Below, piece after piece: positions 1 to 64,000 of a stretch of 64,000 bases of DNA (the stretch's first letter is position 1; each line of letters begins with the position of its first letter). The DNA comes from Scedosporium boydii (taxonomy: Eukaryota; Ascomycota; Sordariomycetes; Microascales; Microascaceae). Below the pieces are notes generated by a model, which saw only the letters and a list, made by a program, of their open reading frames with translations, did no database searches and had not been told where the DNA came from. The stretch lies in assembly GCA_002221725.1 (NCBI GenBank), contig NJFT01000050.1:145596-209595 (forward strand), read 5' to 3'. Made by a program: the position numbers and the translations under genes.

Positions 1-1223
1 ATGACCTTCTTCTCCGACTTGAAATCTCTAAGGTAAGTGAAAAGCCACCCACCTCTCTTCACTTATCAGTACTGAATGATTACTTCCAAATGGATAGGGA
101 ACATCTACGTCGATGCCATAGGCGCCAGGATAAAGCAGAAGTCGCATGCAGCCGATGTCTTGCCGGATTTCGCACACGAAACGAGCGGGATGAGCATCAA
201 AGGACAGGAGAACTGTGCGAGGTAAAAGACCTAAGGGCAAGCCTTAAACTGGGTTTAGAGGAAGAGATTCTGTCGAAACGCCCGAGCAGGATAAATGCCA
301 CGGCCGAGGAGCAATGGGAAGAGCTGTGTCAGTCTGTGCTTCGCTCTGCGAATGTCAAAATATCCCCAGGTGTGATTTCCCAGGCGATCTCAACACGTAC
401 TCATTGACAGTTCTAACTGACATACTCCCTCTATTAAATAGAATATCGACCCGTCATGGAACACTTTGAGTTTGCAAGGCTCCTATTCCAGTCGATCCCC
501 ACCCTTTCAGCGCTTCTCTGTGAAGAAGAAGTCGATGACCGCCCTGTCTTCGGGGCAATATTGAAAGACATCTTTACGAAAAAGATGGATGACTTTGAGC
601 TCGGCCAAAAAGAGAATTCACCATATCGTTGCGACACAGTGGATGACTTTGGAATAACCGCGGAAATACTTGGCGGTCACTTCCAGTCTCTCCTCGCTCA
701 CAGCGACGAAATAACGCGGACGATGCCCTATGTAAACAACCAAAGCAGAGGCCAAGGAACGTCCAGTTCACGGCGACCAGCCGCCGCCTCAGTCACGGAC
801 CCAGATACATTGACACCGCAGTCCGTTACGACGGCCGGAACGCCGCGACCAATTCCCGAGCGGCCCGAGTTCTGCGAACGTCACGCGAAACGTCGGAAAC
901 TTGCGCCGAAACCAGAGACTAGGTTTATTGCCGACGTCCTCAATGAGAGGAACCTTGCGCCTCGGAATATGGGGCCTTCGCTGGGAAACGACCAACTTAC
1001 GTTCCCCATCAATGCAGATACCAATCCGTCACTAGAGCAAGCTGTCCCAGAGCCTTCGGCCAATGGCGAGGATGGAGACTTTTCTTACCTGTTTTACGGG
1101 ATGTCTTCCGGGTTTCAGGAGCGAGGTTTTGACCTGATCGATACATGGCGAGACGAGACTGCCGATCTTGTGGATATCCCAGTGGTACAGGAAGCCGCGC
1201 CAGAGGGCTCAAGCCAGCGTTAG
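1..1223 (+). CDS. C2H2-type zinc-finger-like hypothetical protein, probably 5'-partial
   Basis: Three exons can be joined: 1-32, 98-369 and 442-1223. The introns have GTAAGT..TAG (33-97) and GTGTGA..TAG (370-441) borders, and both junctions keep one reading frame (phase 2, then phase 1). The product has about 361 residues if the ATG at base 1 is the start. The protein reads REHLRRCHRR, then a CxxC pair (ACSRC) followed by DEHQR and a Cys. This arrangement is seen in a large group of fungal proteins with degenerate C2H2 fingers. The C-terminal two thirds are low-complexity and acidic, with a KRRK basic patch. The family usually has more sequence before the REHLRR motif, so the gene probably begins left of the window. 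A DNA- or protein-binding role is only inferred. Confidence 0.6.
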
Positions 1224-1404
1224 GAGAGCCTTACCCAAGAACACTTTGCAAGATTCGAATCAAGTCTTGACTGAGCCGACCTCCGGCTGTGGTAATGGCA
1301 ATGCATAATGCCCGTCAGTAGCATATGAGGCCAGCAAACAACATATACTGTCTGGTGCTAGTGGCCCTTCTTATTCTTCTGCGCTCTGGAAGATCGCCCC
1401 CATC

Positions 1405-2025
1405 CACTGGTCCCTACATGCATCTTCGGCCTCATGCAAGATGGTCCATAATCAGCCAGCCGCTGCCGATGCGAGAAAGCTCCCGCTCCACCGATCTTCG
1501 TGCATAACCTCCACGTAGGAGGAGTTAATCCGAAAGGATACTAGGCCACAAATAGAGTGACGGAGGAGAAGACACGATGCTGACGAATGAAATCATTCAA
1601 GAACTCAACACCAGAGGCTGCTCCATTAATTGCACCTGGGAGAAACCGACGGCCTCGTCGGAGTACGTCGACTTTTGTGTGACCATTTGAAGTGGTCCTC
1701 TGGGCCCACCGAGGTACATATATCTTGAAAAGAAAATAGGTGTCTGCTTCGGATCGAAAGCTACTACGATCGCAGGGCCCGGCACTTGGCCGCCAATGTC
1801 ACCATCAACGGCGTCAGCACTGGGTTTACTCAGTCAAACATGGAGACGCCGTTCATCATCCGAGTCGAGATCTCTGCCGCTCAGGGCATCATTCACATTT
1901 CTCTCGTGGATTCCGAGTTCCAGGTTACACACGATCTTCAACCCAGTTTTGGCGACAGAGACACCGCCAACGGAAAGGTCGAGGTCCTTTGGAAAAGCAA
2001 GAAAATAAGACGCCATGGCCCATGA
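1405..2025 (+). pseudogene. Copy A of an unknown small gene family (decayed)
   Basis: This is a diverged plus-strand relative of the four-unit array at 52.5-58.6 kb. The last exon (about 1753-2025) is open and carries the family motifs NVTINGVSTGF and FGDRD. The preceding exon (about 1610-1713) ends in KWSSGPTE directly before a GTACAT donor, as in the other copies. Two lesions are visible. The EKP and DHLKW parts of the exon lie in different frames, consistent with a 2-base insertion near 1673-1676. The expected acceptor before ATCGAA reads CGG instead of an AG. A segment at about 1405-1525 matches the upstream module of the array units, but the DNA between it and the coding part is much shorter, so the first exon appears deleted. 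The product function is not recognised. Confidence 0.6.
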
Positions 2026-2671
2026 ATATCTCATCGCCGGTTCGTCTCAGGGAGAGATGGGAGCAGGAAATGGTCTGGCAGCTCATACAAACATCACCGC
2101 GTATTCTCCCAATCGATATTTCAGATATTTCCAATTCAATTCACTATCACACTTATCATGCCATCTATCCAACCTGGATAAAACAATAAGAAACTCATCC
2201 AGACAATCTCATGCTTCTTGCTCCCTCCCCTTTTCACTCCCGACTCAGACAACCTCGCTGTAGAATGACAGTGGGGCATTCTATGCTAAGACTCCATGGT
2301 TTTGCTTCGCTTTGCTTGTAAAAGAGAAAGAAAAGAGAAAAAAAAAATTGACCAGAGATGGAGAAGAAAACGACCAAAAGATGCACACAAAGTTCATGTC
2401 CTGTTCTGAAACCCAGTATCCGCTTCATATAATGAAAAAGAAAAAGAAAAAAACAATAGAAAAGCAAAAGTATAAACACCCAGTATGACAGTTGTGAACA
2501 AAAATCCGGGGAGGATATCTATGTGATAAAACGAGGGTATTACCATTATCTCCAATTTCAGTTCAGTTCCCTTCCCATATATTTCATGACATGGTTGATA
2601 TAAACGAAAGACATTATATTCCTCCCACTTTTTTTCGTTCCCCCCGTATTTTTTCTTCTTTTTCGTTTGGT
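2026..2671. other. Spacer between copy A and gtb3
   Basis: No gene is recognised. The stretch contains A-rich runs near 2336-2347 and 2440-2470. It probably holds the 3' untranslated region of the leftward gtb3 gene. Confidence 0.4.
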
Positions 2672-5600
2672 TTATGCCGTCTCGGACCAGGCTCTGGATA
2701 CTCGTCCATCACCTGTATTCCAGATAGGCTGTGGTGGCGCCGGCCTGTTCCGACTTATCCTGTTCCACAGGGAATCCCTATCCGTCGCCCCGGAACCCGC
2801 TGACGAAGGCCTTGATTTGCTTAGCCTGTTGCGGTTCAACCTCTTCTCCGCGACGAGAAGCGCGTGGCGGTCAAAGTCTTGCCACTTGAGTGCCTTCTCG
2901 GCCGCCTCGCGCTCATCGTCCTCACTGCTGCCGTCGTCCGATCCTGATGACGCCTTCTCTTCGATGTAGTGCAGCTCTTTCTGACCACCAAACTTAAACG
3001 ATCCGCTGGGGAAGTTGAGCGATGGGTTCGCCCGCATCTTGGAGAGGTACCATTGCACCCAGTACATTTGCTCGTGCTCGCGGAGGTATCGCTCACCGTG
3101 GAAACACTTCATAACAACACCACGGGAAAGCATACCAAGCTTCCTGCGATATTGCATCTTCTCCCTCATTCGGACGGAGAGCCACTCGACATCCGCAGCA
3201 CTAATCTCTTCGGGCAGCGCGACCGACTCACCATCGTCCGTGTACTTGGTCCACGGCCCCGTCATGGAGAGGAGGCGAAGCTGGGCGCGGGCGAGAGCCG
3301 TGGGGTCATTGGGCGGCACGACCTCACCGTAGCGCGTATTCTCCTCCTCGGGCTCGGTCAGGACGAGCGCCGTAGCGCCGACCTCGGTGGCCACGATAGG
3401 AACACCAGCAAGGGCCGCCTCACCAATGGCGAGAGGAAGACCCTCGGAGATGGAAGAGTTCATGAAAAGCCAGGCATCCTTGAGGACCTCGTGAGGCTTA
3501 CCGAAGCCCTTGAGCACGACGTTTTCGCCCAGCTTGCAGTCGGCAATGAGACGAACCATCTCAGCACAGTACGAAGGCTGACGATCCTTGGAACCGTAGA
3601 TCCAAAGCTGATAATCCTTGAAGCCGTATCGGTTGACGATGACATCGGCAGCCTGGATGGCTGACTTGATGCCCTTGATGAACTGGACGTGCGACAACAT
3701 GACTACGGTGGGCCTCTTGGTGCGGATCTCGTCGACGGGTTGGAAGGAATCCATGTTACTAATACCGTTGACAATGGGCTCAATCTTGCGGCTGAATCGC
3801 TTGCGGCTGCCAATTCGGCCTCGATCGGTACCGATCTCAGTCTCCCACATACTAGGGAAAGATGTATCAGTTAGCTAGATGTTATAATAACTTCGTTAAA
3901 ATTATCTCGAGTGTTCAACTTACGGATTGTAAAGCGACGTGCAGGGCATAATCACGTCGGCATGCATATAGGCGAGCCTTGTAGCGAGACCGATACCAGC
4001 GAGAAGAACAGATTGGACGGGGATTGGCAGGGCGCACTGCGCGGGCGAAATGTTGAGACAGCACTCTCGCCACAGAATGGCGTGGTCCCAAATACAGAAC
4101 GTCGATCCCTTGCGGTACTTGAGGATCATACCGAAGAGCGAACCGATACCGTGATGGGTACTCTGGAAGACGCGGGGACAGTCGTCGGGAATCTTGACGG
4201 CGAAGACAAAGAAGTAAGCCTTGTAGATGCCCAGGGCCTCACGCAGATCGGAAAGACTGGGTCGCTCAATCTCGAAGAAGTCGGAAACATTGTTGACATT
4301 CTCCTCGTCGTAGTGCGTCATCCACGCCTCGACCCAAGCGCGTTCAACCTCGGGCGATTCCCAGGTACGATTGTAGTCCTTGTACTCGAAGTACTTGGAG
4401 ATGGAGAGAATCACGTTCGAGTAGTTGATGAGCTCTTCGCGCGAACAGCGAGTGGATCGGGCGCCCTTGACGAAAGCCTTGAGGAGAGGAACGAAAGTCT
4501 GCTCGATATCGTACTTATCATCGGTGTTCTCAATCTTCTCGTCGACTTGAGACTGGAGATAATTGTCAATGATACCGTGATGAGCAGATCGGCCGTCGAG
4601 ACCCCAGAGAGGGAGCAGCTTAAGAGACTGCACGTTCTTTTCAATCTGGAAGCGAGGGATACCGTATTCGTTGGCGCTCTCCGCCAGCACGTGGTTCCTG
4701 ATCGTCGAGTGACCGTTGACCAAATCGCGACGACAATTGGAAACACCACCAGGAGCCTCGGGCCAGCATCCGATATCGGTGAAGATGACGGAGATACGGT
4801 CCTTGGTATCACGGTAGCAGTCCTCGGGGCGGGTAGTGACCTGGGTGGCGTCGTTGCCGAGACCCATGGCGTACAGATCAGACGTCTTGATTGGCAGGAG
4901 ACACACTTCGGACACGGCAGTCTCGATCTCGATAGCGGCGAAGATCTGGTTTATGTTCCGGTCGAGAGCGGCGCGAGCCTCGGTAAGCCGACCGCGGTCA
5001 CGAAGCTTCCAGTACTCGCGGAGAAGAGGCTCTTGACGAAGAATATCCTCGTCCATCCAGCAGGCAGTGATAGCGTCAAGGTTTCCGGTCTTCAACCAGT
5101 GGCTCCAGAGCTCAGTCCTGACTCGCCAAGTAGGAGCCCGACGATAGACAATGCGACCGTGCCATGAGAACATAGAAGTAAGTTTGAGAGACGAAAGGAA
5201 CGGGGTATTATTGGCGGGACCCGCGCTCTTGGCTGCCTTTCGCATACGGTTGAGCTGGAACATGCCGTGGTAGATGAGGAGATCGTCCGAGTGGAAAACG
5301 TGGTCCTTGGGGCGCTGGAGAAGCTGGGCTTCCTCGTTGCACACCTTCGGGGGTTCGGCGATGGCGGTGGTGCCGGTGTCTCCCTCAATGACAGTGACGC
5401 TGGTGGGATCACGACGATGCTGGTACTCGAGCGTGGTGATGTAGGTCTTCCCATCAACCTTCCGCACAATCCTGCAAAGACGCTCCGAGGGAACCCAATT
5501 GTACTCCTTGGAGCTAGCCCTAGTGGGCTCACCCCAGTAGGCATAGATACCGTCATGGGTACCGGATCCAATAATCTCATAATCCGCGCGCAGAATATCA

Positions 5601-8600
5601 CTGCTGCCTTTGGGAGTAGCCTTGTAGTAGTACCTGAAGGAGAACTCGGTCCTGCCAAGGCGGAGGGTACCGACGCAGATGCGGCCGTGCTTGTCGTAGT
5701 AGCCGGTCATCGTCCTCGACTCCGAAGTCTCCACTTTTTGAGTAGGCCAGCGGTGGTCACTGTTGGGCTCGTGGTAGCGGTAAGTGGAAGTGGCGGTACC
5801 CTTGGCCTCCTTCTTGACACGTCTCTGAAGCCTGAACTTGCTGTCGTAGAGAGCTTGGCAAGTAGGTTCCTTGTTGGCCGGGGGCTCAGTCAGAATTCCA
5901 TCAAAGATGTTAAGAACCATCATTCCCTCGTCGTTCTCAGATGCAAAGCCAGTGATGGCAGATCGGGACAATTCGACGACGATAGAGTTTCCATTAATGG
6001 AACGGGCGGCACCCTTTCGAGCAAGACGCGCAATGTTGGCGATGGCTGGGCGATGGTAGATGAGGATGGCGAAGACCCAAGAGTTTCGAGCAATGTGGCA
6101 GAGGTTCCAGATGGCAAGGACAACCGTGATGATCACGGTGCGCAGGTAGGTGTGCCTAAGCTTGTACCACAGCTCTCTCTCGATGTTAGCGTCGGCGCCA
6201 CAGATGACGGCTATCCATCTCACGGTTCCGAGACAGAACCGCCGAATCCACGACCCGGCACGAGTGACCCAATTCTGATAGGCTCGACCCTCGTTCATTG
6301 GCACACACATCAAGTCGGGCTCGATGTGGTTGGTGATGCGAGGCGCATCGTCGGCGAGGTACGCGAGTGTTCCCAGGGTCAGTTGGCTCTCGTGGGAAAT
6401 GGACAAGCAAAGACGCATGTTGAAGTCGCATGCGCCCATGTCGACCTTCTGGTCCTCCAGCCACTCGGTAAACTCGGGTGCCATCGGAACGGTCTCACCT
6501 AGGATGCGGCAAAGAATGGCCTCGCGAGCGGGCGCGGGGATGACGCCCCACTTGGCGTCGACATCGAGGTCGAGGCACAAGTGTCGCATCAACTCGGCAT
6601 TGGTCTTGAGGTGGAGGTTACGAGAAGAGGCGGGATCAAGCATGGCAATCTCAAAGCTGATTCTTCTAGACATGGTCTCGCCCTCCTCGAGAAGCAGGTG
6701 CTCGATGAGCACGGCGTCCTTGTGTGGTATGTTACGCCAAGAACGGGCCACGTGGTAGAGGATGGCCTCGGTAGCGATCCGACCTTGGACCGAAGCCCAC
6801 GAGGTGAGCCGAATCTCGGATGCGCCAAAGACACCGACGTTGATATCGAGACGGCCCCGGGAATCGAGCCGACTGGCAGAGCAGCAACCACGAAGGCCAG
6901 AATTGGCAAAGGCTTCGCGGTCAACGAATGAGACAACGATGTTGTGGTTGGCCCACATGTCTCGTGCGCGCTGCACAATGTCCATCTGCCAGCTGGGCGT
7001 CGTTTCGCTAGGATAGTCGGAAACCTGCTGTAGAGTTTGAGTAATGACAGTGGTGGCGGCGGAGGACGGAGTAAGCGTGGTTCGACTCGACTCGAGGGAC
7101 TTCCAACTCGCGAGGGCGGTGGGCCCTCCAGCGCGGCGGTTGAGCGAAGTGATCAGCGGCTGCTTCCAGATGCCGCCATCCTGCGTGTTGGACGATAAGG
7201 CTTCGATATTGGGGGACATCTGAGGACGGAATCCGATCCAGACCCAGATGGACGTGACGAGGAAGGCGGTGAAGGCGGCCGTACACATGGCGAGAATGTC
7301 AATGTACAAGAGAGTATAGGTCCAGGGCAGAGCGTGAAGTATACAGCCGACGATGAGACCGAAGAGAGCGGAGAAGTATAGGGTGGTGACGTGGGCTCGC
7401 ACGAAGATGGCGAAGCAACGGTTGAACTGGAAGAGGACGACGCAGGTGTAGCCAAAAACGTAGCACCAATAGACAATAATGGTCTCGTGGTTGTCCACCA
7501 TGAGCCACAGCAGGAGAGTAGTGAAGCCGAGAATAAAGAGGAGCTTTTTGGTCAGTTCGACCAAAGCGGTGCAATAGACCTTGAACCGCCGCTTCTCCCA
7601 CTCCTCTAGGATGTGCTTGGTGTGGTTGAAGTCGACCATCTTCTCCTCAGACAGCTTGAAACGGTCGGGCCAGTATTTTTGCAGAGTGGCATCGAGAGAC
7701 ATGACAGAGAAACAGAAGTACATGATGCAGAGGCAAAGACCATATCGGGATCGGAAGTCGGTATAAAGGGAGATCTGGGGATCACGCCCGGACATGACAA
7801 GCGCGGTCCATCGGTCCATGAGGGCGATCAGGAACAAGGCCACGTTCTGGCCGATATCGTAACGCGAGGCACGGAAGAGAAGCACCGCGTTATGCTCCTT
7901 GAGACCACGGCACAGCTGCTTCTGCTTGGCCTTGGCTTCGCCAAGATTGTTGAACCACTCAGCACTGAACGCAGGTGGGATATCTCCGTTGGGATACTCC
8001 TTGATCATCAACCAGTTGATATAAGGCATGGCCTTGGCAATGCGGGCAGCAACGGGATCCATGCGCCTATCACCAAGTCGGAATTTAGAACGCATGTGCA
8101 TTTCAATGGTCTTTCGAAATTCTGTCTCGGCTGCGTTTTCGGAGTTGCTTCGTCGGGAGATGAGAGAGTCGCTATCGCTACCTTGATCGCCCTTCGAATA
8201 CCTCGCAGAGTACCAGTCTGCAATGTCTCGCTCGGTGAGTTCGGGGATGTTGGACATCCAGCCCGACCACTCCGTACAAAGACTCCTGTACTGGATCAGG
8301 ACGAGGACGAGGAAGGCGTACGAGATGGGAAGGTAGATCTTGAGATCATGGCCGTTCACAAAGGAAGAGATGAGAGGAGAGAGGAAGAGGAATGGAATGG
8401 TGCGCCAGAGAATCAATCGTCCGGAGCGGAGCGGGCTTCCTCGCTGGTGCATCGTCGCCATAATACCAAGGAGAGTAAGATAAGTGGAAACGACGATCAG
8501 GTACGCCGCAAACACCAAGCCAACGTAGATGTCGTAGGATACGGCGAAGGCAATTAGACCTATCGCAGCAACGGTAAACGAGAGCATGAAGCCACCCGAA

Positions 8601-11538
8601 AGCCTCTGGACGTGGAAGAACAAGAGGTTGTCATAGGCGTAGTGCGGCATGTAGTAGTGACCGACGCTGCCGACCCAACCGGTGACACCTGCGGCGAGAA
8701 GAAGCGAAATCAAGACGGCGTAGCCAGAGGCGACAATGTGGGAGGGTTCCATGAAGGCGGTGGTGAACAAACCTCTTCCAAGGAAGCTCAGCAAGATGAC
8801 ATCCAGGATAGCGGGGAAACAGAAGATTGACAGGGCTCCGAATTCCTGGAGACGCTTCTTCCAGTGTCGAAACTTGTTTTCCTCCGACACGGGCGCCGCG
8901 TATGAGCCAGACGGGAGCTTGCCCTTGCTCTCGGTTTCACGCTCAGCCGTAACAGGCCAATACATGGTGATGACACGCTCCTTGGATTCCGTGGGTTTCG
9001 CCGGTGGCACATTGACTTCGAGGTACTTGTGGTACGTCCGATAAACGATCTCACCCAAGTCTCGGGGTAGGATACCGAAGTAGATCTCGCACTGGGATCC
9101 CAGGACCCAGAGCTCGGCGAAGACGGCCGCCTGATCGGTCTGAGAGAGGAAGTAAGGACATCGATCAGTAGCTTCGAGATAAATATCCTCGAGGGCCGCG
9201 CGTCTGAGAACGATGAAGAAGAGGAGCGCGAACATATCGGCGTTAATATCGGCGGGGATCGTGTTCTCGGGCGTACCCTGCAGTTTGTAAACCGATCGAA
9301 GGGCCTCATCGAGAATGGTAAGGACCCTCCTGTCACCGTAAAACAGAGCATCATTCAAAAGGATGTCGACCTGGGAGTAGAGTCGGAGGAGATTGTCGAC
9401 GTTGGGCACCTCTACCGCACCCTTACGAGCGTAGTAGCGCAGACGAGTATCAAAAAGCTCCCTAAGGTCAATCGTGCCAGCGAGTGTGTTGAGCGAATGC
9501 AAGCCCCGCCAATTATCGCTCTCAGCCTCGTCGATGAGGAGGTGTCGGCAAAGTGCAATCATTGGCTTACGGAACTCGTGCTCGAACTGAGTCACGCGGA
9601 GTTGTTCGAGGAAGAAGAGCAATTCGGCATTTGTCGCACGCTCCAACGACACAGCCAGACTCGACGGCATCTCAATAGACGGATCATTCTCACACACCCT
9701 CTCGAGGTCCAACTCGATAATGTACCGCTCGAGGCGGGGCACGCCATGGTGGGCAAGCCAGGTGTGAAGAACTGTGGGAGTATCGCTCGGAGCCTTGAGC
9801 GAGACAAAAATATCGATGCACTCGGCGGAAGAACCCTTACGAACATGTGAGACACCCCAAAAGTAACCGTCTCCTGAGGGGGTACCAAAACCGCTGTCGA
9901 GGCCCTTGAAGATGGCAATCTTACTCTGAGACAAACCCTCAACAAGACCCTCGAGCAGATGTTTACGTCGGCATCCACGATCAATCAAGGCGCCAACCTG
10001 CTGGATAATACGGTGGATCGAGTCACCCTTGACAGGCTGCAAAAGGCGAAGAGTCTTGAGATGGACCTGCTCCTCCACGACGGCGGCGTAGTGCTCGCGA
10101 GAGGGCGACGAGGTGAGCGGGTAGCAGCCCTGGGTAGAGAGTTCCTCCATTCCGCTTGACATGGTCCAGATATTCGTACGCTTTGGCGCCAGGTCGACAT
10201 AGTTGGGCGGGAGAATGCGAGGCGGCTTTTCACAGGCGACTGCAGCCAGAGTCGGGTTGAGAGGTTCGGGTCTCAACAACTCGTCAATTTCCGGGATCAG
10301 CTCCTTCAAGCCCGCGAGAGGAAGTCTCGCAACATGTGCATCGGTCGACCGCACCGAGACGGGTTTGTTATCGTCGAGGCACCACGCCTTGTGCGTTTCG
10401 GTAATCTCCCATCGGCGGAGGTGCTCGAAACCGTTAATGGTGACGGCGGGGACGGGAGGGTTCATGTCGCCGAGCTGCATTGGCTCCCTCGGTCGGTGGG
10501 TGAAAACGGCACCAAAGTGCTTCGCAAGCTTCTCAGCTCGCTTGACAACAGCGGCTGTAGGTCGCTCATCCCAGAGGTCCATGAAGCCGACAAAGAAATC
10601 GGGACGGTACTCCCGCTCCTTGGTACATGTCGAAATGATCTTGCGCAGCGGCACGGCGCTGAAGTAGTCTCGACGGTGACCATTAGGGAGGATCAAGGCG
10701 CTCTCGATGATGAGGCCGAGGACGTGGCTAAGTGGGATGTTCTTGAGCTTGAGAAGCTCGAAGGGGGCGACGAGAACGACGGGGACGTTGAGGCGGAGGA
10801 GATCGCAAACGAGATCGTCGACGGTCTGGGGCGTGACGGAGGAATCGATGCGGAGAGCCAAGCACGCTGCACCGGAGTCGAGGTGAATGGTCGCGAGGTG
10901 CTGGGCAGCGGATGCGACTTGCTTCTCGGCGGGGGCCTTGGCGAGAATGGTATCAAGCCTTACCAAGGGCATGACCGAACGGTTGTCTTGGCTTGTGTGA
11001 TTTCGCCAAGCAGCAGATTCGTCGCGGTTGGCGGCGGTCCATTCGATCAGAGCAAGATCGTGCTCATTGATGGGGGCCCGCACCTCGTCCTCGCCTTGCA
11101 CGTAGCAGAAGGACGTGATCGGTTTCGGTAAGTGGTCTTGGAGGGGTAGGCCCGGCGAGTCCCCGCGACGTTGTACGACATCATCGACGACCCTACCAAA
11201 AAGTCAGCATATAAGTGCCATGTGCCAAGGAGCGACACACTCTTGGCGGAGTAGGACATGGGAAGAAGGGTTAGAAGAAGAATAAAAGGAAACAGAGCTA
11301 CCTACTTTGGTTGGGGCCTCTTTCTGTTGTCGAGATATATAAGGATGCGTTCTATCACCCAGGAGAGGATGGGGAGGGAGAAGGCGGCAGCGGCGACTGC
11401 TATCACGAGGATCTGGTACCAGTGCTTGAATCTGCGATCTGCCTTGACGATACTGTTGCAATAGATCTCGAATCCGGAGGTATCACAGCTCTCGAGGGCC
11501 GGGTCGCCGGACGCTGGCGGTTGAAAGAACGAAGCCAT
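2672..11538 (-). CDS. gtb3: Gtb3-like giant membrane glycosyltransferase (GT4 domain), galactosaminogalactan synthesis
   Basis: Three exons, 11538-11306, 11192-3924 and 3851-2672, encode 2893 residues. The introns are 11305-11193 (GTAGGT..TAG) and 3923-3852 (GTAAGT..TAG), and both junctions preserve frame in phase 2. The N-terminus has one hydrophobic segment (about residues 39-60). Multi-span clusters lie near residues 863-1050 and 1290-1400, and a further hydrophobic stretch lies near 1800. The C-terminal 600 residues form a GT4-type transferase. It starts around CWPEAPGGVS (about 2220) and contains the E-x7-E signature in SEGLPLAIGEAAL. In Aspergillus fumigatus, Gtb3 is the predicted synthase/exporter of galactose-GalNAc polymer. 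The assignment here rests on size, architecture and the company of uge3, sph3, ega3 and agd3. The donor is expected to be UDP-Gal/UDP-GalNAc. Large antisense ORFs across this gene are shadows. Confidence 0.9.
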
Positions 11539-11775
11539 GTCCTCGACACGGGGCAGCTAGCCCTCCCGAGAAGTGCCTCGGTGATGGTGATTAGGGACAA
11601 CGATTAGAAGGTGAAAAATAAAAAAAAAAACGAACGACGTTACAACATGCTTGTGCAGAAACGAAGGAAGAATGGAACGGCAGCACAGCAAAGAGCAAGA
11701 GCGAGTGTCGTGGGGTAATCAGGAAGCGAGCGGTTTGGGTAAATTGAAAAAAAAAGAAAGGAAAAAAAAGCGAGT

Positions 11776-12425
11776 GTACGAAGTACTGGCGAGATGCAGT
11801 CGAGACAAGGTTGGGAAGTGCGGTTGCAGCAAAACGAAAGAGAGAGACAAGGGCCAAAAAGGAAAAAGAAAAGAGTGGATGCAACCGAATCGCCCTGGTC
11901 CCAAATCTATTCGTGTCGACCTACGCTACGGAGTATGCACAGCGAGGTGTGCAAGTGCAAAAGGAGTGCAAGGAGCGCAAGGACAACACAGCCCTGGGGA
12001 TGTCTCCATGCAGGTCAGGATACAGCAGGGACAGGTCACAGAACCATGGATGTCAGTGTCAGCCAGAGAGAGAGCCAAAGCTTCACGTTAAGAGGGCGGC
12101 AATATTTTGGGACGGGGGGCGGACTGAAATGTGGGCTCGCCTCCTGTTCGGGTGTTAGGGCGTTAGGGGGCGTGTTGACGAGACAGCGCGGAACCACTTG
12201 CACCCTTTGATGTGGACAATGGACAGGCCCGGGACGCCGACGCGAGATTCTAGTCCGCTACTACCGACGCTCCTTCCTCCTCTTAAGGGGTACGAAGTAC
12301 GAGAGACGACATCCGACAAGTACGAAGTACAGCATGGGGATTATGGAAGGTCAGACCCGTTGTCAATGGCATCACCAAAGCAGATAAACCGTATCACTCC
12401 ACTGGGAACAATACGGTACGAAGTA
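11776..12425. promoter_or_regulatory. Cluster of GTAC-N3-GTAC motifs upstream of gtb3
   Basis: Perfect GTACGAAGTAC copies lie at 11776-11786, 12290-12300 and 12320-12330, and a 10-base match lies at 12416-12425. A related TACGGAGTA lies at 11927-11935. All are 0.24-0.89 kb before the gtb3 start codon. They may be binding sites for a dimeric regulator. That role is inference only; the motif could also be a genome-wide intergenic word. Confidence 0.4.
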
Positions 12426-13856
12426 TTCCGCCTACCCTTGACCTTGACCTTGCCCATTTCCTCACACATACCCTTGCCCGCGGCGGACTTGTACCACATG
12501 TACTGGGTTGTACCAAAAAAGTACAGCCTGCACCGTCAGGGCAGGGGTGTCTGAGCGAGCTGAGGTTCATGGTGCTGGATTCAGGTACCATGCACCTTAA
12601 ACATCCGATAGCCTGACTGAGCCGGGGGGGAGAGAAAAGAGGGAAAAAGAAATGGGTGGGGAAAAGAGGGTGGGGTGGGGTGGTACAATTGTGTAGAGGG
12701 GCGTCAATCTAAATGGCTCCAGCCGTCCTGCAAGCTCTTCTCTTCAAAAAGTGGGGAGAGCGATCGAGACAGGGGGGAGTGAACAAGGTGCTGAGGTACG
12801 GAGAGTACCATGCCATGTGGACCAGTAGGAGTGTGGGCTGAGGGAAGAAAGAGGGTGCGGCGCCAGGATAGGTGGGAAGGGCTAAAAGGAAACTGCTATC
12901 CCGGGCCCCGTTCCTGGTCGGGGACAGGTTGGATGAGGGGCGGGTAGTCCCAAGTACCGCCGTGTAGTGCCTGCACTTGAAGAGGGTGGGAGAAAGTACC
13001 GTTCTGTACTGTGCCGTATTTGGTATTTGGTATTTGGCAGCGCAGGAGCGTCGCAGTGCCAGGGTGCAAGTTTGACGTTTCTTAAGTACCAAGGAACAAC
13101 AGTGCAGCAGTCACGCAGGCGTGTGGAGAATAGTGGACGGCGCGCTCGTCTCAGAATCAGGTTCGGCAGAAAGGCTCAACTGCGCGATTACTATAGTGTA
13201 GACACGATGAAGTAGACCTTCCCAGCGAATGCCACTGTCGTAGATAGATTAGGGGTACGTGGCTATGGGGAGAAGGGTCCAGCGTTCACTTTGTGTGTGG
13301 TTGTGGGGGAAATGGCAGAACAAATGCTTTTTTGCCTGCACGAACGGCTTCGATTAATTTGGGATTCGACGCGGATGAATTTGTGTAAAGTGTGGAGGAA
13401 GGATCGGATGGGACTTGGGAGACTGGCAGCGGAACTGAAGGCACGACATCATGGCTCCCAAGCACGAGTCGCCAAGTATGGTACGTCGGGGTACAGGCTG
13501 GAAGTCGACGATCAACCACTGCCCCATCCTCAGTACCGCCAGCGACTACTGTTGACGACAAGGCCAGCATTAAGGCCAGCATTAAGTCTATTCAAAAAAA
13601 GAAATTACGGTAACATGGCGGCAAACTGGTGCCGGAGCTTATGAGAAATTCTCCCAGGCAAGGTCGAAGTAATGTTTGGTCATCAGCAAATAGGTTCCTT
13701 GTCAGTGGCTGACCAATTGCCTTGAATGAGGCACTTGAGAATCAGACCAAAGCATCATTGATAGGCTTGCTGTACGAATATCACGGATTGATCATCGATG
13801 TTTGTGCCCCCCTGGTTCGCCTCGAGGCTGGAAATTGTGAGGATACAAACTTCGTA

Positions 13857-13884
13857 CACTTCGTATTGAGGTCAATACGAAGTG
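13857..13884. repeat. 28-base perfect palindrome containing the CTTCGTA motif
   Basis: Two 13-base arms, CACTTCGTATTGA and TCAATACGAAGTG, are exact reverse complements separated by GG. The arms contain the CTTCGTA/TACGAAG core that recurs through this cluster. Confidence 0.7.
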
Positions 13885-14129
13885 CCGAGGTATCTACAGT
13901 CTCCCTGTCCGAAGTATTAATAATAAGGAGTGTCCGAAACTGACGGTTCGTTGTGTGCCGCCACAAACTTGGTGCGCGATGACACTGAGGAAGTCGCAAG
14001 GTGTTCGAGCTGGCGGGACCACTTCGTTGGGGAAGTCGGAGGCGGGGATGTGGAAAGCTCAATCGTTAATACCAAATCCACTAGTGTCCTTGAAAACCCC
14101 ACTACAATTGTACCAAGTCATGTACGAAA

Positions 14130-14377
14130 TACGAAGTACAATCCGAGATCGTGCTTGAAAGTCTGGCAATGCTTCGTCAGCATCACGGATTGCACCTTTG
14201 ACCACGAGTTGGGCAATTCCGGCGGTCCCTCGCGCTGTCACAGCGTCATGATAGTTCAGTCCAGTCCATATTAGAGTGATCAATAGTTTGGACCGTCAGG
14301 CAGGGTCACTACGAAATATTGCGAGGCATCGAGAATGTTCTCATACATAGCATGGGTGGTTGTGGAGTACTTCGTAC
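14130..14377. promoter_or_regulatory. Further GTACTTCGTAC motifs in the gtb3-uge3 spacer
   Basis: A perfect GTACTTCGTAC lies at 14367-14377, and a 10-base match TACGAAGTAC lies at 14130-14139. Function is unknown. Confidence 0.3.
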
Positions 14378-17300
14378 ATCGGGTCAGGTCAATATCGAGC
14401 CAGAGCCCATCTTGGGTGGGTGGTGTGGGATGGCATTAGCAGTCCAGCACCCCATACGCTGGCAAAATCTGAGATTTACCCCAGGCGACAATCATTCACT
14501 GAAAACGGTATATTCCTTTCTATTTTCCGGGTCCGGCATCAAAGGGGATCTGGGCAGGGTAGGGTGAGTTGCGTTTTGGCAGCTTTCCACTTGAGCCGGG
14601 AATCAAGCAATGTCGATCCGAATCCCTGCCAAAAGAGTAAATATTTCTTGATTTTTTCCCATTATTTTTTGCCCCTCCACCCCGCTTGTCCAGTCATCAT
14701 GTTGTTTACTTCATCGGATCTTCATCGGATCAAGTCCATCTTCTCTATCGATCTGTGGCGTCAAGATTTCAAGAGCGGGGCGAGCAACGGAGGACAAGAA
14801 AAAGGTGGGAAAGACATCACCAATGGCTCAAATGATTTTTAGACAGCAAAGTTACCAGCAGCGTGGTCATCTGTGGGGTCCTGTCATTGATGGTGCTGTC
14901 TTTCCTGCCAACAGAGGTGATGGATTGATAGACTAGCCTTGATCTGTCTTCAAGGTTTTGAGAGACATTAGTCTTGTTCTTTGACGTCCCCCGAACCACG
15001 TTGAGTTCGCGTGCTTGGCGAAGGAGAAGGATAAGACAATAAAGAAGAAGGACAAAAATGCAAACGCCATCTGTCGTCCAGCGAACTTTGTCTTACACCT
15101 GTTGCAGAAAACGGGGTCCCTTCGTACATAATATTGATTCTGACGCCTTTGACAGCTCCGACTTTTCGGCCACAAGATCAGCACTAACACCCCAAAAGTC
15201 CGGATTTGGACATCAATAGACGTCAATAAGAAGTACGAGGATAAACTGAGAATGGCGGGATAACGCCCCCGGATGGAAATTCCAAAGACACGGAACAGCG
15301 GTGAGAGGAGAGGAGGGGCACCACCAGCCTCCGAAGGTTGGGAGAAAAGGAAAAGCAAAATCAAGGGTCCTGTCAGGGCCGCAAAAGCAAAAAAAAAAAA
15401 AAAAAAATGGAAAACAGGACGGCGCTTGACAGGACATGATGCGCCGGGCATCAAATGGTCATGTCGTCAGTAGAGTCATGAGTGCGGCTGGTAGCGCCTG
15501 TTACCGCCCAGCCTCAGATGCGAGAGATCAAAGAATAATATCTCATGCGCCATCTTTTCATCATTCCCAGCCTCAACCTCCAGGCAGCGGACATTTCCAG
15601 GCTGCATGCGTGGTTGGTTGCAGCTCGTCCAGTAGGGAAGCTCTTTCGTAAAAGAAACTGGTTTACTTTCTTTTTTTCTACTTTTATCTAACAGTAGGGA
15701 GGTCCGTCGTATTCTTGATGCGGGCTATTGCATGAACTGCTTCCCCCATCTCATGATGGCTTGCCTGTACGACAGCGCTTTGCTACGCATGACCCAGCAC
15801 CGAGAGATCTGCGCAAAGAGCCTCCAGCACGCACCCGTCCGAATCGCCGGCGATCGTCCGTGTGAGACAGTCTCGCTTAACGTTGGTCGCGGGGCTTAGT
15901 GCCTCGACGCGAGCAATAGCGAAATGAATCTACGGAGGTCGACGACGGGATCATCGGCGGGATCCTACCCGTGGAATCTCGGGATATTATTTGCGCTAGG
16001 GTAAAGGAAAGGTGTAGAACAAAACGACGGCCCTCTTTCCTCAGGTCGGGGCCACATCGGTTCTTTCCCCTCTTTACCGACGGAACGGCGAAAAAAACAT
16101 GGTCCCATCTTAGACAAGCATGAGTCCCATCGGCTTGGCGATGTTCAAGATCTTGGCAAGAGACCGAAAACGCAGTTGCGTTCCTTGGCCAGTAGCAAAG
16201 GAGCATACTAGCATACGCAGCTTACACTAGAAGAGACGAACAGAAAACACGAACTTTCGTGAGATCGACGTAGCACCGCGCAAACATATTGACAACGACA
16301 CCATCACGTTGCAGATTTCGTGCAGCGAATCGTTGATCTTCCCTGCCAAAGCACCTCACACCGACAAAAGATGACGCCGCCGGGTCCGGTCCACTCCGTA
16401 GACCCCGAGGCATGGTTCACTAGTCAGTCATAGCCTGTGTTTCTCTGCGGCTTGGATTCTGCCTCGATCAATTATCAACATCTGGCCACTGGTGCTTATA
16501 CTACCCGTAGAACCATCTCGAGTTTCCACGTTGTAGCCCAGCCCAATCATGCCCAAGCCGGAGCCCAAGCCGATCTAGAAGCCAAAGGTCGGCGTCTACG
16601 TTGACTGAACGGGATCAATAGCCTCCCGGCCAAGACTACTAATACTAGTTGGAGCGGGACGGACGGCGTCCCAAGCACCCAGTCGAGCGGTATCTGAGCG
16701 TCAAGACCAGGGAGAGAGTGGAGAGCTACTAGCCAACTACGTAGACCGGACCCTGTGTTTTCAGCTTCAATGAATCTTTGGCGCGGCAAGCCGGAAACTC
16801 GTGTGAAAGAACCAGAGACTCCACATGTTTCCATATTCAGTTCCTCAAGGCTCCAGAGGCTGGCTGTGGAAGTCAATGTGTTGTTGACTGCAGGACCGAG
16901 CCCTCGGTCGATCCACCAGAGGACCACTCTGACTACGTCCTGAGCTGTCGGTGGTATGGCGAGAACGAAAGTTCGATGATGCGATGCAATGTCATACACG
17001 GACACTGGACTGCGTCGACGCATGGCAGGGCCATGGTAAGATCCAACGAGAAAATGGCTGTGACGGTTGGTTTGAATTGCGGCTGCTTCTGCTTCTGCTT
17101 CTGCAGCGGCGGAAGAACTGCGGAATTTTCAATGTTGTTGGAGCTAATGTGACCTCAGTCTGACCTGCGCCACCCGCTCCACACACCGCAAAGTGGTATT
17201 TTGCATTTTTGTATCAGGTAGGTGATGTGGGTTCCGTGGTGGGGGTTCACCGTCTTCGATTTTTCGTTTTCTTTGTATAAACTTATGAAGCAATATTTCT

Positions 17301-20269
17301 TATTTCTTTTGGAAAAAGCTAACCGCAAGAAGAACACTTGTGCGAAGCAATACGGTCAATCAATATGAGTCTTAGCTCACGTTGTCCATTTCAATGGTAA
17401 ATTGAGGTCTAGGTTTCGGTCCACGTCCATCTTGTGTGCCACACACACTCTCACACACGTCACATCGAACCCGGTTTGATTCTATTCTGGGCGACATTCC
17501 AAGGCCGAGGAAATCGAGTTCCCTCGTATCGGTAATATTCGTTTGGTGTACTTCGTAGTCGCCTGGTTTCCTTCCCCTTCCCCAATCCCTGCTAACCCCG
17601 TTCTCTTCCCCTTGCCAAGTCGCCCCAGCGGGTTACGGCACCTCTCGGAGGATCGGCTTCAAGGCTCTTGGCTGTTTCACGGCGCTTCTGCCCTACAACA
17701 CAGCACTGAGCATCTCATAAAATTTCAGTTTGTTTCTGCTGTGAGGTTTCCATCCATCTCGTAAAGAAAGACAAAGAAATTTGCCCAATTGCAACGCTCA
17801 TCTCCGCCCCTTTTCTATTTGACGTCTCTTCCACACCACTTCCCAATTTTGCGTCATGGGGCAAAAGGGGCACAGCATGAACAGAATGCAGCTCTCACGG
17901 AAAGGGGAGGAGGCGGATGTCAGTATCTCGGGTCGTAAGACCACTCAGAATGTTGAAAGATGACACCCACGTTGTACTGTGAGCAAAGGTAAGCATAAAA
18001 TAATTTCCATTCAAATAGTTTGAAGCGTACTAGCACCAAAGGAGTAAGGAGAACCAATACCCGCGGATAATCTGACAGGGGGCCAAGGTTGCATTCTCAC
18101 AGCCCTAAAATATCGACTACTTCCTGGTATCCTTTTCGAACGGTTTTAGTCGGCGCAGTAATAAACTCCCTACCAAGTATGAAGAAGTACTTGTACTACT
18201 ACCGAGGTACCTAGGCTTCTCATTGGGGCGTTTCCCCTTTCAGTAGTCAAAATCGCGCAAGGTCTACTTCGCAAGCATTCCCCCGAAAATATCACCTCTG
18301 TTGCCTTCAGCCCGCAAAGCTGGACGAGGTACTCGTGAGAGGTACACCCATCGAGTTTGACCGTAAATTTAACGGTGGGCAGGCATGGGAGGGTGGTCTG
18401 GCTGCGAGTGACAGCGGTTGGAGACAAGATCACACTGATGGATCGATCAGTCGTGTTTGGGTGCTTACGGCTGTCTCAGTGGGAGGGAGGTACGGAAAGG
18501 TAAGAAGTCAGGGACTCCCGCCCCCCTGGCTGTGCACTTACTCCCATCCATCATCGATCCAGACTCTGCTTCATGCATGTGGCGTTCCCCAAGGCTGTTG
18601 GGGTGGGTTCAGTCCAGCGAATCCCTTTGGTCCTAAAACATTCCCCATTACCAGGCTCGAAATAAGCACCACCTCCCCTCCCACGCCATTTTGCGCCACT
18701 GAGGAAATCCTCCTCCCCCTGAGACTCGAAAAATATCGCCCAGTCGAGACTCTTCCGTCGTGGAAATTGGCAAGTTCCATGATCTGTTTCCGGCGGCTAT
18801 CGCAGGCGGGAAACGGCAATGCAGATGGAAATAATCAATCAGTAAGATTGAATCAGGCGCTTCACCACTGGTCAGACTCTCCGGACATGCAGCGTGGTCA
18901 AGCGCTGTCCCTGCTTTAGAGCTCCATTTCCGCATCGACACGATAATACAGGTGAGCCCACATGAGCCAGCCGCATCGCCACATCCTCCACTGCAGTTGA
19001 GGTATTGGTCAGGACACTAGGCACCAAGTCGCAGCGACCAATATTGATGATAATCTCGTACGTCTCTTCGGAATGAGATGGTTAATCTCGGAAAGCCTTA
19101 TTATGAATACTTGTACTATCGTATAGTTTAATTCAAGAGCCTTGTCTGCAGTCTCATCTTGAAGATTTCGTGGCGTTGTTTGGCTGAGTCTTCCATTCTG
19201 CCTCCGCAAAATTCCAAGACAAAGGGAAGACCAGCACCATTACTTACAATTGCACTTAGACTAGCTTACAAAATCTTCGACGCCACTTGGACACTAGGTA
19301 GCTTGGAGGAAATCAGTGGAACCCAGCAAAAATGGAGCCCTACGAAGTAGTGGAGAGAATAGTTCAGTGGAGTGCAAGACCAGGTCAAAGCCCCCGAGTT
19401 TTGGCGCGCCGCATTGCTTCAAGTCGCATCATGATTCCACTTCCTAGCCCGGATCCCATCGCACCAAGTCTAATTGTGGTACTTTCCTCAGTTTTCGCTC
19501 GCCTGGCGAAGTACAATGAAGACTAAAGTACTTTCGACCAGGACAAAAGTACAGAACGACAGGTCTCCACCGTTCTCTCGTCTGGTCTTCTGTCCCTTTT
19601 TCCCTCCCTTCCGCATTTGACCCACGGTGCCTGGCGCACGCCCCCGTTCGCCAAAACCTCCACACCCCCCAATTCCCCTCGCCTGGTCTAAGTCCTCCTT
19701 CCTCCCACAAGTACGGGTACTACCCATCCACACCTTTTCTTTCCTCAAATCATGTACTACATACCTCAGTACATTTCAATATCATCACGTCGTTTTGGTC
19801 GAGCATTTTCCCACTTTCTCCTCCAGACAAACCCCTGGCCCCGGTCAAAGTGAAGAGACTGGTAAGTGGTCAGTTCAAAATTAGTGCTGGTTCAGCTTGA
19901 CAAGCGTCTCACCCAACTGCACTACCGCCGAACAGCCCTTTTGGCTAGCACTGGTAGGCTGTCCGGCTTCCTCAGTTTTTTTCTGCTAGACGCCGGAGAG
20001 CCCGCGGTATCATTCGAATACGAGTTGGGCGCCATTTCGCATTCAGGGCTGTTTCCCGTGCGCGAAACAGATGGAGAAGGCAGGAGGAGTCAGGACCCGT
20101 CTCGAATGCCTCAATGGAAAGCAGGTAGGTACAGTAGGTACCTAACTTTCCAAGTCTCTCTCCTGGCGCTGGTGCCTGTCTTCATTGCGCTTTCCCTGTT
20201 CCCCCGAAATGCGACGGGCGAGACGGTAGCAGCGGAAGGTTACTCTCCAGTTTCTCCTGTTGGTTCTTT

Positions 20270-21010
20270 CCTAGTCTCCCAGTTTACACGCCTGTTCGGT
20301 ATTAACTTCCGTTTTCATTTCTCTCCCTTTCGTTTTTCTTCCGCTTTTAGCTTCATCTCTCGCCTTGTACTCCTCTTGTAAGCAGAAAGAAAAGTGCCCA
20401 CCCAGGCTCTGTTTAATCTACACCTTTCCTCGTCAAGGCAAGCCCCGAATCACGGTTAGGGCCTCAACTATTAAGTCCACAACTACATTGGTTGGTGGCC
20501 CGTGGTTTTGATTTTTGATTTCGTTTCCCGTACCTCGTAGTGCTTCGACTCTAGCATTCCTGGTTCTCTTTTCCTTCTCTTATAACGCTGTTGGCTTGTT
20601 ACTTTGCCCATGTTTCTCTTCTCCCTTACGGGCCTTTTTCTCCCTGCCACGTTGAAGAATATCCAATCTTAACTTGTACAATACGCTCACCCTCTTCGTT
20701 CGTTACCCGTTTTTCTTCAGACTTATAACTCTGCTCCCCCACGAGCAGTTTGAAAGCCTCAGGATCGACACCGCATTACAACATTGAACCATTCAGACAC
20801 ACTTCCCGATCACTGGGCTGTAATATTGGACATCGGCTCTCTTCCCAGTTTTGCCTATTACCCGCCCACCAGTTTTCACGCTCGTTCACGCTGTGTCAGG
20901 CTCTATTCGTCGCCTCCTCTTGCCCATCCGATCATCACTTTCCCTCTTTCCATCCCCACACACCTCTCTCGGTCTCTCTCTCTGTCCCCCTTTACAGATT
21001 CGTGTTCAGC
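20270..21010 (+). promoter_or_regulatory. Pyrimidine-rich leader / core promoter region of uge3
   Basis: The plus strand is strongly CT-rich just upstream of the uge3 ATG, with the densest tract at about 20915-20995. Such tracts are common near transcription starts of filamentous fungal genes. The exact start site cannot be read from sequence. Confidence 0.4.
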
Positions 21011-21138
21011 TGCCTGCTCGTAAGCGGACTTGTGGGGTGAGCATAACGGAGAACTCGGGAGGTCCCTACATCTCACGGACTTTTTGCTTTCGTCTCGGGC
21101 TACCTGAAATCCAAGCTAGCGACTAAGTAGCAGCGGAC

Positions 21139-22737
21139 ATGGACATGCAAGCGCAACAAGTGAGGCCGCATCTGCCGTGGGGAATAATAAACTCCGCAGA
21201 TGGTCAACCCGGCCAGTCGACCCACCTCAACTCGCAAATAGAAGACCCTGCTCTTGCACAGGGCGCTTCGTCCTCGCCCAGACCCGGTTTACTTATAAAG
21301 CCAGAAACTGCCATCATCACTTCTTCCTCTTCCTCTTCGACGAAGGACCAGGACAGCTCAAGCACAAGTGCCAGCACCCCCATCGACCCAGACATGATGG
21401 ACTCATACCAAGACTCTCAAGCTTCCACCTCTTCTTCTACCCTCTCCCTCGCCTCCGAGTCTCCTCTCACCACGCCGGGCTCTGCATCTGACAACGGCGA
21501 CGGCCGCAATGGCTTCTTCAACGACGCGGAGACAGCCTCCCAGATCCCCTTCAACGCCGATCCTAAGCGGTACATCCTTGTGATTGGTGGCCTTGGCTTC
21601 ATCGGATCACACACGGTTCTTGAGCTCCTACGGAACGGATATAATGTCATCATCGTCGACAACCTCAGCAACAGCTACCTCGATGTCCTCTTCAACGTCA
21701 AGAAGCTCGCCGCCAAGGACTGCATCGCCAAGGGCCGCGTGATGCCGGCGGTGCGCTTCCACAAGCTCGACTACCAGAGCAGGGACATGCAGTGCCTGCT
21801 CGACAGCTACTCGGAACCCGTTCCCGCCCCGACCCCGACCAACGGCTCGCAGCAGCGTGTGACGTATCGGTCGCAGATCGTGGGTGTGATCCACTTTGCC
21901 GCCTACAAGTCGGTCGTCGAGTCGATGGCCAACCCGCTTGATTACTATGACAACAACGTGTGCGGCCTCGTGCGGCTGCTCCGCCAACTGGCCAGGTACA
22001 ACATTCGCAACTTTGTCTTTTCGTCGTCGGCGACAGTGTACGGCACCATGGCCAAGGTCGGCAAGCTCCTCCGCGAAGAGGACATCGTGCACCACGAGGA
22101 GACATTTGTGGACGAGAGCGGCAAGGAAATCAAGGCAGAGCCCACCATGGTGGGCCTCACCAGCCCATACGCGCGTTCCAAGTATTTTGCCGAGGCCATC
22201 CTTGCTGATGTCGCGGCGTCGGATCCCGACTGGCGGATAGTCTCTCTCCGATATTTCAATCCCATCGGCTGTGATCCGTCCGGGCTCATTGGCGAATCCC
22301 CACGCCAAACACCCACCAATTTATTCCCAGTCATCGCGCAGGTGCTCACTGGAGACCGGGAGCGCCTCGACATTTTTGGCAGTGATTGGAACACGGCAGA
22401 TGGCACGCCTGTGCGAGACTTTATCCACGTAAGCGACATCGCCCGAGGCCACATTGCAGCGCTAGACCGGGCATGCGAGGTACCTTTCCGCACCTACAAC
22501 CTTGGCTCCGGCACAGGTACCACGGTACACGAGGCTGTCAAGAGCCTGGAAGCTGCCTCTGGCAAGCCTATCAACGTCAACTGGTCAGACCGCCGGCCCG
22601 GCGACGTCGAATTCTGCGTGGCGTCCAACACCAGGGCTAACAAGGAGCTCGGCTGGACGCCGCGTGAGAGCATCGCCAAGTGCGCGCGAGACTTGTGGAA
22701 TTACGTGCGGCGGGTGGAAAACACCGACAAGAAATGA
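21139..22737 (+). CDS. uge3: UDP-glucose / UDP-GlcNAc 4-epimerase, galactosaminogalactan cluster
   Basis: A single exon encodes 532 residues. It belongs to the extended SDR (GalE) family and interconverts UDP-Glc/UDP-Gal and probably UDP-GlcNAc/UDP-GalNAc, supplying both sugars for GAG. The NAD-binding motif GGLGFIG is at residues 150-156, the catalytic YARSK at 344-348, a preceding SSSATVYG at about 295-302, and RYFNPIG at 371-377. In the substrate gate region the sequence reads RPGDVEFC. Cys493 aligns with the gate residue that is Cys in human GALE and Tyr in E. coli GalE, and a small residue there goes with use of the N-acetylated sugar. About 140 residues of Ser/Thr-rich sequence precede the Rossmann domain. 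That is longer than typical GalE enzymes, and no ATG close to the domain forces a shorter form. The A. fumigatus counterpart Uge3 is bifunctional. Confidence 0.92.
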   Translation: MDMQAQQVRPHLPWGIINSADGQPGQSTHLNSQIEDPALAQGASSSPRPGLLIKPETAIITSSSSSSTKDQDSSSTSASTPIDPDMMDSYQDSQASTSSSTLSLASESPLTTPGSASDNGDGRNGFFNDAETASQIPFNADPKRYILVIGGLGFIGSHTVLELLRNGYNVIIVDNLSNSYLDVLFNVKKLAAKDCIAKGRVMPAVRFHKLDYQSRDMQCLLDSYSEPVPAPTPTNGSQQRVTYRSQIVGVIHFAAYKSVVESMANPLDYYDNNVCGLVRLLRQLARYNIRNFVFSSSATVYGTMAKVGKLLREEDIVHHEETFVDESGKEIKAEPTMVGLTSPYARSKYFAEAILADVAASDPDWRIVSLRYFNPIGCDPSGLIGESPRQTPTNLFPVIAQVLTGDRERLDIFGSDWNTADGTPVRDFIHVSDIARGHIAALDRACEVPFRTYNLGSGTGTTVHEAVKSLEAASGKPINVNWSDRRPGDVEFCVASNTRANKELGWTPRESIAKCARDLWNYVRRVENTDKK

Positions 22738-25700
22738 AGGCTCAGGTAGACATCTGACTTTTTCTTTTTTTTTTTTTCTTCTTTGGCTCTCTCTTTCATC
22801 TTACCAACCACATACAAACATACAGCACACAAACATAAGACTTCATACCCCGGCCAAACATGGGGGGACTGTCTCCCAGCAGGACTCGCGTCTTTTTTTT
22901 TTCCCCTTCTTTTTTCCTTCCATTTTTCATCTTCCCCTCAACCAATATTACTTTTCCGGCCAAAAGAGGTGGAAGCCAATCTAAAGCTTGTGTGACGTCA
23001 TATAAAATACGGGAAACTATGGGACTCGGGATATGGAACTGAAATCAATTATTTTCTTTTGTCTTGTTCGATTTTATTCTCTCATTCACTTCTTCGTGTA
23101 GCAGCATCTTGGGCAAAGCAACGCAAAAGCGGCAATCGGTGTTTATTATTTTTCTGTTTCATCGGGCTCAACACGAAAAACAAAAGACCATTCATATCGA
23201 TTCGCGTCCACTTTTTTTTATTCCTTTCTCATATTGTTCTCCGTCTTCCTGCCTCCCCGATGCTTATTGCCCCACCGCATCCTACTGCTACTTTGCATTT
23301 TTCTCGTGCGATCTTTTCTTATTCTTCTTACCATCCTTCTCCACTGTTTTCTGGTCGTTTTCTCCTGCATGGGGTGGAATAGATTTTAATATGGTAGAAA
23401 ATTTGGTTTTTGTGGAGTTCAATGTTCTTTTGATGGCATTTGTAAAGGGAAAATCCAAGGCTTTTGCTTCTACTTAATATCAGGTTGGACATAATAAGAT
23501 TCTATCGCGTTCTTCTTTAATTCTTCTCCCGCTGCCAACATGGAATTAATTCGGGAAGAAGGGGTGATGTGCTGAGGGGGAGTGTGTGACGGGTCATCAA
23601 TGGACCATTGCGCCTTGTCGAGGGGGATGGGGAACGGCTGTGGATGTGTTCCTTGAATATATGTACGAAGTATGTGAGAGGTCGTTTTGGACTCGATTGG
23701 ATCGAGGGGTGGCAGATAGATTGGACCGGGTCATCCATCACTCAAGACTCAAGAGGGGAGGAACTTGGAACTTTGCGGCACAGGCACAGGCACAGGTCTT
23801 GGAATGGCTCAATGGTCCACCGGACTCTTCTCGACGTGCCGGGGAAGTGGCCTTACGTGTCGGGGTTCATTTGCGCAGATATCTTGATCAAGGATCGAGG
23901 CGAGATGGAAGATGCGATGAGATGGAGTTCGTGGGGCCGGGACCTGATGATCTGCGTCGGAAAATTCCCTCTTCTCTGGAAGAGCAATCCACTTGATACC
24001 TTGGCACAATTTTTTTTTTTTTCTTTTCACTCTCCTTACTTCTTTTGTTTGCCTCTCCGCAGGATGTTTGTTTGTTCTGTTCGGGGTTCCGGTTCTTGTT
24101 CCTACATGCCGCGCCGCATCTAAACTACACTTGACGTGCGTTGATGAAAAAAATGAAAGAAAAAATAACCCATGCCTCTGTCATGAGATCAACCTTAGCT
24201 TCCCCTCATGGCGTGAGAAAGTAATTTCAGAAAAAAAATGGAGAGAAAAAATATCAAGATCTTGGCAGTATTCCGAGACCGAGGAGAAAGGTGTGTATAC
24301 TGCAGGACAGCTCTGCTTTTCCATGAGATTCAACAAGAGGCGCGCCACTGAGGGGGTCTTTCAATATGGATGAATTCGACTGAGGCAATCTGCATCCCGC
24401 TCGGTGGTATTAGGTACATGTTGCACAGGCAAATCTTGGCGGGTGCCGAAGTATTGGGTATCTTGGCGTTGGGTCTGTCTTACGTGGACCATCAACGACG
24501 GGTCTTGGTTTCTTTTTATGTGTAATTTTTTTACTATTTTTTTCTCCCTGGCCTCACTTCGGGGCAAAGATGCAGTCCTGCGCATAGAGGATTCGAAGGA
24601 AGATGCAGTTGCTTGGAGGGCGGAGTGAAGCTTGTATCCAGACAGCCTATCAAACAAACATTCTCAAAACAAGAACTGGTGATCTTTGCCACTTCCTTCT
24701 TCCTTCCCCCGCGACCCTGCCACACCAAGACCAGGAACCGGACACTGTTTCACTGGACCCGGGAGCACGGGAATTAAGCTTGCGGAGACACACGGTTCCT
24801 TGTGAGACATTTCGCCATCAAACTCCCACAATTCTCCGTGCCTTGCTTTTCGTCCCAACTGCCATGATGGAAGTAAGACACATCCACAAAGGGTTCCATT
24901 ACTATCATATCCCCCACTCCCTTAGAGTCAGCTTACTATGGGGATCCTTCGATCCCAGAACGTTGAATATTCAACATGTTCTACATCTTTCCATGCGTAT
25001 ATTTCTCTCCCCTCCCCCCACTTGTCGTTTGCTGTGCAACAATATGGCCCAGGCCAGGCCCTCCATGGGCAGTTCACCCCCTCAATTGTAAGGACGTCGT
25101 CATGAGGTTTCCCACATTATCGATTTCTGAGTCCATCGGATCCTCGGCATCCCCCATATACCGTCCTTGTTATTATGAGGACCGGAGCAAATGAGATGGA
25201 AAGCTTCAACCACATGAGTCCATTGCCGGTCCATCACAGAATGACAGGCCTCTGTCTCCAGGCAGATCACCAACAAGGGGGAGGGGTGTGGGGGAGAAGA
25301 ATCTCTTCCGGAGGTGAGGTGATGGAACCTCGTGATGATGGTGTCTTTTTTCACCTTTTTGCCCTGTATCATTCGCGATTGATGCAATTGTGTTGGTTTC
25401 TTGGGTCCCACCGGTTTTATAACAAGGCAACAATGCGAAAAGTAAACATCAACTTTGAGCCATGTCCCAAAATACGCGGTGGGAGTTGGTTCTTTCTCCC
25501 GATGTTACGTCGCAGGGAAGCTTTCTTCCCTCGACCACCCAGCTAGGCTGTGCTGCGTTAGAGAGGGGAACCCTATGGAAAAGGAAAAGGAAAGAAAAAA
25601 AAAAAACGGTTCAGGGCAGAAACGGTGGCTAACACGTGGTTACCACTGCGATTCGATTGCATTGGTGGGGCAGGTCGCTCTGTTCCTTCGAAGTACCTCC

Positions 25701-28700
25701 AAGTCACTCCAGGCACCGTCGCATCAGAAGGGCCGGGTCAATTGGTGGCTACTTGCGGTACCTGGCGGTGCCGACGCCCACTGCGGGAAGGAGCAAAAAA
25801 TAGTGGTGTGGTTAGTGTACGAGCAGCGCAGCTCGGTGCGCCTTTAGTGGAGAGCCTCTCCCCTGGTCGCCCCTGGTCTGGTGCAACACAACAGGACTGC
25901 ACTGACCCTGAGTTCCCTCGCGAAGGAAGGATCGAAATCTCACGTTGGAAATTAAGCTACACCCATCTTTCCGACTTTCTGCTTGGACAAAGTACGCACA
26001 TACGCATAACACCATCGCCTGGTCATTGCTCCCCGCCCCGATTCCCCAAATCGACAGATGATTGTTCTCGGTTAACGGCTCCGGACAATGAGCAATGACC
26101 ACGAAAAGGGGAAGGGGAAAAAAAAAAAGGGAGCATCAATTGATCGTGCAGATGGTGTATCACAGCCTCGAAAGGCTCGGCTCGGGGGAGGCTCCACCTA
26201 CCATAAAAAGCAACAAAATTCAACGGGGGTGGCTGGTGTCAATTTTATTTTCCTATGCCCCCTGCCGACAGGGAAGTTTTCTCCACCGCGGACATCGACG
26301 GCGAAAGCGGAACGAAAATTAGGCAAGAAAAAAGAAAGGAAAAAACACAAATCTTTTGAGACTCCATTGAGGTATCAGGCATCAATCAATCAATGGCTGA
26401 CACATTCTCCAGTGTAAGACTGTCTAAGGCCGACTTTCATCCTTCTTATTCCCAGACATACACTACAATTGTACCGACGAAGCTGGGCTGGTTCGGCTCC
26501 ATCTTGATCCGAACTTTCGTCCTGGATGAACAGGGCAATCAGAACGAATGCGATTACTTCGTACTTCGTACTTTCTCCCCCTTTTTAGCTCATTGGCAGA
26601 AAAATTGTTCCGAAAGAAACAGATTCCATTCTTGGAAACAAGAACCCCCCCGTCTAAGAGCCGCGGACCACAGCCTAGCTTCCACCGTTCTTGCCCTATC
26701 CTTATGGGGAGCTAGACCGGGGGGGTAAAAGAGCTTTGCCAGGATCTCAGTGGCAAACAACGAGGAAAGGGGATGGAAAGCGAGCTGAACTAGGGGGGAC
26801 TTTTAGTGCACTGCTAAACTAGTTTAGTCTAGCGTGTGCACAAGGCGAGAAGCGCTGAAGGTGGCTAGATCGAGAAAGAAAAACGACGATCCCCTTCCCC
26901 TGTCAACATGGATCCGGCCCCTTCCTACTGGGATTTCGAAGTGAACCGGTACTGGAGAACTCTTCCTCCTAAGTTTACCAACTAGGAAGTACTCGGTATG
27001 GAGCAAACCAGCACCAGTGCTGCCTTCGGGGAAGAGGATTTCCAATACTTCGTACAAAGGTACATGCCTTTTCCAATTCAATGTTGTTGCCTCGTTGTAC
27101 CCACATTAGCGCGTGTCGTGTAAGTGTTCCACCATGCCTCGTGTTCGCCCTGGTGGAAACACGTCACTGCCGAGCTTTTTGCGATGGAGCTGGCCCCATC
27201 GCCCGACAGCACGGCTCTTTTTCTTCTTTAACCTGAGACAAGCGGATTTAAGCCTCAAGAAGAAGGAAAAAGAAGAAAAGTGGAAACAGGCGGAAGCAGA
27301 GAAAGCGTATACTACTCTGTCCGCATACAAAGTACGGGGGGGATCCTAGACATTTTGGCAAACACGAGAGACCTCAAACGTCGATGTCATACCCAAGGGA
27401 CTAAGGCTCGATGGGGATAAGACCCAGAAATGATCGTCGCTGACAAGCGAGAAGCATCAAAATAGAATTTGGAAGTAGCATTCAGCGGGGACCAGGGGGC
27501 TGGCTGGGCGGTGGGCTGGCCATAAAACGAAACGCAGAAATGAGGTCGCCATGGTTCTCGCGTCGGAGCCTGGGCTGGAGAAAGGAAAAGAGGGCCTCAT
27601 TCTTCGGGCATTCGGAAAGAGGTGCAAGACAGACGAAGGCAGAGGACAAAAGAAAACGATGGATGTTGTTGTGTTATTCAAATGAGTCCCTCATTTTCCA
27701 GAGCTTATAATTACCACTCACACGAGACATTTCTCTTTCCCTGATCCGCTTCATGCTCGTCCGTTTCTTTTCCCCCCGGTCATGCGGTTACCGAAGGCTG
27801 CTTGACCATGGAAGTGCGCCACCGGCTTCATTGAAAGCGAGGATAAAAAGGAAAGGCCAGGCCCTCTTCGAAGTAGTAGACCTGCAGTTCAGCACAACGC
27901 CTCTGGGGTCCGGAAATTACGCCCATGTCGATGTTGATGATGTGATTGTGGAGCGCAGGCTGTCCGGATTTGCGCTGGCCCTCTCGCTTCGGACTCACTC
28001 TGCGTTTCTCATTGCTTTGTTTTTGTAGGAGATTTGGGGGAGGCGCGGTCAAGGCGGTCCTTTTTTTGTCACGATGATGGGACCCCCCGCCAAGTTTATG
28101 CAGGTTTTCTTTAAAGTCTTATACGATGTAGCTGAAACTTGCAGAGGGAAAGAAGAGGCTGCAGCGTGGAAAGTGGCGCAGGATCTCCACGGATGGGGCT
28201 TTCCCCCCCCCGCCTCCAATCCCCGACGCCTGACGATGAAAATAGCCATGACTCTTGTTATACAACGGCGGAGTATTAAGTCGCATTGGGATTAATGCAA
28301 GAGCAACATGTGCAAGGCGACCGCACAAGGTGTTAATTGCAACTTCACTACATAAAGCCGCAGGTGTCGAAAAGATGGCGGAAGCGTCTCGCTTCAAAGC
28401 ATCACAGCCCTAGCGCAACAGTAACATCACCCTCCGGGCCGGTCACTCTTCCTCCAGAAAATCGTGCCTCATCCGACGTCGATCATAGGTTGGGTCGGGA
28501 CGATGGGGACCGGTGAACTGAGGACAACAAGCCACAGCACTTTAAGCAGCTTTGCGGTTCCGGGATGCGGTCAACGTCGCTTCTGGCCTGGTCCCAATGC
28601 AATAACTGGACCTATATACGACAAGTAGCATTGAACGCTTGTTTTTGCGCCTGCTGCAGCGCCAGCAAGACCCATGGATTCCCTTTCTGTGTCTGGGTGG

Positions 28701-31700
28701 CCCGGCCGTTTAAGGCGTTATCTGATGGCGCTCTTTAACCCATGGCATTCTAACTTCCACGATGCAACCATACCTCATCTCTTTCCCCTCTCTGTCATTC
28801 TCTTTCCGGACGAGAAATCTTGGAGAGGCTTAATTAAGATTTTCGCTAGTGAAAAAAACTATCTACAGGGGATGGAGAGAGGCTGGAAATATCATGACCA
28901 GACTCTTACGAAAAGTATTGACACAACCGTCATTGGTGTGATTGGTGTGATACCGGTTACCGCATGAGAAATATTGATGATGTTTACCGAGAAAAGAGAG
29001 GAGAAACCTTGCAGAGACCGGTTGAAAAGTGGCGTCGAAGTCGTATTATTCTCGATTGAGCTGTACGTCGTATTGTTTGTATCAACCAGTCGTGTTTCTG
29101 ACAATTGTCACTCTTGCTCTGCCCAGAGTCTTTGAACAAGGGAAAGAATGAGGGAAACCCGGCACTACTGCAAGCCCAGATGCTCGATGCTCTCAAGGCG
29201 TGTAAGTTGCTACGGGGAGCTGAGTTTTTCCAGGTTTTTCTTTAGCCTCCTCTCTCCTTGGGGTCCTTTTGTAAGAAGATTATTATTATATCGGTGTCCA
29301 GGTGAGGTTCAGCTCGGCATTATCCCAAGAGGCTTGCTGGAAAACCTCGTAATTAGATCCATTGATCAATATTCAATATATTAATGCGGTATTGCCAGCG
29401 CATCCGTCCGCTTCGTCCCGAGGCTTTTTTTTTTTTTTATAGTATCCCAACCCGGAAAGTGGAAGAAGCGGAAAAAGCGTCCGTCAGCTGGAAGCTACGG
29501 CAGCAGCAGATGGGTCCCCGTCATCCTCTAATGTACGAGAGCAACGCCCAGAGACGAACATGGAAGCTGGCATTTGTCATTGAAAGCTGGGCAAGTCTGA
29601 CAAGAGTGGGTCAGGCCCAACTCCGGAGCGGGCCTGAGGCGACTTCCTTCACGTCTGGCCTGGTTTCTACGAATGGAAAGATGAAAAGGAAACACTTACA
29701 AAACTGCCTTTTTCTCTTTTCTTCGTTAGCGCGGCCTAAGCCCCCCCGCCCACGTTTTTTTTTTCCCTTCCTTGAACGTTGAACTTCCTCGTGTCCGGAG
29801 CTCTCGGTCAGCTCCGCATTACCTGCCTTGAAACAGGGAAAACGAAAGGGTATTAACCCAAAACGAAACCCCCATGTTTGGGTATCGACAAGACAAGGGA
29901 ACAAGGGAGGGGGATGATCAGACTTTCGTGCCAACTTTTCACCCATTTGACGTCTTCGTGTCTCTCTGCTCCCGCACCCTGGCAGCCTTGCGTGCGAAGC
30001 GCGAGATATTGGGACATTTCCAGATGACAGGTCGCCACTGCTCTCCGATTTTCGATATTCTTTCCCGACTTGGGGTTGGAGTTTACTTGTATGATTTTCT
30101 GTGGGGGTTTTTTGTCAATAGCGTATAAAGCTTGTACATGGCGTACATGCAACCTGACGTATCGAATAAACGTCCGTCGATGCTTCTCTCGTGCATGCTC
30201 GTAAACCTTGGACGCCTGGGCCCGGACATGACACAGGGAACTGGGCTGGAGAGAGAAACATTGAACGTACGAGACTATGAGGGGCCGCAAGTGAGATTGG
30301 GGCCACAGCTCTGTTACATCTGATGAGGCCTTGACCTTGCTGATGGGGAAATCCAGATCCATATTGTAATTGCTTGACTTCTTCTTTTTCATGATTGTAT
30401 GAGGTATCTTGTCGATGTTGTCATGACTTGGCAAAGTGACTGATTCATGACAGCCCGGGGGGGGGGGAGGTACCGGTCTTTTGCAGATCTTCCTTTTCTC
30501 TTAAATTTTTTATTTTTATTTTTTATGATTTTATTTTTATTTTATTTTCTTCTCGGGCTTTTATGTTGGCGAAGTCCGGCAAATTCAACATATATCCACC
30601 CAATCGATCCTTTATGCATGGCATAAACAGGATGATGAGGGCAGGATCTGATGGATTGATATCCAATTCTCCATCCTCCTTTGCTCTGCCAGGAGGCGTA
30701 ATACTTCCGTAGTAATAAATATAGTACAGATCAATCCTTTAGTTCAGATCCCGCCCCAGTTTTTGTTTCTCTTTTTCCAAGAACATCCAAAGCCAAGGAA
30801 ATATTTCCCAGGAACCCAGGGACCCAGGGGCCAGACCCAGTTTGTTAGTGTCGTCTCATGTCTCACGTCTCATGTCTCCAGTGGATTTGTACTTGTAAGA
30901 AAAAATAAGCCTTGTCAAGTCGAAGATCGAAATCTTGGCCCCATTGATACATGGACCTTGAGACCACTACTTGTACGTTCCCTCCCCCCAGTTTCTGGCC
31001 CCCGAAGGCTCCGGTGGCTCCTTGGAAGTGAAAGAGTGTTTGCAAAAGCAGCCCGATGCCAAGGTGTTTTTGGTTTGGCTTTCTACTTGTATTCCCCCCT
31101 TAAAAGTTGGAGACCTGGATCTCACTTGCCATTGACGCGTTCTTTCCTTTCCTCTCTTCTCTCTTTGCTCTTGGACCTTTCTCTATCTTATCTATCGAAT
31201 CCGGTCTATCGTTCCCGGATCTTTTTCTTTGTTCTTTTTTGGAGTACATTTTTGTTTCTTCTTGCTTGCTTCTTTGAGATATCCCGTCGTCGTTGGTTAT
31301 ACCTTGTCGTTCTCGGTGTCTTCAATCTTTCTTCCGAGCCACACCGAACATCGAATCTCTATCTTCAATCGACACTAAGGCCCGATCACTACCACCACCA
31401 CCACCTTCGGCCTTCACTCTTTGCTTCCAACTCCCGAAGTGGCTCACCGTCTTCCGAAAACAGAGCCTCACACCCCAATCCATCGCTGCCGTCCGTTCCG
31501 GTTGCCCGTTTTCGAAATTCTTCGAACCAACGAGATTATGCTTATTTCCCTTCCAATATTAGAACCTTGAACAATTTGGTTCCTTCCGCCCAAAACCGGC
31601 CCAGGGAAATATCACCAAAAGAGTGACGCCTACAGCTCCCAGAACCAATAAATCCCCCAAAACGGTTTAAATCACCAACCTTAAACCAGGGGGTGTGCGA

Positions 31701-31937
31701 AGCTCTCAAAAAGCGTGCTGTCACTTTGCCCCAGCGCGCTAATTCCGACGTTGCATTTCCTACGGTATACGAAGTCGAGCTGGGAAACCCGAACCATTGG
31801 AAATCAAACCAATTCGACCCGATTCGAAGTACCTCTGGTTCCTGGTTCCTTGGTTCCAGCTTTCCCTGCCAAGTCATACTTACACCGCACAACGGTTGGG
31901 AGGGTACTTACCCCCTCTTTCCCCCCGCCCACACACA
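22738..31937. other. 9.2-kb spacer between uge3 and sph3
   Basis: No gene is recognised. The first few hundred bases are T-rich and likely hold the uge3 3' untranslated region. One perfect GTACTTCGTAC copy lies at 26561-26571, and partial copies lie at 23663-23672 and 27046-27055. A G-run lies near 30455-30467 and AT-rich sequence at about 30500-30545. From about 31130 the plus strand becomes CT-rich before sph3. A 287-codon frame at 30763-31626 is judged to be open by chance within this leader. Confidence 0.55.
26554..26571. promoter_or_regulatory. Overlapping GTACTTCGTAC motifs
   Basis: TTACTTCGTAC overlaps a perfect GTACTTCGTAC at 26561-26571. It is the only perfect copy between uge3 and sph3. 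The role is unknown. Confidence 0.3.
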
Positions 31938-33164
31938 ATGTCCTCCAAAAGAAGCAAGAGACTATCAATCCTAGTCTCCAGACTCATGCACCGCCCTCGC
32001 AAACACATCGTCGCCGAGTCAGTATCATCGTCCTCACGACCGGCAACATCAGCCTCATCCCCAACCGATACCACCACCACCCCTGTCAATAACACTACCA
32101 CCACGACACCAAGCACACCACCCGTTATCCCGGCCCTACAGCTAGGAGAGACAACGGCGTCACCAGAAGGATCGAGCCTAAACCTGCCCCTAATCTTATC
32201 CTCCACCCCTACCCCGTCAACTAGCACGCCTAGTTCCAGTGGCACCTCCAAATCGGACCCTGTGCTAGCCATGCCCTCCTCAGGTGCCTCCACGCCTCCC
32301 ACGACCATCCACAGCTCCCATTCCTCCCTCCCCAGCACGCCGCGCCGGCGCGCCTCCCCCGTTCCAGACCAATCGCCCACCAGCCCCTTCATCTGCATCC
32401 CCCTCTACATCTACCCGAACCCTCAGGCCTGGGAGCCCCTGGTCGAGGCGGCACTAGCACACCCGACCTCGTACTTCCACGCCGTGGTGAACCCCAGTAA
32501 CGGGCCGGGGACCACACCGCTGCCGGATGAGAACTACGTCGATGCCCTACGGCGTCTCTCGGCGCTGCCTAATGTGACTATCCTCGGCTACGTCCACGTC
32601 ACGTATGGTAAGCGGCCGGTCACCGATGTCGAGAATGATATCGGTGAGTACGCTGCCTGGAGCACGCGGGACACTTTCAAGGCTAGCGACGACTACTATG
32701 AGGAGTCGGCGCGCATCAGGATAGACGGCATCTTCTTCGACGAGACGCCCTCCGATCCGGAGATGCTGCCCTACATGTCCCGCGTGTCCCGGTGCGCCAA
32801 GCGTCTTTTACGCGGTGCCAAGAGCGGAGCCAACGGTCTCGTCATGCTCAACCCCGGCGTCGTGGTGGCGCCGGCATACTACGACATGGCGGACTACGTC
32901 GTGGCGTTCGAGCAGGCCCACGAGCACTGGAATGCCACCAGGGATGAGTTCCTAGAGGGCCTGGGCGGGCGGTCGAGGAGGCAGAAGACGGTCGTCATGG
33001 TGCATACGTGTCCTGAGGAGCAGACCAAGGTCGAGGGGCTTGTTGGCGAGGTGAGGAAGGCGGGGATTTGTGGGCAGTTCCTTACTGAGCAGGTTAACGG
33101 CGGGTATTCGCAGTGGCCTTGCTGGTGGAGCCAATATGTTGATTCCGTCTTTTTGTATCAGTAG
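31938..33164 (+). CDS. sph3: Spherulin-4-like glycoside hydrolase (GH135)
   Basis: A single exon encodes 408 residues from the first in-frame ATG at 31938, which has A at -3. The frame stays open upstream to a TTG near 31797 but has no earlier ATG. Residues about 20-150 are rich in Ser, Thr and Pro. The hydrolase domain runs from about 151 to the C-terminus. Expected GH135 active-site residues are visible: Asp268 in FFDET, Asn305 in MLNPG and Glu325 in AFEQ. These correspond to the Asp/Asn/Glu trio described for Aspergillus Sph3. The family cleaves GalNAc-rich GAG and is required for GAG production in A. fumigatus. No clear signal peptide or membrane anchor is seen at this start, so a short upstream exon is possible. 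The gene converges with ega3, whose stop lies 0.7 kb away. Confidence 0.88.
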   Translation: MSSKRSKRLSILVSRLMHRPRKHIVAESVSSSSRPATSASSPTDTTTTPVNNTTTTTPSTPPVIPALQLGETTASPEGSSLNLPLILSSTPTPSTSTPSSSGTSKSDPVLAMPSSGASTPPTTIHSSHSSLPSTPRRRASPVPDQSPTSPFICIPLYIYPNPQAWEPLVEAALAHPTSYFHAVVNPSNGPGTTPLPDENYVDALRRLSALPNVTILGYVHVTYGKRPVTDVENDIGEYAAWSTRDTFKASDDYYEESARIRIDGIFFDETPSDPEMLPYMSRVSRCAKRLLRGAKSGANGLVMLNPGVVVAPAYYDMADYVVAFEQAHEHWNATRDEFLEGLGGRSRRQKTVVMVHTCPEEQTKVEGLVGEVRKAGICGQFLTEQVNGGYSQWPCWWSQYVDSVFLYQ

Positions 33165-33885
33165 AGGGGAAAGAGAAGACGGAATGGGATTTAATGGTGA
33201 GAAAGGCTTGGCTCTAGTGTAACCTGGGCCAAGAGAAAGTTTATCTGGGCATCATTTCAGAGGCGTGAGTCCATCGACAAAGCCAAGGTCTGGGCAGTGG
33301 GCTCTTGGGAACCCTCGGGAACAAGGGGGTGGTGTGCATTGAAGAAAAAAAGAAAGGAAAAAGAACAAAAAAAGATTCGAAAAAAGGCTTGGTATCGTGA
33401 AGCCAAGACGTTGGTTTGGGAATTTAATGTATCATGGGCATTCTATATATATCATCAGACAGGCATCTTTTTCTTTGCATGGTTTAAACAAGGCTTGGGC
33501 ATCATCAATCATTTACTTGGCGGATCCGGCATTCTGGTACTTGATTTGCGACCAAGACAACAATAAGACTAGCCGCGAAGTAGTGTACAGAAGTGTACAG
33601 AATTACACTGCAAATACAAAACGAAATATTCGTGGCAAATGGGATATCAATTGATCTAAATTAACGTAATAAGATGACCAAAAAGGAGTGAAGAAAAAGC
33701 ACGAGGGGAATAAAAAAAAGGGGGAATAAAACAATAAAAATTACAAGTGCCCTCCCCCCATGAGAATTAGCGAGAGAGAAATGCCCCATGCTCTGTCTGC
33801 TGTATGATGGTCTAACACAATTTGCGAAAGAAAAACAAGCCCATATAAAAAAGTAAGAAAAAAAAATTAAAAGAGTGTAATCCTT
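33165..33885. other. Convergent 3' spacer of sph3 and ega3
   Basis: These 0.7 kb between two converging stop codons contain A-rich runs at about 33340-33385 and 33840-33875. No gene is seen. It likely holds both polyadenylation regions. Confidence 0.5.
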
Positions 33886-34983
33886 CTACGCATCCTGAAT
33901 CGACGTCGTAAATGTCTTCCCGTCACAATACTCCACCCACCCATCAAGATTCATATTCTTCAACACGGTGCTAAACTCCCCAGCGCCCTGGCTCGCGCAC
34001 CTCCTCTTCGACTCGTCGGCGAGGCTTGTGCCCTTGGGGAGCTCCTCCTTGGGATACTCGATGCGGAAGACGGGCTTCTTGGCCGTGATGAACTTTTCAA
34101 AGGTGCCGCACTCGTCGAACTGGCCGCACTGCTCGTTGACGGAGAAGTCGACGTAGGGGAGGGCCTGTTCGATGATGTCGCCGGCGTTCTTGAGGCCTAC
34201 GGCCATTTTGTACTTGGCGGCCTCGAGGGAGAGGAATTTCATGAAGTCGACAGAGTCTTTGGCGGTGAGGTCGAGGCCGTTGTCGTTTTGCTTCGGTGGG
34301 GGAGTTAGTTCGTTGCCTCAAAGATAGAAAGAAAAAAAAAGAGTGATGCTGGAATTGAGAAGGGTTGGGTTCTTTCCACTTACGTATCCGTCGACATTGT
34401 CGGGGTCGATAGCATCGCAGCCCTTGTCGGCAGCAATCTTGATCCTCGCCGCCATGATAGAACGAACGTTCGCACTCGAAAGCTTCAACCACTTCTCGCC
34501 AGGCCACCCATCAAGCTCCTTGCCAAGATCATCCGGTTGGAACTTATCCTTATCAGACCTCCAGTCCTCGTAGGAACCGGCACTGAAGTAGCAAATAACC
34601 TTCTTCCCCTTCTTCTGCAGCTCGGAAAAGTTCTCGGCATCGTTGTTGAACAAATCCAAATCGTACACGGCCACGTCGGGCGTCAGCTCCTTCGTCAGGT
34701 CGATAGGGTGGAGGAGGATGATCTGCCACGAGTCGCCCACGGCGGGCGTCCACTTCAACGTGCGGTTGACTCCCGTGTCGGGCGGGCCGAGGTCCTCGTT
34801 GCCGCTGTCGTCGCCATCGTCGCCTTTACGGAGGCCTAGGCCGAGACCGAGACCGAGGGCTAGACCGATCACGACGATCACTCCGGCGATTATGAAGGCG
34901 AGGCGGCGCCAGCGGGTGGGGTTGGCGACGCGGAGTTGGTCGCCCTTGCCTACGGAGTCGGAGTTGTAGTTTAGTTGAGACAT
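33886..34983 (-). CDS. ega3: Endo-alpha-1,4-galactosaminidase (GH114), membrane anchored
   Basis: Two exons, 34983-34384 and 34290-33886, are separated by a 93-base intron (GTAAGT..AAG) at phase 0 and encode 334 residues. The start at 34983 is the first true ATG of the frame and gives a short basic cytosolic tail (RWRR). It is followed by one hydrophobic Gly/Leu-rich segment (about residues 28-52), typical of a type II anchor. The GH114 domain follows, with KWTP, ICYFSAGSYEDWR and IDPDNVDGY. Asp195 (in DPDN) and Glu253 (in VNEQC) are spaced like the catalytic pair reported for A. fumigatus Ega3. The enzyme cuts deacetylated GalN-GalN linkages in GAG. It is convergent with sph3 and divergent from agd3. 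Confidence 0.92.
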
Positions 34984-36515
34984 GGTCGGCGATTTATGTG
35001 TAGTGTGTAGCTGTCTCGTTCGAAAAAGAGAGGGTGGTTCGGGGTGGTGTCGGCGGGTGGGAGAGGCCGACCTCGCGCGAAACAATTAAGCTTCACTGAG
35101 AGGGCGTCGTGGGATCGGTTTAATTTTTCGGAGGCGGTCGATCAATGACGTGGGAATTGGGTGCGTGCCCTTTTTTTTGCTTGTCGGAGATCCCCTGGTA
35201 GGGAGTGTTCCTTGTTCCCAGTCGAATTGGGGAGGTCTTGGCTGACAAGGCTCGAGTTGATCGTCGGAGAGCTGAGAGAAAGGTAAAAAGAGAAAGAACA
35301 AAAGAGGGATGCGAACGAGGGTCCGAAATGGATATATTTATTCCCTCTAGAAAAATGGAGTCGTCGGCCAAAAACAGAATATCAAACGAACGTCTGCAAA
35401 ACCACCAACAATTAAAAAAAGAAAAGATCGTCAGAATACAGTCAAAGAGGGCCAGGAACTTTTTGCTCTTTTACTCCACAGACGCGTGGCAGTGGTGGTT
35501 GCTCTTGAGCCACGATGCAGGACAAGGGAGAGAAAAAAAGGACCAAAGAACAGAAAGGCCGAGTCGGAATGCGGAGAATTGGTGGGCTTGGAAAAGGGCC
35601 GCTGAGAGGGCTGTTAGATTGAGGCTGTCGTCAGCGCGGGCTTGGGAAACGTTGGACCACCCCGGGTGAGGCGGAGCTTTCTGCGTGCGTGCAATGAACA
35701 TGAACTGCAATTGTCTGGGCGCTGGAAAGGCCGGGATGGCGCCAAGAAACGGATCTGATGAGAACGGGTTGGTTGGTCGCTGTTGGACAGGACTGAGAGG
35801 TTTTAGGCGCTGCTTTAGAGGGAGGCAACCACTGATTCAGGTGTGGGAAATGGGGTTCTGTGGACTGCTGGTCGAATCGTCAAGGCACCTGACAGGACCT
35901 GTGCTCGATTGGCTGCGCCGTTTCTGGTAAGTTTACTACCAGCCCTACAAGTCCATGTCTACGAGGGATTTGGCTCGACTTGGAGGTACCAAGTTGGAAC
36001 TCAAGAGGGCAGCAAAAAAGGTGATGTGGTATTCTAGGCGGCAGTTCAGGGATGTTGGACGGCCCTACGCCCTCGCAGAGTAGGATCGTCGTATTAGCTC
36101 GAATCGGGCGGGAAAGGCCTGTTGTTCTTCTTGCATTGAGTGAGGTGGAGACGGAATTGCGACTTTAATGCTAGTGTAGGTCGATAAAATGATAAAATGG
36201 ACATTGCATGGATGTTATGAGGAGTGTAAAGTTTGCTGATGTCTTTTCAATTCTTCGATGGGTCTAGCCTGGCCTAGATCAACCGAACCCCTTTACTGCC
36301 TCTGTCCACAGTCGGTTGTGACGAGGATGAGTGGATCTGCTGGTGCTATTTGCCCGCGGCCGTGTTAAGACATTGATCAATTGAAGATTATATCTCAATT
36401 GATCCGGGTGGAATGAGATTGAGACTACGAAATATTGTAGCCACAGCGGGGTTTATTCCCACCAGTCGGCTCCAGAGAAATTGTCAGAAAACCCAGGTCT
36501 TTTTACTGGTGGCAT

Positions 36516-36530
36516 GACAGAGAGACAGAC

Positions 36531-36562
<32 letters not shown>
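36516..36562. repeat. (GACA)n microsatellite
   Basis: GACA/GAGA units run for about 47 bases, ending in six clean GACA repeats. Confidence 0.9.
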
Positions 36563-38022
36563 GACCTGGCCAGGAGCGTTCATGCCCTCTTGTTGAACTT
36601 GGATGGCTTCGGATGAGAAGAGGTGGAAACCGAATGTTGCGGTGATGAATACGAAAATACAAGTGATATTGCGCACGTACTTCGCACGAGAGAATGAGAA
36701 AGTCGCCAGATTTGAAGAGCCTGGTTAATGTCGCGGTGTTGGGCTGCTCCAGTCAAGCGAAGTCGTACAGGCAGATGCGACCCCGGATTCGGGAACCGTA
36801 ACGCAGAATACGGAGCTGCGTTGTTCCCGACAACTGAAGAGTACCTTCATTGATCGAAGGAGTACATCGTGTACTTTAAGTACTTAGTGCTGACAAGGAC
36901 AAGGACAGGGCCTAATTTGAAGTTTAAACGTGGGTAGGACAGCGCATTCCGTATTCCCTTTGCTCCCTCCCCACTGTCTCAAGTACACTACACTAGGCGT
37001 GTCCGCGCTGCCCCTCTCTGTTGCTTTGTCTCTCGTATTCAGTGGAGCCCGAGCTGGAGTGGGACCCATCGAAGAAACAATAGAAAATGCAACGGAGAAA
37101 AAAAATGGGACGAAGTTCCCTCCTTGTACATCCATCCACACAGTCGCCAACAGCCGAACAAGGATCAAGGGTAAAGGACCCTAGCACGCACGTTCTTGGC
37201 CCTGTAGGCCCGCGCATACGCCGACAGATACGGCGGCCCTGTGAATGGAACATGACGTGCGCGGGCACAGTCTCTCGCACACAATAACACCAGTCGAATT
37301 GGGCCAGCAGCGCGAAATGTCGTTTCTCAGGCAGGAAAGGCCCCCCTGGTCCATTTCTCCTCCATTTCTCCCCCAATGCGACTAGTCCCCTTTCAGGGGG
37401 CGTAAGCACAGCGAACCATTTCGATGGGTCCCTAACCTTGCCTGAGCCAATGGTGTTTTTGGGCATACGCTGCCGAAATTGGCATGAGTATTGACGCCAT
37501 GGCATGGTCGATGCGTTGTTCCAGCATTCAGCATTACGAGGCACTGCAACTCTGCGCTCACAACGAGAGATATTCGCACGCCAATGGTCAGTGCTGGATG
37601 CTCCATGAGGTCTTCCGGAAAGGCGGAAGGTGAAAAATATCCAATATTTCATGTCGTGTACGCCGTATGGCGAAATTCTTCGCGAGGGGAACGGTGATGG
37701 GGTCAGCGTCAGTGCAGGATGCAGTCAATCATTCAATGCTGACATTGCATGTTATATTCGACTAGCATCATCACCGTGAAGATGGAGGATGTCATGATCT
37801 TCATTTCGATTACTTGGAATGGCGCTTTTCTCAAGATGTGACCTCTTTAACGTCGTCGGGGCGCATCGCGTAGTTTGCCAACACCCGAGACATTCGGGCG
37901 GTTAACAGAGAACGGTGACACTGATCGGCGAATTTCTTTTTTGACCTGAGGCTGTCTGTGTGTGTTCTTCATGTCGTGGGCGCCGAGACACACATCCACA
38001 CTCACTCACATAAACTTACAAT

Positions 38023-38042
38023 CACACACACACACACACACT
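38023..38042. repeat. (CA)n microsatellite
   Basis: Ten uninterrupted CA units. Confidence 0.85.
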
Positions 38043-38535
38043 CAAGACGGAACCCGGCATTGGAGAATTTGGCAGCTCAGTACCTCCTAGTGAGATTCGA
38101 TTTCAGGTGATGGTACCACCCGCCGTACGATTGAGTTTGGAGCACTACCAAGCTGCTCCTACCCTTGGAAATTGGGCGAATCATATGTCCCGAACGAGCA
38201 TAGCTTCAGGCCCCACACTTTTTGGGCTGTGCGGAAAGAAGAAGGAGTGGAAATACTTTGGCAGCACCAGCGGCGGCATAGCTCTTGCAATACTGTCCAG
38301 AAGTACACGTGGGGTGCAACGGGGTATTGTGGTGATTTCTACAAGGAGTGTACACAAGTACAAACTTTGTAAGCAAGAAAAAGGGTTGACAGCAGCACAG
38401 GAGAAGAGAAGAAACCAGGTCGTGGCTGCCCACAAAATTAAGATAGCATTGGTTGGCGCTAATGCGTCGTGCCTGAACCTGGCGCTGGAGTTCAACACCC
38501 TCTCCGATCGCCCCTTCCACCCCTTTTTGGGCGAG

Positions 38536-38546
38536 GTACGAAGTAC
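38536..38546. promoter_or_regulatory. GTACGAAGTAC motif
   Basis: A perfect copy 2.7 kb upstream of agd3. The regulatory role is inferred only from recurrence. Confidence 0.3.
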
Positions 38547-39483
38547 ATTTATTGACATTTGTCAATGCTTTCGATTGTCACAAAGTATACTTACTGGCTT
38601 CACAGCGTTCACTTTCGATTCTAGGCACTGAAGACGGACCCATTCCAGTGGACCTGGCGCTAGAGGTGCCCACTAAGTCAGTGAAGCTGAGCCTAGAAAT
38701 GCTCCGACGATGCCGTGGAGAGGCCTGACGCCACGGTCGTACCGACTTCATGTCGGAATTTCTCATCCACTTTTCAAGGCCTTCTCCTCTCGATCCCGTA
38801 GGACAAACTGCGGCGATCTCCCCGGCTGGTCAGTGTGTTTCTGTCCGCTTCGGCTAAGGAGCCGACTCGCTTCTGGACAGTGCTTGAATAAGGAGTCAAT
38901 GGAGATCCCCAAGGGGTGACCAAAGCGACGGCCTCTGGCGGGAACGGAACGAGGCAACAAAGCGCCACTTCATTTCCCTTGCTTCTCGTCGGATGGAGTG
39001 CCGAAAGTTGCATACAAAACGGAAGATATCTGCGCTGTATTACCTCAGTCTATTCCGTACAAAGTATGTGATACTTCGGACGAGCCTGCTCAGTAATATT
39101 ATGTACTCCTGGGAACAGAACGGGAAAAAGGAGTGGACCTACACTTTGACGGCGCGGAATCCAGGCCAGGGACCAAGGAGAGAGATCCAGGAACCGACCA
39201 GCCCATCACATTATCGTCATTACGAATAATACGTCTCCATAAGCTCTAGCGTGACGCCCGCTTCCTACGAAATAGGATTGCTTGGGAGGATCAGGATGAC
39301 ATGACATCCTTTTCCTGCATTCCCATAATATTTACCGTTTTCTTAATTTACATCCGCTCGGGCGGTGCCCCCCTTAGCCCTATCGTGATTGCACCTCGCC
39401 CGTGGTTGAGAAGGAGGAGCAGGCAAGTGCTTCGTCCATGCAAAACCAGCCGCACGGGGATCCTTAATATCAGAGAGCGTCGT

Positions 39484-39494
39484 GTACTTCGTAC
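39484..39494. promoter_or_regulatory. GTACTTCGTAC motif
   Basis: A perfect copy 1.8 kb upstream of agd3. Confidence 0.3.
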
Positions 39495-40474
39495 TTCTCG
39501 CGGGTACAGGGTACAGGGTACCGAAGGTAGGGCTCGCACACTAACACGTTTCCACTGCGGATCCGGCAGAAATTGGTTAAACGCGCCATGAACCCGAGAC
39601 TTGGCCGGGAGCCTCCTTTCATCAGCCCAGCTCAGCTTGAATTCTCGAGCGTAGAGCGGAACCAGGAGTCCTAAGGAGACGCAAGTACCCATATTATTAT
39701 GCCCCAAATAGCAATAACCGAAACCCGCTTTAACTCGAGATTTCCGTACCCGGTCTTCACGCTTTCCTCCCTACCCAAATCCCTGGAAATACGGCATCCA
39801 TATTTGGGCCCCCGAGCAATCATAGGCGAAAAACCATCCAGCCCATCGGAGGATACTTTGCGCCTCCAACTTCCCACCTTAATCCCGTCGCTGCCCACCC
39901 ACACACCTCATCCATCAATCATGCATGTCTCTGCTGGCAGCAACCACTTTTTCTTCGTATTATGTGACTGGAGCCAAGCCACGTCGCGGGGAGAGAGAAC
40001 ACACCCACATCAGAGGACCGGGTGTCTGCGTCTCCGCCCGGTTCTTTAATCGCCTGAGTACGAAGCACGAAGCATTGCATTGCTTGTCATAGTTTAGAAA
40101 TTGAATCCGAGACTCTCGTCTGAGACCGTCGAAAATAGCACTATTTTTTTTTCTCCGATGAAGATGACGGAAGATTGCCGAAGGACCTGAGTCGGAGACT
40201 GGGTCTCACCAAGTCGTGTCTTCTACGTTTAGAGTTTGAGTCCGTCAGGTACAGGGCACGCGTCCCAGGCGTTCGCTTGACGACAGCGCAAACATCAATG
40301 ATCTGTCAAAGATTCTCGCCAATCACCCAATGCGTATTTCCCCTGAGCGGCGCTGACCTTAGTCCGACCGCCACCGAATTAGAAACCGCCCTATGGACAG
40401 GGAAGAGAAAGAGAGGTTCCCGGAAGCCAAATGTTGTTTTTCAATCATTGATTCGTATTCCCGTTCCAGCCGTC

Positions 40475-40485
40475 GTACTTCGTAC
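40475..40485. promoter_or_regulatory. GTACTTCGTAC motif
   Basis: A perfect copy 0.8 kb upstream of agd3. Confidence 0.35.
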
Positions 40486-41281
40486 ACCATCGACATCGAC
40501 CAAGCAGGTACCGGGAAAAATCAATAGTCCAAGGTTACTGCATTGGTCCATCAAATTTTGGGCGAATCCACAAAACAAGCCCCCCTCGTCTCCTTGTCGC
40601 CTGTCTCCGGGATCTATCTGCTCCTATTTTGCATCGAGGTACCTCGTACCGTCACTCTCCGTCTCTCTCTTGGCCCCCAGCAGCCTTGTTCCCCCTTCCC
40701 CACACCCACCCAATTTTTCACGCTTTTTCCTGAGCGAAGAGAACCAGGGAAAAGAAAAGCAGCCCAGCCGTGACAGAACGGCGTGGAAATAGCGGCACCC
40801 CTGTACGGCTTAGTGTAATCTCCACCGGCGTTTGGCATCCTGTACGCTGCGCTACGAAGGTACACGACCATGTCCTGTCCTGTCCTCGTTTACCACCAAG
40901 CCCAGCCCACAGCCCATCGTGCCTTATGCGCCCATTATACACTACTGCTTCTTGGATCCTTGGTCTGACCCCCCTTTGGGTTGCCCGGCTGTCCCCCTGC
41001 TCGCGAAGATGTGGTAGTTTCTTAAAAGAGCTCGGTTCCAGGGCTGAAAGACTTCCTTCTTCTTTCCTTCTTTACCTTAGGTCCTCCCACCTCTTTTTAA
41101 TTCGTGTAGGCTTTGTTATTCCCAAGGGTTTCTTTCAACCTCGAGGATCATTCCTACATTTGTCACTCGTTTAGACACTCGACCTTCGTTTTGGTAATTG
41201 TTTTTTTGCAGCATCGTTATTTTAGTAATTCGAATCACGAAAATCTCCCGAAAAGAAAAAAAGAGACACAACACCCAAACG

Positions 41282-43878
41282 ATGCGTTTCTTCAACAGCG
41301 CCGTCGGCGCGCTTCTCGCCCTCCAGGCGGGAGTAGCCTACGCCTGCACCAAGACCATCACCGGTACCATCCTCATCATCGGTCGTGACGACTACGATGT
41401 CTCCAACGGTGCCGCTGGCTTCAAGGCCTATGGTATCAAGACCGAGGGCCTCATTGTCCCCCAGGCCGGCGCCACACTCCCCGCCCTCAACTCGACCATC
41501 GAGCGAGGTAACTATGGCGGCATCGTCGTCATGGCCGAGGTTTCCTACGATTACGGTGACGCTTGGCGTAGCGCCCTTACCACCGAGCAGTGGAATGCCA
41601 TTTACCAATACCAGATCGACTTTGGCGTGAGGCTGGTCCGCCTCGATTCTTATCCCACGCCCGAGTTCGGTAAGTTGACGATGGACGCGGTGTATTGAAA
41701 GGGCATGGAAAAACTAATTTTGGGAATCAGGTACCACCGCCCTCGGTGGATGCTGTGACACTGGTGTTGACCAGAAGGTTGGCTTCAGCGATGTGTCTCA
41801 GTTCCCTACTGCCAACCTCAAGACGTGAGTGCCAGAAATATCGCTAAGGATGAGATGAGGGGACAATTAACTGACTGTGTTATCAATCAATAGTGGCGGT
41901 TGGGTCTCTACCACTGGCCTCTGGCACAGCCCTGCCTCCATCTCCGATCCCAGCATCGCCACCGCTTTCGCCGAGTTCAGCCCCGCCGGTACCTTCACCT
42001 CCAACACTGTTGCTGCCGTCATCAACAAGTACACCACCGGACGCCAGCAGATGGTCTTCTTCACCAGCTGGGCCAGCGACTGGTCTCTCGCCTCCAACTA
42101 TCTCCAGCACTCTTTCATCCACTGGGTCACCCGCGGTCTTTGTAAGTGCTGTCCCAAGCTTGACGAGCTCCCTGTTTAGGCAGGTTCTATTTTTACCGCG
42201 GCCTCTGTTTTTATCCTTTTGCCGCCGCAGGAACAGCAAAGCCTCTATCTTACGTGCAGCATTTTAATTAATCGGCTGCATCATGATGATATCCTATTTC
42301 GCTAACACATTGAAAAACGTGCAGTCTCTGGCAAGCGCAAGACCTACCTCAACACCCAGGTCGATGACGTTCACTTGTCCACTGGCATCTACTATCCCAC
42401 GACGGTTGGTGAATTCCGCCTCCGACCCGCGGATCTGACTGCGCTCAAGACCTGGCAGGAGGGCCTCCAGACCCGTCTCCCCCAGGGCTCGCACTTCTTC
42501 ATTGAGCTCGCCCACAACGGTAACGGTGCCATCATCGAGGCCGTGGGCAAGTCCGGCAACACTTGCAACCCCAACGAGCCCGTCGACTACGATGAGATTC
42601 CCGATGTCGCCTATGACTGGATCAAGCCCCTCGGCTCCGGCACCGACATGTGGCCTCCTTCGTTCACCAACACTTATCCCTGGAACGCTCAGTGCCCCAA
42701 GTCCGATGACCTTCTCGCCTGGTTCCAGACTGCCTCCAACCGTGACGCTTTCGCCCATCTTTCCCACACCTTCACCCACGAGGAGATGAACAACGCCACT
42801 TTCAACGATGCCAACCGCGAGATGATTTACAACATCCAGTGGCTCAAGGACCAGGGATTCTGGACCGCCGAGAAGTTCTCCCCCAATGGTCTCGTTCCTC
42901 CCGCCATCACTGGTCTCAACAATGGTGACGCCATCCGCGCCTGGATGGAGAACGGCATCAAGTATGTTGTTGGTGACAACACTCGCCCTCCCCTGAGGAA
43001 CTCCCAGAGCCAGTACTGGCCTCTCATCACCAACTCTGCCGTTAACGGTCATGACGGTCTCGTTGTCGTCCCTCGCTGGGGTAAGTTTGGAAATCTCGAA
43101 AGCATTTTTTGAGCAATATTTTCCCGAATTTGCGACTAACTTGGGTTTTTAGCCACCACCATCTACTACAACTGCGACACCCCCGAGTGCACTTGGCAGG
43201 AGTGGCACGATACCTCGGCCGGCACTGGCGACTTCAACACTCTTCTTGATGATGCCAGGCTCACCAACACCCGTTACCTGTTGGCTCTCCACCCCGATCC
43301 CTACATGTTCCACCAGGCTAACCTCCGCAACATTGTACGTTATTTCTTTCCTCTTCAATCGACATTCCCTTGTACCCTCTATCTCTGGAAGAATGCGTAA
43401 GCTAATGGCTCATATTTAGGACCGCCCCGTCTTCACCATCGGACCCGTCAGCGGGAAGCTCTCTCTTATCCAGATTTGGATCGAGGCCATCACCCAGGAG
43501 CTCACCAGCCTCACCAACTGGCCCATCCAGTCTCTCAAGCACGATGACATTGCTCAGCTCTTCCTTGACCGCATGACTCTTGAGTAAGCTGCCATTCCTC
43601 TGACTCTCTCTCATTCTTTTTGCTAACTATTAGCTAGTCAATGTGAGCCCAACGTCGAGTACATCTACTCGCACGACACCAAGAAGATCACCGGTGCCAA
43701 CCTCATCGCCTCGGGTAACTCCTGCGGCGTCAACGTCCCTCTCACCGTTCCCGGTGACGTCGTCACGTCCACTGGCGGTGTCTTCAAGGATCAGGTCGGC
43801 TCCGAGCCCATCATTGCCTGGGCTCCTCTCAGCGGCAGCCCTGTCACCTTCACCCTCAACACCCCCGTCGATGCCTAA
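41282..43878 (+). CDS. agd3: Secreted GAG N-acetylgalactosamine deacetylase (CE18, Agd3-like)
   Basis: Seven exons encode 690 residues: 41282-41669, 41731-41824, 41894-42141, 42325-43080, 43153-43334, 43420-43583 and 43638-43878. All introns are GT..AG and every junction preserves frame. Intron 3 (183 bases) is much longer than the others (54-85). A signal peptide is evident (about residues 1-21, ending VAYA before the first Cys). The catalytic deacetylase domain shows VDDVH (Asp257/Asp258) and HTFTH (His391, His395), fitting the Asp-His-His metal site of this polysaccharide deacetylase superfamily. The enzyme removes acetyl groups from GalNAc in secreted GAG, making it cationic and adhesive. 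The last intron has two possible AG acceptors; the upstream one would introduce an immediate stop, so the downstream one is used here. It is the last cluster gene on this side. Confidence 0.93.
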
Positions 43879-46800
43879 ACGAGCGGTAAGCTCCGACGGC
43901 CAGACAGAGGCAACGTTTTATTGTTTTCTCTCTCTGTCTCTTTTTGTTTTTTTCCTAGCCCTGCGTTGTCCCCTTTAGTCCTTTGGACCCATGTTAGGAT
44001 GGATAAATAAACAGGAGAAGAGAAATTTGGGAAAAATACGGAAGCAGACGAGATGAAAAAGATCATTTTTGTGTGTATCAATGTGGAGTTTTTCATGTGC
44101 ATATGGAATAATATCTAGTACAGGGTTCATTGGGAACGCAAATAACGGGAATTGTAGATGGGTAAAGACCAGGACACCTCGTTTTTTCTCTTTTATTTTC
44201 TTTTTATTCGATAACAAAAACGTAATTCGAGGGTTTACAATTTTGGAGCCTCCTTTTTGAAATTTGCATGAACGGATGGGTCAAGATGTTTTTCGTTCAT
44301 GGAATGGGAGAGGGTTCTCGATTTCGTTTTTGCTATCTTTTTCTTCTTTACCCATTTTATAACCTTAAGTTGAAGACTTTCGATTCTAATGTGCATGATT
44401 GAACAATACTTTTCTTTTCATCCCGAGTATTCCTGTGCTTCTTGTGGTCGAGGTGAGTGGTCAGTCCGAGGGATGGAGACCTCGTTCTCGTGTCTGTTTC
44501 TTCCATTGGACGTCTTGTAACCACGCCCATTTTCATCAACGTTCTCTTCTAAGTAATGAGGTTGAAATTCCCGAGATACGATCTCGAGGATTCTTTCGAT
44601 CAGTCTGGTATCGTTTTCTCTTTTTCTCTCATTTCTATCTTCTAAAACATGGAGATTTTCGGATTTAGGCAAATTGATTGCCTCTTCGCTCAATACACGG
44701 CAGAAAGTCTCGCCTAGGGACACATGCCGAGCAGCTCAGTGCCGGCATTGCAGAAAAATAAATGAAGAGAATTACGTCCGCAAAGTAAAGAACTTTCAAC
44801 TCGCGTTCTAGAATCTGGGCTCATCGTGCCTTGGGGTTTGGGAGGGATAGATTACGCGGCGGTGAACTTCCGACGCTTCATTTATATACTCCAAAGTCGA
44901 CGTATTTCCTACTTGCAAATGTATCGTGAGAATGGAGTGTAGGTCACGTTAACTGCTGCTAAGTATCTTCAGGTAACTTTTTGTAATGGAAGAATGCTCC
45001 CGGAGCGGAGCGAAAGGGAATGCATATTACTTCCGCCGGATGAACAGACGAGATTCTTGGCTTCCGGGTTGAAAGACGGTGAGATGGGCTTTGCTTTGAT
45101 TCTCCAGTAGGTCTCATGGGCTTCGTAAGCTTTGAACCCGGGGGACCCTCTTTTTATGAGCCAAGATCGAGTTATAGGAGGGGAGAGAACAAGTGAGGTT
45201 TGAAACACTTACCCACCGGGTTTATATCAATAGCGTTTCCCCAGCCGCTCAAATCTGGCATCGAGGGCCGATTCAATGACCGGGATGCTCGAATGGGGCC
45301 ATGGCAGTTGCTTTGTAACATAGTTTGAGGTGCCACGAAGGGGGTGTGGGGTGTTTTTCTTGGTATAGAAGAGGGTGGTATGGATGGTAGAGCTGCTTTT
45401 GGTCTGGGTGGGCTACGGGGAAAGCTAATATATCTGAGGGAAACAGGGAGAAGCAGCACAGGAAATCCGGGGGAGTGGGACAGCGGGAACTGAGGGGCGT
45501 TGAGGCGGCCCGGGAAAATATGGGAATGAGGGGAATGGGGATGGGACACGTAATGGAGATATGGGGAAATCAGGGAGGGAGACATGGACTATGTGGTGCA
45601 AAATCCGGGATGCCGGGGATGTGAAGATTTTCGGTTGATCTTGGTGATCTTCCATGGCTTTTCTGAGAGTGTATCGATAATCGGGCTTGGGGGGAATCGG
45701 GAAATGGTGGGTTGCACAGAGAAAAGCGCACTGGTCTCTGTGTGATCTTCGTCGATGAACTTGGTATGGGGAAGGTACGTGGCACATATGAATGGATGGA
45801 ATGAATGGAATGGATGAATAGGCCCATCGTTTCGGAACCCGGAGGCGTCTGTGTGACGGTCGGAGGCTGGCCTCGGAGGACCGCCCCCGTGCAACCAACG
45901 CGCGATGATGTTTTCCGGCCCGGTGACCGGAAGAAAATACGCCGGCATTGAGCCCCGCCGGTACAAAGTGGATGGAGACGGTCTAGTTGTGTACGGTATG
46001 ACGCCGACGTCTCCTACGAGCTTGGTTGTCTTCATTGTTTGCGGCGGTGTGGATGATGATGATAAATATCCTGCTTCGATGTCGGGAGATCTTTAGGGCT
46101 ATGTGGTTGGCTATTTGCTCTAGATTGAAGTGATGATAGAGATACCTTGAGGTTGAGGACTTGCGAGGCTCGTTTTTATGTTTTTACATGGAACATTCAC
46201 TTTTCTTTCCTGCCTATTTCATAAGAGTCATCGACTGCCTGGGATCGGAAACTCCACGATGATCCTATCTCCGATGCTCTGATGTGAATCTGATTGAACA
46301 TGATCGTGGTGTCCGCAGCCTCGGTCACAATGCCTTCAGTATTATCTTGCGAGGTCTTTAGGTTCGCAGAGCTACGATGAGAATCTCAGCAAGCCGGTGT
46401 CGACTATTGAAGTTCAGGTTCGGTGCCATGGCTGATGACGGTTCCCATTTCGTTCGCTGCAACAGTCTCTCCATGGCAACTTTCTAAATAGAGGAGAAAG
46501 TGGGATCGGAAGGGGTGTTATTTGGCATTACTACAAATTGGCATCATGTCGCCAAACACGCCGTCAGCCTTCGCAACCAGGCGGCGCGATACGCGCTTCC
46601 CGGCTCACATCGTTCTGGACAGAGAGGAATGTACTCCGAGGAAGCCATACGGATTTCACTGAGATGAGTGCGACGATACCAACGTGGACTAAGATTTCTG
46701 CGGCTTTGGCGAGCATATTTTCCCTGCCCGATAGAATGATAGCAACGGCGGAGCAGCCGTGACGCCGATATTGGATCGGATCAGTTAATCCTGAGCTTGA

Positions 46801-49321
46801 AGAAGTCCCTTCAGAGAACCGGTGTGTGTCATTCAAGCTTTTTGAGACCACGCTCGTTATCAAGAACGCGGACGGATGGACATTCTGTCTGGGCGCTTCC
46901 TACATATCCCGGCCTCTATCGTAATATTGAGGCATGGCGCTGGCGATCTGGGCTAGGTTGTGTCCTAGGGAGGACATCTCGGCTTCAATCCTGATTGCTA
47001 GGGAGTCCTGGTTTACTGCTTGTCATTACCCGGCGTCTCCTGCATCGCTCTTTTGAATGGTATTCTATCCAGCGGCTTGGGACCCATATCTGTGATTGAA
47101 AGGAGAGGAAGATTTCACGGACACACAATCTCTCTACCTTTAGCGTAATGGTTCTCCTGGACTAGAAGCCGCTGGAATGGGAACCTGATGGATAGGACTG
47201 GCCGTATACATTTCGCGTGGTGATCGTGCAAGAGACCCCCCTAGAAAATGGAGTATTCGCCTGTTCGATCGTAGCAGAAGGGCCGAGGAGATGTTGGTGG
47301 AATATGGTCCCCCAGTTTTGTCCCTGTGGGATCGCGTTGTCGACGACGCATTTGTATAAATTGGAATTCTCAGTCTCAATCAATCCCCACCTTCACATTG
47401 TCTTCACCGCGAGCCTGGTTGTTTCTATGCTGTTATACCGCGGGGACGCGAGGTTTATTAACTGGAAGCTTCAATGATTCCATCAACAAGTTACGCGGGA
47501 CTCTACCAAAGCTGCTGGTCACAACTCTGAAGATGGAAATTGAGGATTAGAGAGGCGATAATCCTACACTCAGTCCTCTGCGCCCCCAAGATGGCCGCAT
47601 TTACATCCCATCGGACCTCACGGCTGACTTGCCATGACCACGATCACGGCAAGCGCCAATCATCGTTGCCTCCGAGGTAGCGTTTGATATCGGAGAAGGA
47701 ATAATCATCTTGGCACATCGTTGGAAATAACCCCGAAAGGTTCGGGGGAGGGAGAGGGGTGAGGCCATGATTTGGAACCCATCATAAACGTTGGCGGACG
47801 GGATGGGATACGGAGTATGTTAAAAGAGAACGGTAGATTCGAGGGGGTGTCGTTCGAGCTGTATACCCCAATGAAAGATCACGTCTCAGCACCTACGTGG
47901 TTACAGTTGGTTGGGTGAACTATCTAGATCAGTGACGTCGATATGGTAACATGTTTGTGCGCGCTGGAGGGCGGGGAATCTACGTCGTCCGTCGAAGGGA
48001 CGGCGTGTAAAGCAGCATCCGTGTAGCATGGGGGGTTTCGAGTCATCATCCCGGCCACTCGTCATTCACCCTGGTTATATTTAGACATTGACGTGATGAG
48101 TCGTCGGTCTGGTGGCCAGCTCTCATTGGTAGAGGACCGGAAAGGGCACGCTGGGTCCGGCCGAGACCAACTCACGCCTCCAGGACGCGTTTCATGGGGT
48201 GTTTATCACCTGGGGTCGTAGTGGGCCGTGGGCCGTGGCCTCTAGCTACTCGCAATAGACGCGGATGGCATCTAGGCCAGCCTCATGGTTTATCTGCGTT
48301 GCGGGGTTATCCCCTTTACTGGCGTCCGAGGAAACCGGGGGATGTGAAAAGCAGCGACTGCGCCATTGTATGCCAGCGAGCTTGGCCAGCGTTAACACTT
48401 GGTGACATGTTGGGTACCTGGGGCTACACGTCTCCGACGGGGGGTGATCCCTATTGCTAGCATCACAAGGTCGACCGTTTCGTCATGGCGTGGGACGTAG
48501 ATGCGAAGCGCCCAACTTACTAGTCCAAACGCGACGGATGAGCATGCGGGGGAAAGTATAGCGACCTCTGACATGGTCATTGAAGACGAGAGTCGCCATC
48601 GTCTCGACAACCTAACGAAAACGGATAATTGCCTCATCCCTCCGTATCGGAACCGAGTATAACGACGTCATACAGACACGACACGCCTCGTATGTTGTAT
48701 TCCTCGGCGTCGTATCCTGGCTTGTATTCTGGCCCGAGGATCTAGGGGTGTCTCGCTCTGCGGTATTCAAAAAGGCGTTGCCAGCGAAACCAAACGACGA
48801 AACATGCCGAAATATATCGGTTCTCGACGCGGCGGCAATCACCACATATGCCGCCGAGGACTCGCCGGGGACATGGCCCGCGTAGCCGTGGTGGGATTTC
48901 GCAATGATCCCTCACGGAAAATCAGCATGCTTTTCAGGGTCGAACGGGTGAGCGGCGCCGCGCAGAATAGCGTTGGCCGTCTATCGCATCCCAATAATGT
49001 CGTCAAGTCGCCGCCGATTCGTGGCATGCCGACTTCGAGAAATATGTAGAACAAGTTCGCTCGATTGATCGCGTGTTTCGCAGACGTGGCATCGCGATCG
49101 TCTCGGGCTTGATTCAGGAGTCGAGATCCGACAACGGATGGAAGGAGGTAGCGCGTCAACGATTCAATTCGAGGATAGGATAGAAATGGAAGGGAAGGAG
49201 AGCGTAATTCTAGGAGGAGGCGAGCCAAAGAGAAGATGAGGTCAGGAGAAGAGGGAGAGCGAAGGAGGATGGAACAGAAAAAAAAAAAAAAAAAATTGGA
49301 GCAAAGGAAAAAAAGTAGATA
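43879..49321. other. 5.4-kb spacer right of agd3 without recognised genes
   Basis: Several modest open frames exist, for example 45589-46035 minus (148 codons), but none shows a domain or convincing exon structure. A minus-strand fragment at 48392-48637 has a hydrophobic stretch followed by RIYVPRHDE, faintly like the first helices of fungal rhodopsin-like membrane proteins. It cannot be extended. A poly-A run lies at about 49271-49289. Confidence 0.45.
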
Positions 49322-49423
49322 TGATAAGAGTGAGATTCGAACTCACGCCCAGTTTCCTGGACCAGGAATTTACTTGTTAAGGTAACCTTAACCTGGCGCC
49401 TTAGACCGCTCGGCCATCTTACC
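49322..49423 (-). tRNA. tRNA-Leu (anticodon AAG) with an 18-base intron
   Basis: The minus strand folds as a class II tRNA. The acceptor stem is GGTAAGA paired with TCTTATC, with discriminator A. The D arm GCCGAGCGGTCTAAGGC follows, then an anticodon stem CCAGG/CCTGG, a variable arm with CCAG/CTGG, and a T arm GTGAG-TTCGAAT-CTCAC. The anticodon loop reads TT-AAG-G and is followed by an intron of about 18 bases at the usual 37/38 position. The intron contains CCTTAA, complementary to the anticodon loop. The mature length is about 84 bases before CCA addition. Confidence 0.95.
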
Positions 49424-50025
49424 ATGTTGATTGGTTGCTAGGTATTTCTGAGTTAGGAGCTATGTACTACGGTAAAGGCCGTGTATTTCATGTAGGGTGC
49501 ACGTGACAATGGCGGGGTGATGACATGTCAAATACGCCTTTCGTGCTTTTGGAGTGCAATTGTACAAAGTACTTCGCCTGGCTTTGATATTGGCAGCTGC
49601 AGCAGCCGGAAACAAACATCGAGAGAGAGAGAGAGATGGATTCGTCTCTCCAGATGCAAGTGGGGTGGTCGAGTCTGAGTCTTGGAAAGGAAAGGGCCAT
49701 TGATGATTGATGGTATGATTGATGTGGGCGAGACTGTGGTGCTGTATTGGCCACGGGCAGGCTGTCTTCGAAGAAGAAGGGCGATCCGTCAAGCAGGCCG
49801 GCCGAATGCCTTGCTCTACGTAGTAGATATCAGACGCTTCCTGGATATATGTCTCCAGGGCCTATTGATCCATCGTAACTTATTAGACAGAGGCGTGCGC
49901 ATCTGAATATGCTCAATTGTTGCTGGCTTGCTATGCAAACGCCGCAAACACTGACGATCTTGATCTATGAAACCTTGACGTGACCATGACCATCCCGCTG
50001 TCACAATCCGTCATCTATCTACCCT
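49424..50025. other. Spacer between tRNA-Leu and the GNAT gene
   Basis: No gene is recognised. It contains a short (GA)n run at about 49619-49636. Confidence 0.5.
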
Positions 50026-50556
50026 CTATAACGCCTTCAACATGATATAATCCGTCTGCGCATCACTGCCCAGATAAAACGTATGCTCTCCCACCCTCTT
50101 ATACCCCCACTTCTCATACGCCCTCCGCGCAACATGATTCTCCTCCCAAACCCCCAACCACAAATGCCTAAACCCGCCCCCCCTCGCCAGATCCTCCACC
50201 GCCCTCGCAAGCAACCCGCCGATCCCCGTCCCCAGCGCCGAGGCATCTACGTAGAGCCTGTGCAGCTCGGCCTTGTCCGGCACATTGTCGACGCAGGGTT
50301 CGCTCGTGCCCTTCGTCAGCGTGGCGTAGCCTTTGACTCTGCCCTCCGCGTCAACGGCTACGAGGGATTCCCGTGAAGGATGCTGAAGGTGCGCGGTGAC
50401 GCCTTCGATGGAGTAGTTCTCGTCGAGGTACTTTTGTACGTCGGCTTCGGGGGCCGAGTGGCCGAAGGTTTTGCGGAAAACTTCGGCGCCGAACGCCGCT
50501 ATTTGCGGGGCATCGGATAGGGTTGCTTTCCGGACGGTGTGTGTTTGCTTTGACAT
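50026..50556 (-). CDS. GNAT-family N-acetyltransferase
   Basis: A single exon from a true ATG encodes 176 residues. The fold order of GNAT enzymes is visible. An N-terminal VRKATLSDAPQIAAF strand-helix is followed by a central strand ELHRLYVD and the acetyl-CoA pyrophosphate loop ALGTGIGG (motif A, about residues 108-115). Motif B follows around WLGVWEENHVARRAYEKWGYKRVG. The length is typical for stand-alone GNATs. The substrate cannot be told; small amines or protein N-termini are common in the family. Upstream DNA of this gene has a degraded duplicate at about 53.6-53.9 kb. Confidence 0.85.
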   Translation of the reverse strand: MSKQTHTVRKATLSDAPQIAAFGAEVFRKTFGHSAPEADVQKYLDENYSIEGVTAHLQHPSRESLVAVDAEGRVKGYATLTKGTSEPCVDNVPDKAELHRLYVDASALGTGIGGLLARAVEDLARGGGFRHLWLGVWEENHVARRAYEKWGYKRVGEHTFYLGSDAQTDYIMLKAL

Positions 50557-50671
50557 GGTTCTGATGAAGTCCGTGGATCCCGCCGGGGGGGGGGAGGAGT
50601 GGCTAGTGGAGATTTTGGGGCGAGTTGGAATCCTAATTTGACTTGGATGACAGCTTCGATGGTGGTGCTGT

Positions 50672-51020
50672 GAGTTGGGTAGGACTGTTCTGTTGCCGTG
50701 AGGTGCACGCGGATATGTGGCTTGTGTGTGAGAGGGAGTGTGAGAGTGTGAGAGGGAGAACGTGAGAGAGTTGAGATCGAAATTTCCAATGTGTCCGGGC
50801 CGGAGATCGGAGATCGGCTCGGAACCGTCAGCCTGCGGCTACCCACGGTTGGCTACCCCGGAGCTAACGGAAACACCCCACGGATGGGATAATGTTACTT
50901 GGAGTATTCAATCACTTTGACTTATTTACTCATGGCAGACGGGATCTGCAGTTGGCAGCTCCAGGAGGTTTTACGAGAGGATGCCAGAATTGTGTGGCTC
51001 AAGTAGTTTCCGATGAAGCC
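50672..51020. repeat. Upstream region of the GNAT gene, duplicated at 53.6-53.9 kb
   Basis: This segment aligns in the same orientation with about 53595-53903. Shared landmarks in order include GTTGAGAT, TGCGGCTAC, GAGCTAA, ATGG-AGA-GG and GATGAAGCC. It seems to be the better-preserved copy; the partner shows many C-to-T and G-to-A type differences. Confidence 0.6.
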
Positions 51021-51640
51021 AATACAACCTGTAGGCGCATGAAGACCAAGATCAAAAGACCTCGCTCATCGAGCGGTCTCCTTCCACCCTCCACTCAACA
51101 ATTATACGAATTTTTGAATATCAAGCGCGTCCCGATATTCTCACCAACGAGGCAATTGATTCTCATCGGCCAAGTACCAGTATTCCTCATCTCCTCGCTC
51201 CGCTTCAAGACCACCCTCCCCGGACATCGTGCCCCTTTTCCATGAAGAGGTGTAACCCGTACGGCCGGAGCTCCTAGATTTCCAGCTTGAGATACACGCG
51301 TCCTTGCGAGAGATGAGTCTGGCGGCCAATCGCGGGTCGAGATGTGCGCTTGCGAGGTACCGAGAGGGACAGACGAGGATGTAGCCAGTCGTGTACCATG
51401 AGCCAATCGACTCGCTGTGGAAACTTCACTGTGGAGGGGTCAGGATCTGGCCGGATTTGGCCATGGTTGTTGCTAAACGGCAGAGTGCCGTTACTGCGTT
51501 GAAAGGCGGCATTAGGTATGGGCGGCTGGCCCGGGGCGTTAGAAGGCAGCCTCTCTGCTCTCTCTGTAAGACGCGGATCGTTGTTACGTGGTCCGTTATG
51601 GCTCTCTTCAGATTTGCACTGCAATCGAGTTGTTAGAAAC
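51021..51640. other. Region between the GNAT upstream segment and the Helo-like pseudogene
   Basis: A minus-strand frame, 51666-51274, may be the last exon of the broken Helo-like gene. A GTGAGT donor near 51682 and a TTGCAG acceptor near 51633 are present, but the phases do not agree. Otherwise no gene is recognised. Confidence 0.35.
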
Positions 51641-52203
51641 GGTTGCCTTTGATGGAAGTACGCCAAGAAAAGGGGGCGGACTCACATCTCCTGCTCATAC
51701 TCCTGTGGCGGCCTCCTTGACCCCCTCTCCCTCTAGCCAGCTCAAGCAAATATGTACTCAAGATGAGCGTCGAAGCCGTCTTCAAACCCTCCATCCCCAA
51801 CACCAACTCCGCCAACGGCGGCTTCATCCTACTCCACCTCCAGCTCGTAACAAACTTGGGCCTGCTCTGCAACAGCTCAATCTTGCCCCGGTGCCCCTCG
51901 GTCAGATCCTCGAATGAAACCGACATCTCGCCTAGCTGCGCCCAAGAGGTCCGTCCTCATAATCCACCCGATGACGAGCGAGTCGGCCTCGGCGGCGTGG
52001 CGGGGCTGGATGGAAGCCTGCGCCCCGCGGAGGGTGAGGGAGAAGGACCGGAATTATACGGCGGTGAGGTGCATGTGGGGGCCCGTGGATCCGGCGTCTT
52101 CGGCGATTTTGTGGAGGGTTTGGGAGAAGGCGATGGCGGATCGGGCGAGTCTAGTTATTGTGCAGATGACGGCCATGGTTCCTACGACTTCCATGATAGG
52201 CAT
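51641..52203 (-). pseudogene. Broken gene with fungal Helo-like / STAND N-terminal domain
   Basis: From the ATG at 52203 the product starts MPIMEVVGTMAVICTITRLA followed by an amphipathic helix. This is typical of N-terminal domains of fungal NLR-like (STAND) and related proteins. About 50 codons on, a TAA interrupts the frame after HLTAV; a CAA there would fit both the family and a RIP-type change. The frame then continues through FRSFSLTLR to RTDLL, shifts by one base near 51945-51950, and continues as EMSVSFEDLTEG, WRWSRMKP, LVLGMEGLKTASTLIL. This is the usual second half of the domain (Trp/basic patch, then LxxLK helix). It ends in a basic tail near 51690. At least two lesions make it a likely pseudogene; sequencing error or odd introns are alternatives. 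Confidence 0.5.
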
Positions 52204-52699
52204 CCCGCCAAGGCATAGGAGAGGGGCTCGAGAAGAGAAGGCGGCGTGGATAGCCGGCGGCCCCGAATCAACTTCTTTTAAGACAATGCCGCGGGTCAAG
52301 CTGAGTGGTAACGACTGTCTGGGCTGCTGCCAGGCCGTGGAGGGGAGTTGTAGCTTAATTGTGTCGAAAGGCCAACATCGCCATGTTACAACCACCCCTT
52401 ATTCGTTCCCCCTCTGAGGGGGCTTGGTCTTTGGAAGGAGTCGTGGCACAATGAGTAATGAGTGCATGTTGAAGGTTACGCCAACTGAGAGAATGAAGGT
52501 AGTATTAGCTGGACAAAATGAGTTGCCGTGATCCGATGATGAGTCGCTAGACTATTTCTTTCTAGCTCTCGTCTTGATACAAACTAGGGGTGGAATATTC
52601 ATGCGTGACGGCAACAGTTCCTCAAGGGACCTCGACAAATCTGGGTCAAAGCGTCTAAGATCACCTCATCTATAGAACATCCATCAAGACGTTAATTTT

Positions 52700-53314
52700 C
52701 TAATTCTCGTTAAATATCTTTTGGCTGGACCATTCCTCGCCAAAAGTGGACTTCATATCTTGACGGATTTGAAGGCCAGTGGCGAAGGGGAAAATGGAAA
52801 TGGTCCCCTTCACGGAAGTTATGTCGATCTCAACCATGAAAGCGTCGATCAAGTTCCGCAGATGAATCCACTGCTGATGCCGTTGATAGTGACGTTAACG
52901 GCTAAGCCCCTGGTCGAGGGGTTCCAGTAGCCTTCGACCTAAAGTAGGCATATCCTCTCTTGTTAGCGATCGGCTGTACTGGTGGTAGAAGGTTAGAAGG
53001 GTTTTTTTTTTTTTGTTTCTTCTTTTCCTTCCTCAGACGTACCTCTGTGGGCCCGTCGGACCACTTAAATGGCATCTCATACATCAAGGCGGCATCACGA
53101 GAAGGAGTCTTGAACTTCTCCTGCGCGACAACCTAGTGCTGGTTGTTCTCTTCCTGTTGTTTCACACTGACGATGGCGCCTAGCATTGCTATTAACCTTA
53201 TCTATATTCGCTTCCCTGCTCTGGTAGATTCTCTTATAGATGAACCTCACGGCTGTTTTTCCCCTTGAGAGAGTCTAAGGTGTCTTGAGGGGCCGTGGGG
53301 TCTTGGAATGCCAT
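52700..53314 (-). pseudogene. Array unit 1 of an unknown three-exon small gene family (decayed)
   Basis: The exons can be traced as 53314 to about 53248 (start MAFQDP), 53179-53043 and 52938-52700. The introns are bounded by GTGAGG..TAG and GTACGT..TAG. Family motifs present are AIVSVK, VAQEK, KWSDGPTE, EGYW, NVTINGISSGF, KGTISIFP and TFGEEW. Lesions: a TAG replaces the Trp codon in the segment other copies read as WVA. One base is missing just after SSGFI, so the remainder continues in another frame to a stop at 52700. No signal peptide or membrane segment is visible. The product would have about 150 residues and be strand-rich. Function is not recognised. Confidence 0.6.
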
Positions 53315-53594
53315 GGTGTCTTGAGACTAATGAGAAAGAAAAGAAAATGAGGTTATAAACTTCTAGGGTCTAGATATAAGAGAGCTATTGCAGTCGGTTA
53401 ACTTTTCGCGGGTGGTGAGTTGAGTTCGAATCAATAGACCTGACGGAATCAAGGGAGGGTATCCTTCTCTGTAAATACTAGCTCGGCTACAACCGCCCTC
53501 GCCGGTCTTCCGATTTCGCTCTATTTCCTCGTTTTCCCGCTGGTTGGGGCCAGCTGCGAATCTTCATTCGGCTTGGATACTGGGAGGATGGCGC

Positions 53595-53903
53595 CGAGAG
53601 TTAGGGCTTGGTGTTGTGTGTTGCAGTCCGGGATGTGGGTGCGTGTGCAAGAGGGTTGAGATGCAATTTCTACATGATATGCTCAGGCTAGACATTACAG
53701 ATTAGAATTATCGGTATGCGGCTACTCGTAGTTAAAGATAGGAGCTAATAGAGACACCCCTCCGGTTGGGAGAATGCTCCTTTGGGTATATGACTTTGGC
53801 TCTATTTTTTTCTTCGTCATGGGAGATGGTATCTATTGCTAACAGCTCAGAGTCTCATAGAGGGTACTAACTCTATGAGGCTCAGGCAGTCTTTGATGAA
53901 GCC
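53595..53903. repeat. Degraded duplicate of the GNAT upstream region
   Basis: It is homologous to about 50672-51020 in the same orientation, about 2.9 kb away. Differences are mostly transitions that make this copy more AT-rich, and it has a few small deletions. It sits between array units 1 and 2. Confidence 0.6.
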
Positions 53904-53995
53904 TTATGACTTGAACGCCAATTGGTTCTTATGCTAAAAAACACTGCCCTGGGACCGCCCTGCTTAGCAGCATCCTGTTAAGATGCATAATTCCT

Positions 53996-54551
53996 CTAGG
54001 TATTGCCAATCTTCTCTTCAGCCGAGTATTCCTCGTCGCTAAAAGTCAACTTAATGTTTTGACTAACCTAGATCTCATTTCCTTTGGGAAATATATGAAT
54101 CGTTCCCTTGGCAGTAGAGAAGTCGACTTGAATTGGGAATGAATGGTACGGGTTTCCTTTCATGAACCCGGTACTGACGCCCCCGACGGTGACATTGACG
54201 TACATCTGCCCTTCGGCCGAGTTGCAGTAGCCTTCGATCTGAAATGAAGATGATCTCATGAGCAATCAAGGTGTACCAGTAGGGCAGATATTCTTTTTAG
54301 ATACGTACCTCGGTAGGTCCGGAGGACCACTTCAGAGGGATCTTCCTGGCGACGTAATACGAAGGGGTCCTGGGCTTCTCCTGCGTGGCAACCCAGAGGC
54401 CGCCGCTCTCCTCTGGCTCCTTCACGCTGACGATGGCGCCTGGCATTCATTCGCATTAGTCTTTTGTGGCCATGCATGTTCTCTTTCTTTCCTCCAGCCT
54501 AGTTTGCTTATGGATGAACTATACCGTTTGATTTATCTCAGGCACCGCCAT
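53996..54551 (-). pseudogene. Array unit 2 of the unknown family (decayed)
   Basis: A first exon starts MAVPEINQT at 54551. The second exon (about 54441-54310) reads AIVSVKEPEESGG, WVATQEKP and KWSSGPTE, and ends at a GTACGT donor. The third starts after TTTCAG and reads IEGYCNSA, NVTVGGVSTGF, QVDFSTAKGTIHIFPKG, then hits a TAG at 54068-54070. The frame after this stop still encodes the family ending (IKLTFSDEEYS) down to 53996, so the TAG is likely a mutated CAG. The first-exon junction does not preserve frame as read, which suggests a second lesion or a different donor. Confidence 0.6.
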
Positions 54552-54700
54552 GGCGTTTCTGAGACTTGACGAAAAACAATATCACGATCGAGGTTGGGCA
54601 AGCCAAATTGAGAACTTCGAGGTGCTAAGGAGGAAAGAAGGTGCACAGGCGAGTGACGGTTGCGCGTGTGAGATGATCAGATTCAAAGGAATCGGGGAGG

Positions 54701-54719
54701 TCTCTCTCTCTCTCTCTCT
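54701..54719. repeat. (TC)n tract in the upstream region of unit 2
   Basis: A CT dinucleotide run followed by a short TATACATATATG stretch. Equivalent tracts precede units 3 and 4. Confidence 0.8.
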
Positions 54720-54839
54720 GTATACATATATGCCTTGGGCCACGGCCATCCTTGATCATCTTCCGATTTCCCTCCATTTCCTCTTCCTGCAGAAGGTTGA
54801 ACCCTGGACTAGACACCAGCATTGCGACTAGCACTAAGA

Positions 54840-55150
54840 CGTAGGGAAGTGGCTCACCCTAATCCGGTCCGACCCGCCACCATCCCCGATCCGGTGTGGT
54901 GCCTTAGCTTCGGGCGTATGTAAGGAGTGGGACCGGCGTTCTAGATGAGTGTTTAATGATTTCCATTTGGCGAGACATCGATATCTCCATGCACGAGGAT
55001 CGGTAGCAGGGGAGCTTGCTTGCATTAGTAGTGGCTGGCTGAGTATCGACGAGCTTCTGGTGAGGCTGAAGATGCATGTATGGATCAGCAGGCTAGGGAG
55101 GCTAGGGAGGCTACGACGGCTTGCATCCGCGCAAGATGCCGGCTGCATGC
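54840..55150. repeat. Shared upstream module of the unknown family (unit 2 copy)
   Basis: This segment recurs upstream of units 3 (about 56320-56600) and 4 (about 58200-58560), and in part before copy A (about 1405-1525, opposite strand). Shared landmarks include GGGAAGTGGCT, GAGCTTGCTTGCATTA, GTGGCTGGCTGA and TGAAGATGCATGTA. It shows that whole units including promoters were duplicated, not only the coding exons. Confidence 0.6.
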
Positions 55151-55481
55151 GACTTCTCGGCTCAAAGTATGCAAAAGTAGTTGTTAGACTTGGAAGGATA
55201 GGGCCAACGGCAACGACCTTCTGAGATTGGGTTAAAAAAAGATACTTGGCAATATCTCATTGTTCCTTCGACTCGAGCAATAACGACTGCACAAGCAGAT
55301 CTAATTCTAGACACATTGGGTTCTGCAGTTCCGCGCTGCTCCCGGAGATGATAAACCCATCTGCAGATTCCACGAGAGAGCACCCAGGTGCCCAAGTGTA
55401 AATGAAGAAAACAAAAACGTCAATTGATCCCTGTGCGCCGAGGCATTACCACGAGATAAGTGGCTTACTTGGTTACGCCCA

Positions 55482-56032
55482 TTAAAGGCCTGAGCCAAGC
55501 GGCTGAAGCGCAACCTCTGCAACACCGGAGTATGTCTCGCCAAATGTGATCTTAATGTGGTGCTCGATCCTGATCATGTGCCCGGGATAAAGGGAAATTG
55601 TCCCCTTAGCGACAAAGAAGTCCACTTCGATCACCAATGGCCCGGCCACTTTTGCATGGAGAAACCCAGTGCTGACGCCTGCAATTGTAACATTCACGAA
55701 CATCTTGTCCCTCCCGTCGGAGGAGCCTTCAACCTAAAATGAGCGTATATTGATAAGTGATCGGCCATACGATATATATATATATATATATATATTCGAA
55801 GACATACCTCGATAGGTCCAGAAGACCACTTAAAAGGGTACAGGACGCTGAGTACATCGAGATCAGTCCCGGGCTTCTCCTGGGTAGCAACCCAGACATA
55901 ATTGTGTTCCTTTCCCCGATTTTTCATGTTGATGATAGCGCCTGGCGTCGATGTCAGTCTTATGTGTGAGTTGTATACCGCAAAGTTCATTTCATTAGGT
56001 GAATTATACCGCTGCTTTTCTTCTCAAAACAT
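55482..56032 (-). pseudogene. Array unit 3 of the unknown family (best-preserved exons)
   Basis: The second exon reads GAIINMK, YVWVATQEKPGTD and PFKWSSGPIE to a GTATGT donor near 55806. The third exon (55733-55482) reads VEGSSDG, NVTIAGVSTGF, VIEVDFFVAKGTISLYPG and IKITFGETYSG, and ends cleanly at a stop. Both exons are fully open, making this the most intact copy. The first exon cannot be confirmed: the ATG at 56032 in the equivalent place is followed after one codon by TGA. The gene may be newly broken or use a different start. The intron at about 55734-55805 contains a long AT repeat. No known domain is recognised. Confidence 0.6.
55772..55795. repeat. (AT)n repeat inside the intron of unit 3
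   Basis: Twelve AT units between the GTATGT donor and the TTTTAG acceptor of unit 3. Confidence 0.9.
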
Positions 56033-56165
56033 TGTGCAGCGAAAGCTTGCGCAGCGCGTCAGGTATGGTGGGCAATGACGAGTGGAACTTCCAGGATCGA
56101 GTTACGAAGGAATTCTTGCAGTTGAGTGACGATTGTAGGTGGCGAGTGAGCTTGGAGAGGTATTC

Positions 56166-56213
56166 TTCTCTCTCTCTCTCTCTCTCAATATGTATATATA
56201 TATAATATGTGTA
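56166..56213. repeat. (TC)n plus TATATA tract upstream of unit 3
   Basis: A TC run followed by TATATATATATA-like sequence, positioned as in units 2 and 4. It may include the ancestral core promoter. Confidence 0.7.
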
Positions 56214-56699
56214 TTCTAGATGATAACCCTCCTTGTTAACTCTTCCGATTTCGTCGTATTTCCCTGTTTTCTCGAATATTAAATCCCGTGGCTAGTAATG
56301 TGACCGACAAAACTAAGACGGGGGGAAGTGGCTGACTCTAAAACCCGCCGAGGTCTCCGATCTGTGGTCCCCAAGCTTAGGGTGAATGCTTGGGGACATC
56401 TTCGCTGGGACCATCTCTTCTGTCACTTTTCTATCATCGTGCGCCAAGTATCCTTTCCAGACTAACCTCTTCTGTGCAAATGCTGCCAGGAATCGCCGTG
56501 CGCGAAGACGCATGGTGCGGGAGCTTGCTTGCATGAAACGTGGCTGGCTGAAGATCGGAAATCTTGCGGTGAGGCTCAAGACATATGCGGGGATTGGCCG
56601 ACCTGGGGGCTACCATCAATTGATCCGCTTACGGACATCGCGGCTAGCTGGAGGAGAGGGCACCGTCGGACGGAAGTGCAAGTGTAATGAATGAAAGTC

Positions 56700-57349
56700 T
56701 TCAATTAATCTTGTGGTCAAAGGCGGTACCCTCTAATCGAACGGAGAGAATCCGCAGACGTTATTGAATAATATACAATCGGCGGTGTGACCGGGACTGG
56801 GATGTAGGGAAGTGGCTGACTCGAAGCATGCAGTCAGAGTCTGTCCAACTCACCAGGGTCCCCAATTTGTCACAGTCCCAGCCTCTAAGTGTCTTCAAGG
56901 ACCAGAGATATCTACCTTAGTCCCTCATAACAGTTACAACCTCCGCGCAGAACTAAGTAGTCTAAAGGGAATACTAGGCGCAGACGTAGGAATGGTGTGA
57001 TAACGCTTTTGAAATCTCAGACACTGATAGGGAGAATGAGCATGTTCATGTGTGTTGAGTCCTAGGTATTCTTTTTGTAGTCAAGTTGATAAGTTGCCCA
57101 TAGTATTACCCACGATTGCCTCGCTTGGTTACAGCCTAACGATGGGATATTCATAGACGACGGCGACAGCTCCTCTCAGGTACTTCGGATGTCTAACAGT
57201 AGATCTGAAACCACATTGGGTGTAGTGTAGTTCCACGCAAGGATTGCTCACGAACGAGAATACTCGCGTGACCAAGCGTAAATGAGGGAAACGCCAACTG
57301 GTCTCAGGGTCAAAAGTATTCCCGCAAGACCGTCGTATCTGTGAAGTAT
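56700..57349. other. Partial unit and 3' flank between units 3 and 4
   Basis: At about 56795-56850 a short fragment (GTAGGGAAGTGGCTGACTC) repeats the start of the upstream module, as if from a truncated extra unit. From about 57140 the sequence resembles the 3' flank of unit 1 (near 52590: GATATTCAT, GACGGC-ACAG-TCCTC) and the 3' flank of unit 3 (near 55290: GCAGATCT, ACATTGGGT). No gene is recognised. Confidence 0.45.
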
Positions 57350-57931
57350 TTAATTTCCTGCTTTCCTCGTGACCTCAAGCTTTCCCTTGACGCTGTATTT
57401 GTCGCCAAAGGTGAGTTAAATGTCCTGCACGACCTCGAACTCAGAATCCCCAGGGAAAATGGCGATGGCCCCCTTAGCGGTAGAGAAGTCCACCTGAATA
57501 TTCAATGGCGTCTCTAGTTTTGTCTGGATGAACCCACTGCTGACACCGGCGATGGTAATGTTGATAGCCAAATCGTCGGCATTGCGGTCATAGTAGCCTT
57601 CGATCTAAAGTAAACAGCGTGAGCGATCAGAAGAAGGCTTTTCTTTCATTCCTTATTTTCTTCTTCCTTTCTTTTTCCTTTGAAGACATACCTCGGTGGG
57701 CCCGGACGACCATTTCAAATGGTCCCTGTAGTCCATATACTCCAGCGGGGCCATCGGCTTCTCCTGCGTAGTGCGCCAGGGCTCCCTTCATGGATCGAAT
57801 CTCGTGCTCACGGCGGCGCCTAACGTTTTGACGTTAGTCTTGTATATGTAGGTATGTGTTTGTTCTCCTTTTTTTTTTTTTTCCACTCATAGGGGACCTG
57901 TACCGGGGTTTAGAACTTGTGAATATGGCAT
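57350..57931 (-). pseudogene. Array unit 4 of the unknown family (decayed)
   Basis: Exon 1 (57931-57904) encodes MPYSQVLNP and joins in phase 1 to exon 2 (about 57821-57692). Exon 2 encodes GAAVSTRFDP and then TGA; CGA would fit. It continues TTQEKP and HLKWSSGPTE to a GTATGT donor. Exon 3 (about 57605-57350) reads IEGYYDRNAD, NITIAGVSSGF, IQVDFSTAKGAIAIFPG and EVVQDI, then TAA where CAA is expected, then LTFGDKYS to a stop at 57350. Both stops are explained by single C-to-T changes. It is the clearest exon model in the family. Confidence 0.65.
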
Positions 57932-58539
57932 GGCGGTTTGAGACTGATGAAAAAACTGATGCGATCAAAGTTGGGGAAGTTAGGAACTTGGCAGACCGGG
58001 TGAAAAGAGGTTGCGTCGTGGAGTGGCGGCTGTGGTGGTTCGCATCAATTAATCTCGAAGGATCAGAGGAGGTTACCTCTATTTCTCTCTCTCCCCCTCT
58101 CTCTGTATATATATGTCTTAGGCTACGACCATCCTCGGTCATTTTCCGATTTGTTTCTGCTTTCTATTTTCCGGAGCAATGAGTCCTGGACCAGCGGTGT
58201 GGCGAGCATGGAAACAAGTGGATGACTCTCGTGCAGTCCGAACTGCTAAGGCCCCAGATCCGTCGTGGTCTCCGGCATTCCAGAGGGAATGTGGAATGCT
58301 TGAAGGTTTCATTCGCTGAGATCGTGTCTTCTGCCATTTCTCCCACCATTTGCGCCTAGTATCCTTTCTTCTGCATGGGACGTTGTGAGGAGCGAAGTCA
58401 TGTATCGCTATGCATGAATATTGCTGGAACCGGGGCTTGCCTGTGTTAAGACAGTGGCTGGCTGAATTATTGACGGTCGTCCAGTGAGACTGAAGGTGCA
58501 TGCATGGAATGGCCGGCCGGGAGGTTACAGTGGATGGAC

Positions 58540-58853
58540 GCACTTATGATGCATATCATGGCTTGCTGGGGGAGCGTGCTATGTGATGCTACTTGTATAA
58601 GGGCTTAACAGCTCACTCGGGGGCTCGCGAATGTGAAAGAGGTGGTCTACTAGGGTTTATAACTGTAGTTTCTAGTAGCACTCATATACCTATTTTCTCT
58701 CTTTCATCACTCCTACTAATATCAACAGAGCCTCAATCATAATGCGCCAGGCGAGAGCCTGAGATCCTGTGTCCTCATACCATAACATATTCTAGGAATC
58801 AGTGGCGGTATTCCACAGGCAAGTGAATAAGGAGAATATAACGTAATGTCGGC
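58540..58853. other. Spacer between the array and the hydrolase gene
   Basis: No gene is seen. It is the outer end of unit 4 and the 3' flank of the minus-strand hydrolase. Confidence 0.4.
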
Positions 58854-59975
58854 TCAGGGAAAATAACGAGCGGCGAACCTTGCCGCTCTTATAGTTGCAG
58901 CGACTGCTTCCTTCTCAAAATCCAACCTCCGGCCCATGAGCCCAATATCATGTGGGCAGTTTTCATCCACATCCCATTCTATTTCGGTCCCGGCTTTCTT
59001 AAACGTCTCAACGAAGTCGCCGTTTTCGTAAAACAGAGCTTCTAGTCTCCCAGTGTTGACCCATATCGGAGTGGAGCTCTTGAAGCCATGTCCGTCCCCG
59101 GGGGATAAGTATGGATCGTCCGGCGAGATTCTGCCGCCGTCGGTCAGTCCATGAACCCCCCACAAGGGGAAGTTCTCGGGAATATAGTCGGTCGCATAAT
59201 TTGGAGACGCTCGAATGGCACTGGCATATGTTGATGAAGCTATGGAAGTCCAAGGGGACCAAAGCAAGGCGGCAGCAGGCCATGGGATAGCCAGTTCTTC
59301 ACCATGGTCGAAAATGTACCGCAACAGGGCCATGACGATGTTTCCTCCGGCCGAATCGCCTCCAACAACAATTTGTTGTGGTGGAATCTTGAGAGTATTC
59401 ACGAGATGCAAATATGCAGATAAGGAGTCTTGGAGAGCGGCGGGAAATCGTCCGTGGGGGGATGTTGCCAGTCGATACTGAGGGGTGAAAACGTGTGTAA
59501 ATTGCCCATGTTTGATATAATTCTGGGCCAGAAAGCCGGTATCGCCGTCTCGGCCGTTTCCTATTATGTAGGCTCCACCGTGGAAGTGCAAAACAACCCT
59601 CATCTCCTTCGATTCCATCGGCACAGGGCGAGGCGGAGATTCGGGGGTCCAAGTGCCACCGATTGTCTCGGGCCGAATATCGACATCTTGCATCGGTCCA
59701 ATATAGAATCTTCTCGCAGCGGGGGGAACGAGGCAGAATCTGTCTCCTTCGGACATCGGCTCAAGCGACAGCGGCTCAGAAATCCGGGTAGTCGAGATCC
59801 ACCGCAGCAGGGACTTTGTCATCCGTATGCGCAGCGCTTGCCGAAGACTCCGTCGTGGCCGGCTTTTCGCGCTTGAAAAAGCATGTCGGATCAAGACTAG
59901 TGTCAGATTGACACCTACGTCCAGGGAGACGAGACCGACGAAGCAGAGGAATCTGACAGTCTTCCTTAGCGACAT
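58854..59975 (-). CDS. Alpha/beta-hydrolase fold-3 esterase/lipase
   Basis: A single exon encodes 373 residues from the ATG at 59975. The frame extends to a GTG at 59984, but ATG is preferred. A hydrophobic N-terminal stretch (CFVGLVSLDVGVNLTLVLI, about residues 11-29) may anchor the protein in the ER or lipid-droplet membrane. The oxyanion motif HGGAY is at 132-136 and the nucleophile elbow GGDSAGGN has Ser208. Candidate acid is Glu312 in GRLEAL, and the catalytic His is His342 in CPHDI. This is the hormone-sensitive-lipase-like group that includes fungal steryl acetyl hydrolases and short-chain esterases. It neighbours a Baeyer-Villiger monooxygenase on the same strand, so it could hydrolyse the esters that enzyme makes. 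That link is inferred from context. Confidence 0.88.
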   Translation of the reverse strand: MSLRKTVRFLCFVGLVSLDVGVNLTLVLIRHAFSSAKSRPRRSLRQALRIRMTKSLLRWISTTRISEPLSLEPMSEGDRFCLVPPAARRFYIGPMQDVDIRPETIGGTWTPESPPRPVPMESKEMRVVLHFHGGAYIIGNGRDGDTGFLAQNYIKHGQFTHVFTPQYRLATSPHGRFPAALQDSLSAYLHLVNTLKIPPQQIVVGGDSAGGNIVMALLRYIFDHGEELAIPWPAAALLWSPWTSIASSTYASAIRASPNYATDYIPENFPLWGVHGLTDGGRISPDDPYLSPGDGHGFKSSTPIWVNTGRLEALFYENGDFVETFKKAGTEIEWDVDENCPHDIGLMGRRLDFEKEAVAATIRAARFAARYFP

Positions 59976-60804
59976 TGTGCTCACTATAATTATGTGCTAG
60001 ATCAAGAGGATAAAAGGTAGACAACGGGTTGGGGAGGCAAGATTCGATTCGGGACGCGGCTTTGGCTAAATAAAGGGAAACGAGTAACGATGTACGTGTT
60101 AGGAAGTATAAGTATCCGCCGGCAGCTCCCCTCTCTACGGGGACCCTACCTTGGCACATTCAGCTAGGACGGCGGCGGTAAAGATGGGACCTCGGTTGTA
60201 AAAGCTACAAGCTCCTAAAGCAGGACATGCGAAAACAGCATTTGATACCCCCCGGTGCATTATCTAGCGATGTTCAAAGCCGCGGATGTTGGGGTGAAGT
60301 TGGGTGCGGAGATAACCGCCGTGGCTTGGCAGTGGTCTGGCCCTATCCTCATTTGGGAAAGAACTCCCCGATCAGGCCTCTTTCCTTCGGTACAAACGGG
60401 CTGGGGTCAATACAGGGGTCAATACAGGGGTGGGTGAAAGCATCCTCATCCGAAATTCGAGTGGATGTTTACGCACTCTATTCTCTACTTGTACTCTACA
60501 GGCAAGACTTCCAAAGATAAAACTTGATGTCACTAATTCGAACCGAGAGAACTAGACGCTATTAGGCGGGCGTCATTTTCTTCTTTCTCCGTTGAGGGGC
60601 AGGCCCCCAGGTACTTATATCACACATAGGGGGCTGCATTTCAGGGTTGGTTGCACTATGTAAGAAAGTAAATTTATGGAAAGAAGACATGCTCCGCTTT
60701 AGCCGCGATAAGCTAGAGATGTATTAAGTGCTCGATAATAAGAGGAAAATAAAATTACACGGCACCGAATTCAAGTCCACAGCTCTTCTTGAAGTGCTTC
60801 CAAC
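59976..60804. other. Spacer between hydrolase and monooxygenase genes
   Basis: No gene is recognised. It contains a 13-base tandem duplication (GGTCAATACAGGG type) at about 60404-60432. It should include the hydrolase promoter. Confidence 0.5.
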
Positions 60805-62307
60805 TTAGCTCAACACGAGCCCCCTCGAGATATCCCCCCAGCTCGCCCTCCACATATCGACAAAATAATTCTTCTTCTGGGCCCACTGACCAACCCCCAC
60901 CTTGGGAAAGATCTTGCTCGAGTTCTGAAAGTACGTGGACGAGAGATCGAAAAGCGGAACCTGCGGAATCCTCTCACCGGGTTCCAGCTTCGGAAGTGCC
61001 ACCCTTGCCCCGGCTGCTTCCATACGGCGCAACATCCGGGCAAGAAGCATGCCCGTCGCCTCGGCACCGAGAGTCCACGAGGCGTTAACGTACCCGACAA
61101 CAAACATCAAGTTCGGCACATCCTGAAGCATGCAGCCCTTCCATGAGAACTTGGTCGACGGGTCGATGATGTTTCCGTCAACGGAGATCTGAATCCCTCC
61201 GGCGAACTGAAGCTTCAGACCCGTCGCCTGGACAATGACATCCGGCTGCAGCCTCTGGCCGGACTTTAGCACGATTTCCGTTTCGGTCACTTGCTCAATC
61301 ACATCAGTGACTACGCTAGCCTTCGTCGACCGCAGGGCTTGGTAGAAGTCGCCATTGGGGCAAACACAGAGCCGTTGGTCCCAGGGGTTGTACCGCGGTC
61401 GAAAATGCGGGCTTACCGGAATATTGGGTGGTAGTTGCTTTGCGCTCGCCTTCTCCAGAGCGTCTCGGACCTTTTGGGGCCTTTTCCTAGAGTAGTAATA
61501 AATCATGTAACCCATGAGAATGTGCTGGAGCCGATTCAAACGGGTACCAATGAAACTTGGCAGCAACGCTTGGATGATCTTGCTAAGGAACCCCCTAGAC
61601 ATGGGAAGGGATGCAATGTACGTCGGGCTCCTCTGAAGCATGGTGACATGCTTAGCATCTTCCGCCAGATTCGGAAGCAGGGTGACTGCCGTCGCTCCGC
61701 TCCCAATGATGACGATGTCCTTGTTGAGGTAATTATAGTTCTTGGGCCAGAATTGGGGGTGAATGACGTCGCCTTTGAACCGGTCCAGGCCAGGGATGGG
61801 CGCATACATGGGTTCTTGGAAATCATAGTAGCCAGTTCCGAGGACGACAAAGCGAGCACGGAAGACGGCGAGCTCGTTGTTGCCATCTCTAGTGGTGACG
61901 GTCCATCTTGAGTCGGCGGTGGACCAGGCAGCTGAGATAACGTCGTGGTGAAACCGCATATGCTTGTCCGCGCCGACTTTCGCTGCCGAGTCTTTGAGAT
62001 AGGCGACAATTTCCGGTCCTGTAGCGAGAGGCTTCTCTTTCTTCCAGGGGTTCCAGGAGAAGCCGAAAGTGAACATGTCTGAGTCGGATCTAATCCCCGG
62101 ATACCTGAAGAGGTCCCAAGTGCCTCCTATTTGGCTTCGTTTGTCAAGGATAACGTAGGATGTTCCCCGTGGCGCTCCAGTCTTGATGTACCGGGCTGCA
62201 TTGATACCAGATACACCAGCGCCGATGATGACGACGTCGACGGATTCTTCGTGTTGAGCCTTGGCCACGGACTCCTCGGGGCCTGTCATGGTGATGGGTG
62301 ACTCCAT
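60805..62307 (-). CDS. EthA-like flavin Baeyer-Villiger monooxygenase
   Basis: A single exon encodes 500 residues from the ATG at 62307; the frame extends upstream only to a TTG. The FAD-binding GAGVSG is at about residues 29-34. The Baeyer-Villiger fingerprint FKGDVIHPQFWP (F-x-G-x3-H-x3-W-P) is at 177-188, and the NADPH-binding GSGATA at 202-207. PRYNPWDQRLCVCPNGDFY is characteristic of the EthA-type branch. Such enzymes insert oxygen next to a ketone to make an ester or lactone, using NADPH and FAD. The hydrolase downstream on the same strand and the truncated dehydrogenase-like gene divergent from it suggest a small ketone-processing set. The substrate is unknown. Confidence 0.9.
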   Translation of the reverse strand: MESPITMTGPEESVAKAQHEESVDVVIIGAGVSGINAARYIKTGAPRGTSYVILDKRSQIGGTWDLFRYPGIRSDSDMFTFGFSWNPWKKEKPLATGPEIVAYLKDSAAKVGADKHMRFHHDVISAAWSTADSRWTVTTRDGNNELAVFRARFVVLGTGYYDFQEPMYAPIPGLDRFKGDVIHPQFWPKNYNYLNKDIVIIGSGATAVTLLPNLAEDAKHVTMLQRSPTYIASLPMSRGFLSKIIQALLPSFIGTRLNRLQHILMGYMIYYYSRKRPQKVRDALEKASAKQLPPNIPVSPHFRPRYNPWDQRLCVCPNGDFYQALRSTKASVVTDVIEQVTETEIVLKSGQRLQPDVIVQATGLKLQFAGGIQISVDGNIIDPSTKFSWKGCMLQDVPNLMFVVGYVNASWTLGAEATGMLLARMLRRMEAAGARVALPKLEPGERIPQVPLFDLSSTYFQNSSKIFPKVGVGQWAQKKNYFVDMWRASWGDISRGLVLS

Positions 62308-63057
62308 TCTGTCGTGAACAAGCGATAGATACAAAATAGAAGGAGTTTTCTTGAGGAGGGCAATTGTTGTAGTGGCACTCGGTCACTGAGATCTCTCTTG
62401 GGCGATATGCCTGGTGGACATGAGGCTAATATATCTACCAAGTCCCTCTGTCCTCCAAACCCCAAGCCGAGGATTTATTAGGAATTACCGTAGGAGGTGG
62501 GACAGACAGGTGCCACTCTTCATCAGGCCATAGCGGCTGATCCCTTCCTCGGACTTTCTCGATCGCCCATTCACGGACTTAAGCTGAGGCATGTAGTTCA
62601 GAATGGTGGGCCCGAGGCCAAAAGCATCCTATGCCGAAAGAGGAACTAAGTTGCCGGACAGTGTTTGAGTGGCTTGTTCCCCGGAAAACTCTAGTCCAAA
62701 AATGGAACAATGTCGCCGACGCCGCCTCCAAAGGAATATTCCCCGGCGAGAGAATTACCCCAACGGACCAAGTATTCCAAGCTCGGAACGCGACATGAAA
62801 TTTGCTGCGGATCTTTTTGGGTCGAGCTTTTGAGCGGACTGCTGGAGCAATGGCAATGCGTGGTCAGTGCTTATCGGCCGCGGTTCTACTCATTTGGCTC
62901 CACTGAACAGAGAGGATAAGTAATGCTTCACTCTCCTGTGTAAATAAAAGAGGTCCTAGGTCCATTGGCAATGACCAAAAACGGCGTATCCCACGAGCTC
63001 GTTCGTTTGTAAATTCGTTCTCTGCCTCTAATTCCCCCTCGAGTTTCTTGTTTGTCC
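62308..63057. other. Divergent promoter region between the monooxygenase and the SDR-like gene
   Basis: These 750 bases between oppositely oriented start codons contain no recognised gene. It would be a shared regulatory region if the two genes are co-expressed. Confidence 0.5.
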
Positions 63058-63337
63058 ATGACTATGGCCTCCCTCCTTGAAGGAACCATCAGAGCCACTC
63101 AATTTGTCGGCAACGTCGCCTTGAACCCGGCTCTTACAGCATCTGCACTTGTGTTGTTCGCCTTCGCCCCGCCGCACATAGTCTCTCGAATCACCGGATT
63201 AAAGCTCATCCAGAAATATGTTGGAATCTCTGGCCTCAAGATAGCACTTCGAGTTCTTCTCGGGCTCGGACTCGGGCGAGCCTTGAACAGATTACAGAAC
63301 GTCCGCGCCAGCAATAACTGGAGGCTTTTGGGTCATA
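63058..63337 (+). pseudogene. N-terminal part of a membrane-anchored protein, probably short-chain dehydrogenase, cut by a transposon
   Basis: From the ATG at 63058 about 93 codons are intact: a hydrophobic segment (ALTASALVLFAFAPP), then LRVLLGLGLGRALNRLQNV and SNNWRLLG. The pattern of an N-terminal anchor followed by LN-R and a NNW motif is typical of fungal SDR enzymes of the retinol-dehydrogenase-like group. The TGGxxGxG cofactor motif should follow soon after, but the sequence instead enters transposon DNA at the TA at 63336-63337. The rest of the gene presumably lies beyond the window. The family assignment rests on a short anchor region and is tentative. Confidence 0.45.
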
Positions 63338-64000
63338 AGTTGGACCCCCCCCTTGCTTACACCCCCCACTTTCTGACACCCCAAATTCCAACAGCCCAAA
63401 TAGCCACTATCATCTTCCATTTCCTATTTCTTCCACATTTCGCCTTACTTCAATACATGAAGCTGCTGAACTATCACTTTCACTATCGCTGCTTCCAATG
63501 GAAATGATTTCTTCTTCCAAATCATTTCCCATCGCCCTCTGTATATCCCCAATAGTGGCAAACTTCGAATTGGGACTTGTTTCAACCCTCTTCCTTTTCC
63601 TGGGCTTTATTGCTTCAATTTGGCTTTCTAGAGCCAGAACCCTAGCTTGGGATGTAGCCAATTGGACATTCTTTTCATCAAAGGCTTTCAAAACCTTTTG
63701 GAATAGCCGGCGTTGTGTGGTAGTATGTTGATTAATCAGGTTGGATTTGTATATGTGTTCCCGAAGGTCCTTGGACTTCTTTGGAGTTGACCACATCACA
63801 ACAGAACCATGGGGAGCTGTAGAAAGTGGCTGGGGAGTTGAAATAGATGTCTGTGAAGCTTGTGGAATGGAAGTTTCATTTCCAGAAGGCTGTTCTTGTG
63901 GGGGAATTGGTTCTTGAAGAATAAGAGGGCTAAGAAGAGGCTTGGCCATGTTCACAGGCCAAAGTCCAGATGCCATGAACCCACTTTTGATATTCTTGCT
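63338..64000. mobile_element. Fot1/pogo-like Tc1-mariner superfamily DNA transposon, partial
   Basis: The left end begins AGTTGGACCCCCCCCC directly after a TA, the usual target of this superfamily. It is rich in C-runs (ACCCCCCAC, ACACCCC), as in terminal inverted repeats of fungal pogo-like elements. Seventy-two bases inside is the stop codon of a transposase read leftward. The element runs off the right edge, so the second repeat and target duplication cannot be checked. Confidence 0.75.
63410..64000 (-). CDS. C-terminal part of a Fot1/pogo-type transposase (runs off the window)
   Basis: The open frame continues past base 64000. The translated part starts in IKSGFMASGLWPVN, matching the I-x2-GF-x-A-x-GL-P-N pattern after the DDE domain of pogo-like transposases. 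The C-terminal tail follows: STPKKSKDLREHIYKS, a coiled-coil-like region with RVLALESQIEALKP-type heptads, KPRKRKR, and PNSKFATIGDIQRAMG. The order and spacing are those of Fot1-like C-termini. The catalytic DDE residues lie outside the window. No stops or frameshifts are seen, so the element may be fairly young. Confidence 0.85.
   Translation of the reverse strand, partial: SKNIKSGFMASGLWPVNMAKPLLSPLILQEPIPPQEQPSGNETSIPQASQTSISTPQPLSTAPHGSVVMWSTPKKSKDLREHIYKSNLINQHTTTQRRLFQKVLKAFDEKNVQLATSQARVLALESQIEAIKPRKRKRVETSPNSKFATIGDIQRAMGNDLEEEIISIGSSDSESDSSAASCIEVRRNVEEIGNGR

What the first reader, a model, noticed from the sequence alone, without database searches (positions are those of the whole stretch)
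2672..43878. Complete five-gene galactosaminogalactan cluster outside the classic Aspergillus layout
All five known GAG genes (gtb3, uge3, sph3, ega3, agd3) are present and intact in 41 kb. As I recall it, the A. fumigatus order places gtb3 next to agd3 with uge3 at the far end. Here uge3 is next to gtb3 and agd3 is at the far end. Gene content is seen in the sequence; the functions come from A. fumigatus work; GAG production by this organism is inference.
Basis: partly seen in the sequence, partly recalled or inferred. Interest (0 to 1): 0.75.

Follow-up and report, generated by a model that had tools for sequence, protein, structure and literature searches.

The report
Fungal GAG sugar cluster, Neurospora-type order
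This is an intact five-gene fungal cluster for making a sticky surface sugar called galactosaminogalactan, in the gene order already known from Neurospora; its one odd feature is that an enzyme thought to work outside the cell carries no visible export signal or membrane anchor.

Summary
gtb3, uge3, sph3, ega3 and agd3 lie between 2672 and 43878, each with a complete frame and matches to the right families and solved structures. Sequence places the fungus in Microascaceae. Elsewhere in its 42.9-Mb genome, contig C27 holds an sph3 and an agd3 paralogue; no match to the other three was found in the 50 kb around them. Two more results. First, Sph3 here has no hydrophobic signal or anchor; 15 of 18 named Sordariomycete models also lack one, while 86 of 104 Eurotiomycete models carry one, though N-termini of predicted genes are unreliable. 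Second, a one-base variant of the core of the published SomA site, TACTTCGTA, occurs 15 times in the window, all in the cluster's long intergenic regions, but its 11-base form is genome-wide (1489 copies). Verdict: a new member of a known kind, with one testable twist.

The parts
2672..11538 (-). gtb3: giant membrane glycosyltransferase (GAG synthase), exons 11306-11538, 3924-11192, 2672-3851; DUF3492 and GT4 domains at the C-terminal end
   Evidence: Pfam DUF3492 5.1e-7, Glyco_trans_1_4 4.7e-20; 2893 aa, GT-AG introns; best named relative Cephalotrichum gorgonifer DNG_04082, 71%; one match in the own genome
11539..21393 (.). 9.9-kb intergenic region between divergent gtb3 and uge3, 8 TACTTCGTA sites; no gene recognised
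21394..22737 (+). uge3: UDP-glucose 4-epimerase, single exon, 447 aa
   Evidence: Pfam Epimerase 1.8e-40; PDB UDP-glucose 4-epimerases, best 6.4e-85; the only other matched place in the genome is 38-41% identical, on C24
22738..31937 (.). 9.2-kb intergenic region between uge3 and sph3, 4 TACTTCGTA sites; no gene recognised (N. crassa has the small gene NCU05134 here; its sequence was not searched for)
31938..33164 (+). sph3: GH135 spherulin-4-type GAG hydrolase, 408 aa, basic N-terminal segment plus Ser/Thr/Pro-rich linker, no hydrophobic signal or anchor seen
   Evidence: Pfam Spherulin4 6.7e-68; PDB 5d6t 2.1e-37 and 5c5g 3.1e-37; hydropathy; upstream scan
33886..34983 (-). ega3: GH114 endo-alpha-1,4-galactosaminidase, exons 34384-34983 and 33886-34290, N-terminal membrane anchor
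   Evidence: Pfam GH114 4.1e-47; PDB 6ojb/6oj1 2e-94 and 4e-94; hydrophobic segment near residues 28-47, mean hydropathy 2.76
34984..41281 (.). 6.3-kb intergenic region upstream of both ega3 and agd3, 3 TACTTCGTA sites at 0.8, 1.8 and 2.7 kb upstream of agd3; no gene recognised
41282..43878 (+). agd3: CE18 GAG deacetylase with CBM87, 7 exons, 690 aa; signal-peptide-like start by eye (19-residue hydropathy 1.38, under my 1.6 anchor threshold)
   Evidence: Pfam CBM87_Agd3 3.1e-40 and Agd3_CE 5.5e-105; PDB 6nwz 2e-216 over residues 25-688

Best explanation
A complete galactosaminogalactan (GAG) cluster of a Microascaceae fungus in the Neurospora-type order. Uge3 makes UDP-galactose and UDP-GalNAc; the membrane synthase Gtb3 joins and exports them; secreted Agd3 removes acetyl groups so that the polymer becomes positively charged and sticks to hyphae and surfaces; membrane-anchored Ega3 cuts deacetylated stretches; Sph3 (GH135) cuts acetylated GAG and in A. 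fumigatus and Metarhizium is needed for GAG to appear. Gene content, domains and sequence targeting features are shown here. The enzymatic steps follow from A. fumigatus, Metarhizium, Verticillium and Neurospora work. Production of GAG by this fungus is inferred.
For: Families and structures; intact frames and GT-AG introns; Agd3 catalytic motifs DD, HTFTH, PRW and MFH aligned with 6nwz (residues named in PMC7229062); Sph3 Asp, Asn and Glu columns invariant in 15 of 15 aligned proteins; Ega3 anchor present; same order in N. crassa, where the synthase mutant has much less GalN/GalNAc polymer in the medium; orthologous clusters make GAG in M. robertsii and V. dahliae; Gtb3 has one match in the genome.
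Against: No expression or chemical data. Sph3 lacks the anchor that the Aspergillus model assumes. The intergenic regions are long (9.9, 9.2 and 6.3 kb). In N. crassa the GH135 deletion mutant still adhered to glass, unlike the A. fumigatus and M. robertsii mutants that lose GAG, so the role of Sph3 may differ between lineages.
Confidence: 0.9

Rival explanations
1. In this fungus, and in Sordariomycetes generally, Sph3 is not exported by the classical route: it acts on the inner face of the membrane or in the cytosol, clearing or trimming GAG chains around the synthase, while Ega3 and Agd3 work outside.
For: The sph3 frame has a stop just before 31743 and its first ATG is at 31938. Hydropathy of the 150 residues before the domain reaches only 0.37 (19 residues) or 1.07 (11 residues), against 2.76 and 3.33 for Ega3 and 1.38 and 1.90 for Agd3. 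Of 34 ATG frames between 29500 and 31938, two exceed 1.6, and they are one frame read from two ATGs in a T-rich tract 1.4-1.5 kb upstream. A basic N-terminal segment is shared by 8 of the 10 relatives that group with the window in the tree. Of 18 named Sordariomycete models, 15 have no hydrophobic N-terminal segment: 11 score 0.44 or less and 4 have under 15 residues before the domain.
Against: N-termini are gene predictions. 18 of 104 Eurotiomycete models also lack the segment, 15 of them starting with MG near the domain, where 85 of 86 anchored models have a Met within 8 residues: probably mis-started, and the same could hold for Sordariomycetes. My 1.6 threshold misses the Agd3 start, so it does not detect every signal peptide. 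The C27 paralogue is ambiguous: its frame reads a fairly hydrophobic stretch (11-residue mean 1.92) upstream of the first Met, without an in-frame ATG. Two of ten relatives lack the basic segment. Non-classical export is not excluded. PMC11356417 describes GH135-1 as a homologue of an anchored protein, which can be read either way.
Confidence: 0.4
2. Sph3 is anchored or secreted as in Aspergillus and the first exon has been missed in the window and in most Sordariomycete annotations.
For: Probably mis-started Eurotiomycete models show that the error happens. A 3' splice site inside 31743-31938 cannot be excluded by sequence alone. The stretch upstream of the C27 paralogue's first Met is hydrophobic.
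Against: No plausible anchor exon in the 2.4 kb upstream; N-terminal Met and basic segment shared by 8 of 10 relatives. Among 18 named Sordariomycete models, 3 have a hydrophobic segment: one at residue 87, one short signal-like start on a distant protein, one belonging to a merged ega3.
Confidence: 0.3
3. The gene order is a lineage-specific rearrangement peculiar to this fungus, as the first reader's contrast with Aspergillus might suggest.
For: The order differs from A. fumigatus: the agd3-ega3-sph3-uge3 block is reversed relative to gtb3.
Against: Same order in N. crassa. Locus tags DNG_04082/DNG_04084 and ACHAQA_007229/ACHAQA_007227 leave one number between gtb3 and sph3, as do VDAG_08041 and VDGD_08039, though these two carry different prefixes; what the gene between is was not checked.
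Confidence: 0.03
4. TACTTCGTA sites are binding sites of a SomA/Flo8-type regulator whose preferred site differs by one base from the Aspergillus site, and the GAG cluster is one of its strong targets.
For: 15 sites in the window, all in cluster intergenic DNA, 0.29 expected from order-3 Markov sequence; SomA site GTACTCCGTAC upstream of agd3 and ega3 in A. fumigatus; genome-wide 1489 for GTACTTCGTAC versus 22 for the reversed control, against 213 versus 31 for the Aspergillus form; density 0.58 per kb in the cluster gaps versus 4 sites in about 34 kb noncoding on C27.
Against: The motif is genome-wide, so it is no proof of control of this cluster. The related word is also overrepresented genome-wide in A. 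fumigatus Af293, where it overlaps predicted motifs of C6 zinc cluster factors (PMC12153272), and TACGGAGTA was recovered in ChIP with another factor in Ustilaginoidea virens (PMC8344781). No binding data. Sites near uge3 and sph3 lie 2-8 kb upstream. The recalled StuA-type pattern is not enriched (33 found, 53 expected). That a SomA orthologue exists here was not tested.
Confidence: 0.3

Closest known systems
Neurospora crassa GAG cluster NCU05132-NCU05137 (PMC11356417)
   Same: Same five enzymes in the same order: synthase, epimerase, GH135, GH114, deacetylase
   Different: N. crassa has a small secreted gene (NCU05134) between epimerase and GH135 and spans 30 kb; no gene was recognised in that place here and the cluster spans 41 kb. 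Orientation in N. crassa was not seen (figures not held).
Aspergillus fumigatus GAG cluster AFUA_3G07860-07910 (PMC4817252)
   Same: Same five gene families; best-characterised functions
   Different: Order there is gtb3, agd3, ega3, sph3, uge3, with agd3 and gtb3 in opposite directions; A. fumigatus Sph3 models (P0111, P0176) carry an N-terminal anchor that is absent here
Metarhizium robertsii and Verticillium dahliae GAG clusters (PMC8224951, PMC13245733)
   Same: Same five genes with shown GAG production; Metarhizium also has a second Agd3
   Different: Gtb3 of M. rileyi, M. album and V. albo-atrum is 45-46% identical to the window's. Here the second Agd3 lies near a second Sph3 (C27); whether that is so in Metarhizium was not seen.

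Membership tests
Pezizomycotina GAG biosynthetic cluster | Synthase, epimerase, deacetylase and hydrolases at one locus | tested here: met
Pezizomycotina GAG biosynthetic cluster | Gtb3 is a giant protein with several membrane spans and GT4 (and usually DUF3492) domains | tested here: met
   Pfam; 2893 aa and many hydrophobic segments; the 15 named homologues are 2760-2951 aa
Pezizomycotina GAG biosynthetic cluster | Agd3: CE18 domain with the four catalytic motifs and CBM87 | tested here: met
   motifs as in PMC7229062
Pezizomycotina GAG biosynthetic cluster | Ega3: GH114 with N-terminal membrane anchor | tested here: met
Pezizomycotina GAG biosynthetic cluster | Sph3: GH135 domain with conserved catalytic Asp and Glu | tested here: met
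   residue numbers D166/N202/E222 are recalled (PMC12054363, prints Asp196/Glu222)
Pezizomycotina GAG biosynthetic cluster | Uge3 epimerises both UDP-glucose and UDP-GlcNAc | not testable with these tools
   epimerase family shown; substrate range needs an assay
Aspergillus-type GAG cluster | Sph3 anchored in the membrane, facing outside | tested here: not met
   no hydrophobic N-terminal segment in the gene model; no transcript data
Aspergillus-type GAG cluster | Order gtb3, agd3, ega3, sph3, uge3 | tested here: not met
   window order gtb3, uge3, sph3, ega3, agd3
Neurospora-type GAG cluster | Order synthase, epimerase, GH135, GH114, deacetylase | tested here: met
   against PMC11356417
Pezizomycotina GAG biosynthetic cluster | Co-regulation and GAG production | not testable with these tools
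   needs RNA and chemistry

The most novel reading that the evidence does not exclude
In Sordariomycetes the GAG hydrolase Sph3 has no membrane anchor and works on the cytosolic side of the synthase. GAG synthesis would then include an internal cutting step, which bears on the open question of why a hydrolase is needed to make the polymer. The one named Trichosporonales protein seen (Cutaneotrichosporon, P0055), from a group thought to have received the cluster from Sordariomycetes, is anchorless too.
Probability: 0.35. Interest if true: 0.6.

Novelty: new member of a known kind. Interest (0 to 1): 0.35.

Why it matters
I saw no report of a GAG cluster in Microascaceae: searches (the last listed 15 of 730 papers), and in two Scedosporium papers the word occurs only in the reference list; three other Scedosporium papers in that listing that hold the word were not opened. 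It extends a known adhesion and biofilm polymer to a family that includes opportunists of human lungs (recalled). A review asks how a membrane hydrolase can contribute to making the polymer it cuts (PMC8647848, passages). An Sph3 without anchor in a whole class of fungi would make the site of that step directly testable in Neurospora.

Tried and rejected
Cluster-specific regulatory element: the motif first looked specific to the cluster (15 of 15 sites of the window in its intergenic DNA), but the own-genome count showed it is genome-wide, so that claim was dropped. Local enrichment remains: 8 copies of the 11-base form where about 1.8 are expected if all genomic sites lie in a noncoding half (an assumption), P about 6e-4. 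StuA-type sites: not enriched (pattern recalled). Hidden genes in the long gaps: 16 of the larger gap ORFs had no Pfam match (not all gap ORFs were sent), and the gene finder gave nothing above a score of 7 inside the three gaps; short or unusual genes could be missed. Two gene-finder introns, in uge3 (22271-22330) and at the end of gtb3 (2694-2804), were rejected: the first removes a segment conserved in GalE, the second is unneeded in an open frame and relatives have the unspliced length. Cytospora P0138 looked like an ega3-sph3 fusion but its GH114 part is cut short, so a merged annotation is likelier. DNA of relatives: scans of genome contigs and viral contigs found none. Single clean inversion from the A. 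fumigatus order: the four-gene order fits, but agd3 would then point the other way.
Full report
What is there. Stop-to-stop frames, Pfam and solved-structure searches identify gtb3, uge3, sph3, ega3 and agd3. A codon-based gene finder written for this window, checked by hand, gives gtb3 - 2672-11538 (introns 11193-11305 and 3852-3923; 2893 aa), uge3 + 21394-22737 (447 aa), sph3 + 31938-33164 (408 aa), ega3 - 33886-34983 (intron 34291-34383; 334 aa) and agd3 + 41282-43878 (six introns; 690 aa). All 9 introns are GT-AG and each protein has one, terminal, stop.

Identity of the proteins. Gtb3: 20 homologues at E <= 1e-3 (only 7984 candidates were scored), 15 of them named, and all 15 names are fungi; the best named is Cephalotrichum gorgonifer at 71%, with Metarhizium rileyi at 46% and Verticillium albo-atrum at 45%. 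V. dahliae VdGtb, shown to be needed for GAG, is 2856 aa. The GT4 end shows EGLPLAIGE (its reading as the GT4 EX7E motif is recalled). Sph3: spherulin-4 structures 5d6t and 5c5g at 2e-37 and 3e-37 (5c5g is A. clavatus Sph3 by PMC12054363); Asp, Asn and Glu columns of the active site invariant in 15 of 15 aligned sequences. Ega3: A. fumigatus Ega3 structures 6ojb and 6oj1 at 2e-94 and 4e-94. Agd3: 6nwz at 2e-216 over residues 25-688, with the catalytic motifs in place (motif residues from PMC7229062 passages). Uge3: UDP-glucose 4-epimerases; whether it also acts on UDP-GlcNAc was not tested.

Organism. The nearest named proteins come from Cephalotrichum and Parascedosporium. The Sph3 tree of 45 rows puts the window in an 11-row set (support 99/98) with Parascedosporium, Cephalotrichum and Microascus (Thermomyces) stellatus; all three are Microascaceae. 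Much of the tree's backbone is weak. The window is G000:C50:145596-209595 in a 42.9-Mb assembly of 442 contigs.

Gene order. The A. fumigatus order follows from locus numbers in PMC4817252 (passages) and from PMC7667024 (passages), which states that agd3 and gtb3 flank one region in opposite orientations. The window has gtb3, uge3, sph3, ega3, agd3. N. crassa has NCU05132 synthase, 05133 epimerase, 05134 small gene, 05135 GH135, 05136 GH114, 05137 deacetylase (PMC11356417, abstract and passages), the same order. PMC8224951 (passages) calls Metarhizium mesosyntenic to A. fumigatus with order and orientation differences. Locus numbers in Cephalotrichum, V. albo-atrum and V. dahliae (two different prefixes in the last) leave exactly one number between gtb3 and sph3; that this gene is uge3 was not checked. 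PMC4817252 reports the cluster at one locus in 28 species, with synteny in the majority; its Figure S5 was not seen.

Sph3 targeting. Sph3 of the window has no hydrophobic N-terminal segment (19-residue mean at most 0.37 before the domain), while Ega3 reaches 2.76 and Agd3 1.38. The frame opens after a stop that ends at 31742 and its first ATG is at 31938. A scan of 37 ATG frames, 34 of them upstream of 31938, found one hydrophobic frame, read from two ATGs (2.88 and 1.71, at 30447 and 30525, in a T-rich tract); frames under 19 residues were not scored. A basic N-terminal segment like the window's is present in 8 of the 10 relatives of its tree set and absent from the Cephalotrichum model and one unnamed model. 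I classified 124 named GH135 proteins: Sordariomycetes 3 of 18 with a segment of mean hydropathy at least 1.6, Eurotiomycetes 86 of 104, Dothideomycetes 2 of 2. Of the 157 rows P0025-P0181, the 33 left out were 28 without a usable organism name, P0036 (archaeal label, taken as contamination), 3 from other groups and P0072 (a window ORF, not a GH135). Class labels were assigned by me from the names; one row labelled Elasticomyces (85% to Penicillium) was counted with Eurotiomycetes. Only 120 of 310 hits were listed, so sampling leans to Eurotiales. The Fisher value of 6e-8 treats related rows as independent and is only descriptive. The three Sordariomycete exceptions are a Parascedosporium model with its segment at residue 87, a distant Gaeumannomyces protein with a short signal-like start and a Cytospora model merged with ega3. 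Against the reading: 18 Eurotiomycete models also lack the segment and 15 of these start with MG near the domain, probably mis-started, so the same error in Sordariomycetes is possible; the 1.6 threshold would also miss a weak signal peptide such as that of Agd3.

Rest of the genome. Gtb3 has one match. Spherulin4 has three: the window, C27:108013-108747 and a weaker one on C213 with two stops inside; the frame upstream of the C213 match carries some 200 residues of other sequence. C27 also carries an Agd3 paralogue at 112972-115529, 47-74% by piece, 4.2 kb from the Sph3 paralogue, and no gtb3, uge3 or ega3 match in the 50 kb examined. The C27 Sph3 copy is ambiguous as to targeting: no in-frame ATG before MVSILLPLYIYP, but a hydrophobic stretch in the frame upstream. 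GH114 occurs also on C196 and C233; an epimerase at 38-41% on C24. M. robertsii likewise has a second Agd3.

Long intergenic regions and a motif. The three long gaps total about 25.4 kb with no recognised gene. The SomA word GTACTCCGTAC with up to two mismatches gave 32 matches where 8.5 are expected. An unbiased word count then found TACTTCGTA 15 times in the gaps and nowhere else in the window; order-3 Markov sequence gave a mean of 0.29 and a maximum of 2 in 100 runs, and no non-simple 9-mer in those runs exceeded 9. It differs by one base from the core of the A. fumigatus SomA site. Genome-wide the 11-base form occurs 1489 times against 22 for the reversed control, and the Aspergillus form 213 against 31. 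It is therefore a general motif of this genome, about nine times denser per kb over the cluster gaps (8 in 26.1 kb) than over the genome as a whole, coding DNA included. In A. fumigatus the related word is also overrepresented genome-wide (PMC12153272, passages). A search for TACTTCGTA in papers gave 127 papers; none of the 15 listed is on fungal promoters by its title, and the rest were not seen.

Verdict. A real, intact GAG cluster in an order already known from Neurospora. The Aspergillus comparison made it look rearranged. The apparently anchorless Sph3 is the part worth following.

Noticed in passing
window 1310-2022 (+) and 52.7-58.2 kb (-): A family of small related coding stretches (52-55% identical over 62-88 aa for the best pairs) lies on both sides of the cluster in opposite orientation, one copy left and four right; six of the stretches had no Pfam match over its cut-off.
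   Followed up: partly
own genome C27:107935-115541 (L003, L023, L024): A satellite locus with an Sph3 paralogue (40%) and an Agd3 paralogue 4.2 kb apart, with no synthase, epimerase or Ega3 match in 50 kb.
   Followed up: partly
whole genome; window 11777-40476: GTACTTCGTAC is a strongly overrepresented genome-wide word (1489 against 22 for the reversed control), a one-base variant of the A. fumigatus SomA site.
   Followed up: partly
protein P0036 (3.3-kb contig): A GH135 protein labelled Candidatus Bathyarchaeota archaeon falls inside the Microascaceae clade, so that archaeal bin probably holds fungal contamination.
   Followed up: no
window 49322-49423 (-): A tRNA gene found by Rfam (46.6 bits, 102 nt, probably with an intron) and not by ARAGORN in bacterial mode.
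   Followed up: no
GH135 models of Eurotiales: 85 of 86 anchored models have a Met within 8 residues before the GH135 core, and 15 unanchored models begin with MG near there; an alternative start giving an unanchored form is possible.
   Followed up: no
window 50026-62307: The right flank holds a GNAT acetyltransferase, an alpha/beta hydrolase and an FMO-like monooxygenase.
   Followed up: no
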